Assembly (NCBI RefSeq): GCF_001663155.1
Contig: NZ_CP015963.1
Span: 1,071,001-1,135,000, forward strand
Reading direction: 5' to 3'
DNA length: 64,000 nt
From: Altererythrobacter ishigakiensis
GTDB lineage: Bacteria > Pseudomonadota > Alphaproteobacteria > Sphingomonadales > Sphingomonadaceae
Below are positions 1 to 64,000 of the stretch, in pieces. The notes under the pieces are model-generated. The model was not told the origin of the DNA, searched no databases, and was given only the letters and a program-made list of their open reading frames with translations. Position 1 is the first letter of the stretch, and each line of letters opens with the position of its first letter. Position numbers and translations under genes: made by a program.

Positions 1-282
1 CGTGACGAGATTGTTTCCAACCCGATGATCGGTTCGGCTCATGGAGGGGTTCTCGCGTCATTGATCGACCTCACAGGGCTTTATGCCCTGCTTGCGCACG
101 GTGTGACCGCGAAGGCGACCGCTGATCTGAGGGTCGACTATCATCGACCGGCGACCTCTGGACCGCTGATCGCGACTGGTCAGGTGGTAAAGGCCGGAAG
201 GCAATTCTCGGTTGCCGAGACCAGTGTCACAGGGCCCGATGGCAAGCTGCTCGCCAGCGGCAGAGGTGCCTACATATGCTAG
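1..282 (+). CDS. PaaI-type hotdog-fold thioesterase, 5' end cut by the window
   Basis: The frame is open from base 1, so the first residues lie outside the window; 93 residues are visible. The stretch GSAHGGVLASLID is the classic HGG active-site loop of small hotdog-fold acyl-CoA thioesterases (PaaI/YdiI type), which hydrolyse acyl- or aryl-CoA thioesters in the cytoplasm. The C-terminal half has the expected alternating strand pattern ending in a short AYIC tail. The stop overlaps the start of the RND adaptor gene by seven bases, so the two are probably co-transcribed. The substrate cannot be read from sequence. A stand-alone start at base 25 is possible but would remove the usual N-terminal helix, so I treat the gene as partial. 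Confidence 0.8.
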   Translation, partial: RDEIVSNPMIGSAHGGVLASLIDLTGLYALLAHGVTAKATADLRVDYHRPATSGPLIATGQVVKAGRQFSVAETSVTGPDGKLLASGRGAYIC

Positions 283-1388
283 CGCGCCTTGCTCTTGGTG
301 TGTTGGCTGTGTTTGCGCTGACTTTGGCTGGCTGTTCAGGCAAAACTGAGGGGGATGAGACTGCGCCAGAAGCTCAGGCAGAGCCGCGCGAAGTTACGAC
401 GGCGATGGTCGAATCCCAACCGTTCGCTGAACCAGTTAAGGCATTCGGCACGATTGCAGCCCAACAGCGCAGTGCAATTGGTGCGCTTACCGAAGGGCCG
501 GTGGAACGAATTTTCGTCAAGGTCGGCGACAGGGTATCTCGCGGACAAGCGCTGTTTCGTATCCGCCAGGCCGACTATCAGCGTCGCGTAGTTGAAGCAC
601 AGGCAGCAGTCGATCTGACAAATGCGCAAGCGATTGAGGCTGAAAGGCGTTACGAGCGCGTTATGGCCCTTGCCCCAAAGGGGTTCGTTTCGAAAGCCCA
701 GGTTGACGCAGCTGAGACGGAGCTGGCTGTAGCGCGGGCGCAGAAGGCACAGGCTCAGGCGGCCCTCGGCACCGCACAGCAGGCATTGGCCGACACAATC
801 ACGCGCGCGCCATACGATGGGGTAGTAACCGCGCGGATGGTCGATGAAGGTGTATACCTCAACAATCGCTTTTCGATGGGAGGGCAATCAGCCGCGCTGG
901 AATTGCAAGAGCTCGGGATCGTTGCCGCCATCGTCAACGCGCCGCAAGAATATGTCGATGCGTTTCGACGCAACATGCCAGCGCGGGTCTACATTGAAGG
1001 ATTCGAGCAGCCATTCGACAGTACCGTGTACATCATCAACGACCGGGTCGATCCTGAAAGCCGGATGGTCGAACTGCGGCTGCCGATCCGTAATCCCGAT
1101 TACCGCATCAGTTCAGGGCTGGCAGTCAGAGCCGAGATCTCGGTGCCGCCAGTGCAAGCGATCGTTTTGCCCCGCCCGGCAATACTCGGCGACAGTGCTG
1201 CAGCCTACGTCTTTGTGGTCGTAAACGGAAAGGCACAGCGCCGGGAAGTTGCGTTCGAGAGTATCGATCTCGATCAGGTGCGTATCCGTTCAGGTCTGGA
1301 ACCCGGAGACGAGGTTATTCTCGATCCTCCGGCCACCTTGCGGAATGACGAGCCGGTCAAATCACGCCGAACCCGCGGCGCAAGCTGA
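276..1388 (+). CDS. RND efflux periplasmic adaptor (membrane fusion protein), lipoprotein
   Basis: This 370-residue protein begins with a signal peptide ending in the lipobox LAGC (Cys20), so it should be anchored in the inner membrane and face the periplasm. The order is typical of HlyD/AcrA adaptors: a lipoyl-like half (around GPVERIFVKVGDRVSRGQA), an alanine- and glutamine-rich helical hairpin (about residues 100-165), the second lipoyl half (ADTITRAPYDGVVTARMVDEGVYL), then beta-barrel domains. It links the inner-membrane RND pump to an outer-membrane channel. The RND pump gene starts one base after its stop, so the pair forms one transcription unit. No outer-membrane TolC-type gene is visible. 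The efflux substrate is unknown. Confidence 0.9.
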   Translation: MLARLALGVLAVFALTLAGCSGKTEGDETAPEAQAEPREVTTAMVESQPFAEPVKAFGTIAAQQRSAIGALTEGPVERIFVKVGDRVSRGQALFRIRQADYQRRVVEAQAAVDLTNAQAIEAERRYERVMALAPKGFVSKAQVDAAETELAVARAQKAQAQAALGTAQQALADTITRAPYDGVVTARMVDEGVYLNNRFSMGGQSAALELQELGIVAAIVNAPQEYVDAFRRNMPARVYIEGFEQPFDSTVYIINDRVDPESRMVELRLPIRNPDYRISSGLAVRAEISVPPVQAIVLPRPAILGDSAAAYVFVVVNGKAQRREVAFESIDLDQVRIRSGLEPGDEVILDPPATLRNDEPVKSRRTRGAS

Positions 1389-1389
1389 T

Positions 1390-4300
1390 ATGTGGCTTGC
1401 AGACGTTTCGATCCGGCGACCGGTATTCGCGACGATGCTGATCGCTTCGCTCGTCGTACTTGGCTTGGTCTCGTTCAACCGGCTCGGGGTCGACCTCTTT
1501 CCTGAGGTAGAGTTTCCATACGTCTCTGTAACAACCGCTCTTCCCGGCGCTTCTCCGGGCACCATGGAAACCGAAGTAACCGACGTCATAGAGGAACAGC
1601 TCAATACGATCGCCGGCTTGCGCCAGATGCGATCGATTAGCGCCGAAGGTGTAAGCATCGTCAATCTCGAGTTCGAGCTGGAGGAGGATGCCGACCTCAA
1701 GGCGCAGGAAGTACGCGACAAGATGTCGCGGCTCGCGGCCGATCTGCCTGACGATTCCGAACCGCCGGTGATCGAGAAGGTTGATCCCGATGCCGCGCCG
1801 ATCCTGTCGGTTCTCCTGTCAGGCGACATGCCCATCCGCGACCTGACCACTTTTGCAGATGAGGAGGTGAAAGAGCGATTGCAGCGCGTGCCCGGCGTCG
1901 GTTCGGTCGAGCTGGTTGGCGGGAGAGAACGCGAAATGCGCATATGGCTCGATGCGGCTACGATGCGCGCGCGTGGAGTAACGGCAGACGATGTGCTCGG
2001 CGCGATCCAACGCGAGAATGCTGAGCTGCCGGGCGGGCGCCTGGTTACCGAGGGGCGTACGCGCCAGTTCGGCATCCGCACCCTTGCCGAAGCACGAACG
2101 GCGGCGGAATTTGCCGCAATACCCATCCTTTACCGGCCCAATGGACAGACTGTTCGGATCGGCGATGTAGGGCGGGTCGAGGACTCCATTGAGGACGAGG
2201 AGAGCTATGCCCAGCTCGATGGGGAACCGGGCGTTGTTCTCGAAGTCCGCAAGCAAAGCGGCGAGAACACGGTCGCGGTGGCAGAACAGATCCGCGCAGA
2301 AATCGAAAGCATCCGGACCACCGCTCCCGAGGGCGTCAATTTCATCATCGCTCGCGACACATCTCGCTTCATTGAACAGGCCATTGGCGACGTGCTGTTC
2401 GACCTCTTCATTGCCGTGGTGTTGGTGGTGGCGGTGACATTCCTGTTTCTCCTTAGCTGGCGCGCAACTGTCATCGTGCTGCTCGCCATTCCGACCTCGA
2501 TTGTCGCAACCTTTGTTGCCTTCGCGGCTTTCGATTTCACCGTTAACATGGTCACGCTACTAGCTCTGACTGTCGCTATCGGGTTGTTGGTCGACGATGC
2601 CATCGTTGTGGTCGAGGCGGTCCAGAACGACGTCGATGAAGGGAAAGATGCGACCGAAGCCGCCCACACTGCAACCAGACGAGTGGCCTTGGCTGTGCTG
2701 GCTGGCACATTCGCGACGCTCGCGGTTTTTGTGCCGATCGCCTTCATGGAAGGAATTGTTGGTCGTTTCTTCTTTCAATACGGTCTGGCAATCGTCTTTT
2801 CGGTCAGCGTGTCGATGCTGGTCGCCTTCACGCTCACACCAGCACTATCGGCAAGGTTGCTGCGCCCCGAACATGCGGAAAGTGGCTGGCTCGGACGCAT
2901 TGAACGGTTCCATATCGGGATGCGTCAACGCTACGAAAGGCTGGTCTCTTGGGCGATCAACCGCCGTTATCTCGTGCTTGGGGGCGCGCTCGCTAGCGTG
3001 CTGATCGGCGGATTTTTTGCCGCGCTCGTTCCAAGCACCTTCATGTCCACCACGGACCGATCCGAGTTCCTTGCGACGGTTAAGCTCCCTCAGGGCACAG
3101 GGGTTTCCGAGGCGAAGAAGGCGGCAGAGCAGGTCGATTCCTCGCTGCGCCAGAATCCGGAAGTCGAACTCGTTTTCGTGAGTGCAGGCAGCGGAACCAA
3201 TCCGAAGATCAACGAGCTGGATGTCTATATCGGGCTGAGCCCCAAGCGGTCGCGCGAGGCGACGCAGGACGACGTGATGACCTTCGCGCGGAACGAGATA
3301 CTGGGAGATGTTCCGGCCGCACGGGAGGTGTCCGTGGAGGAGGTTCCATGGGTATCGGGCGCCGGGGTCGGACAGACTGCAATTGAATTGATCATAACCG
3401 GACCTGACACCGCAGCCATCAACGAATACGCGCGGTGGCTGGAGGGCGAGCTGGCCGCACGATCCGAATTTGTCGACGTACGCTCGTCTTACGAAGGTGG
3501 CAGGCCGGAACTGCAGATCGTCCTCGACCGCGACCGAGCCGCCGATCTCGGGATTTCGGCGCGCAGCCTGGCCGCCGCATCGCGAACGCTGGTTGGCGGA
3601 AGCGATGCAGGCACGTTCGAGGCTGATGGACGTCGCTATGACATTCGCGTTCGTTTGGAGGAAAGGGAACGACAGGGGCTTGGCGATGTCGAGGCAATTC
3701 CGCTCAGGACCGGACAGGGCACGCTAGTCGATCTGGCTGCCATTGCCGATGTTGACGTTGCGTTGAGCGCTGCGGAAATCGAGCGCATCGATCGATCGCG
3801 CCAGATTTCAGTGCTCGCCAATACGGCTCCCGGTGTGGCGCTGAGCGTTGCCGTGGCTGATGTGGAAGAGTTGCTCACCGCCAATCCGCCACCTGCCGGC
3901 TTGGCGACGCGAATGGAAGGCACTGCCCGTCGCCTCGCCGAAACCAGCGAGGCGATTATCTTTGCATTCGCGCTCGCAATCGTCGCGCTCTACATCGTGC
4001 TCGCCAGCCAGTTCAACAGCTTCGGGCAACCCATCATTATTATGCTTACGGCACCACTGTCGTTCTCCGGCGCCTACTTCCTGATGTGGGCGGCGGGCCA
4101 GGAAATGAGCCTGTTCGCACAAATCGGCATGATCGCTCTGATGGGGATTGTGATGAAGAACGGTATCTTGCTGGTCGATCTCGCCAATCGGTATTGCGAA
4201 GCTGGTAAGGATGCGGCTTCTGCAATGCGCGACGCCGCGCCAGAACGCTTACGACCCGTCCTCATGACCGCGCTTGCGGCCGTATTCGGGATGCTGCCAG

Positions 4301-4482
4301 TAGCGCTGGCGCAGTCAGATGCAGCCGAGTGGCGCAATGCTATGGGCTTCATCATCATCGGCGGGTTGACCACTTCGACTTTCCTGACGCTGCTGGTTGT
4401 CCCGGCTGCCTACGCGGCAGCCTCGGACTTACGAAGTGTCGTGACCAATTTCCGATCCCAGTTTTTGCAGAGACCTTCGTAG
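1390..4482 (+). CDS. RND efflux permease, AcrB/HAE1-like
   Basis: At 1030 residues this is full length for an inner-membrane RND drug/proton antiporter. The ATG at 1390 gives MWLADVSIRRPVFATML, the standard N-terminus of the family; an upstream in-frame ATG at 1249 would only read through the adaptor gene. The first membrane helix is followed by GVDLFPEVEFPYVSV. Two large periplasmic loops and the central and C-terminal membrane blocks (for example TVAIGLLVDDAIVVVE and IGMIALMGIVMKNGILLVD) are all present. It would use the proton gradient to export small molecules with the adaptor encoded just upstream. Shorter loops suggest the MexD/MdtB-like or export-unknown branch, but I cannot assign a substrate. 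Confidence 0.93.
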   Translation: MWLADVSIRRPVFATMLIASLVVLGLVSFNRLGVDLFPEVEFPYVSVTTALPGASPGTMETEVTDVIEEQLNTIAGLRQMRSISAEGVSIVNLEFELEEDADLKAQEVRDKMSRLAADLPDDSEPPVIEKVDPDAAPILSVLLSGDMPIRDLTTFADEEVKERLQRVPGVGSVELVGGREREMRIWLDAATMRARGVTADDVLGAIQRENAELPGGRLVTEGRTRQFGIRTLAEARTAAEFAAIPILYRPNGQTVRIGDVGRVEDSIEDEESYAQLDGEPGVVLEVRKQSGENTVAVAEQIRAEIESIRTTAPEGVNFIIARDTSRFIEQAIGDVLFDLFIAVVLVVAVTFLFLLSWRATVIVLLAIPTSIVATFVAFAAFDFTVNMVTLLALTVAIGLLVDDAIVVVEAVQNDVDEGKDATEAAHTATRRVALAVLAGTFATLAVFVPIAFMEGIVGRFFFQYGLAIVFSVSVSMLVAFTLTPALSARLLRPEHAESGWLGRIERFHIGMRQRYERLVSWAINRRYLVLGGALASVLIGGFFAALVPSTFMSTTDRSEFLATVKLPQGTGVSEAKKAAEQVDSSLRQNPEVELVFVSAGSGTNPKINELDVYIGLSPKRSREATQDDVMTFARNEILGDVPAAREVSVEEVPWVSGAGVGQTAIELIITGPDTAAINEYARWLEGELAARSEFVDVRSSYEGGRPELQIVLDRDRAADLGISARSLAAASRTLVGGSDAGTFEADGRRYDIRVRLEERERQGLGDVEAIPLRTGQGTLVDLAAIADVDVALSAAEIERIDRSRQISVLANTAPGVALSVAVADVEELLTANPPPAGLATRMEGTARRLAETSEAIIFAFALAIVALYIVLASQFNSFGQPIIIMLTAPLSFSGAYFLMWAAGQEMSLFAQIGMIALMGIVMKNGILLVDLANRYCEAGKDAASAMRDAAPERLRPVLMTALAAVFGMLPVALAQSDAAEWRNAMGFIIIGGLTTSTFLTLLVVPAAYAAASDLRSVVTNFRSQFLQRPS

Positions 4483-4935
4483 GAAGGAGCGCTGGCTTCG
4501 TCGTTACCATTTTTTGTGATCAGCGCGCGGTCGAACAGATATTGTCCGCTTTCCACCCTCATTATGAGACGTTGGCGATCTATCAGAATGTCCGCTATCA
4601 GGATTGCGCAGAAGCTATCTTAATGTCTTAAATGAGGGCGCAAATCGGAAGCACCTTCTCGGCAGGACTGGTTGCTCACGCTCTGATTGTGGAGTGGGCA
4701 AATGCTTCCCTAGATCAGTCAGTGCATTCGACTGGCACCACTCGTGCACATTGGAACTTGACAGGCACACCGTACGCAGTAGCACTGCTGTGTTTTGGGA
4801 AAAAGTGCAATAAAATCAGTGCGCGAAACGCTCAAGGTGCTCGGTAGAGAGGGCGCTATTGAATGCCGCCCGGTCCCCGCAAATGACAGTATTTCCAAGG
4901 GTTCCGGGGGCAGTTTGGACAGGGGCGAATGCCAT
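4483..4935. other. Non-coding stretch before the tandem recombinases
   Basis: About 450 bases without a convincing gene separate the RND pump from the first recombinase. Short open frames here have no start signal and no recognisable protein. The stretch contains two copies of TGTCCGCT (4543-4550, 4589-4596) and the 15-bp direct repeat at 4765-4779 that I propose as an attachment site. It lacks a tRNA gene. Base composition is more AT-rich than the genes on either side, as expected at an insertion boundary. Confidence 0.6.
4765..4779. repeat. Left copy of 15-bp direct repeat, candidate attL
   Basis: The sequence GCACACCGTACGCAG occurs here and again at 41855-41869. Both copies are preceded by CTTGAC two or three bases upstream. 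In the 11 bases following the repeat all six mismatches are transitions, which suggests common origin. This copy runs into an inverted repeat, GCAGT-AGC-ACTGC (4776-4788). It lies about 160 bases before the likely start of the first tyrosine recombinase, the normal position of an attachment site. The att role is inferred. Confidence 0.5.
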
Positions 4936-6108
4936 ATGGTCCCCAAACGTCGAATGTCTGCGCGCAGAGCGCTTCTTGATGGCAATTTTGCCCGTCGCAA
5001 ATTGCCGCTGCGCGAGCGCGAATATTGCATCTGGGACACCGAACTTGCAGGCTTCGGTCTGCGCGTGAGGCCGAGCGGGAATTACTTCTGGTTCGTTCGC
5101 TTGCGCCATCGCGGTAAGCATCGCCGCATCACCCTTGGCCGAACCGACGAGCTTGAGGCGGAGCTGGCGAGGGCGCAGGCCCGTCGCATCCTTGCCGAAG
5201 CCGCGCTCGATGGATTGCCCAAGCGCGCAGTGGTGAAGGCCACTCCGACGATGACGGATTTCGTTGAGGCCAATTGGGATGATCTTTCGCGCGTCTGGAA
5301 GCCATCGACCACAAAGCGGAACTGGAATGCGTGGCGGCTCACCATCAAGCCCACATTTGGTGACACGCGCGTAGCGGACATCCTCCCACCAGACATCCAC
5401 CGCTGGCGCGATGGATGCGCGGGAGAGAGCGAGGTGAAGTTCAACCGCGCCGTGCCCGTTCTGTCAGCGCTGTTCAAATATGCCGAAGCGCTCAAGATGC
5501 GTCGGCCAGGTTCGAACCCCTGCCGAGGCATGCCGCGCTACAAGCGGCAAAGCGTCGAACGTTATTTGACGCCAGCCGAGTATCGCAGGATCGGAGCGGC
5601 ATTGCGTGAGGCTGAGGAAGACCGACCGGCAGAGGTCGCAATCGCTCGCCTGCTCTTGTTCACCGGCGCGCGCGTGGGCGAAATCGAGAATCTGCGCTGG
5701 GAGTGGGTGATGCCGCCCCGACTGCTGCTGCCAGACAGCAAGACCGGCCCCAAGGTGATTTGGCTCAACACGCAGGCGCAGGATGTCCTTGCCGGGATCG
5801 AGCGGCGCGAGGATTGCGAGCTGGTATTCCCGAACCGTACTGGCAAACGCCCGCTCAACTTCGATACGTGGTGGTACAGCTTTCGGCGGCGATGCGCTTT
5901 GCCTGACGTTCGCATCCACGACCTGCGCCATAGCTTCGCTTCGACCGCGATCATGGACAACGTGCCGCTATCGACCATCGGCAAGCTGCTGGGCCACAAA
6001 CTGGTCGAGACAACCGCCAAATATGCGCATCTGTCCGATGACGTGATCGGCGAAGCCGCCGAGCGGGTATCAGGCTCGCTGGCGCAGGCGATTGGCCTAA
6101 GGCCATGA
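4936..6108 (+). CDS. Tyrosine recombinase/integrase, first of a tandem pair
   Basis: The protein has the layout of phage- and island-type integrases. An Arm-DNA-binding domain comes first (GFGLRVRPSGNYFWFVRLRH), then a SAM-like core-binding domain (about residues 100-190), then the catalytic domain with Arg in LFTGARVGEIENLRW, the box IHDLRHSFAS and LLGHKLVETTAKYAHL carrying His and the nucleophilic Tyr. It would cut and rejoin DNA at an attachment site. I chose ATG 4936 (MVPKRRMSARRALLDG); the frame is open upstream to 4795, but that part shows no family features. The last four bases overlap the next recombinase start (ATGA), so the two are translated together. The candidate att repeat lies just upstream. 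Confidence 0.9.
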   Translation: MVPKRRMSARRALLDGNFARRKLPLREREYCIWDTELAGFGLRVRPSGNYFWFVRLRHRGKHRRITLGRTDELEAELARAQARRILAEAALDGLPKRAVVKATPTMTDFVEANWDDLSRVWKPSTTKRNWNAWRLTIKPTFGDTRVADILPPDIHRWRDGCAGESEVKFNRAVPVLSALFKYAEALKMRRPGSNPCRGMPRYKRQSVERYLTPAEYRRIGAALREAEEDRPAEVAIARLLLFTGARVGEIENLRWEWVMPPRLLLPDSKTGPKVIWLNTQAQDVLAGIERREDCELVFPNRTGKRPLNFDTWWYSFRRRCALPDVRIHDLRHSFASTAIMDNVPLSTIGKLLGHKLVETTAKYAHLSDDVIGEAAERVSGSLAQAIGLRP

Positions 6109-7307
6109 CCGCCGCCAGTCTCAAGAAGATCGTCGAGGAGGCGCTTGCCGAGGTTGGGGCAACCGTCAACTTCAAGCTCGTTCCCAAAGGCAAGGCGCGC
6201 ACCACGACCTGGCTCGGTGTCGAGCACGGCTTTGGCATCCGCCACTATCCGAGCGGTCGCAATGTCTACATCGTCCAGACCCGCATGGCAGGTCGTATGC
6301 GCACCGTGACAATCGGGCCTGCGTCGGTCCTCACGCGCTACCAGGCGCAAATGGTTGCGCGCCGCGTAATCGCTTACGCGCAGGTCGGTCGCGATCCGGC
6401 GACCGAACGTCAACGAATCCGGTCCGCTCCGAGCTTCGCCGAATTCGTGACCGAGTATTGGGATCGCTGGGCACCACGCTGGAAAGCATCGACCCTGGAA
6501 ACGCACACCGGCTACCGCCGCCGCTATCTCGATGACGCCTTTGCTGGGGTCTACATCGACGAACTCAACGAGGGCCATGTGACGAGCTGGTTTGCGGACC
6601 TCAACAATCGGACCGGGCCGGGAGCGTCAAACCGAACCTTTGAAATCCTCAAGCACATGCTGAACAAGGCCGAGGAATGGGGCTACCGGCTCGAAAACAC
6701 CAACCCGTGCCGCTCCGTCCGGCCCAACCGCAAGCGCCAGTGCGAGCGCTTCCTTACCAATGATGAGCTGGCCCGTCTGGGTGCGGAGTTGGCGAAGCTG
6801 CGATCATCGGACGACCGCACGAAGCAATGCGCGGGTGCGGCTATCACGCTGTTGCTGCTGACAGGTTGCCGGAAGAGCGAAATCCTCACGCTCGAATGGA
6901 GCGACATCAAGGGCAACCGACTGCACTTGCGCGACAGCAAGACCGGACCACGAACGGTATGGCTGGGCTCGGCAGCCCGCGAAGTAATTGGCACGCTACC
7001 GCGCTTCGAGAGGATTCCATACCCGTTCTGGAATTACAGCTACCGCAAGCCGCTGCGGTGCGTGAATGGATTCTGGCGCAGGCTCAGAGACGAAGCCGGA
7101 CTACCCGGCGTTCGCATCCACGACCTGCGTCACACCTATGCCAGCCACGCGGCGATGAACAAGGAAACCTTGCCGATGATCGGGCGTCTGCTCGGCCATG
7201 CCAATGTGCAGACGACTGCTCGATATGCTCACCTCGATGACGAGCATTTGCTTGATGCAGCACAGAAAATAGGAGATGCGATCAAAGACATGCTTGCGCG
7301 CGCCTAG
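6105..7307 (+). CDS. Tyrosine recombinase/integrase, second of a tandem pair
   Basis: This 400-residue integrase starts inside the stop of the previous one (ATGA overlap). It has an N-terminal arm-binding region (GFGIRHYPSGRNVYIVQTRM), a core-binding domain (SFAEFVTEYWDRWAPRWKAS) and a catalytic domain with Arg in LLTGCRKSEILTLEW, IHDLRHTYAS and LLGHANVQTTARYAHL. It is clearly related to its partner but not a recent copy: motifs are shared (SKTGP, NPCR) while the rest differs widely. A coupled pair of complete recombinases suggests they act together at one site, possibly as a mixed complex; this is inference. They face the anaerobic gene block. Confidence 0.9.
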   Translation: MTAASLKKIVEEALAEVGATVNFKLVPKGKARTTTWLGVEHGFGIRHYPSGRNVYIVQTRMAGRMRTVTIGPASVLTRYQAQMVARRVIAYAQVGRDPATERQRIRSAPSFAEFVTEYWDRWAPRWKASTLETHTGYRRRYLDDAFAGVYIDELNEGHVTSWFADLNNRTGPGASNRTFEILKHMLNKAEEWGYRLENTNPCRSVRPNRKRQCERFLTNDELARLGAELAKLRSSDDRTKQCAGAAITLLLLTGCRKSEILTLEWSDIKGNRLHLRDSKTGPRTVWLGSAAREVIGTLPRFERIPYPFWNYSYRKPLRCVNGFWRRLRDEAGLPGVRIHDLRHTYASHAAMNKETLPMIGRLLGHANVQTTARYAHLDDEHLLDAAQKIGDAIKDMLARA

Positions 7308-7390
7308 ATAAAGTCAGATTGAAATCGCTATGAATACTATAGCCCCGTACAAGTAAGTCAAATCGTTGCCTCTCAAGTCACCCGGGCCGG

Positions 7391-8146
7391 CTAACGAAAT
7401 CGAAGCGTGATCTGGCTTTCCGCCGAGAGCCTCAGCTGGTTGATCGAGAGCTTGTTTTCCGGAAGGTCGCCAAGCGTTGACCGAACTTCGCCGGAGACCG
7501 CTTGCTGAATTGCATAGGTACCGCGATAGCCACGACCGGCAAGGTCGCTGGCCATGGTGAGCACGTCCTCCTCGTCAAGCAAGTCGCTGTGTACGGTCGT
7601 GCGCACCTCGAATGGGACCGTGTTCTGGCTGCACAACAGGTCCAGCGTCGATGAAAACCGGGAACAGCCTTTGACGCCGGTCACACGCTGAAACTTGGTA
7701 GGCGGCGCCTTATAATCGAGCGCGATCCAGTCGAGCAATCGCGCTTCGAGCAATCGGGCGACCACATCGGGACGCAGACCGTTGGTGTCGAGCTTGAGGG
7801 CAAATCCCATCGCTTTGACCTTCACCGCGAAATCGAACAGCCCGCGCCAACTCGTCGCCTCCCCGCCGGAAAGCACAACGCCATCGAGCAACCCCCGACG
7901 TCTGGTGAGGAACGCAAAAATTTCCTCCTCGCCTATGCTGCCTTGTCCCAGCACGATTTGAGGGTTGTGGCAGTATCCGCAACGCATGTTGCAGCCTGCA
8001 ACCCAGATGATACAGGCGACCCGGTCCGGAAAATCCAGCATCGTAAAGGGGGTCAGCCCGTGAAACGGGACGGCGGCACGCCTTTCGACGTGCCGTCTGC
8101 CCTCCGGCAATGTTGCAACCGATTCCATCTCAGTGCGGTGATGCAA
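7391..8146 (-). CDS. nrdG: Anaerobic ribonucleoside-triphosphate reductase activating protein, radical SAM
   Basis: This 251-residue protein carries the radical SAM motif CNMRCGYC near residue 53, followed by VVLSGGEAT, typical of glycyl-radical activases of the NrdG2 kind. It would use a [4Fe-4S] cluster and S-adenosylmethionine to place the glycyl radical on NrdD. Its start overlaps the end of nrdD by 17 bases, so the two genes form one operon read leftward. It belongs to the oxygen-free dNTP supply of the block. A second Met at residue 7 is an alternative start. Confidence 0.9.
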   Translation of the reverse strand: MHHRTEMESVATLPEGRRHVERRAAVPFHGLTPFTMLDFPDRVACIIWVAGCNMRCGYCHNPQIVLGQGSIGEEEIFAFLTRRRGLLDGVVLSGGEATSWRGLFDFAVKVKAMGFALKLDTNGLRPDVVARLLEARLLDWIALDYKAPPTKFQRVTGVKGCSRFSSTLDLLCSQNTVPFEVRTTVHSDLLDEEDVLTMASDLAGRGYRGTYAIQQAVSGEVRSTLGDLPENKLSINQLRLSAESQITLRFR

Positions 8147-10151
8147 AGAGGTCGCCGATCATCGCGGCAGCTTCGGTGAAATGGCGGCGCTCGCGGTGTT
8201 CGCCGCTTTTGCCCTTGTTGAAGCTGTCCACGGGACGGAAGTATCCCATCACCCGGGTCCAGACTTTAGTCCTTTCACCGCATTTGGGGCATTCCGGTTG
8301 CTCGCCCTGCAAGTAGCCATGTGTGTCGCAGACCGAGAAAACCGGCGTCAGCGTGACGTAAGGCAGTCGATAATTGGTCAGCACCTTCTTCAGGAAGTTC
8401 CGCGCGGCATCGGCACTCGACAGTTTCTCGCTCATGTAGAGATGGAGCACCGTGCCTCCAGTATACTTGCACTGCAGGTCATTCTGTAGCTCGAGCGCTT
8501 CAAAGGGATCGTCGGTGTGATCGACCGGGATCTGCGACGAATTGGTGTAGTAGATGTTCTCCCTGCCGCCTGCCTGCAGGATATCGGGAAACCGCTTCTG
8601 GTCTTCTTTGGCAAAACGATAGGTGGTGCCTTCGGCCGGGGTGGCTTCGAGGTTGTACAGATTGCCGGTCTGTTCCTGATATCCGACCAGCTTCGCACGC
8701 ATATGGTCGAGGATGTCCAGCGCCATCTGTATCCCATCCGGCTCGGTCAGGTCAGAGGCGTCCTTGGTGAAGTTGCGCACCATTTCGTTCATCCCGTTGA
8801 CCCCGATGGTCGAGAAATGGTTGCGCAAGAAGGGCAGATAGCGGGCGGTGAAGGGGTACAATCCCCGATCGTACATCTGCTGGACGAAAGCGCGCTTCTT
8901 CTCGAGCGTTGACTTCGCGATATCCATCAACCGGTCGAGTTCATCCATCAGGGCTGGCAGATCGCCTTTGAAGCGATAGCCGAGTGCGGCCATGTTGATG
9001 GTCACGACGCCGAGCGAACCGGTCATTTCAGCCGACCCGAAGAGGCCATTTCCGCGTTTCAGAAGCTCGCGCAGATCGAGCTGGAGGCGGCAGCACATCG
9101 ATCGCACCGCGCCCGGCGAATAGGCTTCGGGGTTGGGGCGTCGCTCCCCGGTTTCCGGATCACGGATATACTGGCTGCCGATGAAGTTCTGAAAATAGGA
9201 GGATCCGACCCTCGCCGCGTTCTCGAAGATCGCGGTGGCTACCTTGCTGTCCCAGTCGAAATCCTCGGTGATGTTCACGGTTGGGATCGGGAAGGTAAAG
9301 GGTTGGCCGGTCGCATCGCCTTCGGTCATCACCTCATAATAGGCGAGATTGATCAGCTCCATCTCCGGAGCGAAGTGGGAAAACGTCATGTCTTCCAGCG
9401 ATCGCAAACCCATGTCCCGGGCCTGTGCCCGTGCAAGCAGGGTGTCATCCTCGATCCCGGCGAAGAGGTGGCGATCCCGATAGGTCGGATAGAGCCTGCG
9501 CAAGTCTTCGGGCACCACGATGTCGAGCGTAATGTTCGTGAACGGAGATTGCCCCCAACGCGCCGGCACATTGAGGTTGTAAACGAACTGCCGGATCGCC
9601 TTTTTCACTTCGGCGAATGTCAGATTATCGTAGAAGACGTAGGGCGCCAGATAAGTGTCGAAACTCGAAAACGCCTGCGCGCCGGCCCATTCCGATTGCA
9701 GGATGCCGAGGAAGTTGCTCATCTGGCCAAGCGCTTCGCGGAAATGTCGTGGCGGGCGAGACGAGACGCGCCCGGCTACACCGTTGAACCCGTCGTTCAG
9801 CAGTGCGCGCAATGACCACCCGGCGCAATACCCGGTCAGGCAGTCGAGATCGTGGATATGGATGTCACCCTGCCGGTGCGCCAGGCCCTCCTCGGGCGCG
9901 TAGACTTCGTCGAGCCAGAAATTGGCGATCACCTTGCCCGCGACGTTGCTGATGAGGCCGGCGTGCGAATAGCCGACATTGGCGTTGGCCTTGATCCGCC
10001 AGTCGGCACCCGAGATATACTCACCGACGGTTTCGGAGCAGTTGATTTCGCGGCCACCCCGGAGTGCGTCACGAATGCCTACTTGGTCATACGAACGATC
10101 ATTCGCTGCATGCGCTTCGCAAGCACTTTCGTTCTTCAGTTTCAGCGTCAT
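8130..10151 (-). CDS. nrdD: Anaerobic ribonucleoside-triphosphate reductase, large subunit (class III)
   Basis: The 673-residue protein reduces ribonucleotides to deoxyribonucleotides without oxygen. It contains the NrdD core (GDIHIHDLDCLTGYCAGW, SPFTNITLD, NLEATPAEGTTYRFAKED) and a C-terminal zinc site (CDTHGYLQGEQPECPKCG). The glycyl-radical segment is RVMGYFRP, with the radical Gly near residue 636, in a variant where Met replaces the Cys of the enterobacterial RxCGYLG form. No N-terminal ATP-cone is visible, so the usual allosteric activity switch may be absent. Start 10151 is preceded by GGAGAGA at good spacing; an upstream ATG at 10208 lacks this. An FNR-type box lies about 100 bases upstream. 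Confidence 0.93.
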   Translation of the reverse strand: MTLKLKNESACEAHAANDRSYDQVGIRDALRGGREINCSETVGEYISGADWRIKANANVGYSHAGLISNVAGKVIANFWLDEVYAPEEGLAHRQGDIHIHDLDCLTGYCAGWSLRALLNDGFNGVAGRVSSRPPRHFREALGQMSNFLGILQSEWAGAQAFSSFDTYLAPYVFYDNLTFAEVKKAIRQFVYNLNVPARWGQSPFTNITLDIVVPEDLRRLYPTYRDRHLFAGIEDDTLLARAQARDMGLRSLEDMTFSHFAPEMELINLAYYEVMTEGDATGQPFTFPIPTVNITEDFDWDSKVATAIFENAARVGSSYFQNFIGSQYIRDPETGERRPNPEAYSPGAVRSMCCRLQLDLRELLKRGNGLFGSAEMTGSLGVVTINMAALGYRFKGDLPALMDELDRLMDIAKSTLEKKRAFVQQMYDRGLYPFTARYLPFLRNHFSTIGVNGMNEMVRNFTKDASDLTEPDGIQMALDILDHMRAKLVGYQEQTGNLYNLEATPAEGTTYRFAKEDQKRFPDILQAGGRENIYYTNSSQIPVDHTDDPFEALELQNDLQCKYTGGTVLHLYMSEKLSSADAARNFLKKVLTNYRLPYVTLTPVFSVCDTHGYLQGEQPECPKCGERTKVWTRVMGYFRPVDSFNKGKSGEHRERRHFTEAAAMIGDLFASPH

Positions 10152-10253
10152 GGTTCCATTCTCTCCCTGATCCGAACCAGCTCTTGGCGAGCGGCTTAGA
10201 CACAACATGTAGTGTTAGTTATGGAATCCTAGGCACAAGATAGGAAGATTGGA

Positions 10254-10267
10254 TTGATAAATGTCAA
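10254..10267. promoter_or_regulatory. FNR-type box upstream of nrdDG
   Basis: TTGATAAATGTCAA matches the FNR consensus TTGAT-N4-ATCAA at nine of ten positions. It lies about 100 bases upstream of the nrdD start codon, compatible with activation at a promoter between box and gene. Binding is inferred. Confidence 0.75.
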
Positions 10268-10380
10268 ACCGATGAAATTTTCTCGATGGAGCGTTTCGGG
10301 CGAGTTTCGCGGCATCAAGGAATAGTCATGCGATCCCCAGATCAGGCCCGGGTGCCCCCCCTTATGGTAGGATCGCATTC

Positions 10381-10394
10381 TTGATTTCGGTCAA
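10381..10394. promoter_or_regulatory. FNR-type box upstream of the phenylpyruvate-type decarboxylase
   Basis: TTGATTTCGGTCAA matches the FNR consensus at nine of ten positions. It lies 70-90 bases before the candidate start codons of the rightward decarboxylase gene and is well placed for activation. Confidence 0.75.
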
Positions 10395-10463
10395 AGCCTT
10401 AGCCGTATCGCTGACCTATCCGCGCGGCACATGTGACGATGCCTCGCGCTTTGGGCGCGCATC

Positions 10464-12119
10464 GTGGACCTGCGGAGAAACGGATTGTCGGAGACAGTGG
10501 CGACGGCGTTGCTCAAGGCGCTCAAGGATCGCGGAGCGGACCGGGTTTTCGGAATTCCCGGTGATTTTGTCCTGCCTTTCTTTCGCGCCATCTCCGAGAC
10601 CGACATTCTGCCTCTGCACACGCTGAGCCATGAACCCTCGGTCGGTTATGCGGCGGATGCCGCCAGCCGGATCGGGAGCAGTTTGGGCGTTGCGGCTGTC
10701 ACCTACGGTGCCGGTGCCCTCAACATGGTGAACGCCGTGGCTCAGGCCTATGCTGAGAAATCGCCCCTGGTGGTCATTTCGGGAGCGCCGGGCGCGCAGG
10801 AGGGGGTCTTGGGGCTGGGCCTGCACCACCAGGTCAAGAGCCTCAACTCCCAATTCGAAGTTTTCCGCGAATTGACGTGTGCCCAATGCACTCTCGACGA
10901 TCCGGCAATCGCACATCAAGAGATCGCGAGAGTGCTCGACACCGCCATCAGCCTGTCGCGACCGGTCTATATCGAGTTCCCTCGCGATCTTGTCGACATG
11001 CCGTGCGCATCAGTGCCTCCAATGCATCTGCCGCCCCCTGACCTTGATAGTGCGCGAACCTGCGCCAGCGAGATCATCAGCAAGCTACGGGCGGCTTCGT
11101 CCCCTGCAATCCTCGTTGGCGTTGAAGCGCGCCGATACGACCTCGAAGACAGGATCGCCGAGCTATGCCGGACCCTGTGCATTCCGGTTGCGACAAGCTT
11201 CATGGGCAGAGGGCTGTTTGCAACCAAGGAATTGCCACTGCTCGGCACCTATCTTGGTTCTGCCGGAGATCCTGAGGTTGCCGAAACAGTTGAAGGCGCA
11301 GATTGTCTGCTGATGCTGGGGGTGATTGTTTGCGACACGAATTTTGGCGTGTCCGGCCGCGAGATCGATATGCGGGCATCGATCCGCGCGCTCGATCGCA
11401 CTGTGGTGTTCGCTCACCACATCTACCCAGACGTCACACTCGAAGCACTGATCGACGCGTTGACCGAAATCGCCGAGCCGATCGGGGCGGCCAGATCGGC
11501 GAGCGGTGCATCCTACGTGGTTGGCTTGCCCGACGACGCGACGCGGCTGGCACCGTCGCATATCGCCATCGGCATCAACGACCTGTTCGAAACTCATGGG
11601 CCAATGCCGATGGCCGCCGATGTCGGAGACTGCCTGTTCATCGGCCTGGAAGTCGCCGATACCGAATTGGTTGCGCCAGGATACTACGCTTCGATGGGAA
11701 CGGGCGTCCCCGCGGGGCTTGCCATCAACGCTGTGACAGGTCGTCGCCCGATCGTGCTCGTCGGCGATGGCGCATTCCAGATGACCGGCTGGGAACTCGG
11801 AAATTGCCAACGCTATGGCTGGTCACCGATCGTTATCGTTCTCAACAATCAGGGCTGGGGGATGCTCCGCAGTTTCGCGGCAGCCGACGCTTACACCGAC
11901 CTCGCCGATTTCCACTATGCCGATCTGGCGCAATCGCTGGGCGGGAAGGGAGACCGGGTTGAGACCTGCTCCGAACTCGCCGAGGCGCTGAAGAGAGCGG
12001 TCGAAGAAGAGGGCGGCTTCTACCTGATCGAAGCGATGCTGCCGCGTGGCAGCACGTCTGCTGCATTGCAACGCTTTACGCAGGCCATAAGGCGGATTTC
12101 GGCGCTGGCGAATGAATAG
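10464..12119 (+). CDS. ipdC: Thiamine-diphosphate phenylpyruvate/indolepyruvate-type decarboxylase
   Basis: The protein matches the plan of Azospirillum phenylpyruvate decarboxylase from end to end: FGIPGDFVLPFF, LHTLSHEPSVGYAADA with the catalytic Glu, VTYGAGALNMVNAVAQAYAEKSP, and the thiamine-diphosphate site GDGAFQMTGWELGN followed by NNQGWGMLR. It should decarboxylate aromatic or branched 2-oxo acids to aldehydes in the cytoplasm; the exact substrate cannot be read. The frame opens at GTG 10464, but TTG 10485 has a better ribosome site (GGAG seven bases upstream) and matches the family N-terminus, so the true start may be 10485. An FNR-type box lies upstream, which suggests use under oxygen limitation. 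Acetolactate synthase is less likely because the HEPSVGYAADA and LHHQVK features favour decarboxylases. Confidence 0.82.
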   Translation: MDLRRNGLSETVATALLKALKDRGADRVFGIPGDFVLPFFRAISETDILPLHTLSHEPSVGYAADAASRIGSSLGVAAVTYGAGALNMVNAVAQAYAEKSPLVVISGAPGAQEGVLGLGLHHQVKSLNSQFEVFRELTCAQCTLDDPAIAHQEIARVLDTAISLSRPVYIEFPRDLVDMPCASVPPMHLPPPDLDSARTCASEIISKLRAASSPAILVGVEARRYDLEDRIAELCRTLCIPVATSFMGRGLFATKELPLLGTYLGSAGDPEVAETVEGADCLLMLGVIVCDTNFGVSGREIDMRASIRALDRTVVFAHHIYPDVTLEALIDALTEIAEPIGAARSASGASYVVGLPDDATRLAPSHIAIGINDLFETHGPMPMAADVGDCLFIGLEVADTELVAPGYYASMGTGVPAGLAINAVTGRRPIVLVGDGAFQMTGWELGNCQRYGWSPIVIVLNNQGWGMLRSFAAADAYTDLADFHYADLAQSLGGKGDRVETCSELAEALKRAVEEEGGFYLIEAMLPRGSTSAALQRFTQAIRRISALANE

Positions 12120-12148
12120 CGGCCGCCGCGCCATCGCGCCTCGTTGCA

Positions 12149-13768
12149 TCAGCCGATTGCTGGCTTTGCCCGTTCGAAAATGACGCGTGAGTCGATAACG
12201 GCGTCCGATCCGCCATAGGCCAGCGATGGGCTCACAAGCCGTAAACGACAGAACGCCTCGGCAACCGGGCTTTGCGCACTAATCAGCGCCGCTGCCTGTG
12301 CCCCCAGCGCCAACCTCTCGACCATATTGCGTGCACGGTGCTCACCGCTGTCGCTGAATTCGAGCGACTCGATCCAGTGGTCGTATGACGGGTGTTTGCC
12401 GCGTGCCTCTTCGAGAAACTCCCGTAAGGAGTCGAGCGCATCGGGTTCGCGTGCTATCGCTCGCAAGACATCAAGCGCGATGACGTTGCCCGACCCTTCC
12501 CAGATTGCATTCAGAGGTGATTGCCGGAAGAAGCGCGGCATCGGTCCGTCCTCGACATAGCCGCCGCCACCAAGGCATTCCATCGCTTCATACACCATGC
12601 CCGGCGCGCGCTTGCAGACCCAGTACTTGGAGATCGGTGTCAGCAGACGGGCCAGCGGTTCCTGGCGGTCGAATGCGGCTGCGACACGGAACGCTAGTGC
12701 GGTTGCTGCTTCGCTCTCCACGGCAAGGTCCGCCAGAACAGCGGCCATCGCGGGCTGGTCCGCCAGGATGCGTTGGAACGCCGTGCGATGGCTGGTGTGC
12801 CATATGGCCTCGGCCAACGCGGCGCGCATCGTCGCAGCGGAGCCGACAATGCAATCCAGTCGGGTATGCTGAACCATCTGGATGATCGTTGCCACCCCGC
12901 GCCCCTCCTCTCCAACCCGCTCCGCATAGGCATCGTGATATTCGATCTCCGATGAGGCATTCGAGCGATCGCCCAATTTGTTCTTGAGGCGCATGATGCG
13001 AAAACCGGCATTGCGTTCGCCATCCGGCGTCCACCTGGGGACAAGGAAACAGGTTAACCCCGCTTCGGTGTAGGCCAAGGTAAGAAAGGCGTCGCACATC
13101 GGTGCTGAACAGAACCATTTATGCCCGGTGAGCCGGTATGCTTCGTCTCCCGCCCGAGCTTTGGTGGTGTTCGCGCGGACGTCCGAGCCGCCTTGCTTTT
13201 CGGTCATGGCCATCCCGATTGTGACGCCCGCCTTCTCCGATGCAGGCCGGACTGCCGGATCGTAGCGCGAGGCAGTAATCCTGGGGATCCAGACATTTTC
13301 CATGTCAGGATCGAGGCCGAGCGCTGCCACGGCTGCGTAAGTCATTGTCATCGGGCAACCGGTTCCGGCATCGGCCTGACCAACCAGAAAGCTCAACGCG
13401 GCGTGAAGCGTATGCCCTGCCTCTGTTCCATCCCAGGCGACCGCCGCCACTCCCTCGTCGAGTCCCAACGACATCAATTGATGATAGGAAGGATGGAACC
13501 GGATTTCGTCGATCCGGTGACCGAAGCGGTCATGAGTCTCGAGCCTAGGGGGATTCTGATTCGCGTCCTCGCCCCAGCCGATGACCTCGTCCGAGCCCGT
13601 CTTCTCGCCAAAACCATCGAGCCGTTCGGCGTGGCTGCCCGCTCCGGACCGGATCACGGCGTCTTGCAGCGCCCGATCCGAGCGGAACCGATTGAAGCCT
13701 ATGAGAGGTGGAGGCTGATTGGTCACCTCGTGGGTCTCGGACCCCTTAGCGGGGTAGCGCAACTCCAT
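12149..13768 (-). CDS. aidB: AidB-like acyl-CoA dehydrogenase family protein
   Basis: The 539-residue protein follows E. coli AidB closely: it starts with NQPPPLIGFN, then has RFHPSYHQLMSLGL, MTEKQGGSDVRANTT, GHKWFCSAPMCDAFL, LKNKLGDRSNASSEIE, EAMECLGGGGYVED and NAIWEGSGNVIALDVLR. AidB proteins bind FAD and DNA and protect against alkylation or nitrosation damage; the in vivo reaction remains debated. ATG 13768 is preceded by a strong AAGGAGG; the frame is open further upstream to 13888 but overlaps the SOD gene. It lies 77 bases downstream of the exported SOD gene in the same direction, so the pair may form a stress operon. Nitrite-derived nitrosation during nitrate respiration would give it a natural role here, by inference. 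Confidence 0.85.
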   Translation of the reverse strand: MELRYPAKGSETHEVTNQPPPLIGFNRFRSDRALQDAVIRSGAGSHAERLDGFGEKTGSDEVIGWGEDANQNPPRLETHDRFGHRIDEIRFHPSYHQLMSLGLDEGVAAVAWDGTEAGHTLHAALSFLVGQADAGTGCPMTMTYAAVAALGLDPDMENVWIPRITASRYDPAVRPASEKAGVTIGMAMTEKQGGSDVRANTTKARAGDEAYRLTGHKWFCSAPMCDAFLTLAYTEAGLTCFLVPRWTPDGERNAGFRIMRLKNKLGDRSNASSEIEYHDAYAERVGEEGRGVATIIQMVQHTRLDCIVGSAATMRAALAEAIWHTSHRTAFQRILADQPAMAAVLADLAVESEAATALAFRVAAAFDRQEPLARLLTPISKYWVCKRAPGMVYEAMECLGGGGYVEDGPMPRFFRQSPLNAIWEGSGNVIALDVLRAIAREPDALDSLREFLEEARGKHPSYDHWIESLEFSDSGEHRARNMVERLALGAQAAALISAQSPVAEAFCRLRLVSPSLAYGGSDAVIDSRVIFERAKPAIG

Positions 13769-13845
13769 AAGTTCGGTGCCTCCTTTTGGGCTCATTGTTT
13801 GCACACGCCTCTTGAATGGACGGCGACCGGCGTGAGGAACTCTGG

Positions 13846-14565
13846 TCAGGCCGTGGCGGCCTGGAACCGCGCATCGATCACTTCCCAATCGAGATTGGCC
13901 ATGAAGGCGTCGAAATAACGCGCGGCAGCGGTGCCGTAGTCCATGTGATAGGAATGCTCATACATATCGAGCGCGATTAGCGGTACGCCCGCTACCGCGC
14001 CGTGCATGTGATCCCACGCCCAGTAGTTGTGTAATGAGCGTGTGTGCGCGTTCCACGTGAGGACGCACCATCCTGATCCGCCCGCCAGCGACATGGCGGT
14101 GCGGCGGAACTCGGCCTCCCAAGCTTCATAGTTGTCAAACCAACTGTCCAGCGCCTCGTAGATCGAGCCACCCGGATTGCCGTTCCCACCAAGCCCGGCG
14201 AAGTAGAGCTCATGCAGCACCAAAGAACCCGAGCGGTGCAGTTCCTCGCGCTTCAATCCGGAATAAGCGACGGTTGGATGGTCCGGGTCGGCCGTCGCGG
14301 CGGCGAGGCGCTTTTCGATGGTGTTCAGACCTCGGACCGAGCCCTGGTAATTGTTTTCCCAATGCGATGTAATGAGTCGTTCGGAAAGTCCGGTCAGATT
14401 AGCTGGATCGAAACGCAACGGCTTGGGCGTGTGATTGCCCGCAAAGGAAGCTGCAAGAACCTGGTCCTGCGCAACCGCCTCACTTGCAACCGCACCAGCC
14501 AGCGCCGCTCCCGCGACACCAACCGCCGCCGTTCCCATAGCTTCGCGTCTGGTTAGATTGCTCAT
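13846..14565 (-). CDS. Fe/Mn superoxide dismutase with Tat signal peptide
   Basis: The first 33 residues look like a twin-arginine signal (TRREAMG, then an alanine-rich stretch ending AVA-QD), so the folded, metal-loaded enzyme is probably exported to the periplasm. The mature part is an iron/manganese superoxide dismutase: SHWENNYQG supplies the first His, LVLHELYFAGLG the second, and DMYEHSYHMDYG the Asp and His of the C-terminal site. It converts superoxide to peroxide and oxygen. It belongs to the exported SOD branch rather than the cytoplasmic SodB type. A weak FNR-like site (two mismatches) lies about 80 bases upstream at 14646-14659. AidB follows in the same direction. Confidence 0.9.
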   Translation of the reverse strand: MSNLTRREAMGTAAVGVAGAALAGAVASEAVAQDQVLAASFAGNHTPKPLRFDPANLTGLSERLITSHWENNYQGSVRGLNTIEKRLAAATADPDHPTVAYSGLKREELHRSGSLVLHELYFAGLGGNGNPGGSIYEALDSWFDNYEAWEAEFRRTAMSLAGGSGWCVLTWNAHTRSLHNYWAWDHMHGAVAGVPLIALDMYEHSYHMDYGTAAARYFDAFMANLDWEVIDARFQAATA

Positions 14566-14677
14566 CGAGGCAGACTCCCAACTTCACTCAATCAACAATA
14601 GAATGGGCCCATTGAGCGATTCTAAGAATATCTCGTCTCGTGTCATTGTCTCAGATCAAAGCGATTTCGACCCCGTC

Positions 14678-15289
14678 TCAATCCTCGAGGAAATCGACCG
14701 TCCCGCTATCGAGATGATAGAAGGCACCAACCACTTTGAGCGTGCCCTGGCGTTGCGGCGCGAGCAATGCGGGTGAAGCTTCCTCTCGCAGCTCTCTGAC
14801 CACGCGCCGGACATTGCTGATCGCGGCGGCGTCGACGATGTGATCCGCCCAAGGATCTGTCTCAAGCACGGCTGGGAGCAGCGATTGCAAAACCTTGGAG
14901 ATGTTTCCGGAGAAACTCGCCTTGCCCCTTGCAAGCGACACCGCGGCGTTGAGCGCGCCACAGGCTTCGTGCCCCATCACCACGATGAGCGGCACGTTGA
15001 GGTTCGTGACCGCGAATTCGAGGCTACCGAGTGCCGTCGTGCACAGCGTGTTGCCTGCGTTGCGGATAATGAAAAGCTCGCCCAGCCCGCGTTCAAAAAG
15101 CAGCTCTGGCGGGACGCGCGAATCCGAACAGCTCAGATAGGCCGCAAAGGGGCGCTGCGCCGCCGCAAGCTCGAGCCTCCGCATGCGGTCCATGGTCGGC
15201 TCATAGGTCGTATCATCGAGAAAGCGCCGGTTGCCTTCCTTCAAGAGTTCCAGAGCTTCATCGGGCGTAAGTTGCGGTAGCTCTTCCAT
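14678..15289 (-). CDS. Beta-class carbonic anhydrase
   Basis: The 203-residue protein has the zinc ligands and dyad of beta carbonic anhydrases: CSDSR near residue 54 and GHEACGAL around residue 106, plus RNAGNT. It interconverts carbon dioxide and bicarbonate in the cytoplasm. The gene reads leftward with the CopD-like gene upstream and SOD-aidB downstream, leaving gaps of 50 and 112 bases. I see no clear FNR box in its own upstream gap, so it may be read from the box-bearing promoter at 15846. Confidence 0.92.
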   Translation of the reverse strand: MEELPQLTPDEALELLKEGNRRFLDDTTYEPTMDRMRRLELAAAQRPFAAYLSCSDSRVPPELLFERGLGELFIIRNAGNTLCTTALGSLEFAVTNLNVPLIVVMGHEACGALNAAVSLARGKASFSGNISKVLQSLLPAVLETDPWADHIVDAAAISNVRRVVRELREEASPALLAPQRQGTLKVVGAFYHLDSGTVDFLED

Positions 15290-15339
15290 TTGGTCTGATC
15301 ATCCTTCGGTTTTCGCTGACAGCTCTTGAGCCATCCCAT

Positions 15340-15810
15340 TCAGAGTATTCCATGAGCGCCGGCCATTGCACCAAGTGTCGTCAGGAGGGCGGCAATCGAA
15401 AGAACCTGATGCACCCGAACCATCAGGCGAAAATCACGTTCGGGTGTTTGTGAGTGCGCCATCCGTCGGTGCAAAAAAAGCGGTTCGGCAATGAACAGCA
15501 TCACAAAGAACGCCATCCACAAGGCAAGCATCGCATGCATCCACCAGTAACCCGGCTCGGCAAAGCGCGACCACATTTCACCACGCCATGCCATCCAGAA
15601 CCCGGAGGCGCCAGCCAGCAGGACCCATGCCTTGGCTTGAGCGGAAAAGCCCTGCTCGATGTGATGAAAGGAACTAAGCCTTTCTTCGGGTGGTTCAGAT
15701 TTCGCGATGGCTGGCATCACTACGAATGTGACGAACCAGACTCCGCCGATCCAGCCGGCAATGGAGACGACATGCAGCGCGCGAGCAATAGTGAAGTCGT
15801 CGAAGATCAT
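15340..15810 (-). CDS. CopD-like four-helix membrane protein
   Basis: This 156-residue protein has four predicted membrane helices with the conserved pattern ARALHVVSIAGWIGGVWFVTFVVMP, a FxHHIEQGF segment, WWMHAMLALWMAFFVMLFIAEPLF and MVRVHQVLSIAALLTTLGAM. Histidines in the helices resemble those of CopD and related haem- or copper-handling membrane proteins. No function is established for this small family. It is divergent from the porin gene and shares with it a perfect FNR-type box, so it probably acts during oxygen limitation. A haem-carrying redox subunit is possible but unproven. Confidence 0.65.
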   Translation of the reverse strand: MIFDDFTIARALHVVSIAGWIGGVWFVTFVVMPAIAKSEPPEERLSSFHHIEQGFSAQAKAWVLLAGASGFWMAWRGEMWSRFAEPGYWWMHAMLALWMAFFVMLFIAEPLFLHRRMAHSQTPERDFRLMVRVHQVLSIAALLTTLGAMAGAHGIL

Positions 15811-15845
15811 GGTCTTGCCTTCTAGCTCTTATCGTCTGCACAACT

Positions 15846-15859
15846 TTGATCAGCATCAA
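15846..15859. promoter_or_regulatory. Perfect FNR-type box between the CopD-like gene and the porin gene
   Basis: TTGATCAGCATCAA matches the FNR consensus at all ten defined positions. It lies 36 bases before the CopD-like start and 33 bases before the porin start, so one site may serve both divergent promoters. Confidence 0.85.
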
Positions 15860-15892
15860 ATACATCTCGGCTTGCGAGTCTATTCGGGCGAT

Positions 15893-17107
15893 ATGAAAAC
15901 ACACCTTCTCAGCCTTACGGCTGCTTCGCTGGCGACACTTTCGCCGACCGCCGCCTTCGCAGATGACGGCAATGGTCTGCCGATCGACCCCTACCTCGAT
16001 TTGAGGTACCGACTCGAAGTGGTTGACCAGGAAAACCTGCCCGAAGATGCCACCGCGTCGACACTCAGGATCAGGGGCGGGGTCGAGACCGACGAGTGGA
16101 ACGGTCTGAGCGCGCTGGTCGAAGGCGAGGCCGTGGTCCGGATAGGGCCAGAGGATTTTAACGACACCACCAACGGGTTGGTCCAGTTCCCGGTTGTCGC
16201 CGATCCTTCCGACGCTTTGCTCAACCGCGCTTTCGTGCGGTGGCGCCCTGATCCGGCGATCGAAGCGGTCGCCGGGCGGCAAAAGGTCAACCTCGACAAT
16301 CAGCGCTGGATCGGTTCGGTCGACTGGCGCCAGAACGACCAGACATTCGACCTCGCACAGCTATCGGTGAAGCCCGTCGAAGGGGCATCGATTCAGTACT
16401 TCCATGCATGGCGGGTCAACCGGATCTTTGGGCCGGATTCCCCCAACGGAATCTGGCGGGATAACGATATCCACGCCGTCAATGCCAGCTACGCCATTCC
16501 GTCAGTCGGTGCGGTTTCTGCCTATGGCTACTTCCTCGATATCCCCGATGCGCCCGCCGCCAGCTCGCAAACACTGGGTTTGCGCCTTGCGGGCTCGCAG
16601 CCGGTAAGCGGCAGTACGAAAATCCTGTATGCCGCCGAATACGCCAACCAACGCGATCTGGGGCCGAATCCGGGCAATTTTTCGCTCGACTACCTGTTGC
16701 TCGAGCCAGGGGTTTCGACCGGTGGTTTCACCGCCAAGGTCGGCCTGGAGCGACTGGAAGGCAACGGATCGACCGGGCTGCAGACACCGTTGGCGACCCT
16801 GCACGCATTTAACGGCTGGGCCGACAAGTTCCTCGCCACGCCGCCAAACGGGCTGCGCGATTTCTATGGCGATGTGAGCTATCGTTTCGGCGACGGATCG
16901 CCTCTCAAGGGGTTGTTGTTGCGCGGTATCGTGCACGATTTCGACGCTACAGAGATCGAGCTGTCCTACGGACGCGAAGTGAACCTACTTGTAGTGTATC
17001 CGATAAAGAAGAACCTGACCGTTCTGGCGAAGTTCGCGCAATACGAAGCGGAAGGGTTCAGTGTCGATACCACAAAAGGATGGCTGCAAGTCCAGGTCAG
17101 TTTCTAA
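15893..17107 (+). CDS. Outer-membrane porin, alginate-export-like family
   Basis: A signal peptide (ending SPTAAFA-DD) precedes a 380-residue beta-barrel domain. Alternating hydrophobic strands, RIRGGVETDEWNGLSALVEGE and a final QVQVSF with C-terminal Phe are typical of an outer-membrane barrel. The middle part (RQKVNLDNQRWIGSVDWRQNDQTFDLA) is characteristic of alginate-export-type porins. It may let nitrate, nitrite or another small anion cross the outer membrane, inferred from its FNR box and its place next to the nitrate genes. ATG 15893 begins a good signal peptide; the frame is open further upstream but crosses the FNR box. Its stop overlaps the convergent regulator by four bases. Confidence 0.8.
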   Translation: MKTHLLSLTAASLATLSPTAAFADDGNGLPIDPYLDLRYRLEVVDQENLPEDATASTLRIRGGVETDEWNGLSALVEGEAVVRIGPEDFNDTTNGLVQFPVVADPSDALLNRAFVRWRPDPAIEAVAGRQKVNLDNQRWIGSVDWRQNDQTFDLAQLSVKPVEGASIQYFHAWRVNRIFGPDSPNGIWRDNDIHAVNASYAIPSVGAVSAYGYFLDIPDAPAASSQTLGLRLAGSQPVSGSTKILYAAEYANQRDLGPNPGNFSLDYLLLEPGVSTGGFTAKVGLERLEGNGSTGLQTPLATLHAFNGWADKFLATPPNGLRDFYGDVSYRFGDGSPLKGLLLRGIVHDFDATEIELSYGREVNLLVVYPIKKNLTVLAKFAQYEAEGFSVDTTKGWLQVQVSF

Positions 17108-17799
17108 CGCAGGTCCGGCGGCACCGGATCGGGCCGGGAATAGCGCTCAAGGCTTTCGCGGTCCTCGATCCTCACCCTTGAGCCATCGAGCGAGACGCCG
17201 TGTTTCCTGAGCGTACCGAAAGCGCGCGAGAGGTTTTCGGGCGTCATGCCAAGCAGCGAGGCGAGCAAGCGCTTTTCACCCTTGAGTTCGAACTCCCACT
17301 GCCCGCCTTGCCGGGCGGATTTCTCGAGCAAGTGATTGCCCAGCCGCTCGGCCGACTGCCGCACCTTCATGTCCGTTAGCGCGCGGACGAGATCGCGATA
17401 GCCATGTGCGAGCTCGTGCATGGTCGCCTGCATCAGGGCAGCATCATGTTGAATGGCTTCGCGCAGTCCTGATGCAGGAACGAGCAGGATGCGCGAGGAT
17501 GCGAGCGTGCGTGCCGACATCAAATAGGGGGTGTCGGTTACGACGGCAGCGAGGATATAGCTTTCGACGGGTTCTACGATCCGCATTGTCGTATCTCGTC
17601 CGGCGCCTTCCACGAATAGTTCCACCAGCCCATCGACCAGGACATGCAGGAAGTCCGCATCCTGCCCCCTCTCGAACAGCGTAAGCTGGGGAGGGAATAC
17701 CTGGAGATAGGCCCCAGCAAGGATCGTATCGCGCTGCGCTTCGCCCATGTCCCGAAACAGCGGAAGCCGAGCGATTTCAGGCTTCTCGCCGATTCTCAT
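17104..17799 (-). CDS. Crp/Fnr family regulator without cysteine cluster (Dnr-like)
   Basis: The 231-residue protein has an N-terminal cyclic-nucleotide-binding fold (LTLFERGQDADFLHVLVDGLVELF), a long dimer helix and a C-terminal helix-turn-helix (EKRLLASLLGMTPENLSRAFGTLRKHGV). It has no N-terminal cysteines, so it cannot hold an FNR cluster; it resembles the Dnr/Nnr group, which senses nitric oxide through haem. Its recognition helix reads ENLSRAF, close to the E-x-x-S-R of FNR, so it may bind the same TTGAT boxes. A perfect box lies 48 bases upstream of its start. It is divergent from narK. The nitric oxide role is inferred from family and context. Confidence 0.78.
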   Translation of the reverse strand: MRIGEKPEIARLPLFRDMGEAQRDTILAGAYLQVFPPQLTLFERGQDADFLHVLVDGLVELFVEGAGRDTTMRIVEPVESYILAAVVTDTPYLMSARTLASSRILLVPASGLREAIQHDAALMQATMHELAHGYRDLVRALTDMKVRQSAERLGNHLLEKSARQGGQWEFELKGEKRLLASLLGMTPENLSRAFGTLRKHGVSLDGSRVRIEDRESLERYSRPDPVPPDLR

Positions 17800-17846
17800 G
17801 ACTGTCGAGACTCCAACTCGTTGAAGTGGACGCGTTAGCCCTTCAC

Positions 17847-17860
17847 TTGATCATTATCAA
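17847..17860. promoter_or_regulatory. Perfect FNR-type box upstream of the Dnr-like regulator
   Basis: TTGATCATTATCAA matches all ten consensus positions and lies within an even longer palindrome (CACTTGATCATTATCAAGTG). It is 48 bases from the start of the leftward regulator, suggesting control by FNR or by the regulator itself. Confidence 0.85.
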
Positions 17861-17939
17861 GTGAATGCATGATCTATTTCGGCGACACCATTGCGCCTCG
17901 TCATGCTGAGAAGAGATTTTCCAGCCCGCTCCTGCCAAT

Positions 17940-17953
17940 TTGATCTTGGTCAA
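17940..17953. promoter_or_regulatory. FNR-type box upstream of narK-narGHJI
   Basis: TTGATCTTGGTCAA matches nine of ten consensus positions and is identical to the box at 35505-35518. It lies 63 bases before the narK start codon, near the -41.5 position expected of an FNR-activated promoter if transcription starts about 20 bases before the gene. Confidence 0.82.
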
Positions 17954-18016
17954 AGAGCCTCGACCAACCTCGAGCAATTGCAGTTCCGTCCGAAATGCCA
18001 AAACAGGGATCGAATC

Positions 18017-20764
18017 ATGCAAGGTCAGGAAATCGCGACGAGCGGTGAGCAAAACAGGGCACTGGGCTTAAGCACGTTTGCCTTCACGATCTGCTTCGCT
18101 GTCTGGACGATCTTCGCGATCGTAGGGATCGAAATCAAGGCGGAACTGGGCCTGAGCGATACGCAGTTCGGACTGCTGGTCGGAACGCCGATCCTTACCG
18201 GTTCGCTCAGCCGTTTGTTGCTCGGGGTGTGGACCGATCAGCATGGTGGCCGGATCGTTTTCCCGATCACCATGCTCGCCTCCGCGGCATCGACCTTCCT
18301 GCTGTCCTACACGGACAGCTATCTCATGATGTTGCTGGCGGCGCTGGGTCTGGGCTTGGCGGGCGGCGGCTTCGCAGTTGGCGTCGCCTATGTTTCCAAG
18401 TTCTACCCGCTTGAAAAGCAGGGCTCGGCGCTCGGATTCTTCGGAATGGGCAATGTCGGTGCGGCAGTGACCAAGTTTCTTGCGCCGTGGGTTATGGTGG
18501 CGATCGGCTGGCAGGGCGTGGCCCAGGTCTGGGCGGGAGCCTTGGCGATCGTAGCCGTCCTGTTCTACCTTTTTGCCAAGGATGATCCCGAGTTCGCGGC
18601 CCGCAAGACTAGCGGGGTGAAGGCAAAAAGCCTGCTCGAACAGCTCGAACCGCTGCGCAATGAGCAGGTGTGGCGCTTCTCGCTCTACTATTTCTTCGTT
18701 TTCGGTGCCTTCGTGGCGCTCGCGCTCTGGCTGCCCAATTACATGGTGGGCCTCTACGGTATCGACGTGAAGCTGGCGGGCATGCTCGCTGCGACCTTCT
18801 CGCTCTCGGCCAGCGTATTCCGCGCCTATGGAGGCGTGCTCTCGGACAAATATGGCGCGCGCAAGATCATGTACGCCACCTTCGGCGTCTCGCTGATCTG
18901 CCTCTTCATGCTGTCCTATCCGGCGACCGATTACGTCATCCACGGGATCGAAGGCGACATCACGTTCTCGACCTCGATGAACCTGGTGCCTTTTGTCATC
19001 ACTGTATTCGTGCTGGGCTTCTTCATGTCGCTCGGCAAGGCGGCGGTCTACAAGCACATTCCGGTCTACTATCCCGGCCACGTTGGATCGGTGGGCGGTC
19101 TCGTGGGCCTCGTCGGTGGGCTCGGCGGCTTTATTCTGCCGATCGTGTTCGGTGCGGTCAGTGACCTGACGGGCATCTGGACCAGCTGTTTCATGGTCTT
19201 GTTTGCCCTGGTGGGCGTTGCGCTCGCATGGATGCATATCGCCATCCGGCAGATGGAGCAGAAGGCCAGCGGGATCGATACGCGCTCGCTACCCGAATTC
19301 CCGGAAATGGCAGAGCTGCACGATGAGGAGAAGCAAGCTGTCGCTACTCCCAGCAAGGTGCTGACCGAGTGGAAACCTGAGGATCCCGGTTTCTGGGAGC
19401 AATCGGGCGAGAGGATTGCGCGGCGCAATCTCTACATCTCGATTCCCGCCCTGCTGCTAGCCTTCTCGGTCTGGATGGTGTGGTCGATGGTGGTCGCGAA
19501 GCTGCCCTCGATAGGTTTCGACTACACCACCGATCAGCTGTTCTGGCTAGCGGCATTGCCGGGACTTTCGGGCGCGACCTTGCGAATCTTCTACAGCTTC
19601 GTCGTACCGATCTTTGGCGGTCGTCTGTGGACCACCATGTCGACCGCGTCGCTGCTGATCCCGGCTTTCGGGATAGGCTATGCGGTTCAGAACCCGGACA
19701 CGCCCTATATCATCTTCCTCGTTCTCGCCCTGCTGTGCGGCTTTGGTGGCGGCAACTTCGCCTCCTCCATGTCGAATATAAGCTTCTTCTTCCCGAAGGC
19801 ACAGAAGGGCAATGCGCTAGCGCTCAACGCCGGACTCGGAAACCTGGGGGTTTCGGTGATGCAGTTCCTGGTACCGTTGGTGATTGTCGCCAGCGTTTTC
19901 GGGGCCTTGGGCGGTGAACCCCAGCGGACTGCGGAAGGCGGCGAACTCTGGCTGCAGAATGCCGGCTTCATCTGGGTGCCGTTCATCATGGTCTCCACGC
20001 TGCTGGCATGGTTCGGGATGAATGACATCGCCGACGCGAAAGCCAGCTTCTCCGAACAGTCGGTGATCTTCCAGCGCAAGCACAATTGGCTGATGTGCTG
20101 GCTCTACACCGGCACATTCGGGAGCTTCATAGGTTTCTCCGCTGGCCTGCCGCTCCTCGCCAAGCATCAATTCCCGGACGTGGATGTGCTCCAGTTCGTC
20201 TTCCTCGGGCCGCTTGTGGGCGCGCTTAGCCGTGCTGCGACCGGTTGGGTATCGGACAAGTGGGGCGGTGCGCGAGTAACCTTCTGGGTCTTTGTCCTCA
20301 TGATGCTGGGCGTGCTCGGGGTGGTGTACTTCCTCGAGGCGGCCAACTGGTGGGGCTTCCTGGGCGCTTTCATCTTCATGTTCTTCATGACCGGTGTCGG
20401 CAATGCCTCGACCTTCCAGATGATCCCAAACATCATGCGCCAGGAAGTCCCGCGCCTGATGCCGGAACTCGATGCAACGGCCCGGGTTCGCCAGGCAGAG
20501 AAGGAATCCGCTGCGATCGTTGGCTTCACTTCGGCCATCGCCGCCTACGGGGCCTTCTTCATCCCCAAGAGCTTCGGCAGTGCGATTGCCTCCACCGGTT
20601 CGCCGATGGCCGCACTGTGGGGCTTTTTCATCTTCTACGCCAGCTGTGCGGCATTGACCTGGTGGGCCTACACCCGCCGCGGCGGTTTGCTGCACGATAT
20701 CGAACGCGGCCGGGCGCCAGCCCCGGTTGGAACACCAGCTCAGCTCAAGGGAGCAACCGCATGA
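18017..20764 (+). CDS. narK: Fused NarK1-NarK2 nitrate/nitrite transporter
   Basis: At 915 residues this is twice the size of a single major-facilitator transporter. Two complete NarK halves are joined. The first carries the nitrate signature GFFGMGNVGAAVTKF near residue 140, the second ALNAGLGNLGVSVMQF near residue 600. Such fusions are known from Paracoccus: one half is thought to import nitrate with protons, the other to exchange nitrate for nitrite. ATG 18017 lies after the FNR box; the frame is open further upstream but would include the box. The stop overlaps narG (ATGA), so transport and reduction are translationally linked. It has about 24 membrane helices in the inner membrane. Confidence 0.95.
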   Translation: MQGQEIATSGEQNRALGLSTFAFTICFAVWTIFAIVGIEIKAELGLSDTQFGLLVGTPILTGSLSRLLLGVWTDQHGGRIVFPITMLASAASTFLLSYTDSYLMMLLAALGLGLAGGGFAVGVAYVSKFYPLEKQGSALGFFGMGNVGAAVTKFLAPWVMVAIGWQGVAQVWAGALAIVAVLFYLFAKDDPEFAARKTSGVKAKSLLEQLEPLRNEQVWRFSLYYFFVFGAFVALALWLPNYMVGLYGIDVKLAGMLAATFSLSASVFRAYGGVLSDKYGARKIMYATFGVSLICLFMLSYPATDYVIHGIEGDITFSTSMNLVPFVITVFVLGFFMSLGKAAVYKHIPVYYPGHVGSVGGLVGLVGGLGGFILPIVFGAVSDLTGIWTSCFMVLFALVGVALAWMHIAIRQMEQKASGIDTRSLPEFPEMAELHDEEKQAVATPSKVLTEWKPEDPGFWEQSGERIARRNLYISIPALLLAFSVWMVWSMVVAKLPSIGFDYTTDQLFWLAALPGLSGATLRIFYSFVVPIFGGRLWTTMSTASLLIPAFGIGYAVQNPDTPYIIFLVLALLCGFGGGNFASSMSNISFFFPKAQKGNALALNAGLGNLGVSVMQFLVPLVIVASVFGALGGEPQRTAEGGELWLQNAGFIWVPFIMVSTLLAWFGMNDIADAKASFSEQSVIFQRKHNWLMCWLYTGTFGSFIGFSAGLPLLAKHQFPDVDVLQFVFLGPLVGALSRAATGWVSDKWGGARVTFWVFVLMMLGVLGVVYFLEAANWWGFLGAFIFMFFMTGVGNASTFQMIPNIMRQEVPRLMPELDATARVRQAEKESAAIVGFTSAIAAYGAFFIPKSFGSAIASTGSPMAALWGFFIFYASCAALTWWAYTRRGGLLHDIERGRAPAPVGTPAQLKGATA

Positions 20765-23700
20765 GCCATCTTCTCGACCGCCTCACCTTTTTCAAACAGG
20801 CCAAGCAACCGTTTTCGAAAGGCCACGGGATCACAACCAACCAGAACCGTGACTGGGAGGACAGCTATCGCAAGCGTTGGCAGCACGACAAGATTGTGAG
20901 GTCGACCCACGGGGTGAACTGTACCGGTTCGTGCAGCTGGAAGATCTACGTCAAGGGCGGGATCATTACTTGGGAAACGCAGCAGACGGACTACCCGCGC
21001 ACGCGGCCCGATCTGCCGAACCACGAGCCTCGTGGGTGCCCTCGTGGGGCAAGTTACAGCTGGTATATCTATTCGGCCCAGCGGCTGAAATATCCGATGA
21101 TCCGCTCGCGGCTCGTCAAGCTGTGGCGCGAAGCGCGTGCTGTGCGGACTCCCGTCGCGGCATGGGCATCGATCGTCGAGGATCCGGCCAAGCGCAAGAG
21201 CTACACTGCCATCAGGGGCCATGGCGGTTTCGTGCGTTCGACCTGGGATGAGGTGAACGAGATCATCGCCGCAGCCAACGCCTACACCGCCAAGACTTAT
21301 GGCCCGGACCGGGTGATTGGGTTCTCGCCCATCCCCGCGATGTCGATGGTGAGCTATGCGGCCGGTTCGCGCTATCTCTCGCTGCTCGGCGGCACCTGCA
21401 TGAGTTTCTACGATTGGTACTGCGATCTGCCACCCGCCAGCCCTCAGACCTGGGGTGAGCAGACCGACGTTCCGGAAAGCGCCGATTGGTACAATGCCGG
21501 CTTCCTGATGATGTGGGGCTCAAACGTGCCGCAAACGCGCACGCCCGACGCGCACTTCATGACCGAGGCACGCTACCGCGGAACCAAGGTTGCCGTGGTC
21601 AGCCCTGACTATGCCGAGGCGACCAAGTTCGCCGACCTGTGGCTCAATCCCAAGCAGGGCACCGACGCGGCGCTCGCCATGGCGATGGGGCATGTCATCC
21701 TGCGCGAGTATCACCTCGACCGTCAGGCAGAATATTTCGAGGAATATTGCCGCAAATACTCCGACATGCCGATGCTGGTGCGCCTCGTCGAAAAGGACGG
21801 AGCTTATGTGCCTGAGAGGTTGCTGCGCGCGTCCGACTTCCTCGAGGATCTTGAGGAAGATAACAACCCCGATTGGAAGACCGTCGCGATCGACGACAAC
21901 ACCGAAGAGGTCGTTGTGCCCAACGGCTCCGCAGGCTTCCGCTGGGGCGAACAGGGCAAATGGAACCTGGAGGAGAAAGACGGGCGGGGCAACGACACCG
22001 CGCTCAGGATGACCAACATCCTCGAAGGCAATCACGACGAGGTGGTCGAGGTCTCCTTCCCCTATTTCGGCAATCGCGAACACGATCATTTTGAAGGGAC
22101 CGATCATCCCAGCGTGCTCAATCGCCGGGTGCCGGCGCGCCAGCTCCAGCTCAAGGAGGGCAAGGCTTTCGTTGCGACCGTCTTCGACCTGTTCTGCGCA
22201 AACTATGGTCTCGATCGGGGTCTTGGCGGAGACCATGTCGCGCGGGATTACGCCGAAATGGTCCCCTACACCCCGGCCTGGGCCGAAAAGATCACCGGCG
22301 TGCCGGCAGATCAGATCATCACCACTGCGCGAGAATTTGCCGGCAATGCCGAGACAACCAAAGGCAAGTCGATGGTCATCCTCGGAGCCGGTCTCAACCA
22401 CTGGTACCACATGGACATGAACTATCGCGGCATCATCAACCTGCTGGTGATGTGTGGTTGTGTGGGTCAGTCGGGCGGTGGCTGGTCGCACTATGTCGGG
22501 CAGGAAAAGCTTCGGCCGCAGACCGGGTGGCTCCCGCTTGCCTTTGCGCTCGACTGGAACCGACCGCCACGGCAGATGAATTCGACGAGCTTTTTCTACG
22601 CGCATACCGACCAATGGCGCTATGAAACGCTCGACGTGGACGAAATCCTCTCGCCGACCGCGCCGGAGGGCGAATGGGACGCGAGCCTGATCGATTACAA
22701 CGCCCGCGCTGAGCGCATGGGGTGGCTGCCAAGCGCGCCGCAGCTCAAGACCAATCCGCTCGAAGTGGGCAAAGCCGCAAAGGTATCGGGCAAGGACGCC
22801 AAGGACTATGTGGCGGAGCAGCTCAAGTCGGGTGAGCTGGAAATGTCCTGTTTCGATCCGGACGATCCGGCAAACTGGCCGCGCAACATGTTCGTGTGGC
22901 GCTCCAACTTGCTCGGTTCTTCGGGCAAGGGCCACGAATATTTCCTCAAGCACCTGCTCGGCACCGCGCATGGCGTGCAAGGCAAGGACTTGGGAGAGAT
23001 CGGTGGCCAGAAGCCGAAGGAAGTAAAGTGGCACGATGATGCGCCGCAAGGAAAGCTCGACCTGTTGGTCACGCTCGATTTCCGCATGTCGACTACCTGT
23101 GTCTATTCCGACATCGTCCTGCCGACCGCGAGTTGGTATGAGAAGGACGATCTCAACACGTCAGACATGCACCCCTTCATCCACCCGCTGTCGGCGGCGG
23201 TAGACCCCGTCTGGGAATCGCGCAGCGACTGGGACATTTACAAGGGGATCGCAAAGAAGTTCTCCGAAGTTGCCCCCGAGGTTCTCGGCGTCGAACAGGA
23301 TGTGGTCCTGAGCCCGATCCAGCACGACAGTCCTAACGAGATCGCCCAGCCCTTCGAGGTCGAAGACTGGGGCCAGGGACAGGCCGAACCTGTCCCTGGC
23401 AAGACGATGGCAACCGTTGCTCTCGTCGAGCGCGATTACCCAGCGCTTTATGAGCGGTTCTCCTCGCTTGGTCCCTTGATGGACAAGCTCGGCAATGGCG
23501 GAAAAGGCATTGCCTGGAACACCGAGAGGGAGGTGGAAAATCTGCGGAACCTCAATGGTGCCACCAAGCCCAACGGCTCGGATAAGGGCGCGCCGAGGAT
23601 CGAGAGCGCGATCGATGCCGCCGAGGTCATCCTGATGCTTGCACCGGAAACCAACGGCGAAGTCGCGGTCAAGGCGTGGGAGGCGCTGTCGAAGAATACC

Positions 23701-24498
23701 GGCCGCGATCACTCCCATCTCGCGGTGCCCAAGGAAGAAGAGAAGATCCGCTTTCGCGACATTCAGGCGCAACCGCGGAAGATCATTTCTTCTCCCACCT
23801 GGTCGGGGCTGGAAAGCGAGCACGTGTGCTACAATGCCGGTTACACCAACGTGCACGAATTGATCCCCTGGCGGACGTTAACCGGGAGGCAGCAACTCTA
23901 TCAGGATCACAAATGGATGCGCGCCTTCGGTGAAGGGTTCTGCGTCTATCGCCCGCCGATCGATACCAAGGCCGTGCAGCCGATGCTCGATGAAGCGAAG
24001 AACGCACCGCACGTGGTGCTCAACTTCATCACGCCGCACCAGAAATGGGGCATCCACTCGACCTATACCGACAACCTCTTGATGCTGACGCTGTCGCGCG
24101 GCGGGCCGATCGTCTGGATGAGCGAGGTTGATGCGGCGAAGGCGGGCCTCGTCGACAATGACTGGGTTGAAACCTTCAACGCCAACGGAGCGCTCGTCGC
24201 CCGCGTGGTGGTGTCCCAGCGCATGAAGGAAGGCACGCTCTTCATGTACCATGCGCAAGAGAAGATTACGAATGTCCCCGGATCGCCTCTGACAGGCCAG
24301 CGCGGCGGCATTCACAATTCGGTGACCCGTGCAGTGCTGAAGCCAACCCACATGATCGGTGGCTACGTTCAGCAGAGTTATGGCTTCAACTATTACGGCA
24401 CGGTCGGGTCGAACCGCGACGAATACGTGATCGTCCGCAAGCTTCAGAAAGTCGACTGGCTCGAAGAAGCGCTTCCTGAAGGGGAGAATGCAGCATGA
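20761..24498 (+). CDS. narG: Respiratory nitrate reductase alpha subunit (Mo-bisMGD)
   Basis: This 1245-residue catalytic subunit reduces nitrate to nitrite on the cytoplasmic face of the inner membrane. The FS0 cluster ligands are His50, Cys54, Cys58 and Cys93 (THGVNCTGSC and RGCPRG), as in E. coli NarG. The Mo-ligand segment YDWYCDLPPASPQTWGEQTD is intact, and the conserved YFGNREHDHFEGTDHPS and HQKWGIHSTYTDN stretches are present. The start at 20761 overlaps the narK stop, and the stop overlaps narH. It is complete and shows no damage. Confidence 0.98.
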   Translation: MSHLLDRLTFFKQAKQPFSKGHGITTNQNRDWEDSYRKRWQHDKIVRSTHGVNCTGSCSWKIYVKGGIITWETQQTDYPRTRPDLPNHEPRGCPRGASYSWYIYSAQRLKYPMIRSRLVKLWREARAVRTPVAAWASIVEDPAKRKSYTAIRGHGGFVRSTWDEVNEIIAAANAYTAKTYGPDRVIGFSPIPAMSMVSYAAGSRYLSLLGGTCMSFYDWYCDLPPASPQTWGEQTDVPESADWYNAGFLMMWGSNVPQTRTPDAHFMTEARYRGTKVAVVSPDYAEATKFADLWLNPKQGTDAALAMAMGHVILREYHLDRQAEYFEEYCRKYSDMPMLVRLVEKDGAYVPERLLRASDFLEDLEEDNNPDWKTVAIDDNTEEVVVPNGSAGFRWGEQGKWNLEEKDGRGNDTALRMTNILEGNHDEVVEVSFPYFGNREHDHFEGTDHPSVLNRRVPARQLQLKEGKAFVATVFDLFCANYGLDRGLGGDHVARDYAEMVPYTPAWAEKITGVPADQIITTAREFAGNAETTKGKSMVILGAGLNHWYHMDMNYRGIINLLVMCGCVGQSGGGWSHYVGQEKLRPQTGWLPLAFALDWNRPPRQMNSTSFFYAHTDQWRYETLDVDEILSPTAPEGEWDASLIDYNARAERMGWLPSAPQLKTNPLEVGKAAKVSGKDAKDYVAEQLKSGELEMSCFDPDDPANWPRNMFVWRSNLLGSSGKGHEYFLKHLLGTAHGVQGKDLGEIGGQKPKEVKWHDDAPQGKLDLLVTLDFRMSTTCVYSDIVLPTASWYEKDDLNTSDMHPFIHPLSAAVDPVWESRSDWDIYKGIAKKFSEVAPEVLGVEQDVVLSPIQHDSPNEIAQPFEVEDWGQGQAEPVPGKTMATVALVERDYPALYERFSSLGPLMDKLGNGGKGIAWNTEREVENLRNLNGATKPNGSDKGAPRIESAIDAAEVILMLAPETNGEVAVKAWEALSKNTGRDHSHLAVPKEEEKIRFRDIQAQPRKIISSPTWSGLESEHVCYNAGYTNVHELIPWRTLTGRQQLYQDHKWMRAFGEGFCVYRPPIDTKAVQPMLDEAKNAPHVVLNFITPHQKWGIHSTYTDNLLMLTLSRGGPIVWMSEVDAAKAGLVDNDWVETFNANGALVARVVVSQRMKEGTLFMYHAQEKITNVPGSPLTGQRGGIHNSVTRAVLKPTHMIGGYVQQSYGFNYYGTVGSNRDEYVIVRKLQKVDWLEEALPEGENAA

Positions 24499-26024
24499 AG
24501 ATCCGCGCACAAATCGGCAAGGTGCTGAACCTCGACAAATGCATCGGCTGTCACACCTGCTCGGTCACTTGCAAGAACGTGTGGACCAGCCGCGAAGGCA
24601 TGGAATATGCCTGGTTCAACAATGTCGAGACCAAGCCGGGCATCGGCTATCCCAAGGACTGGGAAAACCAGAAGCGCTGGAATGGTGGCTGGGTCCGCAC
24701 GCCCGGCGGTTCGATCCGGCCCAAGATGGGCGGCAAGTGGCGGGTTCTGGCGAAGATCTTCGCCAACCCCGATCTGCCCGAAATCGACGACTACTACGAA
24801 CCTTTCACCTTCGATTACGCGCATCTGCAGAAGGCGGGCGAGAGCAAAGCGTTTCCGACGGCGCGTCCGCGCAGCCTGATTTCGGGCCAGCGGATGGAGA
24901 AGATCGAGTGGGGTCCCAACTGGGAGGAAATCCTCGGGGGTGAGTTCTCCAAGCGTTCCGAAGATTACAACTTCGAAGGCGTCCAGAAAGAGATCTACGG
25001 CCAGTTCGAAAACACCTTCATGATGTATCTGCCGAGGCTGTGCGAACACTGCCTCAACCCCACCTGTGTGGCGGCCTGCCCATCGGGCGCGATCTACAAG
25101 CGCGAGGAAGACGGCATCGTCCTGATCGACCAGGAAGCCTGCCGCGGCTGGCGCATGTGCGTGTCGGGCTGCCCGTACAAGAAGATCTACTACAACTGGA
25201 AAACCGGCAAGAGTGAGAAGTGCATCTTCTGCTATCCGCGCATCGAAGCGGGTCAACCGACGGTTTGCAGTGAAACCTGCGTCGGCCGCATCCGCTATCT
25301 CGGCGTGATGCTGTATGATGCGGATCGGATCGAAGAGGCCGCCTCGGCGGAAAATGTCGAGGATCTGTATCAAGCACAGCTCGATATTTTCCTCGATCCC
25401 AACGATCCCGAGGTGATCGAGCAGGCGCGCAAGGATGGCGTGCCTGAAGCCTGGCTGGAAGCGGCGCGCAATTCGCCCGTCTACAAGATGGCGATGGAAT
25501 GGAAGGTCGCCTTCCCGCTCCACCCGGAATACCGCACGCTGCCGATGGTCTGGTATGTTCCGCCACTGTCGCCGATCAGTTCGGCTGCCAATGCCGGGAA
25601 TATCGCGATCAACAATGGCATGCCCGATATCCGGTCCTTGCGCATCCCGCTCAAATATCTCGCCAACCTGCTGACCGCAGGAGACGAGGAACCGATTGCG
25701 GTGTGCCTCGAACGCATGCTTGCGATGCGGGGATATATGCGGGCGAAGACGGTCGAGGGTGTCCACAATGAGACCATCGCAAGCGATGTCGGCCTCACCG
25801 GCGAGCAAATCGAGGAAATGTACAAGATCATGGCGCTGGCCGATTACGAAGATCGTTTCGTGATCCCGACCGGCCACCGCGAGGATGCCGAAGACATGTT
25901 CGACGAGCGCGGCTCGTGCGGCTTTTCCTTTGGTAACGGTTGCTCCGGTGGCAGCGGCGAAACGAACCTGTTTGGCGCTCCTCCCGCCCGCAAGAAACTC
26001 CAGACTCCGACGGAGGTATTCTGA
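24495..26024 (+). CDS. narH: Respiratory nitrate reductase beta subunit, iron-sulfur
   Basis: The 509-residue electron-transfer subunit contains four cysteine groups. The first is Cys16, 19, 22 and 26 (CIGCHTCSVTC); later come CEHCLNPTCVAACP, CRGWRMCVSGCP and CIFCYPR with CSETC. The Trp in CRGWRMC marks the site of the [3Fe-4S] cluster, as in E. coli NarH. It passes electrons from NarI haems to NarG. The gene overlaps narG by four bases and shares one base with the narJ start. Confidence 0.97.
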   Translation: MKIRAQIGKVLNLDKCIGCHTCSVTCKNVWTSREGMEYAWFNNVETKPGIGYPKDWENQKRWNGGWVRTPGGSIRPKMGGKWRVLAKIFANPDLPEIDDYYEPFTFDYAHLQKAGESKAFPTARPRSLISGQRMEKIEWGPNWEEILGGEFSKRSEDYNFEGVQKEIYGQFENTFMMYLPRLCEHCLNPTCVAACPSGAIYKREEDGIVLIDQEACRGWRMCVSGCPYKKIYYNWKTGKSEKCIFCYPRIEAGQPTVCSETCVGRIRYLGVMLYDADRIEEAASAENVEDLYQAQLDIFLDPNDPEVIEQARKDGVPEAWLEAARNSPVYKMAMEWKVAFPLHPEYRTLPMVWYVPPLSPISSAANAGNIAINNGMPDIRSLRIPLKYLANLLTAGDEEPIAVCLERMLAMRGYMRAKTVEGVHNETIASDVGLTGEQIEEMYKIMALADYEDRFVIPTGHREDAEDMFDERGSCGFSFGNGCSGGSGETNLFGAPPARKKLQTPTEVF

Positions 26025-26728
26025 TGAAGTCGCTCCATTTGCTTTCTCTACTGCTGCAATATCCGAGCAAGGACTTGCAGTCAGTGTCAGGCGAAATCCG
26101 TCAGCGGCTCAATGATGACCGCTCACTTCAGGCCAAATCCGTCGAGGCTCTGAATCCGCTCCTGACTCGGCTTGCCACGAGTGACATTTATGATGCGCAA
26201 GAAGCCTATGTCGAACTGTTCGATCGGGGGCGGGCGCACAGCCTGCATCTGTTCGAGCATGTTCACGGCGAAAGTCGCGATCGCGGCCAGGCTATGGTGG
26301 ACTTGCGTGAGCGGTATCTCGCCGCAGGGCTGGAGCCGACCGGCAATGAACTGCCCGATTATTTGCCTCTATTCCTCGACTATTGTTCGACCCTTCCAGA
26401 TGAGGCCGCGCGTGACATGCTGGCCGAACCGGGGGTGGTGCTGGTCGCCCTGGCCGCGCGGCTGGCCGAGAAGGGGTCCGACTATGCTCCGCTGTTCGCC
26501 CTGCTGTGCGACATAGCCGGGGTCGAGATGGACGAAGAGGCGAAGAACGCGCTTCCTCCGGCGGAAGATCCGGAAAGCCTCGAAGAACTGGATGCGCAGT
26601 GGGAAGAAGAGGAAATCCGTTTCGGCGCCGAAGCGGTCCCCGATCCAAATGCAGCCTGTCCGAAGGTCGGCGAGATGCTCGATCGGATGCGCGAAACCCC
26701 AGCTACTCAATCCTCGGCAAGGAGCTGA
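26024..26728 (+). CDS. narJ: Nitrate reductase molybdenum cofactor assembly chaperone
   Basis: This 234-residue all-helical chaperone (TorD/NarJ family) binds apo-NarG and helps insert the Mo cofactor before membrane docking. It shows LLQYP near the start, YVELFDRGRAHSLHLFEHVHGESRDRGQAM and NELPDYLPLFLDYCS, the hallmark of NarJ. The C-terminal tail is rich in acidic residues. ATG 26024 shares its A with the narH stop. NarI follows after three bases. Confidence 0.96.
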   Translation: MKSLHLLSLLLQYPSKDLQSVSGEIRQRLNDDRSLQAKSVEALNPLLTRLATSDIYDAQEAYVELFDRGRAHSLHLFEHVHGESRDRGQAMVDLRERYLAAGLEPTGNELPDYLPLFLDYCSTLPDEAARDMLAEPGVVLVALAARLAEKGSDYAPLFALLCDIAGVEMDEEAKNALPPAEDPESLEELDAQWEEEEIRFGAEAVPDPNAACPKVGEMLDRMRETPATQSSARS

Positions 26729-26731
26729 GCC

Positions 26732-27433
26732 ATGGAAGACTTCATCCACCATCTGCTTTATGGGATTTATCCCTATATCGCGCTCGCCATTCTCGCGATC
26801 GGCTCAATCATACGCTTCGACCGGGAGCCCTATACATGGCGTTCGGGCTCCAGCCAGCTACTGCGCCGAAAGCAGCTGATGGTTGGATCGGTCCTGTTCC
26901 ATGTCGGGGTGCTGTTCATCTTTGTTGGCCATCTGGTTGGTCTGCTGACTCCGATCGCGCTGTTCGATGCATTGGGTATCAGCCACGGAGCCAAGCAGTT
27001 GCTGGCGATCGTCGCTGGCGGAATTGCCGGCGTTGCGGCGATCATTGGCGCTACATTGCTGATCCATCGCCGCTTCTTCGACCCCCGCGTCCGTGCAGCC
27101 TCGAATTTCAGCGATAACATGATCATCCTGATCCTGTGGGTGCAGCTGGCGCTGGGTCTCGCGACCATCCCGCTGTCGGCTGGTCATCTGGACGGCCACG
27201 AAATGGTCAAGTTCATGAACTGGGCGCAGGGCATCTTCACCTTCCAGGGCGATGCGGCGAGCTACATTGCGGATGTCCATATTATCTTCAAATTGCACCT
27301 GTTTCTGGGGCTCACTATCTTCGTCTTGTTCCCGTTCACCCGGCTGGTGCACATGCTATCGGCTCCGGTGCGCTATTTGTGGCGTGGTGGTTATCAAGTC
27401 GTGCGTTCGCGCAAGAGCCTGAGCCATGGCTGA
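26732..27433 (+). CDS. narI: Respiratory nitrate reductase gamma subunit, cytochrome b
   Basis: The 233-residue membrane subunit oxidises quinol and anchors NarGH. Five hydrophobic helices are visible. The haem b ligands appear as His57 and His67 (LFHVGVLFIFVGHLVG) and as two His residues in ADVHIIFKLHLFLG and RLVHMLS near the end. The final SRKSLSHG tail resembles E. coli NarI. The gene overlaps the following isomerase gene by eight bases. Confidence 0.96.
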   Translation: MEDFIHHLLYGIYPYIALAILAIGSIIRFDREPYTWRSGSSQLLRRKQLMVGSVLFHVGVLFIFVGHLVGLLTPIALFDALGISHGAKQLLAIVAGGIAGVAAIIGATLLIHRRFFDPRVRAASNFSDNMIILILWVQLALGLATIPLSAGHLDGHEMVKFMNWAQGIFTFQGDAASYIADVHIIFKLHLFLGLTIFVLFPFTRLVHMLSAPVRYLWRGGYQVVRSRKSLSHG

Positions 27434-28238
27434 CCTCATGGAGCATCCCAAAGTGGTTATCGGCGGGGTCGAAATCTCCGCCGCCGCCATCGCCGCCGAG
27501 GTACAGAACCATCCGGCCCCCGACGCAGAGGAAGCCTGGCAGGAAGCGGCGCGGGCGCTCGCTGTCCGCCAGCTCCTGCTGGCCGAAGCAGACCGGCAAG
27601 ATATCGTCGCGGGTGAGTGTACCGATGTCGAAGGCCGCAAACTGGTCGAGGACGATGCCCGGATCGACGCTCTCCTGGTCGAGAATGTCATGGTGCCGAG
27701 CGCAACCACAGAGGAGGCAAGGCGCTTCTATGACAACCACACCGACCGCTTCTGCAGCGAGACCTTGATCGAAGCGGAGCATATCCTCTTCTCCGCCAGC
27801 CCGGAGGATGAGTTCAACTACAGCCTGGCAGTAGGCGATGCGCGTATGGCCATTCGCGAGCTCGAGAAAGACCCTGCCTGTTTCGCTGAGCTGGCCAAGG
27901 CCAAATCTGCCTGTCCGTCGAAAGAGCAGGGCGGCAATCTCGGCCAAGTCGGGAAGGGTCAGACGGTCGCGGAGTTCGAGCAGGCGCTGTTCGGGTTGGC
28001 GGAAGGCGAGTTGTGCCGCGATCCGGTGAAGTCACCCTATGGTGTGCACGTGATCCGTGCCGGGCGACGGGCCGAGGGCAGGCAATTGCCGTTCGAGTTG
28101 GTCGAGCAATCGATCCGCAACTACCTGGAGGAGGCAAGCTACCGGAAGGCTATGTCCCAGTATCTGTCGATCCTTGCCAGTGAAACCGAGATCGAAGGCG
28201 TCGATCTCGCTGCGGCTGAAGGTCCGCTGGTTCAGTGA
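27426..28238 (+). CDS. PpiC-type peptidyl-prolyl isomerase in the nar operon
   Basis: The 270-residue protein has a central parvulin domain: EAEHILFSASPEDEFNYSL, FAELAKAKSACPSKEQGGNLGQVGKGQTVAEFEQALFGL and SPYGVHVIRAGRRAEG. It has no signal peptide, so it acts in the cytoplasm, unlike most parvulins of this size. It resembles NifM-like isomerases known from some nar and nif clusters, where they help fold a metalloenzyme. It overlaps narI and the moaA start (GTGA), so it is translated with the nitrate reductase genes. NarG or NarH folding is the likely task, by inference. Confidence 0.85.
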   Translation: MADLMEHPKVVIGGVEISAAAIAAEVQNHPAPDAEEAWQEAARALAVRQLLLAEADRQDIVAGECTDVEGRKLVEDDARIDALLVENVMVPSATTEEARRFYDNHTDRFCSETLIEAEHILFSASPEDEFNYSLAVGDARMAIRELEKDPACFAELAKAKSACPSKEQGGNLGQVGKGQTVAEFEQALFGLAEGELCRDPVKSPYGVHVIRAGRRAEGRQLPFELVEQSIRNYLEEASYRKAMSQYLSILASETEIEGVDLAAAEGPLVQ

Positions 28239-29263
28239 ACGATCATCGCATCCGAGATGTTCTGCCGATGGCAACTGGCGGCTCGAGGCGGCTGAGCGAT
28301 AGTATCGGGCGCCGCTTCGAATACCTGCGCCTTTCGCTGACCGACGTCTGCAACTTTCGCTGCACCTATTGCCTCCCGGAGGGATACAAGAAGCCATGCA
28401 ATAAGCCGAGCGAGTTGTCTGTTGAGGAAATCCGCAGAGCTGTCACGGCCTTTGCACAGCTCGGCCTCTGGAAAGTCCGGTTGACGGGCGGGGAGCCGAC
28501 CTTGCGGAGCGATTTCGAAGACGTCGTCCGTACGGTTTCGCAAGTGCCGGGGATCCGCAAAGTAGCAATGACCACAAACGGTTACCGTCTCGCCCAGCGT
28601 GCGCAAGCATGGCGCGATTGCGGTGTGAGCGCGATCAATATCAGCGTGGATTCGCTCGATCCCGCCCGCTTCTCGGCCATCACCGGTCATGACCGGCTTG
28701 CCGAGGTGATGCGCGGTATCGATGCAGCCGAAGCTGCAGGGTTTGAGAGCATCAAGCTCAATGCGGTGCTTATGCGCGGAGTGAATGACGATGAGCTGGA
28801 AACTATGGTCGATTTCGTGGCCAGCCGAGATCTGTCGCTCCGTTTCATCGAAGTGATGCGAACGAACGACAACGCTTCCTTCTTTGATGAGCGCCATGTC
28901 GCGGGGCAGAGCGTAATCGATCGGCTGGAAGATTTCGGATGGCAGCGGCTGCCTCGCGAGGTCGGTGCAGGCCCGGCCGTAGAGTTCGGCCATCCAGACG
29001 CCAAGGGCCGCATCGGTATCATAGCCCCCTATTCGAAGGACTTCTGCGCAAGCTGCAATCGCCTGCGATTGTCATCCGACGGTAGATTGCATCTCTGCCT
29101 GTTCGGGGATGGCGGTTTCGATCTGCGACCGCTGCTGGCAAAGAATTCTGAAACGGAGTTGACCGAGCGCATTCGGGCGCTGGTTGGAGCCAAGGCACCC
29201 GCGCATCGCCTGCACGAGGGGAATAGCGGCGCGACACCGCACCTGGCATCGATTGGAGGATAA
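28235..29263 (+). CDS. moaA: GTP 3',8-cyclase, molybdenum cofactor step 1
   Basis: The 342-residue radical SAM enzyme starts molybdopterin synthesis from GTP. The N-terminal cluster motif is CNFRCTYC, with LTGGEPTLR following; the C-terminal cluster is CASCNRLRLSSDGRLHLCLF. It ends with GG, as expected of MoaA. GTG 28235 overlaps the preceding stop; ATG 28268 is an alternative. moaD follows after three bases. The partner MoaC is not in this window, so a chromosomal copy must serve. Confidence 0.95.
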   Translation: MNDHRIRDVLPMATGGSRRLSDSIGRRFEYLRLSLTDVCNFRCTYCLPEGYKKPCNKPSELSVEEIRRAVTAFAQLGLWKVRLTGGEPTLRSDFEDVVRTVSQVPGIRKVAMTTNGYRLAQRAQAWRDCGVSAINISVDSLDPARFSAITGHDRLAEVMRGIDAAEAAGFESIKLNAVLMRGVNDDELETMVDFVASRDLSLRFIEVMRTNDNASFFDERHVAGQSVIDRLEDFGWQRLPREVGAGPAVEFGHPDAKGRIGIIAPYSKDFCASCNRLRLSSDGRLHLCLFGDGGFDLRPLLAKNSETELTERIRALVGAKAPAHRLHEGNSGATPHLASIGG

Positions 29264-29266
29264 GGC

Positions 29267-29527
29267 ATGGCCGATCTGACAATCAGCGTCGAACTCTGCG
29301 GCCGACTGGCCGATCCATGCGGTCCGACTGTCGACATCCCGCTACCAGCTACGGGGCTTCACGTGCCTGATCTCCTGGCGAGTCTGGGCAGCCACTTTCC
29401 GCTCCTTCAGGATAGTCTGGCCAAAGGACGGATCCGGGCATGCATCAACGAAACCATCGTCCCCGACGATACGGTCGTGAGGCCCGGCGATGTCGTGGCG
29501 ATCTTTCCTCCGGTGTCTGGTGGATGA
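29267..29527 (+). CDS. moaD: Molybdopterin synthase small subunit, sulfur carrier
   Basis: This 86-residue ubiquitin-like protein ends in VSGG, the di-glycine tail that is adenylated and thiocarboxylated to carry sulfur. The pattern VPDLLASLGSHFP and INETIVPDDTVVRPGDVVAIFPPVSGG is typical of MoaD. Its stop overlaps the moaE start (ATGA). Confidence 0.94.
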   Translation: MADLTISVELCGRLADPCGPTVDIPLPATGLHVPDLLASLGSHFPLLQDSLAKGRIRACINETIVPDDTVVRPGDVVAIFPPVSGG

Positions 29528-30024
29528 GTATGGCGGTCGAATTGCATGAGCGGGAGTTCGATCCTGCCGCGCTGCTCGCTCAGTTTTCAAGCGAACTCGA
29601 CGACGAAGGCGCAGTGGTGAGTTTCACTGGTCGTGCGCGTTCGCGGGCAAAGGATGGCGGCGACGTTGAAGCTCTCATTCTGGAGAAGTATCGCGGTGTG
29701 ACTTTGGCTTCGATGCGGGCCATTGCCGAAGATGCCCATACGTATTTTCCAATTTCAAGAAGCCATGTTGTTCATCGAGCAGGGAGGATACTACCCGGCG
29801 AGCCGATCGTCTTTGTCGCCACGGCCTCTGCGCATCGGCGCGCCGCCTTCGAAGCTGCCGATTACATGATGGACCGGCTGAAGACCGAGGCCGTGTTCTG
29901 GAAACGTGAAGAGCGAGAGGTTGGATCAAGTTGGATCGAACCGACCGATCAGGACCATTTGGACAATGCACGCTGGGATAGGCGCGCAGGTGAGGAATTA
30001 TGCCGGGAATCGATGAAAGTCTGA
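29524..30024 (+). CDS. moaE: Molybdopterin synthase catalytic subunit
   Basis: The 166-residue protein forms a tetramer with MoaD and inserts sulfur into precursor Z. Conserved parts include GAVVSFTGRARSR, EKYRGVTLASMRAIAEDA, SHVVHRAGRILPGEPIVFVATASAHR and KTEAVFWKREE, which carries the active-site Lys. ATG 29524 overlaps the moaD stop. The C-terminus overlaps the moaB start by 25 bases. Confidence 0.95.
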   Translation: MSMAVELHEREFDPAALLAQFSSELDDEGAVVSFTGRARSRAKDGGDVEALILEKYRGVTLASMRAIAEDAHTYFPISRSHVVHRAGRILPGEPIVFVATASAHRRAAFEAADYMMDRLKTEAVFWKREEREVGSSWIEPTDQDHLDNARWDRRAGEELCRESMKV

Positions 30025-30536
30025 CCTTCTATCCATTGGGTGTCGCCGTTCTCACGATCTCCGACACTCGCACACTTGAGACCGACACGTCAGGTGGCTT
30101 GCTTGCCGAGCGCCTGCAATCGGCTGGGCACAAGCTCATTGCGCGCGATATCGTGAAGGACGAGATCGAGGATATTCGCGCTTGCCTGCGCGAGTGGCTC
30201 GCCAATCCCGAAATCGAGATCATCCTGACCACCGGCGGGACTGGGTTTTCGCCGCGCGATCATACGCCGGAAGCTGTCAAGCCACTCCTCAAACGCGAAA
30301 TGGATGGCTTCTCGGTGTCCTTTCACCAGAAGAGCATGCAAAGCGTTGGCGTCGCTACCATGCAGTCGCGCGCATTTGCAGGACAGGCGGGAGATGCTTT
30401 CATCTTTTGCGTGCCCGGTTCAACCGGAGCCTGCCGGGATGCCTGGGATGGCTTATTGGAACTGGAATTCGACAGCCGTCACAAGCCATGCTCAATCGCG
30501 GGCGCGTTGCCGCGATTGCGGGATGTCTGCGCTTGA
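30000..30536 (+). CDS. moaB: Molybdopterin adenylyltransferase-like protein
   Basis: The 178-residue MoaB/Mog-family protein has AVLTISDTRTLETDTSGG, LTTGGTGFSPRDHTPEA and FCVPGSTGACRDAWD, which form the molybdopterin-binding site. It adenylates molybdopterin before Mo insertion. MoaB and Mog cannot be separated with certainty by eye; the short N-terminus favours MoaB. A GAGGA ribosome site precedes ATG 30000 inside moaE. Confidence 0.9.
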   Translation: MPGIDESLTFYPLGVAVLTISDTRTLETDTSGGLLAERLQSAGHKLIARDIVKDEIEDIRACLREWLANPEIEIILTTGGTGFSPRDHTPEAVKPLLKREMDGFSVSFHQKSMQSVGVATMQSRAFAGQAGDAFIFCVPGSTGACRDAWDGLLELEFDSRHKPCSIAGALPRLRDVCA

Positions 30537-31717
30537 TTACGGTTGATGAGGCGCTTGCTCGGCTTGAAGCTGAAGTCAGACCTCTGGCGATAGAGGAGGT
30601 CGCGCTTGCCTGTGCAACCGGGCGCGTGCTTGCGGAGCCGGTAACAGCTCGCAGTGCCGCGCCGCGCATGGCAGTTGCGGCAATGGATGGATATGCGGTT
30701 CTGGACGCCTCCACATCCCCAGACGAGCCGATCAGGGTGGTGGGCGAAAGCCGCGCGGGATTGAGCTTCTCAGAGGAGGTTGGGCCGGGTGAGGCCGCGC
30801 GCATCTTCACTGGCGCTCCGATGCCAAAGGGCACTGATCGCTGCATAATGCAGGAATATGCTGAGCGCGAGGGTGGAATGGTGCGCTTTACCAAGGGCTA
30901 TGGCCCCGGTTGGCACGTTCGCAAGGCTGGCAGCGACTTTGCGGCGGGTGACATCCTGCTGCAAGCAGGGACACGGTTGTCTTACCGTGCAATGATCGCA
31001 GCGGCCGCTGCAGACCAAGCGTCGGTGCAGGTTCATGCACAGCCGAGGGTCGCTATCATAGGCACCGGAGACGAGTTGGCGCCACCCGGTGAGGCCCATC
31101 ATCGTGCCGACGCCATTCCCGAAAGCGTGACGCTTGGCATTGCGGCCATGGCTGAGCAGGCTGGGGCAAGGATTGTCGATCGGGTGATCGGTGAGGACGC
31201 CTTGCCCGCGCTTGAGCGACTTGCCGGTAAGGTGCTGGACCTAGCCGATGTCGTGATCGTGACCGGCGGCGCTTCGGTGGGTGAGCGCGATCTTGCCAAG
31301 CCTATGTTTGCGCCGCACGGCCTCGAATTGCTGTTCGCCAAAGTCGCGATGAAACCGGGAAAGCCTGTTTGGCTGGGAAGGGCAAAGGGCAAGTGGGTGC
31401 TCGGGCTTCCCGGTAATCCGACATCCGCAATGGTCACTGCGCGGTTGTTCCTGGTGCCACTGCTTGCGATGCTGCAGGGCCAGGCAATCGGCCAGGTCTT
31501 ACGCTGGCGGGAGTTGCCGCTTGATGGGACGATACCCGAAACGGGCAGCCGTGAAACCTTCGTTCGCGCCTTTTGGGGTAAGCGCGGATTACGCCCTCTC
31601 GGCAATCAGGAAAGCGGCGCGCAGGCCACGCTCGTTCGAGCGGATTGGCTGATACGCTGCACGCCCGAAGGTTCAGCCCGCGCATCGGGCGATATCGTAG
31701 TGGCGACCGAATTCTAG
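30533..31717 (+). CDS. moeA: Molybdopterin molybdenumtransferase
   Basis: The roughly 394-residue protein inserts molybdate into adenylated molybdopterin. It shows MAVAAMDGYAVLD, FTGAPMPKGTDRCIMQEY, GTGDELAPPG, VIVTGGASVGERDLAKP, KPGKPVWLGRAKGKWVLGLPGNPTSAM and the C-terminal domain. The frame is open well upstream of moaB. TTG 30533 (overlap TTGA with the moaB stop) gives the family N-terminus ITVDEALARLEAEV; ATG 30488 would add 15 residues with no family match. The choice between them is uncertain. Confidence 0.9.
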   Translation: MITVDEALARLEAEVRPLAIEEVALACATGRVLAEPVTARSAAPRMAVAAMDGYAVLDASTSPDEPIRVVGESRAGLSFSEEVGPGEAARIFTGAPMPKGTDRCIMQEYAEREGGMVRFTKGYGPGWHVRKAGSDFAAGDILLQAGTRLSYRAMIAAAAADQASVQVHAQPRVAIIGTGDELAPPGEAHHRADAIPESVTLGIAAMAEQAGARIVDRVIGEDALPALERLAGKVLDLADVVIVTGGASVGERDLAKPMFAPHGLELLFAKVAMKPGKPVWLGRAKGKWVLGLPGNPTSAMVTARLFLVPLLAMLQGQAIGQVLRWRELPLDGTIPETGSRETFVRAFWGKRGLRPLGNQESGAQATLVRADWLIRCTPEGSARASGDIVVATEF

Positions 31718-31741
31718 CCTTGGTTTGATGGCACTGGGAGC

Positions 31742-32953
31742 ATGGCAATGGTGACAGCAAGGACTATGGAGCGGCATCGCGCATGGCAGGGTCCAGCTGT
31801 GCTGAGCTTTGGCTTCCGTCCATTCTTTCTTCTGGGAGCGATATGGGCCGCGGCGGCGATGGTCCTCTGGATTGCTATGCTCTCCGGGCGACTTGCGCTG
31901 CCCACGGCGTTCGATCCGGTGAGCTGGCACGCGCATGAATTCCTGTTCGGCTATTTGGGAGCGATCATTGCCGGGTTTCTGTTGACGGCGGTCCCGAATT
32001 GGACCGGGCGATTGCCGGTCACCGGATGGGCTCTGGGCGGACTTGTGGTGTTGTGGATTGCGGGCCGCTTGACGGTTTCCGTTTCGCAATTTCTCGATCC
32101 AATCGCGGTCGCCGCAGCCGACCTTGCAATGCTCCTCGTTCTGGCCGTGCTGCTCGGCCGGGAGATTGTCGTCGGAAAGAACTGGCGCAACCTGCCGGTG
32201 GTGGGTTTGCTCGTTGTATTCTGCCTCGCCAACGGACTGTTCCACTGGGAAGCTGCGACAGGCACCTTTGCTGCGCAGGGTTATGGGCTGCGTCTTGGAT
32301 TAGGCGCTGCGGTGTTGATGATCGCTCTTATCGGAGGCCGCATCGTGCCTTCTTTCACGCGCAACTGGCTGGCGAAACGCGGGGAGGGACGACTGCCGGT
32401 CCCGCCGATGCAGGTCTTCGACAAGATCGCACTGGCTGGATTGTTGGCTGCCGTTTTGTGTTGGCTGGTAAAACCGGACGCACTGGTCACAGCCGTACTC
32501 CTCGCGATTGCCGGTGTGCTCCACCTTGTTAGGCTTATGCGCTGGGCTGGGGACCGGACAGGAGCGGAGCCGCTCGTCTTTGTCTTACACGCCGGCTATA
32601 TCTTCATACCGCTCGGCGCCTTGGCTGGCGCAGCCGAAACGCTTGGCTATGGTTTCGTAGGAGCGGGGACGGCGCAACACCTCTGGATGGCAGGCGGGAT
32701 CGGCCTCATGACCCTAGCCGTCATGACCCGCGCAACGCTTGGTCATACCGGGCGGGAGCTGACTGCAGGGGGAGGAACCGTCGCGCTGTATCTGGCGGTT
32801 GGCATAGCGGTCGCTGCACGGCTCATGGCGGGGATCTGGCCCGGTCACGCGCTGCTGCTTCATGGCGTTTCGGGGGCGGCATGGATCGCGGCCTTTGGCG
32901 GATTCGCGGGGCTTTACGGTCCTCTGCTCTTGCGGCCGCGCAAAACGGGTTGA
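31742..32953 (+). CDS. nnrS: NnrS family haem-copper membrane protein
   Basis: The 403-residue protein has about 12 membrane helices. The markers are LSFGFRPFFLLGAIWA, WHAHEFLFGYLGAIIAGFLLTAVPNWTGR, GGRIVPSFTRNWL and MTRATLGHTGREL. NnrS is found with denitrification genes and lowers nitrosative stress; its reaction is not fully settled. It is the last gene of the long rightward nar-moa operon, 24 bases after moeA. No nitric oxide reductase gene is nearby, so it may help tolerate nitric oxide formed indirectly from nitrite. Confidence 0.92.
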   Translation: MAMVTARTMERHRAWQGPAVLSFGFRPFFLLGAIWAAAAMVLWIAMLSGRLALPTAFDPVSWHAHEFLFGYLGAIIAGFLLTAVPNWTGRLPVTGWALGGLVVLWIAGRLTVSVSQFLDPIAVAAADLAMLLVLAVLLGREIVVGKNWRNLPVVGLLVVFCLANGLFHWEAATGTFAAQGYGLRLGLGAAVLMIALIGGRIVPSFTRNWLAKRGEGRLPVPPMQVFDKIALAGLLAAVLCWLVKPDALVTAVLLAIAGVLHLVRLMRWAGDRTGAEPLVFVLHAGYIFIPLGALAGAAETLGYGFVGAGTAQHLWMAGGIGLMTLAVMTRATLGHTGRELTAGGGTVALYLAVGIAVAARLMAGIWPGHALLLHGVSGAAWIAAFGGFAGLYGPLLLRPRKTG

Positions 32954-32970
32954 GCGATCGCAGGGCCGAC

Positions 32971-32988
32971 AGGAAGCACGCGCTTCTT
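32971..32988. terminator. Weak bidirectional hairpin between nnrS and mobA
   Basis: The convergent gap of 43 bases holds AGGAAGC-ACGC-GCTTCTT, a seven-base stem (one G-T pair) with a four-base loop and pyrimidine-rich flank. It may end transcription from both sides. The stem is short. Confidence 0.35.
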
Positions 32989-32996
32989 CCCGGACA

Positions 32997-33578
32997 TTAT
33001 GACTGCCGGAGCCTGCTCTCAGCTCGTGCGAGCATTTCAAGGTCGTTGATATTGGTGAAGGGATCGATGCCTTGGTCCGGTGGCCAATCGATGCGTTTGA
33101 CTCCGACGCTTTCCGCGAAACGCCAGATCGAACGCCCTCCCGCCGCAACGAAGGCATCCAATGCGGCGTGCTCGATCCTCCACAAAGCAGCCATTGGATG
33201 ATCGCGCCCTTTACTCACTGGCATGCCGCAGGATTCCGAGCCAATTCCCCGCGCAAGTCGTTCCGCGAGATCGGATGGCAGGAACGGCAAATCGCATCCG
33301 ATCAGCAGGACTTGGTCACGATTATGCACTTCAGCGAAACCGAAGGCACTCTTCAAGGCGCTGATCGGGCCAAGGCCTACCGCTGCATCTACCAGTATCG
33401 GAATTGAGGTGAGATCAAGCTGATCGGAATCGCGAACAGCAACAGCGATCAGATCAGAATGTTTGCTTGCCCAATGCAAGGCATGTTCAAGAAGAGATTT
33501 CCCGGCGAGCTTTTGAGCCGGTTTGCTGCCGCCCATGCGGCGACCTTCGCCACCGGCGGCGATCACTATCGTGGGCAT
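32997..33578 (-). CDS. mobA: Molybdenum cofactor guanylyltransferase
   Basis: The nucleotidyltransferase loop AAGGEGRRMGGSKPAQKLAGKSLLEHAL at the N-terminus and LIGCDLPFLPSDLAERL further on mark MobA. It joins GMP to the Mo-molybdopterin to form the bis-MGD cofactor required by NarG. ATG 33578 starts directly at the fold (MPTIVIAAGG); an upstream start at 33614 would overlap the pdxH-like gene. It is read leftward, opposite to the other Mo-cofactor genes, behind the pdxH-like and acyl-CoA dehydrogenase genes. Confidence 0.9.
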   Translation of the reverse strand: MPTIVIAAGGEGRRMGGSKPAQKLAGKSLLEHALHWASKHSDLIAVAVRDSDQLDLTSIPILVDAAVGLGPISALKSAFGFAEVHNRDQVLLIGCDLPFLPSDLAERLARGIGSESCGMPVSKGRDHPMAALWRIEHAALDAFVAAGGRSIWRFAESVGVKRIDWPPDQGIDPFTNINDLEMLARAESRLRQS

Positions 33579-33586
33579 TGTGTCAG

Positions 33587-34180
33587 TCACGGGTAAAGCA
33601 GGTAGCGCTCCCATCGATCATTGTCTTGTTTTTCGAATAACACGCGGTCGTGCACCCGGTATTCCCCTTGGGTCCAGAATTCAAAGCGACGCGGCAGTAT
33701 TCGGAATCCTGACCAGAACGGCGGGCGGCCCGGATCCTTCAGGGCGAAGGAAGATGTGAATCGAGCGATACGAGCCAGAAGTTTTCCGCGGCTCTCAAGA
33801 GGAGCTGATTGCTTCGATGCCCATGCGCCGATCCTGCTGGCGAGCGGTCTTGAGGCGAAGTAGATGTCTGCTTCCTCATCGCTAACTGGCTGGACCGATC
33901 CCTCGATCCGGACCTGAAGGCCCAGTGGAGCCCAATAGAAACACAAGGCGGCATGGGGATTGGCTGTCAGTTCACTCGCCTTGCGACTGCCGAGATTGGT
34001 GTAAATCACGAAGCCCGACGCGTCGTGCCCTTTGAGCAGGACCATGCGGTTCGATGGCATGCCATCCTTGCTTGTCGTTGCGAGATTGACCGCACTCGCA
34101 TCTGCAATGTCGGGGTGCCGGGACGCTTCTGCATACCACGATCCGAAGAGTGCATGCGGATCGTCGGATAGTCCGTTCAT
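33587..34180 (-). CDS. pdxH: Pyridoxamine 5'-phosphate oxidase-like flavoprotein
   Basis: This 197-residue FMN-binding protein has the PdxH layout: [79 protein letters not shown] and YRVHDRVLF. Classical PdxH makes pyridoxal phosphate using oxygen. It overlaps the acyl-CoA dehydrogenase by four bases (ATGA) and is followed by mobA, so three unrelated genes form one leftward operon. The site residues differ slightly from E. coli PdxH (FRILPRRF for FRVSLEQI-type), so the true reaction may differ. Confidence 0.8.
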
Positions 34181-35439
34181 GAGCCTCTGCGATCTCGCCA
34201 GTCGGCCATGCGGTCCCTGAATTTCCCGAATTCCATTCGAGCAATCGATCGCAAGTGGACTTCATCGGGTCCATCGGCAATTCGCAGGGCTCGCATCCCG
34301 GCATAGACTTCGGCCAGACCAAAATCGTCCGAAAGACCGCCCGCTCCATGAGCCTGCATGGCATGATCTAGAACGCGCAATGCCGTTCTTGGTGCAGCAA
34401 CCTTGATCAGCGCGATCTCGAGCTTTGCGGCTTTGTTACCAGCCTTGTCCATCATGTCCGCGGCCTTGAGGCAGAGAAGTCGGGTCATCTCGATATCGAG
34501 CCGCGCTTCACCCAGGCGTTGTTCCCACACCGACTGCTCGGACAGGCGCTTGCCGAATGCGACCCGCGATTGAAGCCTCTCGGCCATCTTCTCGATAGCG
34601 CGTTCGGCGGCACCGATTGCGCGCATGCAATGATGAATTCGGCCAGGACCGAGCCTGCCTTGCGCGATTTCAAACCCGCGACCCTCTCCGAGTATGATAT
34701 TGCTGGCAGGAACCCGGACATCGCGCAGCACCACTTCGCCATGGCCGTGTGGAGCTCCGTCATAACCGAACACTGGCAGCATGCGTACGATCTCGACGCC
34801 GGGAGTGTCGAGCGGCACGAGGATCTGCGATTGTTGCTGGTGCGCATTCGCGTCCGGGTCGGTTTTGCCCATGACGATCGCCACCTTGCAGCGCGGATCG
34901 CCAACGCCGGAAGACCACCATTTGCGCCCGTTGATAACGTATTCGTCTCCCTCACGGCGGATCGAGGTCTGGATGTTGGTCGCATCGGAAGAGGCAACAT
35001 CGGGTTCTGTCATCAGGAACGCCGAACGGATTTCTCCATCAAGAAGCGGCCTCAGCCATTGCGCCTTCTGCTCCGGCGATCCGTAGCGGTGCAGAACCTC
35101 CATATTCCCGGTATCGGGTGCCGAGCAGTTGAACGCTTCTGATGCGAAGCCCACACGCCCCATTTCTTCTGCACACAACGCGTAGTCCAGATTGGAGAGT
35201 CCGGCTCCGCGATACGCCTCCTCATCGTGCTCGGAAGGCGGCAGGAAGAGGTTCCATAGCCCCTCGGAATAGGCGCGCGCTTTCAGTTCTTCGATGATTG
35301 GCGGAACCTGCCAGCGCTCGTCTCCACATTCGCCCAGCTGGGATCGGTATACCTCTTCTGCTCGATAGACATGCGCGTCCATGAAACTTCGCACGCGATC
35401 TCGCCAAAGGGACTGATTCTCGGAAAGGCTGAAATCCAT
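34177..35439 (-). CDS. Acyl-CoA dehydrogenase
   Basis: The 420-residue flavoprotein has the family order: helical N-terminus, [20 protein letters not shown] (FAD/substrate loop), [16 protein letters not shown], and [16 protein letters not shown] at the C-terminus. It belongs to the ACAD10/11-like branch with long N-terminal helix ([20 protein letters not shown]). It oxidises an acyl-CoA to the enoyl-CoA; the chain type is unknown. It is first in a leftward operon with pdxH and mobA, and an FNR-type box lies 66 bases upstream, shared with the divergent bicupin gene. Confidence 0.87.
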
Positions 35440-35504
35440 GGTTCGGGTGCTCTGCGGAAGTGATTTTCTTAAGCACAGCGATACACTCAGATGGCCGATT
35501 TGAA

Positions 35505-35518
35505 TTGATCTTGGTCAA
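35505..35518. promoter_or_regulatory. FNR-type box between acyl-CoA dehydrogenase and bicupin genes
   Basis: TTGATCTTGGTCAA matches nine of ten consensus positions and equals the narK box base for base. It sits 66 bases from the leftward start and about 36 bases from the rightward start, so it may control either or both. Confidence 0.8.
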
Positions 35519-35553
35519 GGATCGATGGTCGAGTTTGTTTTCTAGTGATCGCT

Positions 35554-36402
35554 ATGGATCGTCGTGAGCATATCGAGTTTGTGCAGTCGCAATTGCTACC
35601 CTGGCAACGCATCGGTGCGGGGCTTGCGCGGCCGGATGCCGAATACAAGATGCTCAGCCGTGACCCTGAGAGTGGGGCTTGCAGTGCTTTGATGCGCTAT
35701 CCTCCCGGCTGGTCGCGCATGGGGCCGGAGCATATTCTGGCAGACGAGGAATTCTTCGTTCTCGACGGATCACTGGAAATGGACGGAGAGCTGCATGAAG
35801 CGGACAGCTATGCCTTCCTGCCTGCCGGGTGGACCCGCAACAGCATGGCCAGCAAGAACGGCTGCGTCTTGATTGCATTCTACAATTGCGAGCCCGTTCT
35901 CGTCGGAGATATGGGTGACTGCGACACGGCGCGTGCGATCCTGCATCTCAAGACGCGGCAGATGGCTTGGGACATGACGCTCAATGACCCCAATCTGCGC
36001 CATCTGGGAATTTCGCGAAAGGATCTGCGGACCGACCTGGAGACCGGCGAACGTACGTTCCTTTCATTGATTCTCCCGCAGTCCGAACCGCCCGCTGGCA
36101 AGGGGCCGCAGGAAAGCCACCCGGTTGTCGAGGAATGTTACATGATTGCTGGCTCGCTAACAGGGCCGCCCGGCACGATGCATCCAGGCGCCTATTTCTG
36201 GAGACCGCCAACTATTCCCCACGGCCCGTACGGTTCGCGCTGGGGTGCGGTATCGCTGATCCGTTTTGTCGGTGGTCGGCATGAAAATATCTGGAGTGAC
36301 GACCAAGCCGATTTCTCGTTCGATCAGGCCTACGATCCGATCCTTCCTGAGCGGTTGGAGTACCTGCGCAATTCCTCGTGGCAAGGCCCGCTTCCCTTCT
36401 AG
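35554..36402 (+). CDS. Two-domain cupin protein (DUF4437-like)
   Basis: The roughly 282-residue protein contains two cupin-like halves. The first is around HILADEEFFVLDGSLEMDGELHEADSYAFLPAG, the second around PVVEECYMIAGSLTGPPGTMHPGAYFWRPPTIPHGPYG. The His and Glu residues in these loops could bind a metal. No reaction is known to me for this family. It is divergent from the acyl-CoA dehydrogenase and shares its FNR-type box, so the two may act in one pathway. ATG 35554 is preferred; GTG 35545 is also open. Confidence 0.7.
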   Translation: MDRREHIEFVQSQLLPWQRIGAGLARPDAEYKMLSRDPESGACSALMRYPPGWSRMGPEHILADEEFFVLDGSLEMDGELHEADSYAFLPAGWTRNSMASKNGCVLIAFYNCEPVLVGDMGDCDTARAILHLKTRQMAWDMTLNDPNLRHLGISRKDLRTDLETGERTFLSLILPQSEPPAGKGPQESHPVVEECYMIAGSLTGPPGTMHPGAYFWRPPTIPHGPYGSRWGAVSLIRFVGGRHENIWSDDQADFSFDQAYDPILPERLEYLRNSSWQGPLPF

Positions 36403-36624
36403 TAGTGCCCAAGTCTCCAGGCCCGCCTATGAACGCCAAGATCAGCAAGAAGCGATTGGTGAATAACGATGAGCGCCTTGCACTACTCTGGCGTCGCGTT
36501 GAACAGGGACCAGTAATCCTTCGTGGAGCTCTTCGTTAACCTTTTGTGAAGTCTGGTGTTACGGTCAATGGATGGGCGCGAGCCGAGGATTGGCAGCCTG
36601 TATTGCTGGCGCTATCCTGATGAC

Positions 36625-37350
36625 ATGGAATCACTCGAAATCGACACATCAATGAATTCTTGCCAAGCTTGCGCTGTTCGCAATCGAGCGATCTGTGCTG
36701 ACCTCGACGACGAGGAAATTGGATTGCTCAACGCAATCGGGCGGAGAAAGCATCTGCGCGCAGGCGAACAGCTGCTGTGGGAAGGCGACGAGGCGATTAT
36801 TGTTGCCAATGTGGTGGAAGGCGTCCTCAAGCTTTCGACACAAACAGCAGACGGCAAAGAGCAGATTCTTGGGATGGTCTATCCATCGGACTTTCTTGGT
36901 CGTCCGTTTGGTGAGACCACGCCCTACGGTGTCGAGGCGCTGAGCGACGCCCAGGTCTGTGTATTCAGGCGCACCGATTTCGACAGATTTGCCCGCGAGC
37001 ATCCCCGTCTTGAGCACAAGTTGCTTGAGCGCACGCTCGCGGAGCTGGATCGAACGCGGCGATGGATGGTCCTGCTGGGAAGGATGAATGCCGAACAGAA
37101 ACTGGCTACGTACCTCGTTGAGACGGCCGAGCGCCTCCTCCCGGCGACTTGCGAAGAAGCGGAGCCTGGTGACAAGCGAACAATCACCCTGCCTCTCTCT
37201 CGCCAGCAAATGGCAGACGTTCTCGGTCTCACCATTGAAACGGTTAGTCGTCATATCAGCAAGCTGAAGAACGAAGGACTGATCGATCTTCCAGGCCGCC
37301 GAGAACTAACAATCAACTCGCTCAAGGCACTTGCAGAGCGAGGTGGCTAG
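36625..37350 (+). CDS. fnrL: FNR/FnrL-type oxygen-sensing transcription regulator
   Basis: The 241-residue Crp/Fnr regulator carries Cys13, Cys16 and Cys24 (CQACAVRNRAIC) plus a fourth Cys in SDAQVCVFRRTDF. This is the ligand set of FnrL-type [4Fe-4S] oxygen sensors. The sensor fold (LLWEGDEAIIVANVVEGVLKL), dimer helix and helix-turn-helix (LSRQQMADVLGLTIETVSRHISKLKNEGL) follow. The E-x-x-S-R of the recognition helix (ETVSR) reads TTGAT half-sites, so this is the likely master of the boxes in the block. ATG 36625 fits the family; the frame is open upstream to 36556. No FNR box precedes it, so it may be made constitutively. A second regulator follows. Confidence 0.9.
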   Translation: MESLEIDTSMNSCQACAVRNRAICADLDDEEIGLLNAIGRRKHLRAGEQLLWEGDEAIIVANVVEGVLKLSTQTADGKEQILGMVYPSDFLGRPFGETTPYGVEALSDAQVCVFRRTDFDRFAREHPRLEHKLLERTLAELDRTRRWMVLLGRMNAEQKLATYLVETAERLLPATCEEAEPGDKRTITLPLSRQQMADVLGLTIETVSRHISKLKNEGLIDLPGRRELTINSLKALAERGG

Positions 37351-37465
37351 CCGATTATGCTGCAGATGCTTTGAGCCTGATTGTCTCGAAGCGGTAGGGC
37401 TCGCCGGACACTTTGGTCCTTCCGGGACACCGTCTGAATCGCCTCCAGAAGCAAATTGGTTGGTT

Positions 37466-37479
37466 TGACCAAAATCAAG
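37466..37479. promoter_or_regulatory. FNR-type box upstream of the FixK-like regulator
   Basis: TTGACCAAAATCAA matches nine of ten consensus positions. It lies 33 bases before ATG 37513 and inside the open frame that would start at 37456, which argues for the later start. Confidence 0.75.
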
Positions 37480-37512
37480 GACGACGCTCATTTCATCGTG
37501 CATTTTTCGGTG

Positions 37513-38238
37513 ATGCACTCGAAGCAATCAGCTGAAGCTTTGCCGACTTCCATCATTTTTGGGGGAACAGGAGCACCCGTGGCCTCGCTTGGCGCTGCTG
37601 AAGCGACGCATCTTCGTCTGCAGGCGCTCGCCAGATATGCTGGTGCCCGCTCGGGGGATTCTCGCGTTGTCGACAACAGGGTCAACCAGGTGGTGCTTGT
37701 CGTCGAGGGGGCGGTTAAGCTGATTGCCAGCGTTTCGGGTGGACGTACCCATGTCATGGGTTTCTACTTCAAAGACGACTTCATCTATCTTCCAGCACGA
37801 GAAACGCACGCCTACAACCTCTGCGCCTTGAAAGACTGCGAACTCATCGCCTTTCCGGCGACGGAGTTTATTCGTTTGGCTCAGAACGACAGGGCGCTGA
37901 ACAATAACTTCATTAGCCATCTGCTACGTACCCTCGGTCGAAGTCGCGAAAAGACCATTGCTCTAGGGCAGAAGACAGCGCGGGAACGGGTCGCGACTTT
38001 CCTGGTCAGCATGGCTGAACGGATCGGTTCTCCATTCTCCAATGGAGCTCTCCTCGATCTCCCGATGTCTCGCCGTGATATTGGCGAGAACATTGGGCTT
38101 ACGATCGAAACTGTGAGCCGACAGATGACGGAGCTTCGAAATGCGGGCCTCGTGTCCACTTCGGGCAGGTCGCAAGTCAAGATCCTCGATCTGGCCGCAC
38201 TGAAGCAAGAAGCCGGCCACTTCCCCGTCCTAACCTGA
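37513..38238 (+). CDS. Crp/Fnr family regulator without cysteine cluster (FixK-like)
   Basis: This 241-residue regulator has the sensor fold (VVLVVEGAVKLIASVSGGRTHVMGFYFKDDFIYLP) and a C-terminal helix-turn-helix (MSRRDIGENIGLTIETVSRQMTELRNAGLVST). It lacks the cysteine cluster, so it resembles FixK, whose activity depends on its amount. The recognition motif ETVSR is the same as in the FnrL-type protein, so both may share targets. An FNR-type box lies just upstream, suggesting a cascade from FnrL to this gene. ATG 37513 is chosen because the upstream frame would span the box. hemN follows. Confidence 0.82.
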   Translation: MHSKQSAEALPTSIIFGGTGAPVASLGAAEATHLRLQALARYAGARSGDSRVVDNRVNQVVLVVEGAVKLIASVSGGRTHVMGFYFKDDFIYLPARETHAYNLCALKDCELIAFPATEFIRLAQNDRALNNNFISHLLRTLGRSREKTIALGQKTARERVATFLVSMAERIGSPFSNGALLDLPMSRRDIGENIGLTIETVSRQMTELRNAGLVSTSGRSQVKILDLAALKQEAGHFPVLT

Positions 38239-38326
38239 GGCCGCTTCCGATGTTATGTTCGAATGGCGTCGCACAAAAGGGGTGTCGTAATCTTGATGAT
38301 TCAAGGTCGATCCAGCGGCGCTAGAA

Positions 38327-38340
38327 TTGATGCGGGTCAA
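38327..38340. promoter_or_regulatory. FNR-type box upstream of hemN
   Basis: TTGATGCGGGTCAA matches nine of ten consensus positions. It lies 34 bases before the preferred hemN start at 38375 and covers the alternative TTG and ATG starts at 38327 and 38330, which I therefore reject. Confidence 0.75.
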
Positions 38341-38374
38341 AGACGCCTTCGCAAAGTGCGAGCATCCCGAAACA

Positions 38375-39688
38375 ATGTGGCCTTACTATCCAGAGCTGCT
38401 TGAGCAGTCTGTTCCGCGATATACTAGCTTCCCGAATGCGGCGGAGTTCAAGGCGATCGACGAAGGCGACTATCGCACCGCTGTCGAGTACGCAGAGGGC
38501 GACGTCTCCCTCTATGTCCATATCCCGTTTTGTGAGAAGATCTGCCATTACTGTGGTTGCAATACCGGTGCCGCCGGACGCCGACACCGATTGGAATCCT
38601 ATCTCGACGCTTTGCATCGCGAGATCGAAACGGTTTCGCGTCTGCTCCCCTCAAAATCACAGGTTCGCCGAATTGCGTTTGGCGGCGGGAGCCCCAATGC
38701 GCTGGCACCAACGGATTTCGTTCGGCTCGTCGATGATTTGATCATCCGCTTTGGGATATCCGATCCGGCATTCTCTATCGAACTTGACCCACGCACGATC
38801 TCTCGCGAATGGGCCCAGGTCATAAGGGCGCTCGGGATTGATCGTGCCAGCCTCGGCGTCCAGACTTTCGCGCCGCACTGTCAGGAAGCGATAGGGCGCA
38901 TTCAATCCGATGCCCTGATTGCAGAAGCTACCGAGCTGTTACGCAATGCCGGTGTGAAGTCGCTCAACTTCGACCTGATGTACGGCTTGCCCCAGCAATC
39001 CAGTGATGATCTGTTCGCTACTCTGCAGCGCACTGTTGCGCTCGGAGCTGACCGGATTGCACTGTTTGGCTATGCGCATATGCCGCACGTGGTACCGCGG
39101 CAACGCGCAGTGGATTGTCGCTCGATGCCGGACAAGGCCGCCAGGTTTGCTATGGCGGAGCTTGGCTTCACTTATCTTCGCTCTCACGGGTACTGCGCAA
39201 TTGGTTTCGACCATTTCGCGCGCTCCGCGACCGATCCGCTGGCGATCGCCGCGCAAGCAGGGGCTCTGCGCCGTAATTTCCAAGGGTTCACCGATGACGA
39301 TGCGTCGAGCTTGATAGGCCTCGGCGCATCGGCGATCAGTTCATTCGAGACGCTGCTCGCCCAAAATGAAAAGAATAGCGGTCGATACTGCATGCTGGCA
39401 TCGGACGGTCGGATTGCCACTGTTCGGGGCGTGTCGCGATCGCCGGACGACCGAATTCGAGGTCGAGTGATCGAGCAGCTCCTGTGTTCGGGGAAAGCAC
39501 AAGTGCCTCCTGAGCTTGAAGCCGAAACAAGCCCGTTACTCCGTCCGTTTCTGGATCGCGGCCTGGCATCCTGCGAAAAGGGCACCATCTCGATAACTCC
39601 GGATGGACTGCCATACTCGCGAGCAATTGCCGCTCGGTTCGACCCCTATCGCGACCACCTGCCTGGTCGCTTCAGTTCGGCGGTTTAG
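38375..39688 (+). CDS. hemN: Oxygen-independent coproporphyrinogen III oxidase
   Basis: The 437-residue radical SAM enzyme carries out haem synthesis without oxygen. The cluster motif is CEKICHYCGC near residue 50, with VHIPFCEK before it, GGGSPN, and GFDHFA, all hallmarks of HemN rather than of HemW. It starts at ATG 38375 (MWPYYPELLEQSVPRYTSFP), matching the E. coli N-terminus PRYTSYP. The haem serves NarI cytochrome b and possibly the Dnr-like regulator. Last gene of the anaerobic block. Confidence 0.95.
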   Translation: MWPYYPELLEQSVPRYTSFPNAAEFKAIDEGDYRTAVEYAEGDVSLYVHIPFCEKICHYCGCNTGAAGRRHRLESYLDALHREIETVSRLLPSKSQVRRIAFGGGSPNALAPTDFVRLVDDLIIRFGISDPAFSIELDPRTISREWAQVIRALGIDRASLGVQTFAPHCQEAIGRIQSDALIAEATELLRNAGVKSLNFDLMYGLPQQSSDDLFATLQRTVALGADRIALFGYAHMPHVVPRQRAVDCRSMPDKAARFAMAELGFTYLRSHGYCAIGFDHFARSATDPLAIAAQAGALRRNFQGFTDDDASSLIGLGASAISSFETLLAQNEKNSGRYCMLASDGRIATVRGVSRSPDDRIRGRVIEQLLCSGKAQVPPELEAETSPLLRPFLDRGLASCEKGTISITPDGLPYSRAIAARFDPYRDHLPGRFSSAV

Positions 39689-40019
39689 CTAAAGGTGAAG
39701 GAAAAACAGAGCCACGACTGCTTTCGGACGCAATGCCTAGGAACGATCGCTGAGCGCCAGAATAATTGCACCTTCAGACCCACACCCGATACCCATCCGG
39801 CTTTCTTCGCGAACAGTCCTGAACCAGGTCAGCTGAGGAGCCGCAACCCGTTCCTTTCCGGCCGTGTTGGCAGCTGCGCTGCCTGCCCGCACCACCCGTC
39901 ATGAACAGGTTTCCCTTGGAGCTTCGCTCCTGCGGTGCAGTCCTCCCATGCCCTGCTTCTTTCAGATGTTCGCAAGCCGGAGATGGTCTCCGGTTTGAGG
40001 AACTGAAGGAACTTACATC
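39689..40019. other. Non-coding region before ssb
   Basis: This 331-base stretch holds no convincing gene. It marks the change from the anaerobic block to mobile-element genes. It contains the perfect hairpin at 39977-39993 and the ssb ribosome site AAGGA near 40006-40010. I see no FNR-type box. Confidence 0.55.
39977..39993 (+). promoter_or_regulatory. Hairpin in the ssb leader
   Basis: CCGGAGA-TGG-TCTCCGG forms a perfect seven-base stem with a three-base loop, ending 26 bases before the ssb start codon. No T-run follows, so it is more likely a leader structure or operator than a terminator. Role unknown. Confidence 0.5.
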
Positions 40020-40418
40020 ATGACCAATATCGCAATCCTCACCGGCCGCATCGCCCGCGATCCGGAATCCCGCGAGACCAAGGGCGGCACCAATGTCACC
40101 GGGATCACCGTCGTCACCGATCGCCCCGCACGCGACAAGGATGGCAAGACCTACAAAGACGAGAACGGCTACACTGCCAAGGAAAGCGAGTTCCACCGGG
40201 TGACCTGCTTCAACGGCCTCGCCAAGACCGTCGGGCAGTACTGCACCAAGGGCCAGCTGGTCAGCGTCCAGGGCCGCATCCACTACACCCAGTGGGAAGA
40301 CAAGGACGGGGTCACCCGCTACGGCACCGAGATCCTCGCCGACAAGGTCGACTTCCTCTCCCGCGGCAACGGTTCGAGCGAGAACGACGACAACAAGGAT
40401 GCCCCCGAGATCGACTGA
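40020..40418 (+). CDS. ssb: Single-stranded DNA-binding protein, mobile-element type
   Basis: The 132-residue OB-fold protein has ILTGRIARDPESRETKGGTNVTGITVVTDRP, ESEFHRVTCFNGLAKTVGQYCTKGQLVSVQGRIHYTQWEDKDG. The C-terminus is acidic (SENDDNKDAPEID) but lacks the DDDIPF tip of the chromosomal copy at 52496. Such short SSBs are common on plasmids and conjugative islands of sphingomonads. It coats single-stranded DNA during transfer or replication. A terminator follows. Confidence 0.88.
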   Translation: MTNIAILTGRIARDPESRETKGGTNVTGITVVTDRPARDKDGKTYKDENGYTAKESEFHRVTCFNGLAKTVGQYCTKGQLVSVQGRIHYTQWEDKDGVTRYGTEILADKVDFLSRGNGSSENDDNKDAPEID

Positions 40419-40444
40419 ACTCTCCCGTCGATCTCCCTCCCGAA

Positions 40445-40478
40445 GGGGTCCTATCCTAGCCGGACAGGGCCCCCTTTT
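40445..40478 (+). terminator. Rho-independent terminator after ssb
   Basis: GGGGTCCT pairs with AGGGCCCC (one G-T pair) across a short loop and is followed by CTTTT. It lies 27 bases after the ssb stop, so ssb is a single-gene unit. Confidence 0.75.
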
Positions 40479-40542
40479 ATGCGATCTGATTGCCTGCAAG
40501 TCTTCAGCATTGGTTTGCAAGATTGCTGCTACCAAGATCAAT

Positions 40543-40980
40543 ATGAACGATCAGTCCAGCGTCAGTTATCCAGGTGAATCAGCAACTCCAGCTGAGGTGA
40601 GTTCTCTCGCCGATGAATATCGGTTGGCGGCACTGCTACTGTTGGAAAATGGGCGGCCCAAGGAGCCGAAATCGCGGGCACCGTTTCGCATGGTCGCAAT
40701 CCATGCGGTGGAACTTTATCTGAACGCGTTTCTTCTCCACTCCGGCCACGATGCGGCACAGATACGAGGGTTTCAGCATAACCTCGCCGCACGCGCCGAC
40801 CTCGCGGTAGAACTCGGACTTGCACTCAGGAAACGTACCCATGAACACCTGCATACAATGTCGCAATCGCGCGAGTTCCTGATTACCCGGTACGCGCCAA
40901 GCGTTACGTCCTTATCCGAAATAAACCGGCTCCAAGCTACGCTCGCAGAGGTCGCGCAGAAGGTTTCAGCGATCATTTAA
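40543..40980 (+). CDS. HEPN-like small helical protein, function unknown
   Basis: The 145-residue protein is predicted all-helical. The core [53 protein letters not shown] looks like a HEPN fold, a group that includes RNases of toxin and defence systems and nucleotidyltransferase partners. RKRTHEH contains an R-x5-H spacing like the HEPN RNase motif, but this is weak evidence of catalysis. ATG 40543 is chosen for the start of clear helical content; no strong ribosome site is seen. No partner nucleotidyltransferase is adjacent. It lies in the mobile-element block. Confidence 0.5.
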   Translation: MNDQSSVSYPGESATPAEVSSLADEYRLAALLLLENGRPKEPKSRAPFRMVAIHAVELYLNAFLLHSGHDAAQIRGFQHNLAARADLAVELGLALRKRTHEHLHTMSQSREFLITRYAPSVTSLSEINRLQATLAEVAQKVSAII

Positions 40981-41131
40981 AACGGACCGTGGGGGAAGGG
41001 GGCCTGGCTCACAGTTGTCCCATTCTGATGGTCGCGCAACCGGCGCGTCAAGGACGGCAGGGTCCCACCATTTTGCCTCCCCTTCGCTGCGCTACGGTCC
41101 GACAAAATCGTTACCCCTACCGCCGCTGCGC

Positions 41132-41151
41132 GGTCGCCCTTCGGGGCGACC
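41132..41151 (+). other. UUCG-tetraloop hairpin in a non-coding GC-rich region
   Basis: GGTCGCCC-TTCG-GGGCGACC forms a perfect eight-base stem closed by C(UUCG)G, among the most stable RNA hairpins. It lies in the gene-free stretch 40981-41219 in front of the 73-residue protein. No T-run follows. It may be a leader structure or part of a small RNA; nothing else in the stretch looks like a gene. Confidence 0.5.
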
Positions 41152-41219
41152 CCTGACCCGCCGGCCGCACGCCCATCCGTCCTGCTCCTGCCGTCAACGG
41201 CAGACATCAGGAGGATATT

Positions 41220-41441
41220 ATGGCTTCAATTGCTCAAGAAAATTCGAACTCGGAATGCTACTTTGACGCGCTGGCTGTCGCAGAGCGTCGGGCGCTGCAC
41301 AGCTTCTTCGATCAGCACATCGTCGAGGACCGCGAACTGGGATATTTTGCCGTGGACGAGGGTGATTACAATGCTCTTCCGGCGCACTTGGCAGCGCGCG
41401 TCGTGCACACCGTGCATGGAACGATGTCAGACGAATTCTGA
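41220..41441 (+). CDS. Small acidic protein of unknown function (73 residues)
   Basis: I do not recognise this protein. It is acidic, has no signal or membrane segment and no cysteine pair, and reads mostly helical. It is very likely a real gene: a full AGGAGG lies six bases before the ATG, and a strong terminator follows 12 bases after the stop, so it forms a complete one-gene unit. It sits among mobile-element genes between ssb/HEPN-like and the second recombinase region. Confidence 0.7.
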   Translation: MASIAQENSNSECYFDALAVAERRALHSFFDQHIVEDRELGYFAVDEGDYNALPAHLAARVVHTVHGTMSDEF

Positions 41442-41452
41442 CCGTAGGATCA

Positions 41453-41485
41453 GGACAGGGGCCGGGAACGGCTCCTGTCCTTTTT
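41453..41485 (+). terminator. Strong rho-independent terminator after the 73-residue gene
   Basis: GGACAGGGGCCG pairs with CGGCTCCTGTCC (one G-T pair) around the loop GGAA and is followed by TTTTT. This is a textbook terminator. Confidence 0.9.
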
Positions 41486-41854
41486 CATGCGCTCGGAGGG
41501 GCGAGGATTGAGGATCGCGCAGTGCGACAGTTGGACGCGCAATCGGTCGCCACTGGATCCGATCAAGACCCGACCAACTGACATGACGGATCTTTGTGCC
41601 GGGCAGTACATTTTGCTCGTCTGCCTTCATATCAGAGTGGACCAGAACATTGGCCGCTTATGTTGGCTATTTGGTCCCCATTCCGGAACATTTGAGCAAA
41701 TTTCCAGGCCGGATATCTCGGTTCTGAGCAAAAATTCCGCAGCTAGCCTCGACGCTGCGCTATGCTTCCGCTTTGAAACGAAAGCATTTTCTTCGATAGT
41801 TTGCCCGTGGAAGCAACTGGTCACTGACGCGCACTTGAGAATGGGCTTGACCCA

Positions 41855-41869
41855 GCACACCGTACGCAG
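41855..41869. repeat. Right copy of 15-bp direct repeat, candidate attR
   Basis: GCACACCGTACGCAG is identical to 4765-4779 and has CTTGAC at nearly the same upstream distance. The following bases form an imperfect inverted repeat GCAGC-GGT-GCCGC, where a T-A pair of the left copy has become C-G, consistent with a kept structure. The att role is inferred. Confidence 0.5.
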
Positions 41870-41948
41870 CGGTGCCGCCGAGAGTTTTTGTTAGATATCA
41901 TGATGTTGGACGTCATTTTCGGGGTGTGCATCTTCTAACTTGAACGTG

Positions 41949-41971
41949 ATTTGCGATTTGGATTCGCAAAT
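41949..41971. repeat. Inverted repeat upstream of the RHH-like gene
   Basis: ATTTGCGA and TCGCAAAT form perfect eight-base arms separated by seven bases. The position, 140 bases before the RHH-like gene, would suit an operator or a recombination site. Role unknown. Confidence 0.4.
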
Positions 41972-42110
41972 TAGTCGTAAGTCAGAAACATCCAGGCTGT
42001 TGAAATTGCTGCCGAACTTTTCATTTTCCTACAGGCAGGCGGTGACTTAGATTGGTCGTTGCCTTTCGCAAGGGTGAGCCAGGTTCTTTGAACACAAGGA
42101 ATTTGGACAA

Positions 42111-42440
42111 ATGAAAAGGAATCATTGTTTACAGACTTACGTTACCGCTCAAGTTGACGACTGGATAAAGGCCCAAGCGTGCGAGCGCGGGGTCAGCTCC
42201 AGCATCGTGGTTGGAGATTGCATTCACGATGCATGGCTGCGCGATATGGAGGCAGACTTCCGAACGCCTGCCACCGATCCGGTGTGTCAGAATATCTTCA
42301 TTACGGTCGCGCTGGATGCGTTGCTCACGTACCATCCCGAAACCGATCTGCGCGAGCGAGTGGTCGATGCATATCACCGCAGGCTCGTCCGCCTCGGCCT
42401 TGTCGCATCTCGTCCGATGGGAGGCGACCATGGAGAATGA
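42111..42440 (+). CDS. Putative ribbon-helix-helix DNA-binding protein
   Basis: The 109-residue protein begins LQTYVTAQVDDWIKAQACERGVSSSIVVGDCIHDAWLR, a strand followed by two helices as in CopG/Arc-type regulators of plasmids and islands. The C-terminal half is helical and ends before an AlpA gene that overlaps it by 11 bases. Such pairs control excision or transfer. The fold is inferred from pattern only; the exact family is not recognised. Confidence 0.55.
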   Translation: MKRNHCLQTYVTAQVDDWIKAQACERGVSSSIVVGDCIHDAWLRDMEADFRTPATDPVCQNIFITVALDALLTYHPETDLRERVVDAYHRRLVRLGLVASRPMGGDHGE

Positions 42441-42678
42441 GATCGAGCAACTGTCGATGCCGTTTCTTGCGGACTCAGATAATGGGTGCTCCCAGAGGCC
42501 AAAGATCAAACGGTTCCTCAGACTGCGAGAGGTCCTTCATCGGACCGGCTTGGGCAGGTCTACGGTCTATCGCTGGATGGACGAAGGCAGGTTCCCGAAG
42601 TCGGTTCGCCTAGGTGGTCGTTCGGTCGCCTGGATCGAGCACGAGATCGACGAATGGTTGATGAGCCGGAGCAAGTGA
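42430..42678 (+). CDS. alpA: AlpA-type excisionase/regulator
   Basis: This 82-residue protein has the AlpA winged-helix pattern KRFLRLREVLHRTGLGRSTVYRWMDEGRFPKSVRLGGRSVAWIEHEIDEWLMSR. AlpA proteins activate or assist P4-type integrases during excision. It is translated with the RHH-like gene and converges on the P4-type integrase 28 bases away, supporting a joint role. Start ATG 42430 fits the family length. Confidence 0.88.
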   Translation: MENEIEQLSMPFLADSDNGCSQRPKIKRFLRLREVLHRTGLGRSTVYRWMDEGRFPKSVRLGGRSVAWIEHEIDEWLMSRSK

Positions 42679-42706
42679 TGGGGCTCTGGCTCAGCCGCAA
42701 GGCGGC

Positions 42707-43867
42707 TCAGTGGAGCCTGCCATTGCCGGTACAGAAGGCGGCCCATTCGCGCATCAGGTCGCGCCGCTTATCGAGATAATTTGTGCGTCGATAAGCGGCT
42801 TCGACCTTGTTCGCGACTGAGTGAGCGAGAGCTGCCTCTGCGACCTCGCCCGGGTAGCTCGTTTGTTCTGCTGCCCAGTCGCGAAACGAAGACCGGAAGC
42901 CGTGCACGGTGAAGGGCAGCTTGGCGTAGCGAAGGATCTTCAAGAGCGTCATATCTGACATTGGGCGCAGAACATTGCGGCCAGGAAAGATCAAGTCGCT
43001 GCACTCGGCATAGAACGGGCGTGCCCGTTGCAAGACACTGATCGCGGCGTCGGTCAGCGGAACAACATGTTCCCTACCAACTTTCATGCGTTCGGCGGGA
43101 ATGGTCCAAAGCCTGTTCTTGAGATCAATCTCGGCCCACTTGGCACCACGCACTTCGCCTGAGCGTGAAGCGCAGAGTATCAGGAATTCGAGAGCGATAC
43201 GGGCGACGCTGGTCCGCTTGTGAAGGTGCGCGAAGAACGTTGGAATGTCCTCGTATGCCATTGCAGCGAAGTGGCTGTCCTGTTTCGGTTGGCGCGGAAG
43301 CGCGCGACCGAGCGACCGCATAGGCGCCTCGGTTTCGCGCATTCCGTTTGCATAAGCCCAGTCGAGAATGACCCCGATGCGTTGCTTTACGCGGCGAGCT
43401 GTCTCCGGCTTTTCCACCCAGATGGAAAGTAGGCAATCACGGATCAACGGGCCTTCGATATCATTAACCAGGCGATCTCCGAGCGTTGGGAAGGCATACT
43501 TTTCCAGCGTCGTGATCCATTGATCGCGATGCTTGCCGTTCTTCCAGCTCGCCTTCTGTTCACGGTGTACGGCACGCGCAGCATCGGCGAATTTCGGCAC
43601 CACAACCTCTTGCTTCTTGCGCTCAGCTATCGGATCGATGCCGCGTTGGATGTCGCGGCGCATTTCGAAGGCGTTCTCTCGCGCTTCCTTCAGAGACACG
43701 AGCGAAAGTGACCCAAGTCCGATATCGCGACGCTTGCCTTTGATCGTGCTGCGGAGCACCCAGTAACCCTTGTTTGGACCTGTTACGACAAGCGCCAAGC
43801 CGTCGCCGTCTCCGTAACGTCCTGGTTCTTTGAGGTTTCGAATCTGCAGTGCGGTGAGCTTTCCCAT
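42707..43867 (-). CDS. intS: P4-type tyrosine integrase beside tRNA-Ser
   Basis: The 386-residue integrase starts MGKLTALQIRNLKEPGRYGDGDGLALVV, the arm-binding (DUF4102) domain of P4-type integrases. A core-binding domain and catalytic domain follow: Arg in ILCASRSGEVRGAKW, VHGFRSSFRDWAAE and LAHSVANKVEAAYRRTNYL with the Tyr nucleophile. AAGGA five bases before 43867 supports that start. It reads away from the tRNA-Ser gene, whose 3' end is about 165 bases upstream, the classical arrangement of an island inserted at a tRNA. A second copy of the tRNA 3' end was not found in the window. Confidence 0.92.
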   Translation of the reverse strand: MGKLTALQIRNLKEPGRYGDGDGLALVVTGPNKGYWVLRSTIKGKRRDIGLGSLSLVSLKEARENAFEMRRDIQRGIDPIAERKKQEVVVPKFADAARAVHREQKASWKNGKHRDQWITTLEKYAFPTLGDRLVNDIEGPLIRDCLLSIWVEKPETARRVKQRIGVILDWAYANGMRETEAPMRSLGRALPRQPKQDSHFAAMAYEDIPTFFAHLHKRTSVARIALEFLILCASRSGEVRGAKWAEIDLKNRLWTIPAERMKVGREHVVPLTDAAISVLQRARPFYAECSDLIFPGRNVLRPMSDMTLLKILRYAKLPFTVHGFRSSFRDWAAEQTSYPGEVAEAALAHSVANKVEAAYRRTNYLDKRRDLMREWAAFCTGNGRLH

Positions 43868-44032
43868 ATCCATCCTTTCCATTCCGCTCCCACATCTGCT
43901 CCCACAATTCTTCGTAGAAATAGCGGGACGATGCAGAACATAATAAGAACATGAGATTCCAAGGCAAGGCCGAAAAACCGCAGAATTCTGCGGCTTTCAG
44001 GGACTTATTGGGATCTCAAGGGATGGTATAGG

Positions 44033-44123
44033 TGGCGGAGACGGAGGGATTCGAACCCTCGATACCCGTAGTAGGTATGGTTCCTTAGCAGGGAACTGGT
44101 TTCAGCCACTCACCCACGTCTCC
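44033..44123 (-). tRNA. tRNA-Ser (anticodon GCU)
   Basis: On the reverse strand GGAGACG at the 5' end pairs with CGTCTCC at the 3' end, followed by discriminator G and an encoded CCA. The T-arm GGGTTCGAATCCC is intact, a long variable arm marks a class II tRNA, and the anticodon at 44087-44089 reads GCU, decoding AGC/AGU serine codons. Its 3' end faces the P4-type integrase and is the likely insertion site of that element. Confidence 0.96.
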
Positions 44124-44358
44124 GCAGTCTCATGCCAGGCTGTCTAACGGCATGCGAAGGGCGCGCTATAAAGGTGCAATTTGGCTGCTTCAACCCACTG
44201 CGTGAAAAAAGCGCAATATCGCGGCGTGTCCCTGCAAAGACTCGTTTCGCCGCATTTTCGATTCGGTTCACCGCCGCGCAATTGTGATGTCGCCAACATG
44301 GGATTCTGATGAAATCGCAAGGGGCCGTGTTTGAAGACTGTGCGGCTGGAGAAGGACT

Positions 44359-45183
44359 ATGAGACCGACATTGTTTCAACATTGCAAATTGGCTGGCGCG
44401 GCACTGTTTGCTGGCTTCGTCGTGGTCGGGAGCCCGATCGCAGCCCAAGAGCTTGAAGCGATCGATCCGGACGCTGTCTACGAAGAGAGCACAGACATCG
44501 GTGCAATCGACGGCGATCTTGAGGCTAGCGGCGCCCAGCAAGTCGCAACCGAACCAGTCTCCAATGAAACCGGGAATGATCTGGTCGCCTTTGGATCAGC
44601 CCAGGATGCCAAAGAGGAAGCCGAAACCGAGCTCCCTCAATCAGCAAACGATGCCACGGCAGCGGCCGAAGAAGCAGAACCCACCTTTGCAGGCAGCGAA
44701 ACGACGTATGGTGAAGACGATCTGATCGGCGCGGCTGAAGGCGTCTTCGGCAAAGGCGCGGAAGGACTTGCCGGCATGATCGAGGATCTGTTGCGCAAAC
44801 AGGGCGAGCCCAATGGCTACATCGTGGGCCGTGAAGGCGGCGGTGCGCTTGTGGTGGGAGTCCGCTATGGATCAGGCACGCTGCATCATAAGGTTGAAGG
44901 TAACAGGCCAGTTTATTGGACCGGCCCGTCGATTGGATTCGATGCCGGTGCGAACGCAGGCAATACTTTCGTACTGGTCTATAATCTCTACGATACTGAA
45001 GACCTGTATGAACGCTTCCCCGCGGGCGAGGGGCAGGCATATTTCGTAGGCGGATTGCATGCGAGCTATATGCGCAAAGATGACATTGTGCTGATACCGA
45101 TCCGCGTAGGAGCGGGCCTGCGTCTTGGCGTGAACGCAGGTTATATGAAGTTTTCTAAGAAGCAGCGCTGGCTGCCATTCTAG
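44359..45183 (+). CDS. EipA-like (DUF1134) envelope protein
   Basis: A signal peptide (SPIAAQ-EL) precedes an acidic, low-complexity linker of about 80 residues and a conserved domain: AEGVFGKGAEGLAGMIEDLLRKQGEPNGYIVGREGGGALVVGVRYGSGTLHHK, PVYWTGPSIGFDAGANAGNTFVLVYNL and LRLGVNAGYMKFSKKQRWLPF. This is the DUF1134 family, in which Brucella EipA supports envelope integrity in the periplasm. The family is widespread in alphaproteobacteria. The first core gene to the right of tRNA-Ser. Confidence 0.87.
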   Translation: MRPTLFQHCKLAGAALFAGFVVVGSPIAAQELEAIDPDAVYEESTDIGAIDGDLEASGAQQVATEPVSNETGNDLVAFGSAQDAKEEAETELPQSANDATAAAEEAEPTFAGSETTYGEDDLIGAAEGVFGKGAEGLAGMIEDLLRKQGEPNGYIVGREGGGALVVGVRYGSGTLHHKVEGNRPVYWTGPSIGFDAGANAGNTFVLVYNLYDTEDLYERFPAGEGQAYFVGGLHASYMRKDDIVLIPIRVGAGLRLGVNAGYMKFSKKQRWLPF

Positions 45184-45283
45184 ATCTCAGCTCAAAAGAG
45201 CGGGTCGCAAATATGTATGCGTGAGGGTCGCAATTGGGATTTCCCTGTTGCGGCCTTTCGCGTCTCGTTGCATGGGGCTTTTC

Positions 45284-46459
45284 ATGCTTGAGAACCTTTC
45301 CCCGCAAGCGCCTGATGCGCTGCTAGCCCTGATCAAAATGCACGCTGCCGATGAGCGGCCTGACAAGATTGACCTGGGTGTGGGCGTTTATCGCACGGGA
45401 CAAGGCGACACGCCGGTCTTCGCAGCGATCAAGCAGGCTGAGCGCAAACTGGTCGAAACGCAAGACAGCAAGTCTTACCTTGGCCCTGAGGGCGACATGG
45501 GCTTCGTGAATGGCCTGATGCCTTACATTTTCGGCGGCGACGCAACCATGGGTGGGCGTATCACAGGGATGCAAACGCCCGGCGGCACCGGCGCAGTCCG
45601 TCTGGCTGCGGCACTGGCGCAAAAGGCGGGTGTTGAGACACTGCATATCGGTAAGCCGAGCTGGCCCAACCACGCGCAGATTTTCAACGATATCGCGCTG
45701 GATGCAGAGTGGTTCGATCATGCCCGAGATGACGGTTCCGCGAATCTTGAATCGGTTCTTGAAACCATTCGCAATGCGGGCCCCACAGGCGCGGTGCTTT
45801 TGCATGGCTCATGCCACAACCCGACCGGGATCGATTATTCCAATGAGGAATGGGACGCGATTGCTGAGGCATTCGCAGAAAGCGGCACCTTCCCGATTAT
45901 CGACCTGGCCTATCAGGGCCTGGGGCACGGGATGGAAGAAGATGCCTATGGATTGCGACAGGTGCTCGCTGCAGTGCCCGAAGCCTTCATCGCATATAGC
46001 TGTGACAAGAATTTTGGCGTCTATCGGGACCGCGTGGGGGCATTCTACGCGATGACCAGAGATGCGGATTCGCTGGATACAGTGTTCTCGAATGCCAATG
46101 CCTTGGCGCGCGCAGCATGGTCCATGCCGCCTGACCATGGCGGAGCGACAATCCGTCTGATCCTGCGCGATCCCGATATGACCGCGCTATGGCTGGATGA
46201 GTTGACGCAGATGAGGGAGCGTATGCGTCAGGTGCGCGCGACCCTTGGCGATGCAGGCATGGCGGGGGGCGTTGATCTGTCACCGTTGGCCAATCAGAAC
46301 GGTTTGTTCTCAATGTTGCCGGTAACGCCCGAGCAGGTGAAGCAGCTACGCGAAGAACATGCCATCTACATGGCAGGTTCTGGCCGTGTGAATATCGCCG
46401 GTCTACACATGGGCAATATTGAGAAGTTTGTGAGCGCTGTTGCTGCGGTGACGGGCTGA
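45284..46459 (+). CDS. Aromatic/aspartate aminotransferase
   Basis: The 391-residue class I aminotransferase has LGVGVYRTGQGDTPVF near the start, GMQTPGGTGAVRLAAAL, HGSCHNPTG, and the PLP-Lys in YSCDKNFGVYRDRVGAF. The family usually reads SKNF; here Asp precedes the Lys. It transfers amino groups between aspartate or aromatic amino acids and 2-oxo acids. ATG 45284 matches the family start (MLENLSPQAPDALLAL); the frame is open upstream to 45221. Confidence 0.92.
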   Translation: MLENLSPQAPDALLALIKMHAADERPDKIDLGVGVYRTGQGDTPVFAAIKQAERKLVETQDSKSYLGPEGDMGFVNGLMPYIFGGDATMGGRITGMQTPGGTGAVRLAAALAQKAGVETLHIGKPSWPNHAQIFNDIALDAEWFDHARDDGSANLESVLETIRNAGPTGAVLLHGSCHNPTGIDYSNEEWDAIAEAFAESGTFPIIDLAYQGLGHGMEEDAYGLRQVLAAVPEAFIAYSCDKNFGVYRDRVGAFYAMTRDADSLDTVFSNANALARAAWSMPPDHGGATIRLILRDPDMTALWLDELTQMRERMRQVRATLGDAGMAGGVDLSPLANQNGLFSMLPVTPEQVKQLREEHAIYMAGSGRVNIAGLHMGNIEKFVSAVAAVTG

Positions 46460-46580
46460 TTAGCCGATCTCTTTGCGATTCAGCCCCTAAGCTGGTATTA
46501 CTCTTCGCAGGGCCGCTGTCATGACTGACAGGCCACGAATCTCATCTTGGCCTTTGGTCAATTGATGGGAGAGTAAATTC

Positions 46581-47054
46581 ATGAAGAAGTTAGCTTTTGC
46601 AGCGCTTGGCGCTGCATCAATGGTGGTTGCAACTCCGGCAATCTCTCAAAGTTTCACTTATGATGTGACTTGGGAGCCGGTTGTGCCCTACGGCGGGCTG
46701 AGCAGCCCAGACGGACCGCAATACAGAGGCGGGTCTGTAAACGGGACTTACGAGACAACTTTTGATGACGGCTCGATGGTCAACGGCACTGTCCGATGTG
46801 TTGGTACACGTCAGCCGCATGGTGGGATCTTTGCCATTCATCTCGCTTGTACTGCAGAGGATGAGCAAGGGACCTATTCGTTGGCTTATGGCTGCAACTG
46901 GTTAGGTGAACCGGGACCTGACACCGCACTTGGCTGTGTAGGAGCGATGGAGGCCAAGGATGGCGAAGCTGCAGGCACGCGCGGTGGTCTGACTATGCAT
47001 TGGTATAGTGACGACAAGTCAGAGGGTACTGGTCAATGGTACACCGCTGAGTAG
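46581..47054 (+). CDS. Secreted protein of unknown function
   Basis: A clean signal peptide (MKKLAFAALGAASMVVATPAISQ) is followed by about 135 residues rich in Gly, Thr and Trp with four cysteines, likely beta-sheet. Nothing in it matches a family I know. A GGGAGAG ribosome site precedes the ATG. It is convergent with ribE, and a strong hairpin lies between them. Confidence 0.65.
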   Translation: MKKLAFAALGAASMVVATPAISQSFTYDVTWEPVVPYGGLSSPDGPQYRGGSVNGTYETTFDDGSMVNGTVRCVGTRQPHGGIFAIHLACTAEDEQGTYSLAYGCNWLGEPGPDTALGCVGAMEAKDGEAAGTRGGLTMHWYSDDKSEGTGQWYTAE

Positions 47055-47088
47055 CGAAAAATAGCAGGCTGAAATGGTAAATTTTGGT

Positions 47089-47116
47089 CGGCCGCGGGAT
47101 GCAGATCTCGCGGCCG
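47089..47116. terminator. Bidirectional terminator-like hairpin between the secreted protein and ribE
   Basis: CGGCCGCG and CGCGGCCG pair perfectly, extended inward by GGAT/ATCT (one G-T pair) around the loop GCAG: a 12-base stem. TTTT lies on one side. It separates two convergent genes. Confidence 0.7.
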
Positions 47117-47130
47117 GTTCTAATATGGGC

Positions 47131-47751
47131 TCAAGAGCTTGCCAGCGCCTGCATCCGCTTCAGGTACCGTGCAAGGACGTCGATCTCGAGATTGACCTGA
47201 TCGCCGGCGCGCAACGCACCAAGCGTTGTCACTTCGCCAGTATGCGGAATGATGTTTAGCATGAACGTACAGCTACCATCGTCTTCGTCGCGCACATCGT
47301 TGACTGTAAGCGACACGCCTTGAACAGTGATCGATCCCTTCGGCGCGATGAAGGGCGCAAGGCTCGCCGGTGCGCGGACATCGACGCGCCAGCTGTCCCC
47401 CTCTTCTTCTGCGTGGACGATCTCGCCCACTGCATCGACATGCCCGGTAACGATATGTCCGCCCAGTTCGTCTCCCATTCGCAACGAAGGCTCGATATTG
47501 AGCTTGGCGCCTTGGGCCCACATGGCCGGGACCGTCCGGCTGGTGGTTTCGCCAGAGACATCGACATCGAACCACGCCTCGCCCTTAGCTCCTCCGCGAT
47601 CGATGACTGTCAAGCACACCCCTGAACAGGCGATCGACGCACCGATATCGATCCGGGCGGGATCGAGAGGGGCGGCGATGCGCAGCCGCAGGTCGCCGCG
47701 CTGTTCTGCCATTTCGATGGTGCCGATGGCCGTGACGATGCCAGTGAACAT
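47131..47751 (-). CDS. ribE: Riboflavin synthase, alpha chain
   Basis: The 206-residue protein has two lumazine-binding repeats: MFTGIVTAIGTIEMAEQRG with IACSGVCLTVIDRG in the first, and HIVTGHVDAVGEI with KGSITVQGVSLTVNDV in the second. It joins two 6,7-dimethyl-8-ribityllumazine molecules to give riboflavin. ATG 47751 starts directly at MFTGIV. It follows ribD by 16 bases in one leftward operon. Confidence 0.95.
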   Translation of the reverse strand: MFTGIVTAIGTIEMAEQRGDLRLRIAAPLDPARIDIGASIACSGVCLTVIDRGGAKGEAWFDVDVSGETTSRTVPAMWAQGAKLNIEPSLRMGDELGGHIVTGHVDAVGEIVHAEEEGDSWRVDVRAPASLAPFIAPKGSITVQGVSLTVNDVRDEDDGSCTFMLNIIPHTGEVTTLGALRAGDQVNLEIDVLARYLKRMQALASS

Positions 47752-47767
47752 GGTGTGATTTATCTCC

Positions 47768-48730
47768 TTACGCGCGGCTGTAAGCAGTGAATGTGTCGCT
47801 GCCAAGCTGGCGTTTCTCGGTAACCCGCCATTCGGATGCTTCGGCGAGGGGGATGGTCTGGAGCGCCGCTGGCGCTTTCAGGCCCGCACCAATCGTGATC
47901 GGCGCAGTGTAGATATGCAGCGCGTCAACAAGTCCGGCGTCCAGAAACGCTTGTGCTGTGCCGGCTCCGCCCTCGACATAGAGATACTGGACATCAGCCA
48001 ATTCATGGATCGCTTGCGGAGAGGTGAGGGCGGCTACTTCGATCGGCGCGGTGTTGTTTGTGAGTACATATCGCTGCGGGCTGCGGGTCTCGATTCCGGG
48101 CAGGCGGACATCGAGGCTCGGCCTGTCAGCATCCCAAGTGCCTCGGCCCACCAGAATTGCATCCTGCCGGGCACGTTGAGCATGTACGTGAGCGCGGGCA
48201 TGCTCCCCAGTGATCCATTGGTCTCGCCCGGGTTCGCGCGCAATAAAGCCATCTTCGGACATGGCCAGCTTCAGTGTAACGAATGGCCGCGCATGGGATT
48301 CGCGTGTAAGAAATCCGGCGAGACTTTGCTTGGCGTCCGTGTGGTCGAGTACTTCAACATCGATTCCCGCCTTACGAAGTCTGGCGATGCCCTTGCCCGA
48401 TGTGCGCGGATCGGGGTCACCGACGCCGATGACAACGCGCGCGGGTTTGGCATCTGTCAGCAAGTCAGAGCAGGAAGGTCCACGCGCGGACTCATGCGCA
48501 CACGGCTCAAGTGTTACATATATGGTTGTGCCTGTTGCACCGCCTACGGGCAATCGCGCCAGAGCCACTGCCTCTGCATGTGGGCGTCCGCCTGCTTGTG
48601 TCCAGCCGCGCGCCTGCACAATCTGATCTTTCACAACGATACATGCGACGGCGGGGTTGGGGCGACTTAAAGGGCGCGCACGCGCGGCCAAACGTGCGCA
48701 AGCGGCTATCCATTCGCTATCTGAGCGCAA
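47768..48730 (-). CDS. ribD: Bifunctional riboflavin deaminase/reductase
   Basis: The 320-residue protein has an N-terminal deaminase with zinc ligands in GGRPHAEAVAL and LEPCAHESARGPSC, and a C-terminal reductase (FVTLKLAMSEDGFIA, DAILVGRGTWDADRPSLDVR, LYVEGGAGTAQAFLDAGLVD). It carries out two successive riboflavin steps. It lies just upstream of ribE. Length is slightly below the usual 360, mainly through a short linker. Confidence 0.94.
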   Translation of the reverse strand: MRSDSEWIAACARLAARARPLSRPNPAVACIVVKDQIVQARGWTQAGGRPHAEAVALARLPVGGATGTTIYVTLEPCAHESARGPSCSDLLTDAKPARVVIGVGDPDPRTSGKGIARLRKAGIDVEVLDHTDAKQSLAGFLTRESHARPFVTLKLAMSEDGFIAREPGRDQWITGEHARAHVHAQRARQDAILVGRGTWDADRPSLDVRLPGIETRSPQRYVLTNNTAPIEVAALTSPQAIHELADVQYLYVEGGAGTAQAFLDAGLVDALHIYTAPITIGAGLKAPAALQTIPLAEASEWRVTEKRQLGSDTFTAYSRA

Positions 48731-48733
48731 TTG

Positions 48734-49210
48734 CTACTGATCTCCGCCGCGAACGGCAGCGTCAGCTGCGCCTGGTACAACGCGGGTTTCAAGTACTTCG
48801 CGGCGCAAGGCTTCGCGTGCCGCTTCCTCGCGCGCCCGGTCAATTGCTGCCCGCTCCTCCATTGCTTCAACATCCATACCGCTGGCTGCACCCAACGCGC
48901 GATACATCTCACGCTTTCGCTCTTCGAGTTCTTCGATTTGCGCCCGCCGCTCGTCCTGAATGCGCTGATTCTCTATATTCGAGGCCAGGATTTCCTCATC
49001 AGTGCGATCTTCGTCGAGTGTGGTTATGTAAGTGACCGAAGGTCGCTCCAAAGGCTTGATCATACTCTCGCTGCCCGCCCAAAGCAGGATCAGTGCCACC
49101 GGGATGCACGAGGCGGCCACAATAAGCCCGCGATACTCCTGAGGTTGTTTGATATACTCCCAAAGGTCAGCTGCGCCGGGGCCAGGATTAAAGCGTCTGA
49201 GGATGCTCAT
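48734..49210 (-). CDS. Membrane-anchored coiled-coil protein of unknown function
   Basis: The 158-residue protein has one membrane helix (about residues 28-46, GLIVAASCIPVALILLWAG) and then a long charged helical region rich in Glu and Arg (EILASNIENQRIQDERRAQIEELEERKREMYRALG). This would form a periplasmic or cytoplasmic coiled coil. I do not recognise the family. The stop is three bases before ribD, so it may be part of the rib operon. The small size and single helix fit an assembly factor, but this is a guess. Confidence 0.65.
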   Translation of the reverse strand: MSILRRFNPGPGAADLWEYIKQPQEYRGLIVAASCIPVALILLWAGSESMIKPLERPSVTYITTLDEDRTDEEILASNIENQRIQDERRAQIEELEERKREMYRALGAASGMDVEAMEERAAIDRAREEAAREALRREVLETRVVPGAADAAVRGGDQ

Positions 49211-49256
49211 AAACGATTACATAGGGTGTTCGGCGGAACGATACCAGTGGCCGCTT

Positions 49257-49979
49257 TCAGCCAAAGCTTGCATAGAGCTTGCGCCCGTGCGCTTTGAGCC
49301 AGGCATCCGCCTTCGCAATATCGCCTTCATATATGTCATTAAGCAGCGCATGAAAGGCGGGGCTATGGTCGAAATGGACTAGATGCGCCACTTCGTGTGC
49401 GACCACCGACCGGCGCACAAAGTCAGGTGCTTGTACCAGCCGCCAGTTCAACCGGATTCGTTTCTTGTCCGAACAGCTGCCCCATCGTCGCTGCGCCCGT
49501 GAAAGCGCGACTGGCACCGGGTCTAGCGATGCAGCCGCACAATATTCATGCGTGTCCAATTCGAAGAGTGAAAGCGCCTCGCGCTCCATCCACCGCGCAA
49601 GCCTGCGCTCCAATGCGTCCAGAGGGCCACCAAGCACTACTTGGTCTTGTTCACGACGAGGCCGGCGAGAGGCACCTTCGCTCCATGCAATGCGAAGTTC
49701 TCTGCCACGATAGCGGATCGTGCTGCCCGGTTCGGGCGTTCTGCGTTCGGGGATCTTTGCCGATTGCGCCGCGAGCCAATCGCGCCGAGCGTGAGCGAAT
49801 GCAATCGCGTCGCGGCTGCGCGCCCAGTGCGGGAGCGTGATATTCACTGATTTGCCGTCAGCCGCGAGCCGAAGGGTCAGACGCCTTGCGCGATTATGGC
49901 GTTTCAAAACTATCGGGACGGTCCGACCGTTTAACTCGATCTCGGGTTCGATCATCTCATTTCGCAGCCAGTCGATCAT
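49257..49979 (-). CDS. YgjP-like zinc metallopeptidase (M48/DUF45)
   Basis: The 240-residue protein ends with the zinc motif VVAHEVAHLVHFDHSPAFHALL (HEVAH with a third His downstream) and has RRWGSCSDKKRIRLNWRL before it, the hallmark of the YgjP/WLM group. It is a predicted cytoplasmic peptidase of unknown substrate. ATG 49979 overlaps the stop of the YcgN-like gene, so both form an operon. Confidence 0.87.
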   Translation of the reverse strand: MIDWLRNEMIEPEIELNGRTVPIVLKRHNRARRLTLRLAADGKSVNITLPHWARSRDAIAFAHARRDWLAAQSAKIPERRTPEPGSTIRYRGRELRIAWSEGASRRPRREQDQVVLGGPLDALERRLARWMEREALSLFELDTHEYCAAASLDPVPVALSRAQRRWGSCSDKKRIRLNWRLVQAPDFVRRSVVAHEVAHLVHFDHSPAFHALLNDIYEGDIAKADAWLKAHGRKLYASFG

Positions 49980-50419
49980 GGGGCATCCCATTCGACAATA
50001 TGATGTTCAAGCGGCCCCGCGTCATATTCGCTCACCACGCGGCCGGCGACTGATACTCCTGCGTGTTTTACAGCTTCGCGGTCGCCCGATATCAGATAGT
50101 GCCACTCAGGCAGCGGATTGTTGTCGGCGCGCAGGCGATAGGCGCAGGTGTTTGGCAGCCAGGCAACGTCATTCACGATCTTGAGTGTCAGACGCAGGCA
50201 ATCAGGCACGAAGGCTTTGCGATTGCGATAATCGGTGCACTGCGCGGTTCTTGTGTCGAGCAATTTGCACGCGACATTGGTGTCTGTGATCTCGCCCGTA
50301 TCCGCATCTTCTATCTTATGCAGACAGCAGCGACCGCAACCATCGCAAAGCGCTTCCCATTCGGCGCGCGAAAGGTCGCTCAGCGGCAATTCCCAGAAGC
50401 GGTCCCTCAATTCACCCAT
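49976..50419 (-). CDS. YcgN/UPF0260-like cysteine-cluster protein
   Basis: This 147-residue protein begins FWELPLSDLSRAEWEALCDGCGRCCLHKIED and has further cysteines (VACKLLDTRTAQCTDYRNR, VPDCLRL, LPNTCAYRL), the pattern of the YcgN family that probably binds zinc or an iron-sulfur cluster. Function is unknown. It overlaps the SCO1 gene by 13 bases and the YgjP-like gene by four, so three genes read leftward as an operon. Confidence 0.88.
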   Translation of the reverse strand: MGELRDRFWELPLSDLSRAEWEALCDGCGRCCLHKIEDADTGEITDTNVACKLLDTRTAQCTDYRNRKAFVPDCLRLTLKIVNDVAWLPNTCAYRLRADNNPLPEWHYLISGDREAVKHAGVSVAGRVVSEYDAGPLEHHIVEWDAP

Positions 50420-51039
50420 TTCGCGAGTTCCGCTGCTACGGCATCGGCACCCTGATCGGTAGGCAATATGGCAATTGGTTCCCCATCAGGCCCGAAAAGA
50501 TAGACCACGGCGGAATGGTCAACCAGATAGCCGCCGCCCGGCGTATCTTCGCCGCGTGAATAGAAAACCGCGAAAGTCTTCGCCGCAGCTTTGATCTGGT
50601 CGGATGAGCCGGTCAGACCCACCAGACGCGGGTGAAAGTTAGCGATGAACTCTCCGACAATTTCGGGGGTATCGCGCTCAGGATCAACCGAGATGAAAAT
50701 CGGCGTGATCTTTGCTCCCAGCTCCGGAGCGACCTGTTCAAACTGAGCCAGCCCTTGGGAGAATCGCTGGACGTCGGTGGGGCAAATGTCAGGGCAATAG
50801 GTAAAGCCGAAATAGACGATGCGGTATTGTCCGGCAAAATCAGTCCATGTGACTGTTTCTCCGGTTGAGCTTGTCAGTTCGAAATCGCCGCCAATTGTCG
50901 CTCCAGCAAGTGGCCAGTCGGGCACACCCTGGCCACCGCTGCCCGGCGCAACATCGCAGGCGCTCAGCGTCAACGCTGCTGCTGCCAATGGAACCCAATT
51001 GAGATGTAACTTGTTGTGTTGCATGGTGTGTCGGTTCAT
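50407..51039 (-). CDS. SCO1/SenC copper chaperone, likely lipoprotein
   Basis: A signal with lipobox-like LSAC near residue 28 is followed by a thioredoxin-fold domain with FGFTYCPDICPTDV (the copper Cys pair) and LVDHSAVVYLF (the copper His). SCO proteins deliver copper to the CuA site of cytochrome oxidase. ATG 51039 is the first of two close starts; 51024 (MQHNKL) is also possible. It relates to aerobic respiration of the core genome. Confidence 0.92.
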   Translation of the reverse strand: MNRHTMQHNKLHLNWVPLAAAALTLSACDVAPGSGGQGVPDWPLAGATIGGDFELTSSTGETVTWTDFAGQYRIVYFGFTYCPDICPTDVQRFSQGLAQFEQVAPELGAKITPIFISVDPERDTPEIVGEFIANFHPRLVGLTGSSDQIKAAAKTFAVFYSRGEDTPGGGYLVDHSAVVYLFGPDGEPIAILPTDQGADAVAAELAKWVN

Positions 51040-51109
51040 CGTCTGCTAACCGGCTTTGGTGAATAGCCGCTGAAGTAGGTTGTGACAGGAAAATTGAAAG
51101 GATGACAGC

Positions 51110-51730
51110 GTGACGCGTGCCGTTATGCGCAAGATTGCATTACTGGGAGCCTTTCTTGGCGTGTTCGCCTCTGCTCCGGTTGCAGCGCAAATGTTTTCAG
51201 AAGGTTATGAATTCTTGAAAGCGGTCGAAGATCGTGATGGCGACGCTGTTACCGCTGCGCTTGACGAGCCTGGCACCACGATCATCAATTCGCGTGACCT
51301 TACCAGCGGAGAGACTGCGCTGCACATCGTAACGAAGCGGCGCGACGACTTGTGGATCCGGTTCCTGACTCAACGCGGAGCCAATCCTGACGTGCGTGAC
51401 AAGAGGGGTGTTACGCCTATTCAGATCGCCACGACCATGGGTTTTGTTGAAGGGGTAGAAACTCTGATCAAAGCTGGCGCCAATGTTGAAGTGGCAGACA
51501 GCGCAGGTGAAACCCCCCTTATTGTCGCGGTCCATCGCCGCGATATACCAATGATCCGTTTGCTGCTGGCGAATAAAGCCAATCCGGACCGTGCCGACAA
51601 CTCTGGCCGGACGGCACGCGACTATGCAGAGTTGATGAATGCAAACACAGCGGTGTTGACCGAATTTGAACGCGCAGATGAAGAACGCGAGGAAAACGGA
51701 GCAAAGCAGGACTACGGTCCAAGTTTTTGA
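51110..51730 (+). CDS. Secreted ankyrin-repeat protein
   Basis: A signal peptide (APVAAQ-MF) precedes four to five ankyrin repeats, for example SGETALHIVTKRRDDLWIRFLTQRGANPDVRDKRG and AGETPLIVAVHRRDIPMIRLLLANKANPDRADNSG. It probably binds a protein in the periplasm. GTG 51110 opens the frame, but ATG 51125 (MRKIALLGAF) gives a cleaner signal peptide. COQ9 follows after one base. Confidence 0.85.
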   Translation: MTRAVMRKIALLGAFLGVFASAPVAAQMFSEGYEFLKAVEDRDGDAVTAALDEPGTTIINSRDLTSGETALHIVTKRRDDLWIRFLTQRGANPDVRDKRGVTPIQIATTMGFVEGVETLIKAGANVEVADSAGETPLIVAVHRRDIPMIRLLLANKANPDRADNSGRTARDYAELMNANTAVLTEFERADEEREENGAKQDYGPSF

Positions 51731-51731
51731 T

Positions 51732-52391
51732 ATGGCGAACTATTCGGACATGACCCTAGACGAGCTGCGACTGGCGCTTGCGCCCGAAGTGGCGGCATCT
51801 GCCATTTTCGACGGCTGGACGCAGGCTGCGCTTGAAAATGCAGCTGGTATGGCCGGGGCAGACATTGATGTCGTGCGGCTCGCCTATCCGGGTGGGTCAA
51901 TGGACATGATCGAAGCATGGATCGATATGATCGACGCCAAGATGGTGGAGGATATACCTCTCGAGAAGCTCAGCTCCATGCCAATTCGCGAACGCATTCG
52001 TTCTTTGGTGCAGTATCGGCTGGATGCGGTCGAGGGACTTGAGGAGGCGGTCCGCCGCGCGATGGCTGTGATGGCACAGCCGCAGAATGCCCCTCGTGCG
52101 CTCAAGTTGGGCTGGCGTAGTGCGGATGTCATGTGGCGTCTCGCTGGCGATACGGCAACCGACTACAATCACTATACCAAGCGTGCGATCTTGGCAGGAA
52201 TTTATAGTGCGACGCTGGCTGTATTCATAGATGATGACAGCGAAGACAAGCGCGCCACCCGCGAGTTTCTTGAGCGACGAATTGAAGGCGTGATGAAGTT
52301 CGAGAAGGTGAAAGCCAAGTTCCTTAATTCGGATCGAGAGTCCTTCAGCGTTACCCGTTTTCTGGGGCGTCTGCGCTATCCCTCGCGCTAG
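51732..52391 (+). CDS. COQ9 family ubiquinone synthesis protein
   Basis: The 219-residue protein has the COQ9 C-terminal domain: AFDGWT-type (AIFDGWTQAALENAA), VRLAYPGGSMDMIEAW, RRAMAVMAQPQNAPRALKLGWRSADVMWRLAGDTATDYNHYTKRAILAGIYSATLAVFIDD. It binds a ubiquinone precursor or lipid and helps COQ7. ATG 51732 lies one base after the ankyrin stop. The family is typical of alphaproteobacteria and mitochondria. Confidence 0.9.
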   Translation: MANYSDMTLDELRLALAPEVAASAIFDGWTQAALENAAGMAGADIDVVRLAYPGGSMDMIEAWIDMIDAKMVEDIPLEKLSSMPIRERIRSLVQYRLDAVEGLEEAVRRAMAVMAQPQNAPRALKLGWRSADVMWRLAGDTATDYNHYTKRAILAGIYSATLAVFIDDDSEDKRATREFLERRIEGVMKFEKVKAKFLNSDRESFSVTRFLGRLRYPSR

Positions 52392-52495
52392 AAGATTAGT
52401 TCCACAATCAACGCAAAATTGGCGTCTGGTGCTGGCCTCTAGGCGATGCATATCCTACCGGTAGATCGAATCGAATCTGACGAAGGAAATGCACA

Positions 52496-52990
52496 ATGGC
52501 GGGCTCGCTTAACAAGGTAATGCTGATCGGAAATCTCGGGGCTGATCCGGAAATTCGCAGCTTCCAGAATGGTGGGCGCGTTGCGAATCTGCGCATTGCG
52601 ACCAGCGAGACGTGGAAAGACCGCAACACCGGCGAACGCCAGGAACGGACAGAGTGGCACACGGTTGCGATTTTCTCTGAAGGTCTGGTCAATGTTTGCG
52701 AGAACTATCTGCGCAAGGGCAGCAAGGTCTACGTCGAGGGCCAGCTGCAAACCCGTAAATGGCAGGATCAGTCGGGTCAGGATCGTTACAGCACCGAAGT
52801 GGTTCTGCGCGGCTATAATGGCACACTGACAATGCTAGACGGTCGTGGCGAAGGCGGCGGTGGCCGCTCGGGCGGTGGCTATGGCGGCGGTGGCGGCCAA
52901 GGCGGCGGCTTCGGGGGGGGTAGCCAGGGCGGCAGTAGCCAAGGCGGCGGCTCCAACTATGACGATCTGGACGACGATATTCCGTTTTGA
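52496..52990 (+). CDS. ssb: Single-stranded DNA-binding protein, chromosomal
   Basis: The 164-residue SSB begins [26 protein letters not shown], has the OB-fold ([40 protein letters not shown]), a glycine-rich linker and the acidic tip DDDIPF that recruits repair and replication proteins. It is the cell's main SSB, unlike the short copy at 40020. AAGGA lies upstream of ATG 52496. Confidence 0.96.
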
Positions 52991-53010
52991 TTTAGGGTTG
53001 ATTTGGCCAA

Positions 53011-53718
53011 TCAGATTGGCGGGGGGCTTCCCAGCACGGCTGTAAACAAATCGGTCCATGCAGTTGTCTGGGAAACGCCGAATGCGAGTGGGTAGACAGC
53101 TGCTAACAATGCCAGCCCGAGCCAGGTCGCCCAATGAATTCGCCCCAATGAGTTACGATCATGGATCATCACTGCGATCACGAGCCCAAGTTCAACTGCG
53201 GTGATAAAGGGCGGCGGCAAGCCAAGGGCGGTGAATAGCCGCGCCAGCGCCGGATCCAGCATCACTATCCCTGCAAACAGCATCAGGCGCTTGTGAGCCT
53301 GCGCCTCTGTGCGCTTCGCGTAGGCCAGCCAATAGAGCAGTGAAAAGAATATAAGGTCTGTGAACGGGAACATGATCGAGCTTTCCGGGCCCATGCCAGC
53401 AATTGACCAGCCGGGCCGCAGATAGGCCTCGCGCGTAATGAATACGCCCATGATAACCAATGCAATGGCGAGCCCCATGCTGAGCTGGCCGATCTGTTTG
53501 TGACGAGCATAGTTGCCCTGAGCGATCAGTCGCGGCTGTACGATCAGCAACGCAAACCAGCCGAAGAATATCAGTCCGTGAAGTGCAACCGTGGGCCGCA
53601 TCGGGCTAGCCATCTCAGGCGCGAGGAACTGCAGCGCACCGAAGCCGGCCACAACCAATAGCGCGAGTATCCAAGCCATAAGCTGGAAGAAGCCGTCTGC
53701 GCGCGGATTTGCCGTCAT
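53011..53718 (-). CDS. Membrane protein of unknown function, seven helices
   Basis: The 235-residue protein has about seven membrane helices with FLAPEMASPMRPTVALHGLIFFGWFALLIVQPRLIAQGNYARHKQIGQLSMGLA. The conserved His residues in ALHGLIFF and RHKQIGQ resemble small haem-containing or DUF2306-like proteins. I cannot name a function. ATG 53718 gives a short cytoplasmic start. It reads leftward behind the YceD gene. Confidence 0.7.
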   Translation of the reverse strand: MTANPRADGFFQLMAWILALLVVAGFGALQFLAPEMASPMRPTVALHGLIFFGWFALLIVQPRLIAQGNYARHKQIGQLSMGLAIALVIMGVFITREAYLRPGWSIAGMGPESSIMFPFTDLIFFSLLYWLAYAKRTEAQAHKRLMLFAGIVMLDPALARLFTALGLPPPFITAVELGLVIAVMIHDRNSLGRIHWATWLGLALLAAVYPLAFGVSQTTAWTDLFTAVLGSPPPI

Positions 53719-53792
53719 TGATACCCCCTGACAATGTCGACCCAAAGCGGGTGGAGTGGGGAGCACCCTCAGATGCAAATGAGGTAGCGGAC

Positions 53793-54320
53793 TCAGTCCT
53801 TTTTCAGCGCCTTTAGCGCCTCAGCCAGCTGGCCGGAAGGTTCGTCATCGCTACTGATCCCGGCGGCTTTGCGGGCGGCATCGGCATTCGGACCCTCGGC
53901 ATAGGGATCGATCGCAAGGCCCAATGACTGCGCGACCGCTTCGCCCAGATCGAATGTGTCGCCCGAATATTCGATCTCATCAAGCTCCTCGGCATCCAAC
54001 TCGATCTCGATCTCGTCGCCTTGGCCAGGTTCGACCGCGGATGCTTCGACGAAACGGAACGCCAGCTGCTCTTCGATTTTGGTCGAAAAGTCTTCATGTG
54101 AAATCGCGCAAGCCTGCGTGATGCTCGCCTTGAGTGTGCCATTGGCGTGGATCGCCTTGGCCCGCTGTTCCAGCTCAACTGTGGCATACAGATCATCTAC
54201 GCTGGTCAGGCCAAATCGCTTGGCCAGCGCCACGCGCTCGTCCGCGCTCGCTTCGATAACCACCGGTTCAGCGGGAAGCGCGCGGCTCTTGATCGGGCGG
54301 GCAAGCTCGCTTTCGATCAT
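53793..54320 (-). CDS. YceD family (DUF177) protein
   Basis: The 175-residue protein has ACAISHEDFSTKIEEQLAFRFVEA and DEIEYSGDTFDLGEAVAQSLGLAIDPYAEGP, the core of YceD. In bacteria it is usually near rpmF and is linked to 23S rRNA processing. Here it overlaps the cytochrome chaperone by four bases; no rpmF follows. The C-terminal tail ends LKALKKD. Confidence 0.87.
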   Translation of the reverse strand: MIESELARPIKSRALPAEPVVIEASADERVALAKRFGLTSVDDLYATVELEQRAKAIHANGTLKASITQACAISHEDFSTKIEEQLAFRFVEASAVEPGQGDEIEIELDAEELDEIEYSGDTFDLGEAVAQSLGLAIDPYAEGPNADAARKAAGISSDDEPSGQLAEALKALKKD

Positions 54321-54844
54321 GCGGCTGGCTCCAGGCCGAATTGCGCAGCGATAAGCGCTTCGTCGCCCACACCGGCAAGATGATTGTGTAAAGTTTGCAG
54401 CTTGCCCGCGACGGACAATGGCGAGCCATCCTCGGTGAATGTCACGTTGCGCTCAACGGCGGCTTTAAGTTTTTCAGTTTCAATGTCCGCGAGGGCAGGG
54501 CGGTATGCCCCCAGTCGTCCGCCAAGCGAACTCATCAATCGTCCCACATGCTTGCCCACCACGACATCGTTGATGCCAAACTCTCGCAGTTGTCCGTCCA
54601 TGTCCTCGACAAAAAGCTCACACAGCAGCGCGCTTTGATTGTGATGCGCGGAAGCTTCCAGGCGGACTACTACTACGCTCAATACGGCGGTGATCATGTC
54701 AAACCGGCCTGCCACAGTGTCTGCGACCCCGCAATTCGAATACCATGACGGATCACGGGCCAATTCGACCACTTTGTGCCACAGCGGGCGAACTTCATCG
54801 CGTGGGTCCTTTTGCGTGCCGAGAAGTTTGGATAGGAACGACAT
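54317..54844 (-). CDS. Ubiquinol-cytochrome c chaperone (CBP3/UQCC1-like)
   Basis: The 175-residue protein contains LCELFVEDMDGQLREFGINDVVVGKHVGRLMSSLGGRLGAYRPAL, the signature of the CBP3 domain, which helps assemble cytochrome b of complex III. ATG 54844 starts MSFLSKLLG; the frame is open upstream but with no family match. It is the first gene of a leftward operon with yceD. Confidence 0.88.
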   Translation of the reverse strand: MSFLSKLLGTQKDPRDEVRPLWHKVVELARDPSWYSNCGVADTVAGRFDMITAVLSVVVVRLEASAHHNQSALLCELFVEDMDGQLREFGINDVVVGKHVGRLMSSLGGRLGAYRPALADIETEKLKAAVERNVTFTEDGSPLSVAGKLQTLHNHLAGVGDEALIAAQFGLEPAA

Positions 54845-55037
54845 TCGAGGAAAAGCTCCTTTGTTTTGGCAGGCGGTGGCCGCGTTCAGCCGCAATTCAA
54901 TTCGCTATGCCCAGTGGCATTGAAACGCAGCGTTGCAAGCTGCGTTCCATCGCCGTAAGGCTCTTGGCCGAAATATAGGGATGCTCGTTATGCGCACAAT
55001 GCGCGACGAGCAAATACAGATAAGGTTAGCGGTTCGA

Positions 55038-55496
55038 ATGATCCACGCGAAGGCATTCAAGATTGGTCTGATTGCAACATTGGCGATTGCGATGGCGGGA
55101 TGCACATCGATCCGTCAATCACGCGGTTATGTGGTTGATGCGTTGCTTGTGGATGCGATCCAGCCGGGTATCGACAACCAACGTTCAGTTGAAATGACGC
55201 TTGGCCGCCCAAGCTTTACCAGCCAGTATGGAACGCCGACGTGGTACTATGTGTCAAGCGTGACGGGCCAGCGGGCAATGAGCAGTCCGAAGATCCGCTC
55301 TCACAGTGTGCTTGCCGTTCAATTTGACGCCTCAGGAAATGTCACCAGCACAGATCGCACTGGCATTGATCGCGTCGCTTTCTTGTCTCCGGACGGTGAC
55401 GAAACGCCAACGCTGGGCCGTGAGCGGGGCTTCCTGGAAGATCTGTTCGGTAATATCGGTACAGTTGGCGCACCCGGAGCTGGCGCGCCGCAATAG
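55038..55496 (+). CDS. bamE: BamE/OmlA outer-membrane assembly lipoprotein
   Basis: A signal with lipobox AMAGC (Cys22) leads to a compact domain: [51 protein letters not shown]. This is the SmpA/OmlA fold of BamE, part of the beta-barrel assembly machine in the outer membrane. ATG 55038 is chosen because it gives a normal lipoprotein signal; the frame is open to 54933. Confidence 0.88.
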
Positions 55497-55552
55497 CGCG
55501 GAGCTGGTCCAGGCCGCTTGACCGGCAGAACTTCACCCCCATATTCGCCTTC

Positions 55553-56113
55553 ATGGACGATAAAGCGGCGAGCCACGGCCTGATCCAGTGGCATGGAACC
55601 ACCATTGTTGGGGTTAAGCGTGGCGATCAGACCGTGATCGCTGGCGATGGCCAGGTATCCATGGGCAACACAGTCATGAAGCCCAACGCCCGCAAGGTCA
55701 GGCGCATTGGTGAAGGTGGCAAGGTCATCGCCGGGTTTGCTGGTGCGACCGCTGATGCATTCACTCTGTTCGAGCGTCTAGAAAAGAAGCTCGAGGCGCA
55801 TTCGGGACAATTGCTGCGCGCCGCGGTTGAGCTTGCAAAGGATTGGCGCACTGACAAATATCTGCGCAATCTTGAAGCGCTCATGATCGTGGCAGACAGG
55901 GATAGTCTGCTGGTATTGACCGGTAATGGCGATGTTCTGGAGCCCGAAGGCGGCATCACCGCGATTGGCTCAGGTGGAAATTACGCACTGGCCGCGGCCC
56001 GCGCTTTGGCTGACTACGAACAGGATGCGGAAGTCATCGCGACCAAAGCGATGCAGGTTGCCGCAGATATCTGTGTCTTCACCAATGGCAATGTGACCGT
56101 CGAAAAGATCTAA
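55553..56113 (+). CDS. hslV: ATP-dependent protease peptidase subunit
   Basis: The 186-residue protein has a short pro-segment before the catalytic Thr in [12 protein letters not shown], and [25 protein letters not shown], typical of HslV. The peptidase ring partners with HslU, encoded next with a five-base gap. It degrades misfolded proteins in the cytoplasm. Confidence 0.96.
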
Positions 56114-56118
56114 CCGAA

Positions 56119-57420
56119 ATGACTGAAGCACTCACTCCCAAGGCAATTGTCGCCGCGCTTGATGAACATATTATCGGGCAAAAGGATGCTAAACGCGCAG
56201 TCGCCGTAGCACTACGCAATCGCTGGCGCCGTCAGCGGCTCAACCGCGAGCTGCGCGACGAAGTTACGCCGAAGAACATTCTGATGATCGGACCAACTGG
56301 CTGCGGCAAGACAGAGATCAGTCGCCGGCTGGCAAAGCTTGCGCAAGCGCCGTTCATCAAGATCGAAGCGACCAAGTTCACTGAGGTTGGCTATGTTGGT
56401 CGTGACGTAGAGCAAATCGCGCGCGACCTGGCTGAAGAAGCAATCCGGCTGGAGAAGGAGAAGCGCCGCGAGGCGGTGCGCGAAGCTGCCAGTGAAGCCG
56501 CAATGGAACGCCTGCTCAACGCGTTATGTGGCGAGAATGCGTCTGAAGCGACCCGCGAAGCATTCCGCGAACGGGTGGTACAGGACGCGATGAATGACGT
56601 CGAAGTCGAAATCGATGTTGAGGAAGCTCCAAATATGCCTTTCGACATGGGCAATATGGGTGGCAACGTAGGTATGATCGATTTGTCCGACATGTTCGGC
56701 AAGGCAATGGGCAAGAAGCCGACCAAGCGGCGCAAGCTGAAGGTTCCTGATGCATGGGACCGGCTGGTCGATGAAGAAGCGGACAAACGTCTCGATCAGG
56801 ATGACGTTAATCAGGCCGCACTGCGCAACGCTGAGACCAACGGCATTGTTTTTCTCGACGAGATAGACAAGATCGCGGTCAGCGATGTGCGCGGCGGTTC
56901 CGTTAGCCGCGAGGGTGTTCAGCGCGATTTGCTGCCACTGATCGAAGGCACAACCGTGAGCACCAAGTACGGCCCGATGAAAACCGACCACGTGCTGTTT
57001 ATCGCTTCGGGCGCATTCCACGTAGCCAAACCTTCAGACATGTTGCCCGAATTGCAGGGTCGACTCCCGATCAGGGTCGAATTGCGCGCATTGACCGAGG
57101 AAGATTTCGTCCGAATTCTATCGGAGACGCGTGCAAATCTGGTCGAGCAATATCGCGCCCTACTGGGCACTGAGAAGGTTACGTTGGATTTCACCGAAGA
57201 TGCCATCGGCGAAGTCGCCAAGATTGCGGCTCAGGTGAACGAGAGCGTCGAAAATATCGGCGCGCGGCGACTACAAACGGTGATGGAGCGTCTGCTAGAG
57301 GAAATTAGCTTCGAAGCAGAAGAGCACACCGATGAGACGATTACAATCGATGCCACATATGTGCGTGATCGGTTGGCTGATCTCGCGGGTGATAGCGATC
57401 TGTCCAAGTATATCCTGTGA
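56119..57420 (+). CDS. hslU: HslU ATPase of the HslUV protease
   Basis: The 433-residue AAA+ unfoldase has [26 protein letters not shown] (Walker A), [13 protein letters not shown] (Walker B), the I-domain, and the C-terminal tip DLSKYIL that docks into HslV. Complete. The stop overlaps the next gene start (GTGA). Confidence 0.97.
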
Positions 57421-57830
57421 CAACAGGTCCAATCTCTGATCGCGATGCTATGGTGGCGCACATGGCGCCGATCCTGGATGATCAGAGCTACTGCTTTCTC
57501 CTTATCACACCTGACATTGCACCCACGGCAATAGGTGCAGCGATTGGCACCTTCCGCGAGGATGAAGGCGTCACTGCCATTGTGCCCGAAGCGGTCGCTC
57601 GTGAGCTAGGCGATGAAAGCGCGGCCTTCGCTCGCATCACGCTGACAGTGCACTCTTCACTGACGGGGTTTGGTCTAACAGCGGCTGTCGCGAGCGCGTT
57701 GGCAGAGCATGGGATCGCGTGCAATGTCGTTGCCGCGTATCATCATGATCATGTGTTTGTTCCGACCGAGCGAGGCGATCAGGCGCTCGCTATTTTAAAG
57801 GACCTCCAACGTTCAACCGCTCAGGGATGA
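57417..57830 (+). CDS. ACT-domain-like small protein
   Basis: The 137-residue protein shows an ACT/CASTOR-like pattern: [95 protein letters not shown]. The C-terminal part is a typical ACT domain, which binds small ligands such as amino acids. GTG 57417 overlaps hslU; ATG 57450 is an alternative. It ends ten bases inside the convergent SulP gene. Confidence 0.8.
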
Positions 57831-59314
57831 GGCGCAAGCCCAATCTCAACGCCGGTCTTATCCGTTAGTGCAAACTTGTCGACCAGATCAGAGCTGGCGG
57901 TATTGAGGCCCGTCACCTCCACGCTACGACCGTTCCGGCGCATACGTTCGACCACATTGTCCAGCGCATCAATCGCGGAAATGTCCCAGAAATGTGCTGA
58001 TGATACGTCGATGACTACATGCGGCGCTGGGTTCGGTTGAATGCTTTCCGGACCAAGCGCAGCAGTAAACCTATCAACACTGGCGAAGAATATCTGACCT
58101 GTTGCGGTGTAGATTGCGGTGTCGCCTTCAACATGGCGAGACACGGTGAACATGCCCATGACTTTCTGAGTGAAGAAGATTCCTGAAAGGAGAACGCCCA
58201 CCAATACGCCCAGAGCCAAATTGTGCGTCGCGACCACTGTTACAACAGTGCTTAGCATTACGACAGAAGACTGCCATGGATGCTTGCCAAGGTTGGGTAT
58301 CGAGTTCCAGGAGAACGTGCCGATTGAAACCATGATCATGATGGCGACTAATGCCGGCATCGGCACTTGGCCGACAAAGGGACCGAGCGCGGCCAACAGA
58401 ATTAGAAGAGTCACACCTGCGGCAAGAGCGGACAAACGACCACGGCCGCCACTGGAGACATTGATCACTGACTGGCCGATCATGGCGCAGCCCCCCATGC
58501 CACCGAAGAACCCCGTGACGATATTCGCAATGCCTTGTCCGGCGCTCTCGCGGCGTTTGTCACTGCCGGTGTGGGTCATGTCGTCCACAATCTGCGCTGT
58601 CAGCAGGCTCTCAAGTAATCCAACTGCCGCCATCGTCGCAGAATACGGTGCGATGATGCGCAGTGTTTCCCACGTCAACGGTATGTCGGGCAAAGCGAAG
58701 AAAGGCAGTCCTTCGGGCAATTCGCCCATATCGCTGACCGTGTTGACAGGCGCATCAAGCCAGATCGACAGCGCGCTCAGGACTATAATTGCGATCAGCG
58801 GGCTTGGGATGGCAGTGGTGAGTTTCGGTATGAGATAGATCATCGCCAAACCGGCAATGACCATCGCATAAGTTTCCCAGGTTACGTCGATCAGCTGCGG
58901 AAGCTGAGCCATGAAGATGAGTATCGCGAGCGCGTTAACAAAACCGGTGATCACGGAGCGACTGACGAATTGCATCAGCAAATTGAGACGAAGCAGCGCT
59001 GCGATGCCTTGAAAAATACCCATCAGAATGGTCGCTGCGAAAAGATACTCTACCCCGTGATCGCGGACGAGCGGGACAACAACAACGGCAACTGCGGCTG
59101 TAGCGGCTGATATCATACCCGGACGCCCGCCGGTGAATGCAATCACGATTGCAATCGTGACAGAAGCGTAGAGGCCTACACGCGGGTCAACACCGGCGAT
59201 AATCGAAAAGCCGATCGCCTCCGGGATAAGGGCCAGAGCGACAACGATCCCGGCGAGGATGTCCGCACGCACATTTGAAAACCAGTCGCGGCGGATCGCA
59301 GCGGCATCGAACAT
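57821..59314 (-). CDS. SulP family anion transporter with STAS domain
   Basis: The 497-residue protein has the SulP membrane domain ([60 protein letters not shown]) and a C-terminal STAS domain ([31 protein letters not shown]). It may import sulfate or bicarbonate; the BicA-like group is possible. ATG 59314 gives the standard N-terminus [15 protein letters not shown]. It is convergent with the ACT gene and divergent from the M16 gene. Confidence 0.9.
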
Positions 59315-59568
59315 TGAGAATTCCCGAATTTGGATTGGCTTTGCGGCGGTTTGTGGAGCGCCGGATTTAGTGAACGTGCGCCTTTGGCCTATTGTGCAGT
59401 GCAGCACAACCCCAAGTATGGTGAAACCGTTGTGCGCTGATCGATGCGGGAGAAGCCGCACATCGATATTCGTGAGCCGTTCGCAGGACAATCAATGGCG
59501 AGCGGTTGATCTGGAACCAGCCCTATGTCCAAGGCATTATTTGATGAACGAGACAAGCGGGGACCAAG

Positions 59569-62436
59569 ATGATCGGTAAGTTTTTGTTTTCAGGCGTAGC
59601 GGCGGTGGCGATGATGGCAGGAACGCCTGCCTTCGCAGATGATCACGCTTCAACCAGCGAAGTCAGCCTGTCTGCGCCCAAAATCGACTACACCATGTGG
59701 ACGCTCGACAATGGTTTGCGGGTGATCGCGATCCCCGATGCCGGCACCAGCACTGTTACCACTTCCCTATGGTACGATATCGGGTCCAAGCTTGATCCGG
59801 AGGGACGCAGCGGATTTGCTCATCTGTTCGAGCATATCCTGAGCCGAAAAACTGAGAACATGCCTTATAACATGATCTACGGACTGACGGCGGATATCGG
59901 TGGCACACGCAACGCATCGAACTGGATCGACCGCACCAATTACTACGAGATTGTGCCTGCCCAGTATCTGGAAACCATGCTGTGGACCCACCGCGAACGC
60001 ATGGCCAAAGTTGTGGTAGATGACGAAGTGTTCGAAACCGAACGCGGGGTGGTGAAAGAAGAGCTGCGTCAGCGCGTACTCGCACCTCCTTATGGCCGCT
60101 TGCAGCGCTATGTCCTGACTGAAAACGCGTTCGATATCATGCCACATCGCCGGCCAGGCATCGGCAGTATCGAAGATCTGGACAGTGCCACGCTGGACGA
60201 CGCACGCGCATTCTACGAAGCCTATTATGGGCCTGACACGGCGACCTTGATTGTTGCGGGCAATTTCGAAGTCGCTCAACTAAAGGCGTTAGTAGATGAA
60301 TATTTCGCGGATATTCCTCAGCGCGCGAATCCGGTTGATTTGGCGATCACAGAGCGTGAGCCTGAACGCACAGAGCCGCGCGTAGTCAACGCAACTGCAC
60401 CCAATGTGCCATTGCCCGTAGTGGGGGCTGTCTGGAAGGGGCCGCCAACAACTGATCCTGACGCTGCAGCGCTGGAAATGCTGGAGGCAATCTTGGTTCG
60501 CGGCGACAATAACCGTCTGGACAGCGCTCTCGTGCGCAGTGGTCAGGCGGTTCAGGCCGCAGCCAATGTGCAATTGTTTCGCGAAGCAGGCCAGATCGCA
60601 GCCTATGCCGTTGTGTCCGATCCGATGGCAATGGATCAAGCGAGATCCACGCTTGAAGCGGAACTGGAACGCCTCCGCACTGAGCCTGTCAGCGAAGCCG
60701 AGCTGGCCGAAGCGCGTAACGAGATTGTCGCTAGCACGCTGCGCCGGCGGGAAACGGCACGCGGACGGGCGTTTGAACTGGGCGAAGCGCTGGTTTCAAG
60801 CGGGGATCCCGACTTTGCCGACACACGCCTTAATCAGCTGCTCGAGGTAACTCCTCAAGATGTGATGCGCGTCGCAGTGCACTATCTCGATCCGCAGAAA
60901 CGCGTGGCATTTACCTATACTTCAGGCGAGGATGATCCCTCGACATACGCAAACCCCGTCCGAATGCCCGAGTTCCGGACTCTCCCACCAGCAGTGGGTG
61001 AAATCCGCAAGGTCTTGCCGGAGGATCAGCGCATGGCGCCTCCCGCGCCCGGCGAAGTACCCAATGTCGCCGCGCCTGAAATCGTCGAGCGCACACTTTC
61101 GAACGGTATCAAGGTAGTCGCTGTGCAAACCGGCGATGTCCCTATCGCAACCGTTACCATGCTTGTCCCCGGCGGCAGCAAGACGGATCCACGCGCCAAA
61201 GCTGGGATCGCGCAAATGGCCGCCGGGTTGGCGGATAAAGGTGTCGAAGGGATGGATGAAGTCGCCATCGCTGCGCGGTTTGAAAGCCTGGGTGCGAGTT
61301 TCGGTGGCGGAGCGGGCAGTGATGGCACAAGCTTCAGCCTGACAGCGCCGGTGGCAACGCTTGCCGACGCGGGCGAGCTAGCTGCGCGCATCGTTCGAGG
61401 GGCGATCTATCCCGAAGATGCCTTCCAGCGCGAACGCAAACGTGCGGCGGATGGCTTGCAGGTTTCGCTGAAGGATCCAGGCAGCCTGGCTCGGTTTGCT
61501 GTCCGCGTCGCGATGTATGGCGATGCGCCCTACGGCTCACAGCCGGGCGGTACTACTGAGAGTCTGGCGGCAATTACTCGCGATGATCTGATCGCACACC
61601 GCGCCGCTTATTTCCATCCCGATGCCATGCAGATTGTGATCAGTGGCGGGATCAATCCAGAGCAGGCAATTTCTGTGGCTGAACAAATGTTCGGCGACTG
61701 GACCGTCGCAACCCCGTCGGGACCAGTTCCGCAACAGGCAGCGGGAGAAAAGCAACCTATCCGTACGATCGTGATCGATATGCCGGAGGCGGGCCAGGCA
61801 GCCGTGGTTGCAGCGGTACGGGCGCCGGCGCGCAAGAGCGAGGATTTCTTCCCGCTTGAGCTTGCCAACAGCGTATTGGGTGGCGGATCGAGCGCGCGCC
61901 TGTTTGAAGAGATTCGCACCAAGCGTTCGCTTAGCTATGGCGCTTATTCGGGGTTCGCGGACAGGGCGGATGATTCAATCCTAACTGCTAGCGCGCAGAC
62001 CAAGAATGATACCGCCGATGAGGTCGCAAAGATCTTCTTCGATGAGTTCGCACGGTTGGGCAGTGAACCATTGAGCGATGACTTGCTTGCCAAGCGTCGG
62101 CTTTACATGTCGGGCAACTTTGCCCGGTCGCTCGAATCAAGTGGCGGTTTCAACTCAATCGTTTCCACGCTGTTGCAGCAGGGGCTTGAGCCTGCAGAAG
62201 CTCTCAAGTTTGCAGAGCGCCTGAATGCCGTTGGCGGCGAAGCTGCCAGCGCAGTTGCGAGAACTTATGTTGACCCCGACAAAGCAACATTGGTGGTCGT
62301 TGGCGATGCCTCTCAGTTCCTGGACGATCTCAAGGCGATCCGCGGTGATGTGGAAGTGATTGCGGCCGACGACGTCAATTTGTCATCAGCAAGTTTGCGC
62401 AAGGTTGAGGAAGATGAAGCTGGCGAGGCGGAGTAA
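59569..62436 (+). CDS. Two-domain M16 zinc peptidase, exported
   Basis: A signal peptide (GTPAFA-DD) leads to two M16 (insulinase) halves of about 450 residues. The first half carries the inverted zinc motif [15 protein letters not shown] with a downstream Glu ([13 protein letters not shown]). The second half ([22 protein letters not shown]) lacks the motif, as usual. It would degrade peptides in the periplasm. It converges with the ABC exporter; their stops are four bases apart. Confidence 0.93.
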
Positions 62437-62439
62437 ACC

Positions 62440-64000
62440 TTACTCCGCTACTTGGTTTTCTTCTTCACGTTCGGCTGCTTGGCGCGCCCACATTTCAGCG
62501 TAGAGACCGTCCGCCGCGAGCAGATCGCGGTGGCGGCCTGCTTCTGCGAGCTTGCCTTGATCGAGCACAAGGATCCGATCCGCATCAGCGATTGTCGATA
62601 GGCGGTGCGCGATAGCAATCGTTGTACGCCCCTTCGATACGCGCCGTAGCGTCGAGAGTATGTCCTGCTCGGTTCGCGTGTCCAGCGCGCTGGTCGCTTC
62701 ATCGAGCAACAGGATCGGCGGGTTCTTGACCAACGTCCTTGCGATCGCGACCCGCTGTTTCTCGCCACCGGAAAGCTTGAGGCCGCGCTCCCCCACTTCA
62801 GTGCTAAAGCCGTCGGGCAACTGCTCAACAAACGGCAAGATCGCGGCATCGCGAGCCGCCGCAACCACATCTTCGTCACGCGCGCCGTCACTTCCATAGG
62901 CAATGTTGTAGCCAATCGTGTCGTTGAACAGCACACTGTCCTGAGGAACGATGCCTATGGCTGCACGCAAGCTTTCTTGAGTGACGCCCGCGATATCTTG
63001 ACCGTCGATCAGGATACGCCCGCCCTGCGGGTCGTAAAAACGGAACAGCAATCGTGCGATAGTGCTCTTGCCCGCGCCAGAAGGTCCGACAATTGCAATG
63101 TTCGATCCGGCCGGCACTTCAAAGCTGAGATTGTTCAGTATCTGCCGTTCTGGCTCGTAGCCGAAGCTGACATGATCAAAGGTAATGTGGGGACGATTGA
63201 TGAGGAGGGCAGGTGCCCCCGGTCTGTCCTCAACTTCAACAGATGCATCCATCAGCTTGAACATCTCGCCCATGTCGACGAGCCCCTGGCGGATTGTGCG
63301 GTAAACCCAACCGAGCAGATCCAGTGGTCGGAAAAGTTGAAGCAGATAGGTGTTCACGAACACCAGATCGCCGACGCTAAGCTCTCCCTTGCTCCAACCC
63401 CATACAGTATATGCCATCGCGCCAGCCATCAGCGCATTGGTGATCATGGCCTGCGTTATGTTGAGAATAGCGAGCGAGTTTTCGCTTTTGATCGCGGCTT
63501 CGGCATAGGCCTTGGCGGCCTTGCCGTAACGCGCTTCTTCGCGTTGTTCAGCGCCAAAGTATTTAACCGTCTCGTAATTGAGAAGCGAATCCACCGCGCG
63601 GTCGAGCGCCTTGCCGTCCAGGTCATTCATCTGGCGGCGCAGCTTGGTGCGCCATTCGGTGATCCAACGCGTCACTAATATATAGGTGACCACTGTGAAG
63701 CCCGTTGCGGCGACCAGCTCCCAACCGAAATTGATATAGAAGATAACGCCTACCGCGACCAGTTCGATGGCGGTGGGAGCAATATTGAACAGCAGGAAAT
63801 AGAGCATCATGTCGATGCTCTTGGTGCCGCGTTCGATGGTTTTGGTTACTTCGCCTGTGCGCCGGCCGAGGTGAAAGCGCAGACTGAGCCGGTGCAGCCG
63901 ATGGAAAACGTCTTGCGCCAAATTAAGCGTTGCGACCTGCCCGACCCTTTCGAACGCGATGTTGCGCAGGTTATCAAAAGCGACGCTGGTGAACCGGCCA
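62440..64000 (-). CDS. Atm1-type ABC exporter, 5' end cut by the window
   Basis: The frame stays open to the right edge, so the N-terminus is outside the window. The visible part has membrane helices (DMMLYFLLFNIAPTAIELVAVGVIFYINFGWEL, RRTGEVTKTIERGTKSI) and an ATPase domain with GPSGAGKSTIARLLFRFYDP, LSGGEKQRVAIARTL and ILLLDEATSALD. The RTGEV-x-RGT-type motif and helix pattern are typical of Atm1/HMT1 half-transporters, which export a glutathione or sulfur compound linked to iron-sulfur cluster and metal balance. Confidence 0.93.
   Translation of the reverse strand, partial: GRFTSVAFDNLRNIAFERVGQVATLNLAQDVFHRLHRLSLRFHLGRRTGEVTKTIERGTKSIDMMLYFLLFNIAPTAIELVAVGVIFYINFGWELVAATGFTVVTYILVTRWITEWRTKLRRQMNDLDGKALDRAVDSLLNYETVKYFGAEQREEARYGKAAKAYAEAAIKSENSLAILNITQAMITNALMAGAMAYTVWGWSKGELSVGDLVFVNTYLLQLFRPLDLLGWVYRTIRQGLVDMGEMFKLMDASVEVEDRPGAPALLINRPHITFDHVSFGYEPERQILNNLSFEVPAGSNIAIVGPSGAGKSTIARLLFRFYDPQGGRILIDGQDIAGVTQESLRAAIGIVPQDSVLFNDTIGYNIAYGSDGARDEDVVAAARDAAILPFVEQLPDGFSTEVGERGLKLSGGEKQRVAIARTLVKNPPILLLDEATSALDTRTEQDILSTLRRVSKGRTTIAIAHRLSTIADADRILVLDQGKLAEAGRHRDLLAADGLYAEMWARQAAEREEENQVAE

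Follow-up and report, generated by a model that had tools for sequence, protein, structure and literature searches.

Recombinases and cargo genes

The window (the whole 64,000-nucleotide stretch of the Altererythrobacter ishigakiensis genome, G000, that was analysed) contains a block of 37.1 kb at 4765-41869, bordered at both ends by a perfect 15-nt direct repeat, GCACACCGTACGCAG. Genes are given in window coordinates and lie on the plus strand unless a minus sign is added. At the left end two overlapping tyrosine recombinase genes were found, in line with the recombinases that a preliminary description of this DNA had placed at one edge. The first (4795-6108) displayed the Pfam domains Arm-DNA-bind_3 and Phage_integrase, with R/HxxR/H/Y-type residues recognised by eye, and the second (6105-7307) was assigned by Pfam and from its translation. 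Both frames are intact, and 83 bp separate the end of the second from the nrdG frame.

The cargo starts with nrdG (7391-8146, minus; TIGR02495, NrdG2), the activase gene of an anaerobic ribonucleotide reductase, and nrdD (8130-10208, minus; profile match), which encodes the class III (anaerobic) reductase itself. They are followed by ipdC for an indolepyruvate/phenylpyruvate decarboxylase (10464-12119; profile match to TIGR03394) and, all identified by Pfam, an AidB-like acyl-CoA dehydrogenase (12149-13888, minus), an Fe/Mn superoxide dismutase with a twin-arginine-like leader evident in its sequence (13846-14565, minus) and a Pro_CA carbonic anhydrase (14678-15289, minus). A CopD-like membrane protein (15340-15810, minus) matched below the Pfam cut-off, and a porin-like or alginate-export-like protein (15707-17107, start probably later) gave weak profile matches. 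The FtrB-type Crp/Fnr regulator at 17104-17799 (minus) scored above the cut-off of NF006901. It precedes a complete narGHJI set with its nitrate transporter: narK (17891-20764; Pfam), encoding a long MFS nitrate/nitrite transporter of 957 aa, presumably a fused NarK1-NarK2 arrangement; narG (20761-24498; profile match, open frame from 20245 with the probable start at 20761); and, by Pfam, narH (24495-26024), narJ (25940-26728) and narI (26732-27433).

Further Pfam assignments are a PpiC-type peptidyl-prolyl isomerase (27426-28238) and moaA (28235-29263). The next gene, moaD (29267-29527), was named by its length (86 aa), its C-terminus ending in GG and its place; moaE (29440-30024, true start probably near 29524) and moaB (30000-30536) matched profiles, and moeA (30533-31717) was assigned by Pfam, with a frame open from 30182 and a probable start at 30533. 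Pfam also identified NnrS (31742-32953), a mobA-like NTP transferase (32997-33614, minus), a member of the pyridoxamine 5'-phosphate oxidase family (33587-34180, minus) and one of the acyl-CoA dehydrogenase family (34177-35439, minus). A ChrR-like cupin/DUF4437 protein (35545-36402; profile match) is followed by two regulators. One (36556-37350) has a CxxC...C cysteine motif and the FnrL model as its best match, below the cut-off of that model; the other (37456-38238; profile match and translation) is of Fnr type, FixK-like, and lacks the N-terminal cysteines. The right part holds hemN (38327-39688; TIGR00538 above cut-off), a single-strand DNA-binding protein gene, ssb (40020-40418), named from its sequence without a profile scan, and an open frame for a small protein of 73 aa near the right end (41220-41441). 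Two other frames were rejected as genes, namely h39774, which is antisense to ssb, and h41221, which is in the wrong frame relative to the 73-aa protein.

The nrdDG, hemN, narK-narGHJI, AidB and NnrS genes and the block's own regulators (three of Crp/Fnr type) named in the preliminary description could all be located as open frames, as could its exported superoxide dismutase and its six molybdenum-cofactor genes (moaA, moaD, moaE, moaB, moeA and mobA). For the porin it had listed, the open frame is present and the likeness to porin profiles is weak. The claim of a self-contained block is too strong, because moaC is not among the six and lies elsewhere in the G000 genome, outside the block, and because no gene for a relaxase, conjugation or type IV secretion could be recognised among the block's frames scanned with Pfam (all except moaD, ssb and the 73-aa protein). 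Similarly, hemN had been taken to relieve an oxygen-dependent bottleneck in haem synthesis; since hemF occurred in 5/5 genomes tested, hemN adds an oxygen-free route and does not fill a missing step.

The shared FNR boxes announced earlier were also found. Eight matches to TTGATNNNNATCAA with at most one mismatch were observed, against 1.98 expected, and none of 100 shuffles reached eight. All eight fall within the block: two between nrdD and ipdC (10254-10267 and 10381-10394), TTGATCAGCATCAA at 15846-15859, two at the ftrB/narK junction (17847-17860 and 17940-17953), TTGATCTTGGTCAA at 35505-35518, one preceding the second regulator's likely ATG (37465-37478) and one upstream of the likely true start of hemN (38327-38340). 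Each has a counterpart in a second host of the block, which is described below.

A second host and two empty sites

A genome of the same genus (G079) covers 36,594 of the 37,105 bases of the block at a mean DNA identity of 91.1%, and 35.7 kb match in one piece starting at window position 4764. The G079 block ends in the same 15-mer on both sides, and it occupies a different location, far from the core gene eipA. The alignments of its narK and narJ are each split in two, possibly owing to frameshifts there. The named proteins from recombinase 1 to hemN are 84-100% identical between the two hosts, against 58-79% for seven core proteins (an eighth match, at 31% and to an ssb paralogue, was left out). 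In a concatenation of ten proteins, made without G181, the two hosts were 95.5% identical, and six other clusters were 78-82% identical to either. The GC comparison that had been proposed pointed the same way: the block has 59.4% and 59.6% GC in hosts whose sampled core stretches have 57.2% and 64.3%, respectively. Well-supported inner branches were few in the trees of NarG (2/10) and eipA (2/9), both mostly unresolved, so that neither places G079; with 4/9 such branches, the aminotransferase tree groups G000 with G002 and G157, apart from G079. The comparison of the two hosts documents a recent transfer of the island between distant species.

Taken by its length alone, a 15-nt repeat is estimated to be at about chance level within 64 kb and is not significant, and the pair is absent from a repeat scan of the window at ≥20 nt. 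What makes it decisive is the comparison with other genomes. The alignment with G079 sets in at 4764, at the left copy (4765-4779, plus strand), and the two sequences diverge again directly past the right copy (41855-41869, plus strand). Moreover, the 15-mer has 51 copies, spread over 27/114 same-genus genomes, whereas its reversed pattern has 0. Homology to G079 was also seen past the right repeat, within a common RHH module; the right end is therefore defined by the repeat together with the alignment break and the empty sites. The two direct-repeat copies that had been said to enclose the block are therefore backed by the comparison with G079.

Relatives also provided the one-repeat empty site that had been suggested as a check, and did so for both locations. 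G170 has a single repeat copy and no island at the window's locus; its alignment covers the left flank at 4646-4779 (82%) and the right flank at 41855-44171 (86%) and is collinear from eipA on. The order at this site is RHH-like gene, alpA, integrase, tRNA-Ser, eipA, aminotransferase, ribE, ribD and ygjP. G170 has no match to the narG N-terminal domain and no nrdD. G159 is the corresponding site for the G079 location, again with one repeat copy. In neither genome did the 20 kb around the empty site match the recombinase pair. Exact direct-repeat ends, empty sites with one repeat and on-board site-specific recombinases are the features of an integrative genomic island.

Carriage by all close relatives in the same place, which would have spoken against mobility, was not observed: nrdD occurs in 13/114 same-genus genomes and is lacking in G002 and G157, the closest to G000 by eipA among 100 of them. 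The picture of a transferable kit in an aerobic-looking lineage stood as to the mobility of the block, borne out by its repeats and empty sites. As to the lineage it needs qualifying, since related nar/moa/nrd clusters without the exact 15-mer occur outside the two-recombinase vehicle in a number of genomes from both genus and family, and the lineage is thus not free of such genes. Among 16 genomes of other genera that have nar, selected by NarH identity, only 1 has nrdD, so that nar need not come with a class III reductase. A plasmid origin of the nar/moa region was considered and rejected: 88 plasmid records match, none of which covers 80% of the query, and the best places are 60-90% identical.

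The recombinase family and the moving unit

The repeat pairs (adjacent copies in the same orientation, <40 kb apart) numbered 15, and in 12/12 inspected, G000's own included, both recombinases lie directly 3' of the left 15-mer copy, with no stops in the aligned parts. Among 35 loci gathered through recombinase 1, a core-like sequence (≤3 mismatches) was present about 30-40 bp upstream of that gene in 32, the exceptions being L147, L152 and L155, and its letters co-vary with the recombinase as judged by eye. The number of recombinase relatives is a minimum, at most four candidates having been scored per genome. Other family members that bear the 15-mer carry restriction-modification or metal-resistance genes, and in G045 tandem elements have one 15-mer in common.

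To the right of the block, a third integrase, an AlpA-type gene and a tRNA-Ser had escaped the preliminary description, which also overlooked that the block is nested in a tRNA-Ser island of 50.8 kb. This outer island includes a small protein, RHH-like by eye and with no Pfam match (42111-42440), an AlpA-type regulator (42430-42678; Pfam) and an integrase (42707-43882, minus; Pfam); its target is the tRNA-Ser (gct) called at 44033-44123 (minus). A k-mer comparison yielded its 17-nt end repeat at 44031-44047 (plus; G000:C1:1115031), and its second copy lies outside the window to the left, at G000:C1:1064281. The tRNA T-loop was rejected as the left end: it occurs at 7 genome places, of which one is the tRNA-Ser of the window itself and the remaining six all lie away from the window. 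In G002, no left-flank match was found in the 60 kb left of the window, so the empty site of the outer island is documented on its right side only. In several genomes the ssb gene lies on the side of the site opposite the RHH/alpA module.

The whole 50.8-kb island might have been the moving unit, driven by the integrase at 42707-43882, with the inner recombinases as passengers or dead remnants. The 17-nt repeats do bracket the larger region, and homology of G002 and G157 to G000 begins at the tRNA-Ser 3' end. In addition, next to this tRNA-Ser a genome of another genus (G181) holds a 21.9-kb stretch that matches the cargo (14491-36402) with 90% DNA identity. An integrase (66%) and a TrwC relaxase accompany it and the recombinase pair has no match there, so the cargo may also travel in an outer-type element. 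G181 nevertheless retains an ssb remnant and, immediately before its RHH gene, a core with 2 mismatches; given these worn traces of the right end, it may instead represent a degraded form of the inner island. In G079, however, the block has exact 15-nt ends far from eipA and no alpA match, and the only integrase match is a 24% cross-match that falls on its own recombinase 1. In G170, conversely, the integrase, alpA and RHH gene of the outer island are retained (74-94%) without the inner block, whose recombinase frames are both intact in G000. We therefore regard the outer island as an unlikely moving unit for this block.

Two further explanations are much less probable. Exchange by homologous recombination between flanking ssb/RHH modules would agree with element ends in ssb-bearing DNA, with the ssb beside sites in several genomes and with a right flank of common backbone (71-90% DNA identity). 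General recombination is not expected to leave an exact break at a short repeat, yet the left homology stops precisely at the 15-mer, beyond which the sequences are unrelated, and the tandem G045 elements share a single copy; this route is highly improbable. Slightly less credible still is a block ancestral to the genus and lost in most species, with coincidental repeats. The related clusters without the exact 15-mer would suit it, but identity of the block far exceeds that of the core, its locations differ, its GC is host-independent, the empty sites hold one repeat and no detected island remnant, and the 15-mer and recombinases recur around unrelated cargo.

The block is, in our judgement, very probably a site-specific integrative genomic island with an anaerobic nitrate-respiration cargo. 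The mobility proposed earlier is borne out by two empty sites, a second location at 91% identity and a repeat family in 27/114 genomes. The two recombinases would probably excise the island as a circle, and integration would take place by recombination at the 15-bp core GCACACCGTACGCAG. The presumed landing site is an attB that immediately precedes the RHH/alpA module found in resident islands, here the integrase island in tRNA-Ser. The Fnr-type regulators may act through the shared boxes on what appears to be a regulated kit for nitrate uptake and reduction, molybdenum-cofactor synthesis, oxygen-independent dNTP and haem steps and proteins against nitrosative and oxidative stress. Judging from its genes, this cargo would confer anaerobic growth on nitrate. 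Passage from cell to cell is presumed, no transfer gene having been recognised on the island.

Relation to known systems

Arguments on how aerobic lineages acquire anaerobic growth frequently rely on gene trees and nothing else. With its exact ends, a second host and two natural empty sites, the present unit allows such a lifestyle switch to be tested through deletion or relocation of a single defined block. Nitrate respiration can move together with otherwise limiting DNA-synthesis, haem, cofactor and regulatory steps, and the island may move a lifestyle change between otherwise aerobic bacteria. The finding also points to a two-recombinase vehicle family with unrelated cargoes across several genera. 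It is conceivable, although we are inclined to some doubt, that these Sphingomonadales islands with their short, enzyme-co-varying core form an undescribed class that works as a cassette system. Modules for restriction-modification, metal resistance, catabolism or an anaerobic lifestyle would be stacked head to tail at one att beside a resident RHH/alpA module, and here one event would bring nearly every function of oxygen-free nitrate respiration with its own oxygen sensor. No prior description of such a vehicle was found in the open-licence literature, which is a weak indication.

The closest known systems are the GInts and the nitrate respiration conjugative element (NCE) of Thermus thermophilus. 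The latter is not known to bundle a class III ribonucleotide reductase, hemN and molybdenum-cofactor genes. GInts, as far as the published account consulted goes, are islands defined by three recombinases (ginABC) and ginD, for which circular intermediates were demonstrated (Bardaji et al. 2017, PMC5385486); here the circle is only predicted. They resemble the present island in their 5' recombinase genes, the variable cargo behind them and a poorly conserved 3' end. Their attL/attR repeats are imperfect and of 10-11 nt, against 15 perfect nucleotides here, and some are inserted at ssb, which lies beside several sites here. Gene content sets the two apart: the window, G033, G065 and the second G045 element have two recombinases, the following frames in the latter three being non-recombinase, and in place of ginD downstream of ginC the nrdG frame begins 83 bp past recombinase 2. 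RIT elements, in the part of their description available, share adjacent, overlapping tyrosine recombinase genes but have three of them; as described there, neither RIT nor BIM elements fit two recombinases with direct-repeat ends and a large cargo (PMC3414803). The relaxase and type IV secretion genes of an ICE were not recognised among the frames scanned with Pfam.

Regarding the cargo, Sphingopyxis granuli TFA is reported to grow on nitrate without oxygen and to induce nrdZ, an oxygen-independent reductase (PMC4741004, PMC6472365, PMC7713065). In the accessible parts of these accounts, it likewise has an ftrB-like gene divergent from the narUGHJI operon and two Fnr-type regulators; it differs in that, judging by locus tags, its fnrN is not next to the nar cluster, and those parts describe no element ends or empty site for that cluster. 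The Thermus NCE, according to the portions of its description at hand, is mobile and carries nitrate respiration with its own regulators (PMC5748679, PMC6282519), a combination that it has in common with the present island in an unrelated lineage.

Repeat, second host and empty sites of the inner island

The 15-mer GCACACCGTACGCAG was found at window positions 4765-4779 and again at 41855-41869, in agreement with the direct-repeat ends that the preliminary description had assigned to this 37-kb anaerobic-growth island. A lone 15-nt match within 64 kb is no evidence by itself, and the 15-mer was not among the repeats listed when the window was scanned for longer ones; its significance derives from the comparison with other genomes. 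It occurs in 51 copies spread over 27 of 114 same-genus genomes, and a reversed control pattern gave no occurrence in the same set. The contexts of 30 of the 51 copies were read.

The genome holding the window is a single contig of 2.67 Mb. A NarG search of 150 relatives revealed seven other same-genus genomes whose NarG is 86-92% identical, and G056, where the value is 70%. Essentially the whole block was found in G079 (probably Erythrobacter sp. JK5, and called JK5 below), a second host of the same genus, where the named proteins from recombinase 1 to hemN are each 84-100% identical. This genome covers 36,594 of the 37,105 island bases at a mean DNA identity of 91.1%, the longest homologous piece being 35.7 kb and starting at window 4764. 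Its block is flanked by the 15-mer on both sides, and the two host sequences diverge at the left copy and, for a second time, immediately after the right one; further right, homology returns in a common RHH module (~80%). In JK5 the block lies far away from eipA, the core gene adjoining the window's island, and the seven core proteins to the right of that island display only 58-79% identity to JK5. The narK and narJ genes of JK5 (L022-L024) each aligned in two pieces, possibly reflecting frameshifts or sequencing errors there.

An empty site with one repeat copy, proposed earlier as the check in relatives, was found naturally at both loci among the contexts read. G170 shows the window's left flank, a single 15-mer and the window's right flank, the island being absent. 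The flank DNA is 82% identical over 4646-4779 and 86% over 41855-44171, followed by eipA, an aminotransferase gene, ribE, ribD and ygjP in the order of the window; the narG N-terminal domain was unmatched and nrdD was not found in this genome. At the JK5 locus, G159 likewise joins the left and right flanks through a single 15-mer; it carries a different nar cluster elsewhere in the genome, and nrdD was not found. The recombinase pair was unmatched in 20 kb around either site. Sequence data could hardly make a stronger case for the mobility of the block.

The recombinase pair and its cargoes

Adjacent 15-mers in the same orientation less than 40 kb apart form 15 pairs among the 51 copies of the 114 genomes. 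Twelve were fetched, including those of the window and JK5 and leaving out those of G038, G082 and G172. In all twelve, two recombinase genes directly follow the left 15-mer, so that the recombinases noted at one island edge recur in 11 other pairs. Recombinase 1 of these others is either 91-96% or 46-49% identical to that of the window. On contig C2 of G045 (L118-L119), three 15-mers in one orientation bound two head-to-tail elements of 16.1 and 12.2 kb, with differing recombinase pairs; one pair is about 48% and the other about 94% identical to that of the window. The natural reading would be that the two tyrosine recombinases excise and integrate the block at the 15-mer.

A recombinase 1 scan of named genomes gave 35 loci, in Erythrobacter, Qipengyuania, Croceicoccus, Altererythrobacter, Novosphingobium, Sphingomonas, Sphingobium and others. 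A core-like sequence (≤3 mismatches) was detected ~30-40 bp upstream of recombinase 1 in 32 of them, the exceptions being L147, L152 and L155; judged by eye, its letters vary along with the recombinase. Within the order, relatives of recombinase 1 (E up to 1e-100) were found in at least 33 of 396 genomes, a lower bound because at most four candidates were scored per genome, and NarH (E up to 1e-150) in 80 of 396. Among the matches listed, from which JK5 is absent, only the genome carrying the window combines the two at a single locus; in G382 and G424 they lie on different contigs. A metagenome contig of a Sphingomonadales bacterium (L135) encodes recombinase 1 at 75% identity, has narJ, narI and isomerase genes some 3 kb past recombinase 2 and bears a core-like repeat differing in two bases, which suggests another nitrate cargo.

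To the left of the island, an RND efflux module (window 1-4553 and L162 18303-20000) is 70-80% identical in DNA to modules in or near recombinase-pair islands of G046, G087 and JK5, and is a further travelling cargo.

A probable outer tRNA-Ser island and a third host

To the right of the inner island, a small RHH-like gene is followed by alpA, the gene of a third integrase and tRNA-Ser. Seventeen nucleotides from the end of tRNA-Ser occur a second time at G000:C1:1064281, and the inner island therefore probably lies within an outer island of 50.8 kb (1064281-1115047). In G002 and G157, the closest species by eipA, homology begins at the tRNA-Ser 3' end; the G002 comparison covers the right side only. 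Within the outer island, left of the window, L162 14418-17176 encodes CopB and a multicopper oxidase and resembles DNA within an element of G004 (pieces at 77% and 86%). Just outside it, L162 7740-12713 encodes a protein of 1657 residues in which caspase (Peptidase_C14), OmpA and WD40-type regions were recognised.

In G181, of another genus by the genome grouping used, window 14491-36402 (carbonic anhydrase to cupin) is present as one 21.9-kb piece at 90% DNA identity, adjoining the same tRNA-Ser and eipA. Among the loci compared at this identity, only the window's genome and JK5 have the nrdDG and hemN-regulator modules flanking the respiration block. In 55 kb of G181 the recombinase pair, nrdDG, hemN, the two Fnr genes, AidB and ipdC were all unmatched, and nrdD was not found in the whole genome. 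An ssb remnant (57 residues, 46%) stands just before the RHH gene, as does the core-like GCACACCGTACCCGG, with two mismatches to the core; by a simple post hoc count, about 0.0006 such cores are expected by chance in the 700-bp gap. No core with one mismatch or fewer was found. Given the remnant, the core-like sequence and the lack of a closer core, G181 may hold the same island in worn form or carry the block independently. The narI and narJ proteins of G181 are just 69% and 75% identical, which suggests a patchwork. The integrase of the G181 tRNA-Ser island is 66% identical, and a TrwC-type relaxase in that island (L185 9576-12515), which bears the respiration block, represents a possible route of cell-to-cell transfer.

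Cargo, regulation and comparison with known elements

All gene modules listed in the preliminary description were present: narK-narGHJI, six Mo-cofactor genes (moaA, moaD, moaE, moaB, moeA and mobA), nrdDG, hemN, NnrS, AidB, an exported-looking SOD, a porin-like protein and three Crp/Fnr regulators, together with carbonic anhydrase. A CxxC...C motif occurs in FnrL and is absent from the second Fnr. The shared FNR boxes also stood up: eight FNR-like boxes, all inside the island, were counted for 1.98 expected in the window, none of 100 shuffles reached eight, and all eight have counterparts in JK5.

Within the genus, nrdD was found in 13 of 114 genomes. At least nine of these have nar (eight by the NarG search of relatives, plus G150), the remaining four (G152, G153, G160 and G166) lying outside that search set; the nar-bearing G056 and G159 are both without nrdD. 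Of other genera, 16 nar-positive genomes were selected by NarH identity, and nrdD is present in one of them. MoaC is encoded elsewhere, and HemF is present, in all five genomes tested.

Sphingopyxis granuli TFA, which grows on nitrate without oxygen, has a narUGHJI cluster adjoining an ftrB-like gene, similar to the island's cluster (PMC4741004). Gene content and this likeness are the basis for predicting anaerobic growth on nitrate; it is plausible that the block could convert a strict aerobe. The island works like a GInt, but the GInt definition needs three recombinases, which the island lacks; in purpose it is similar to the nitrate-respiration element of Thermus.
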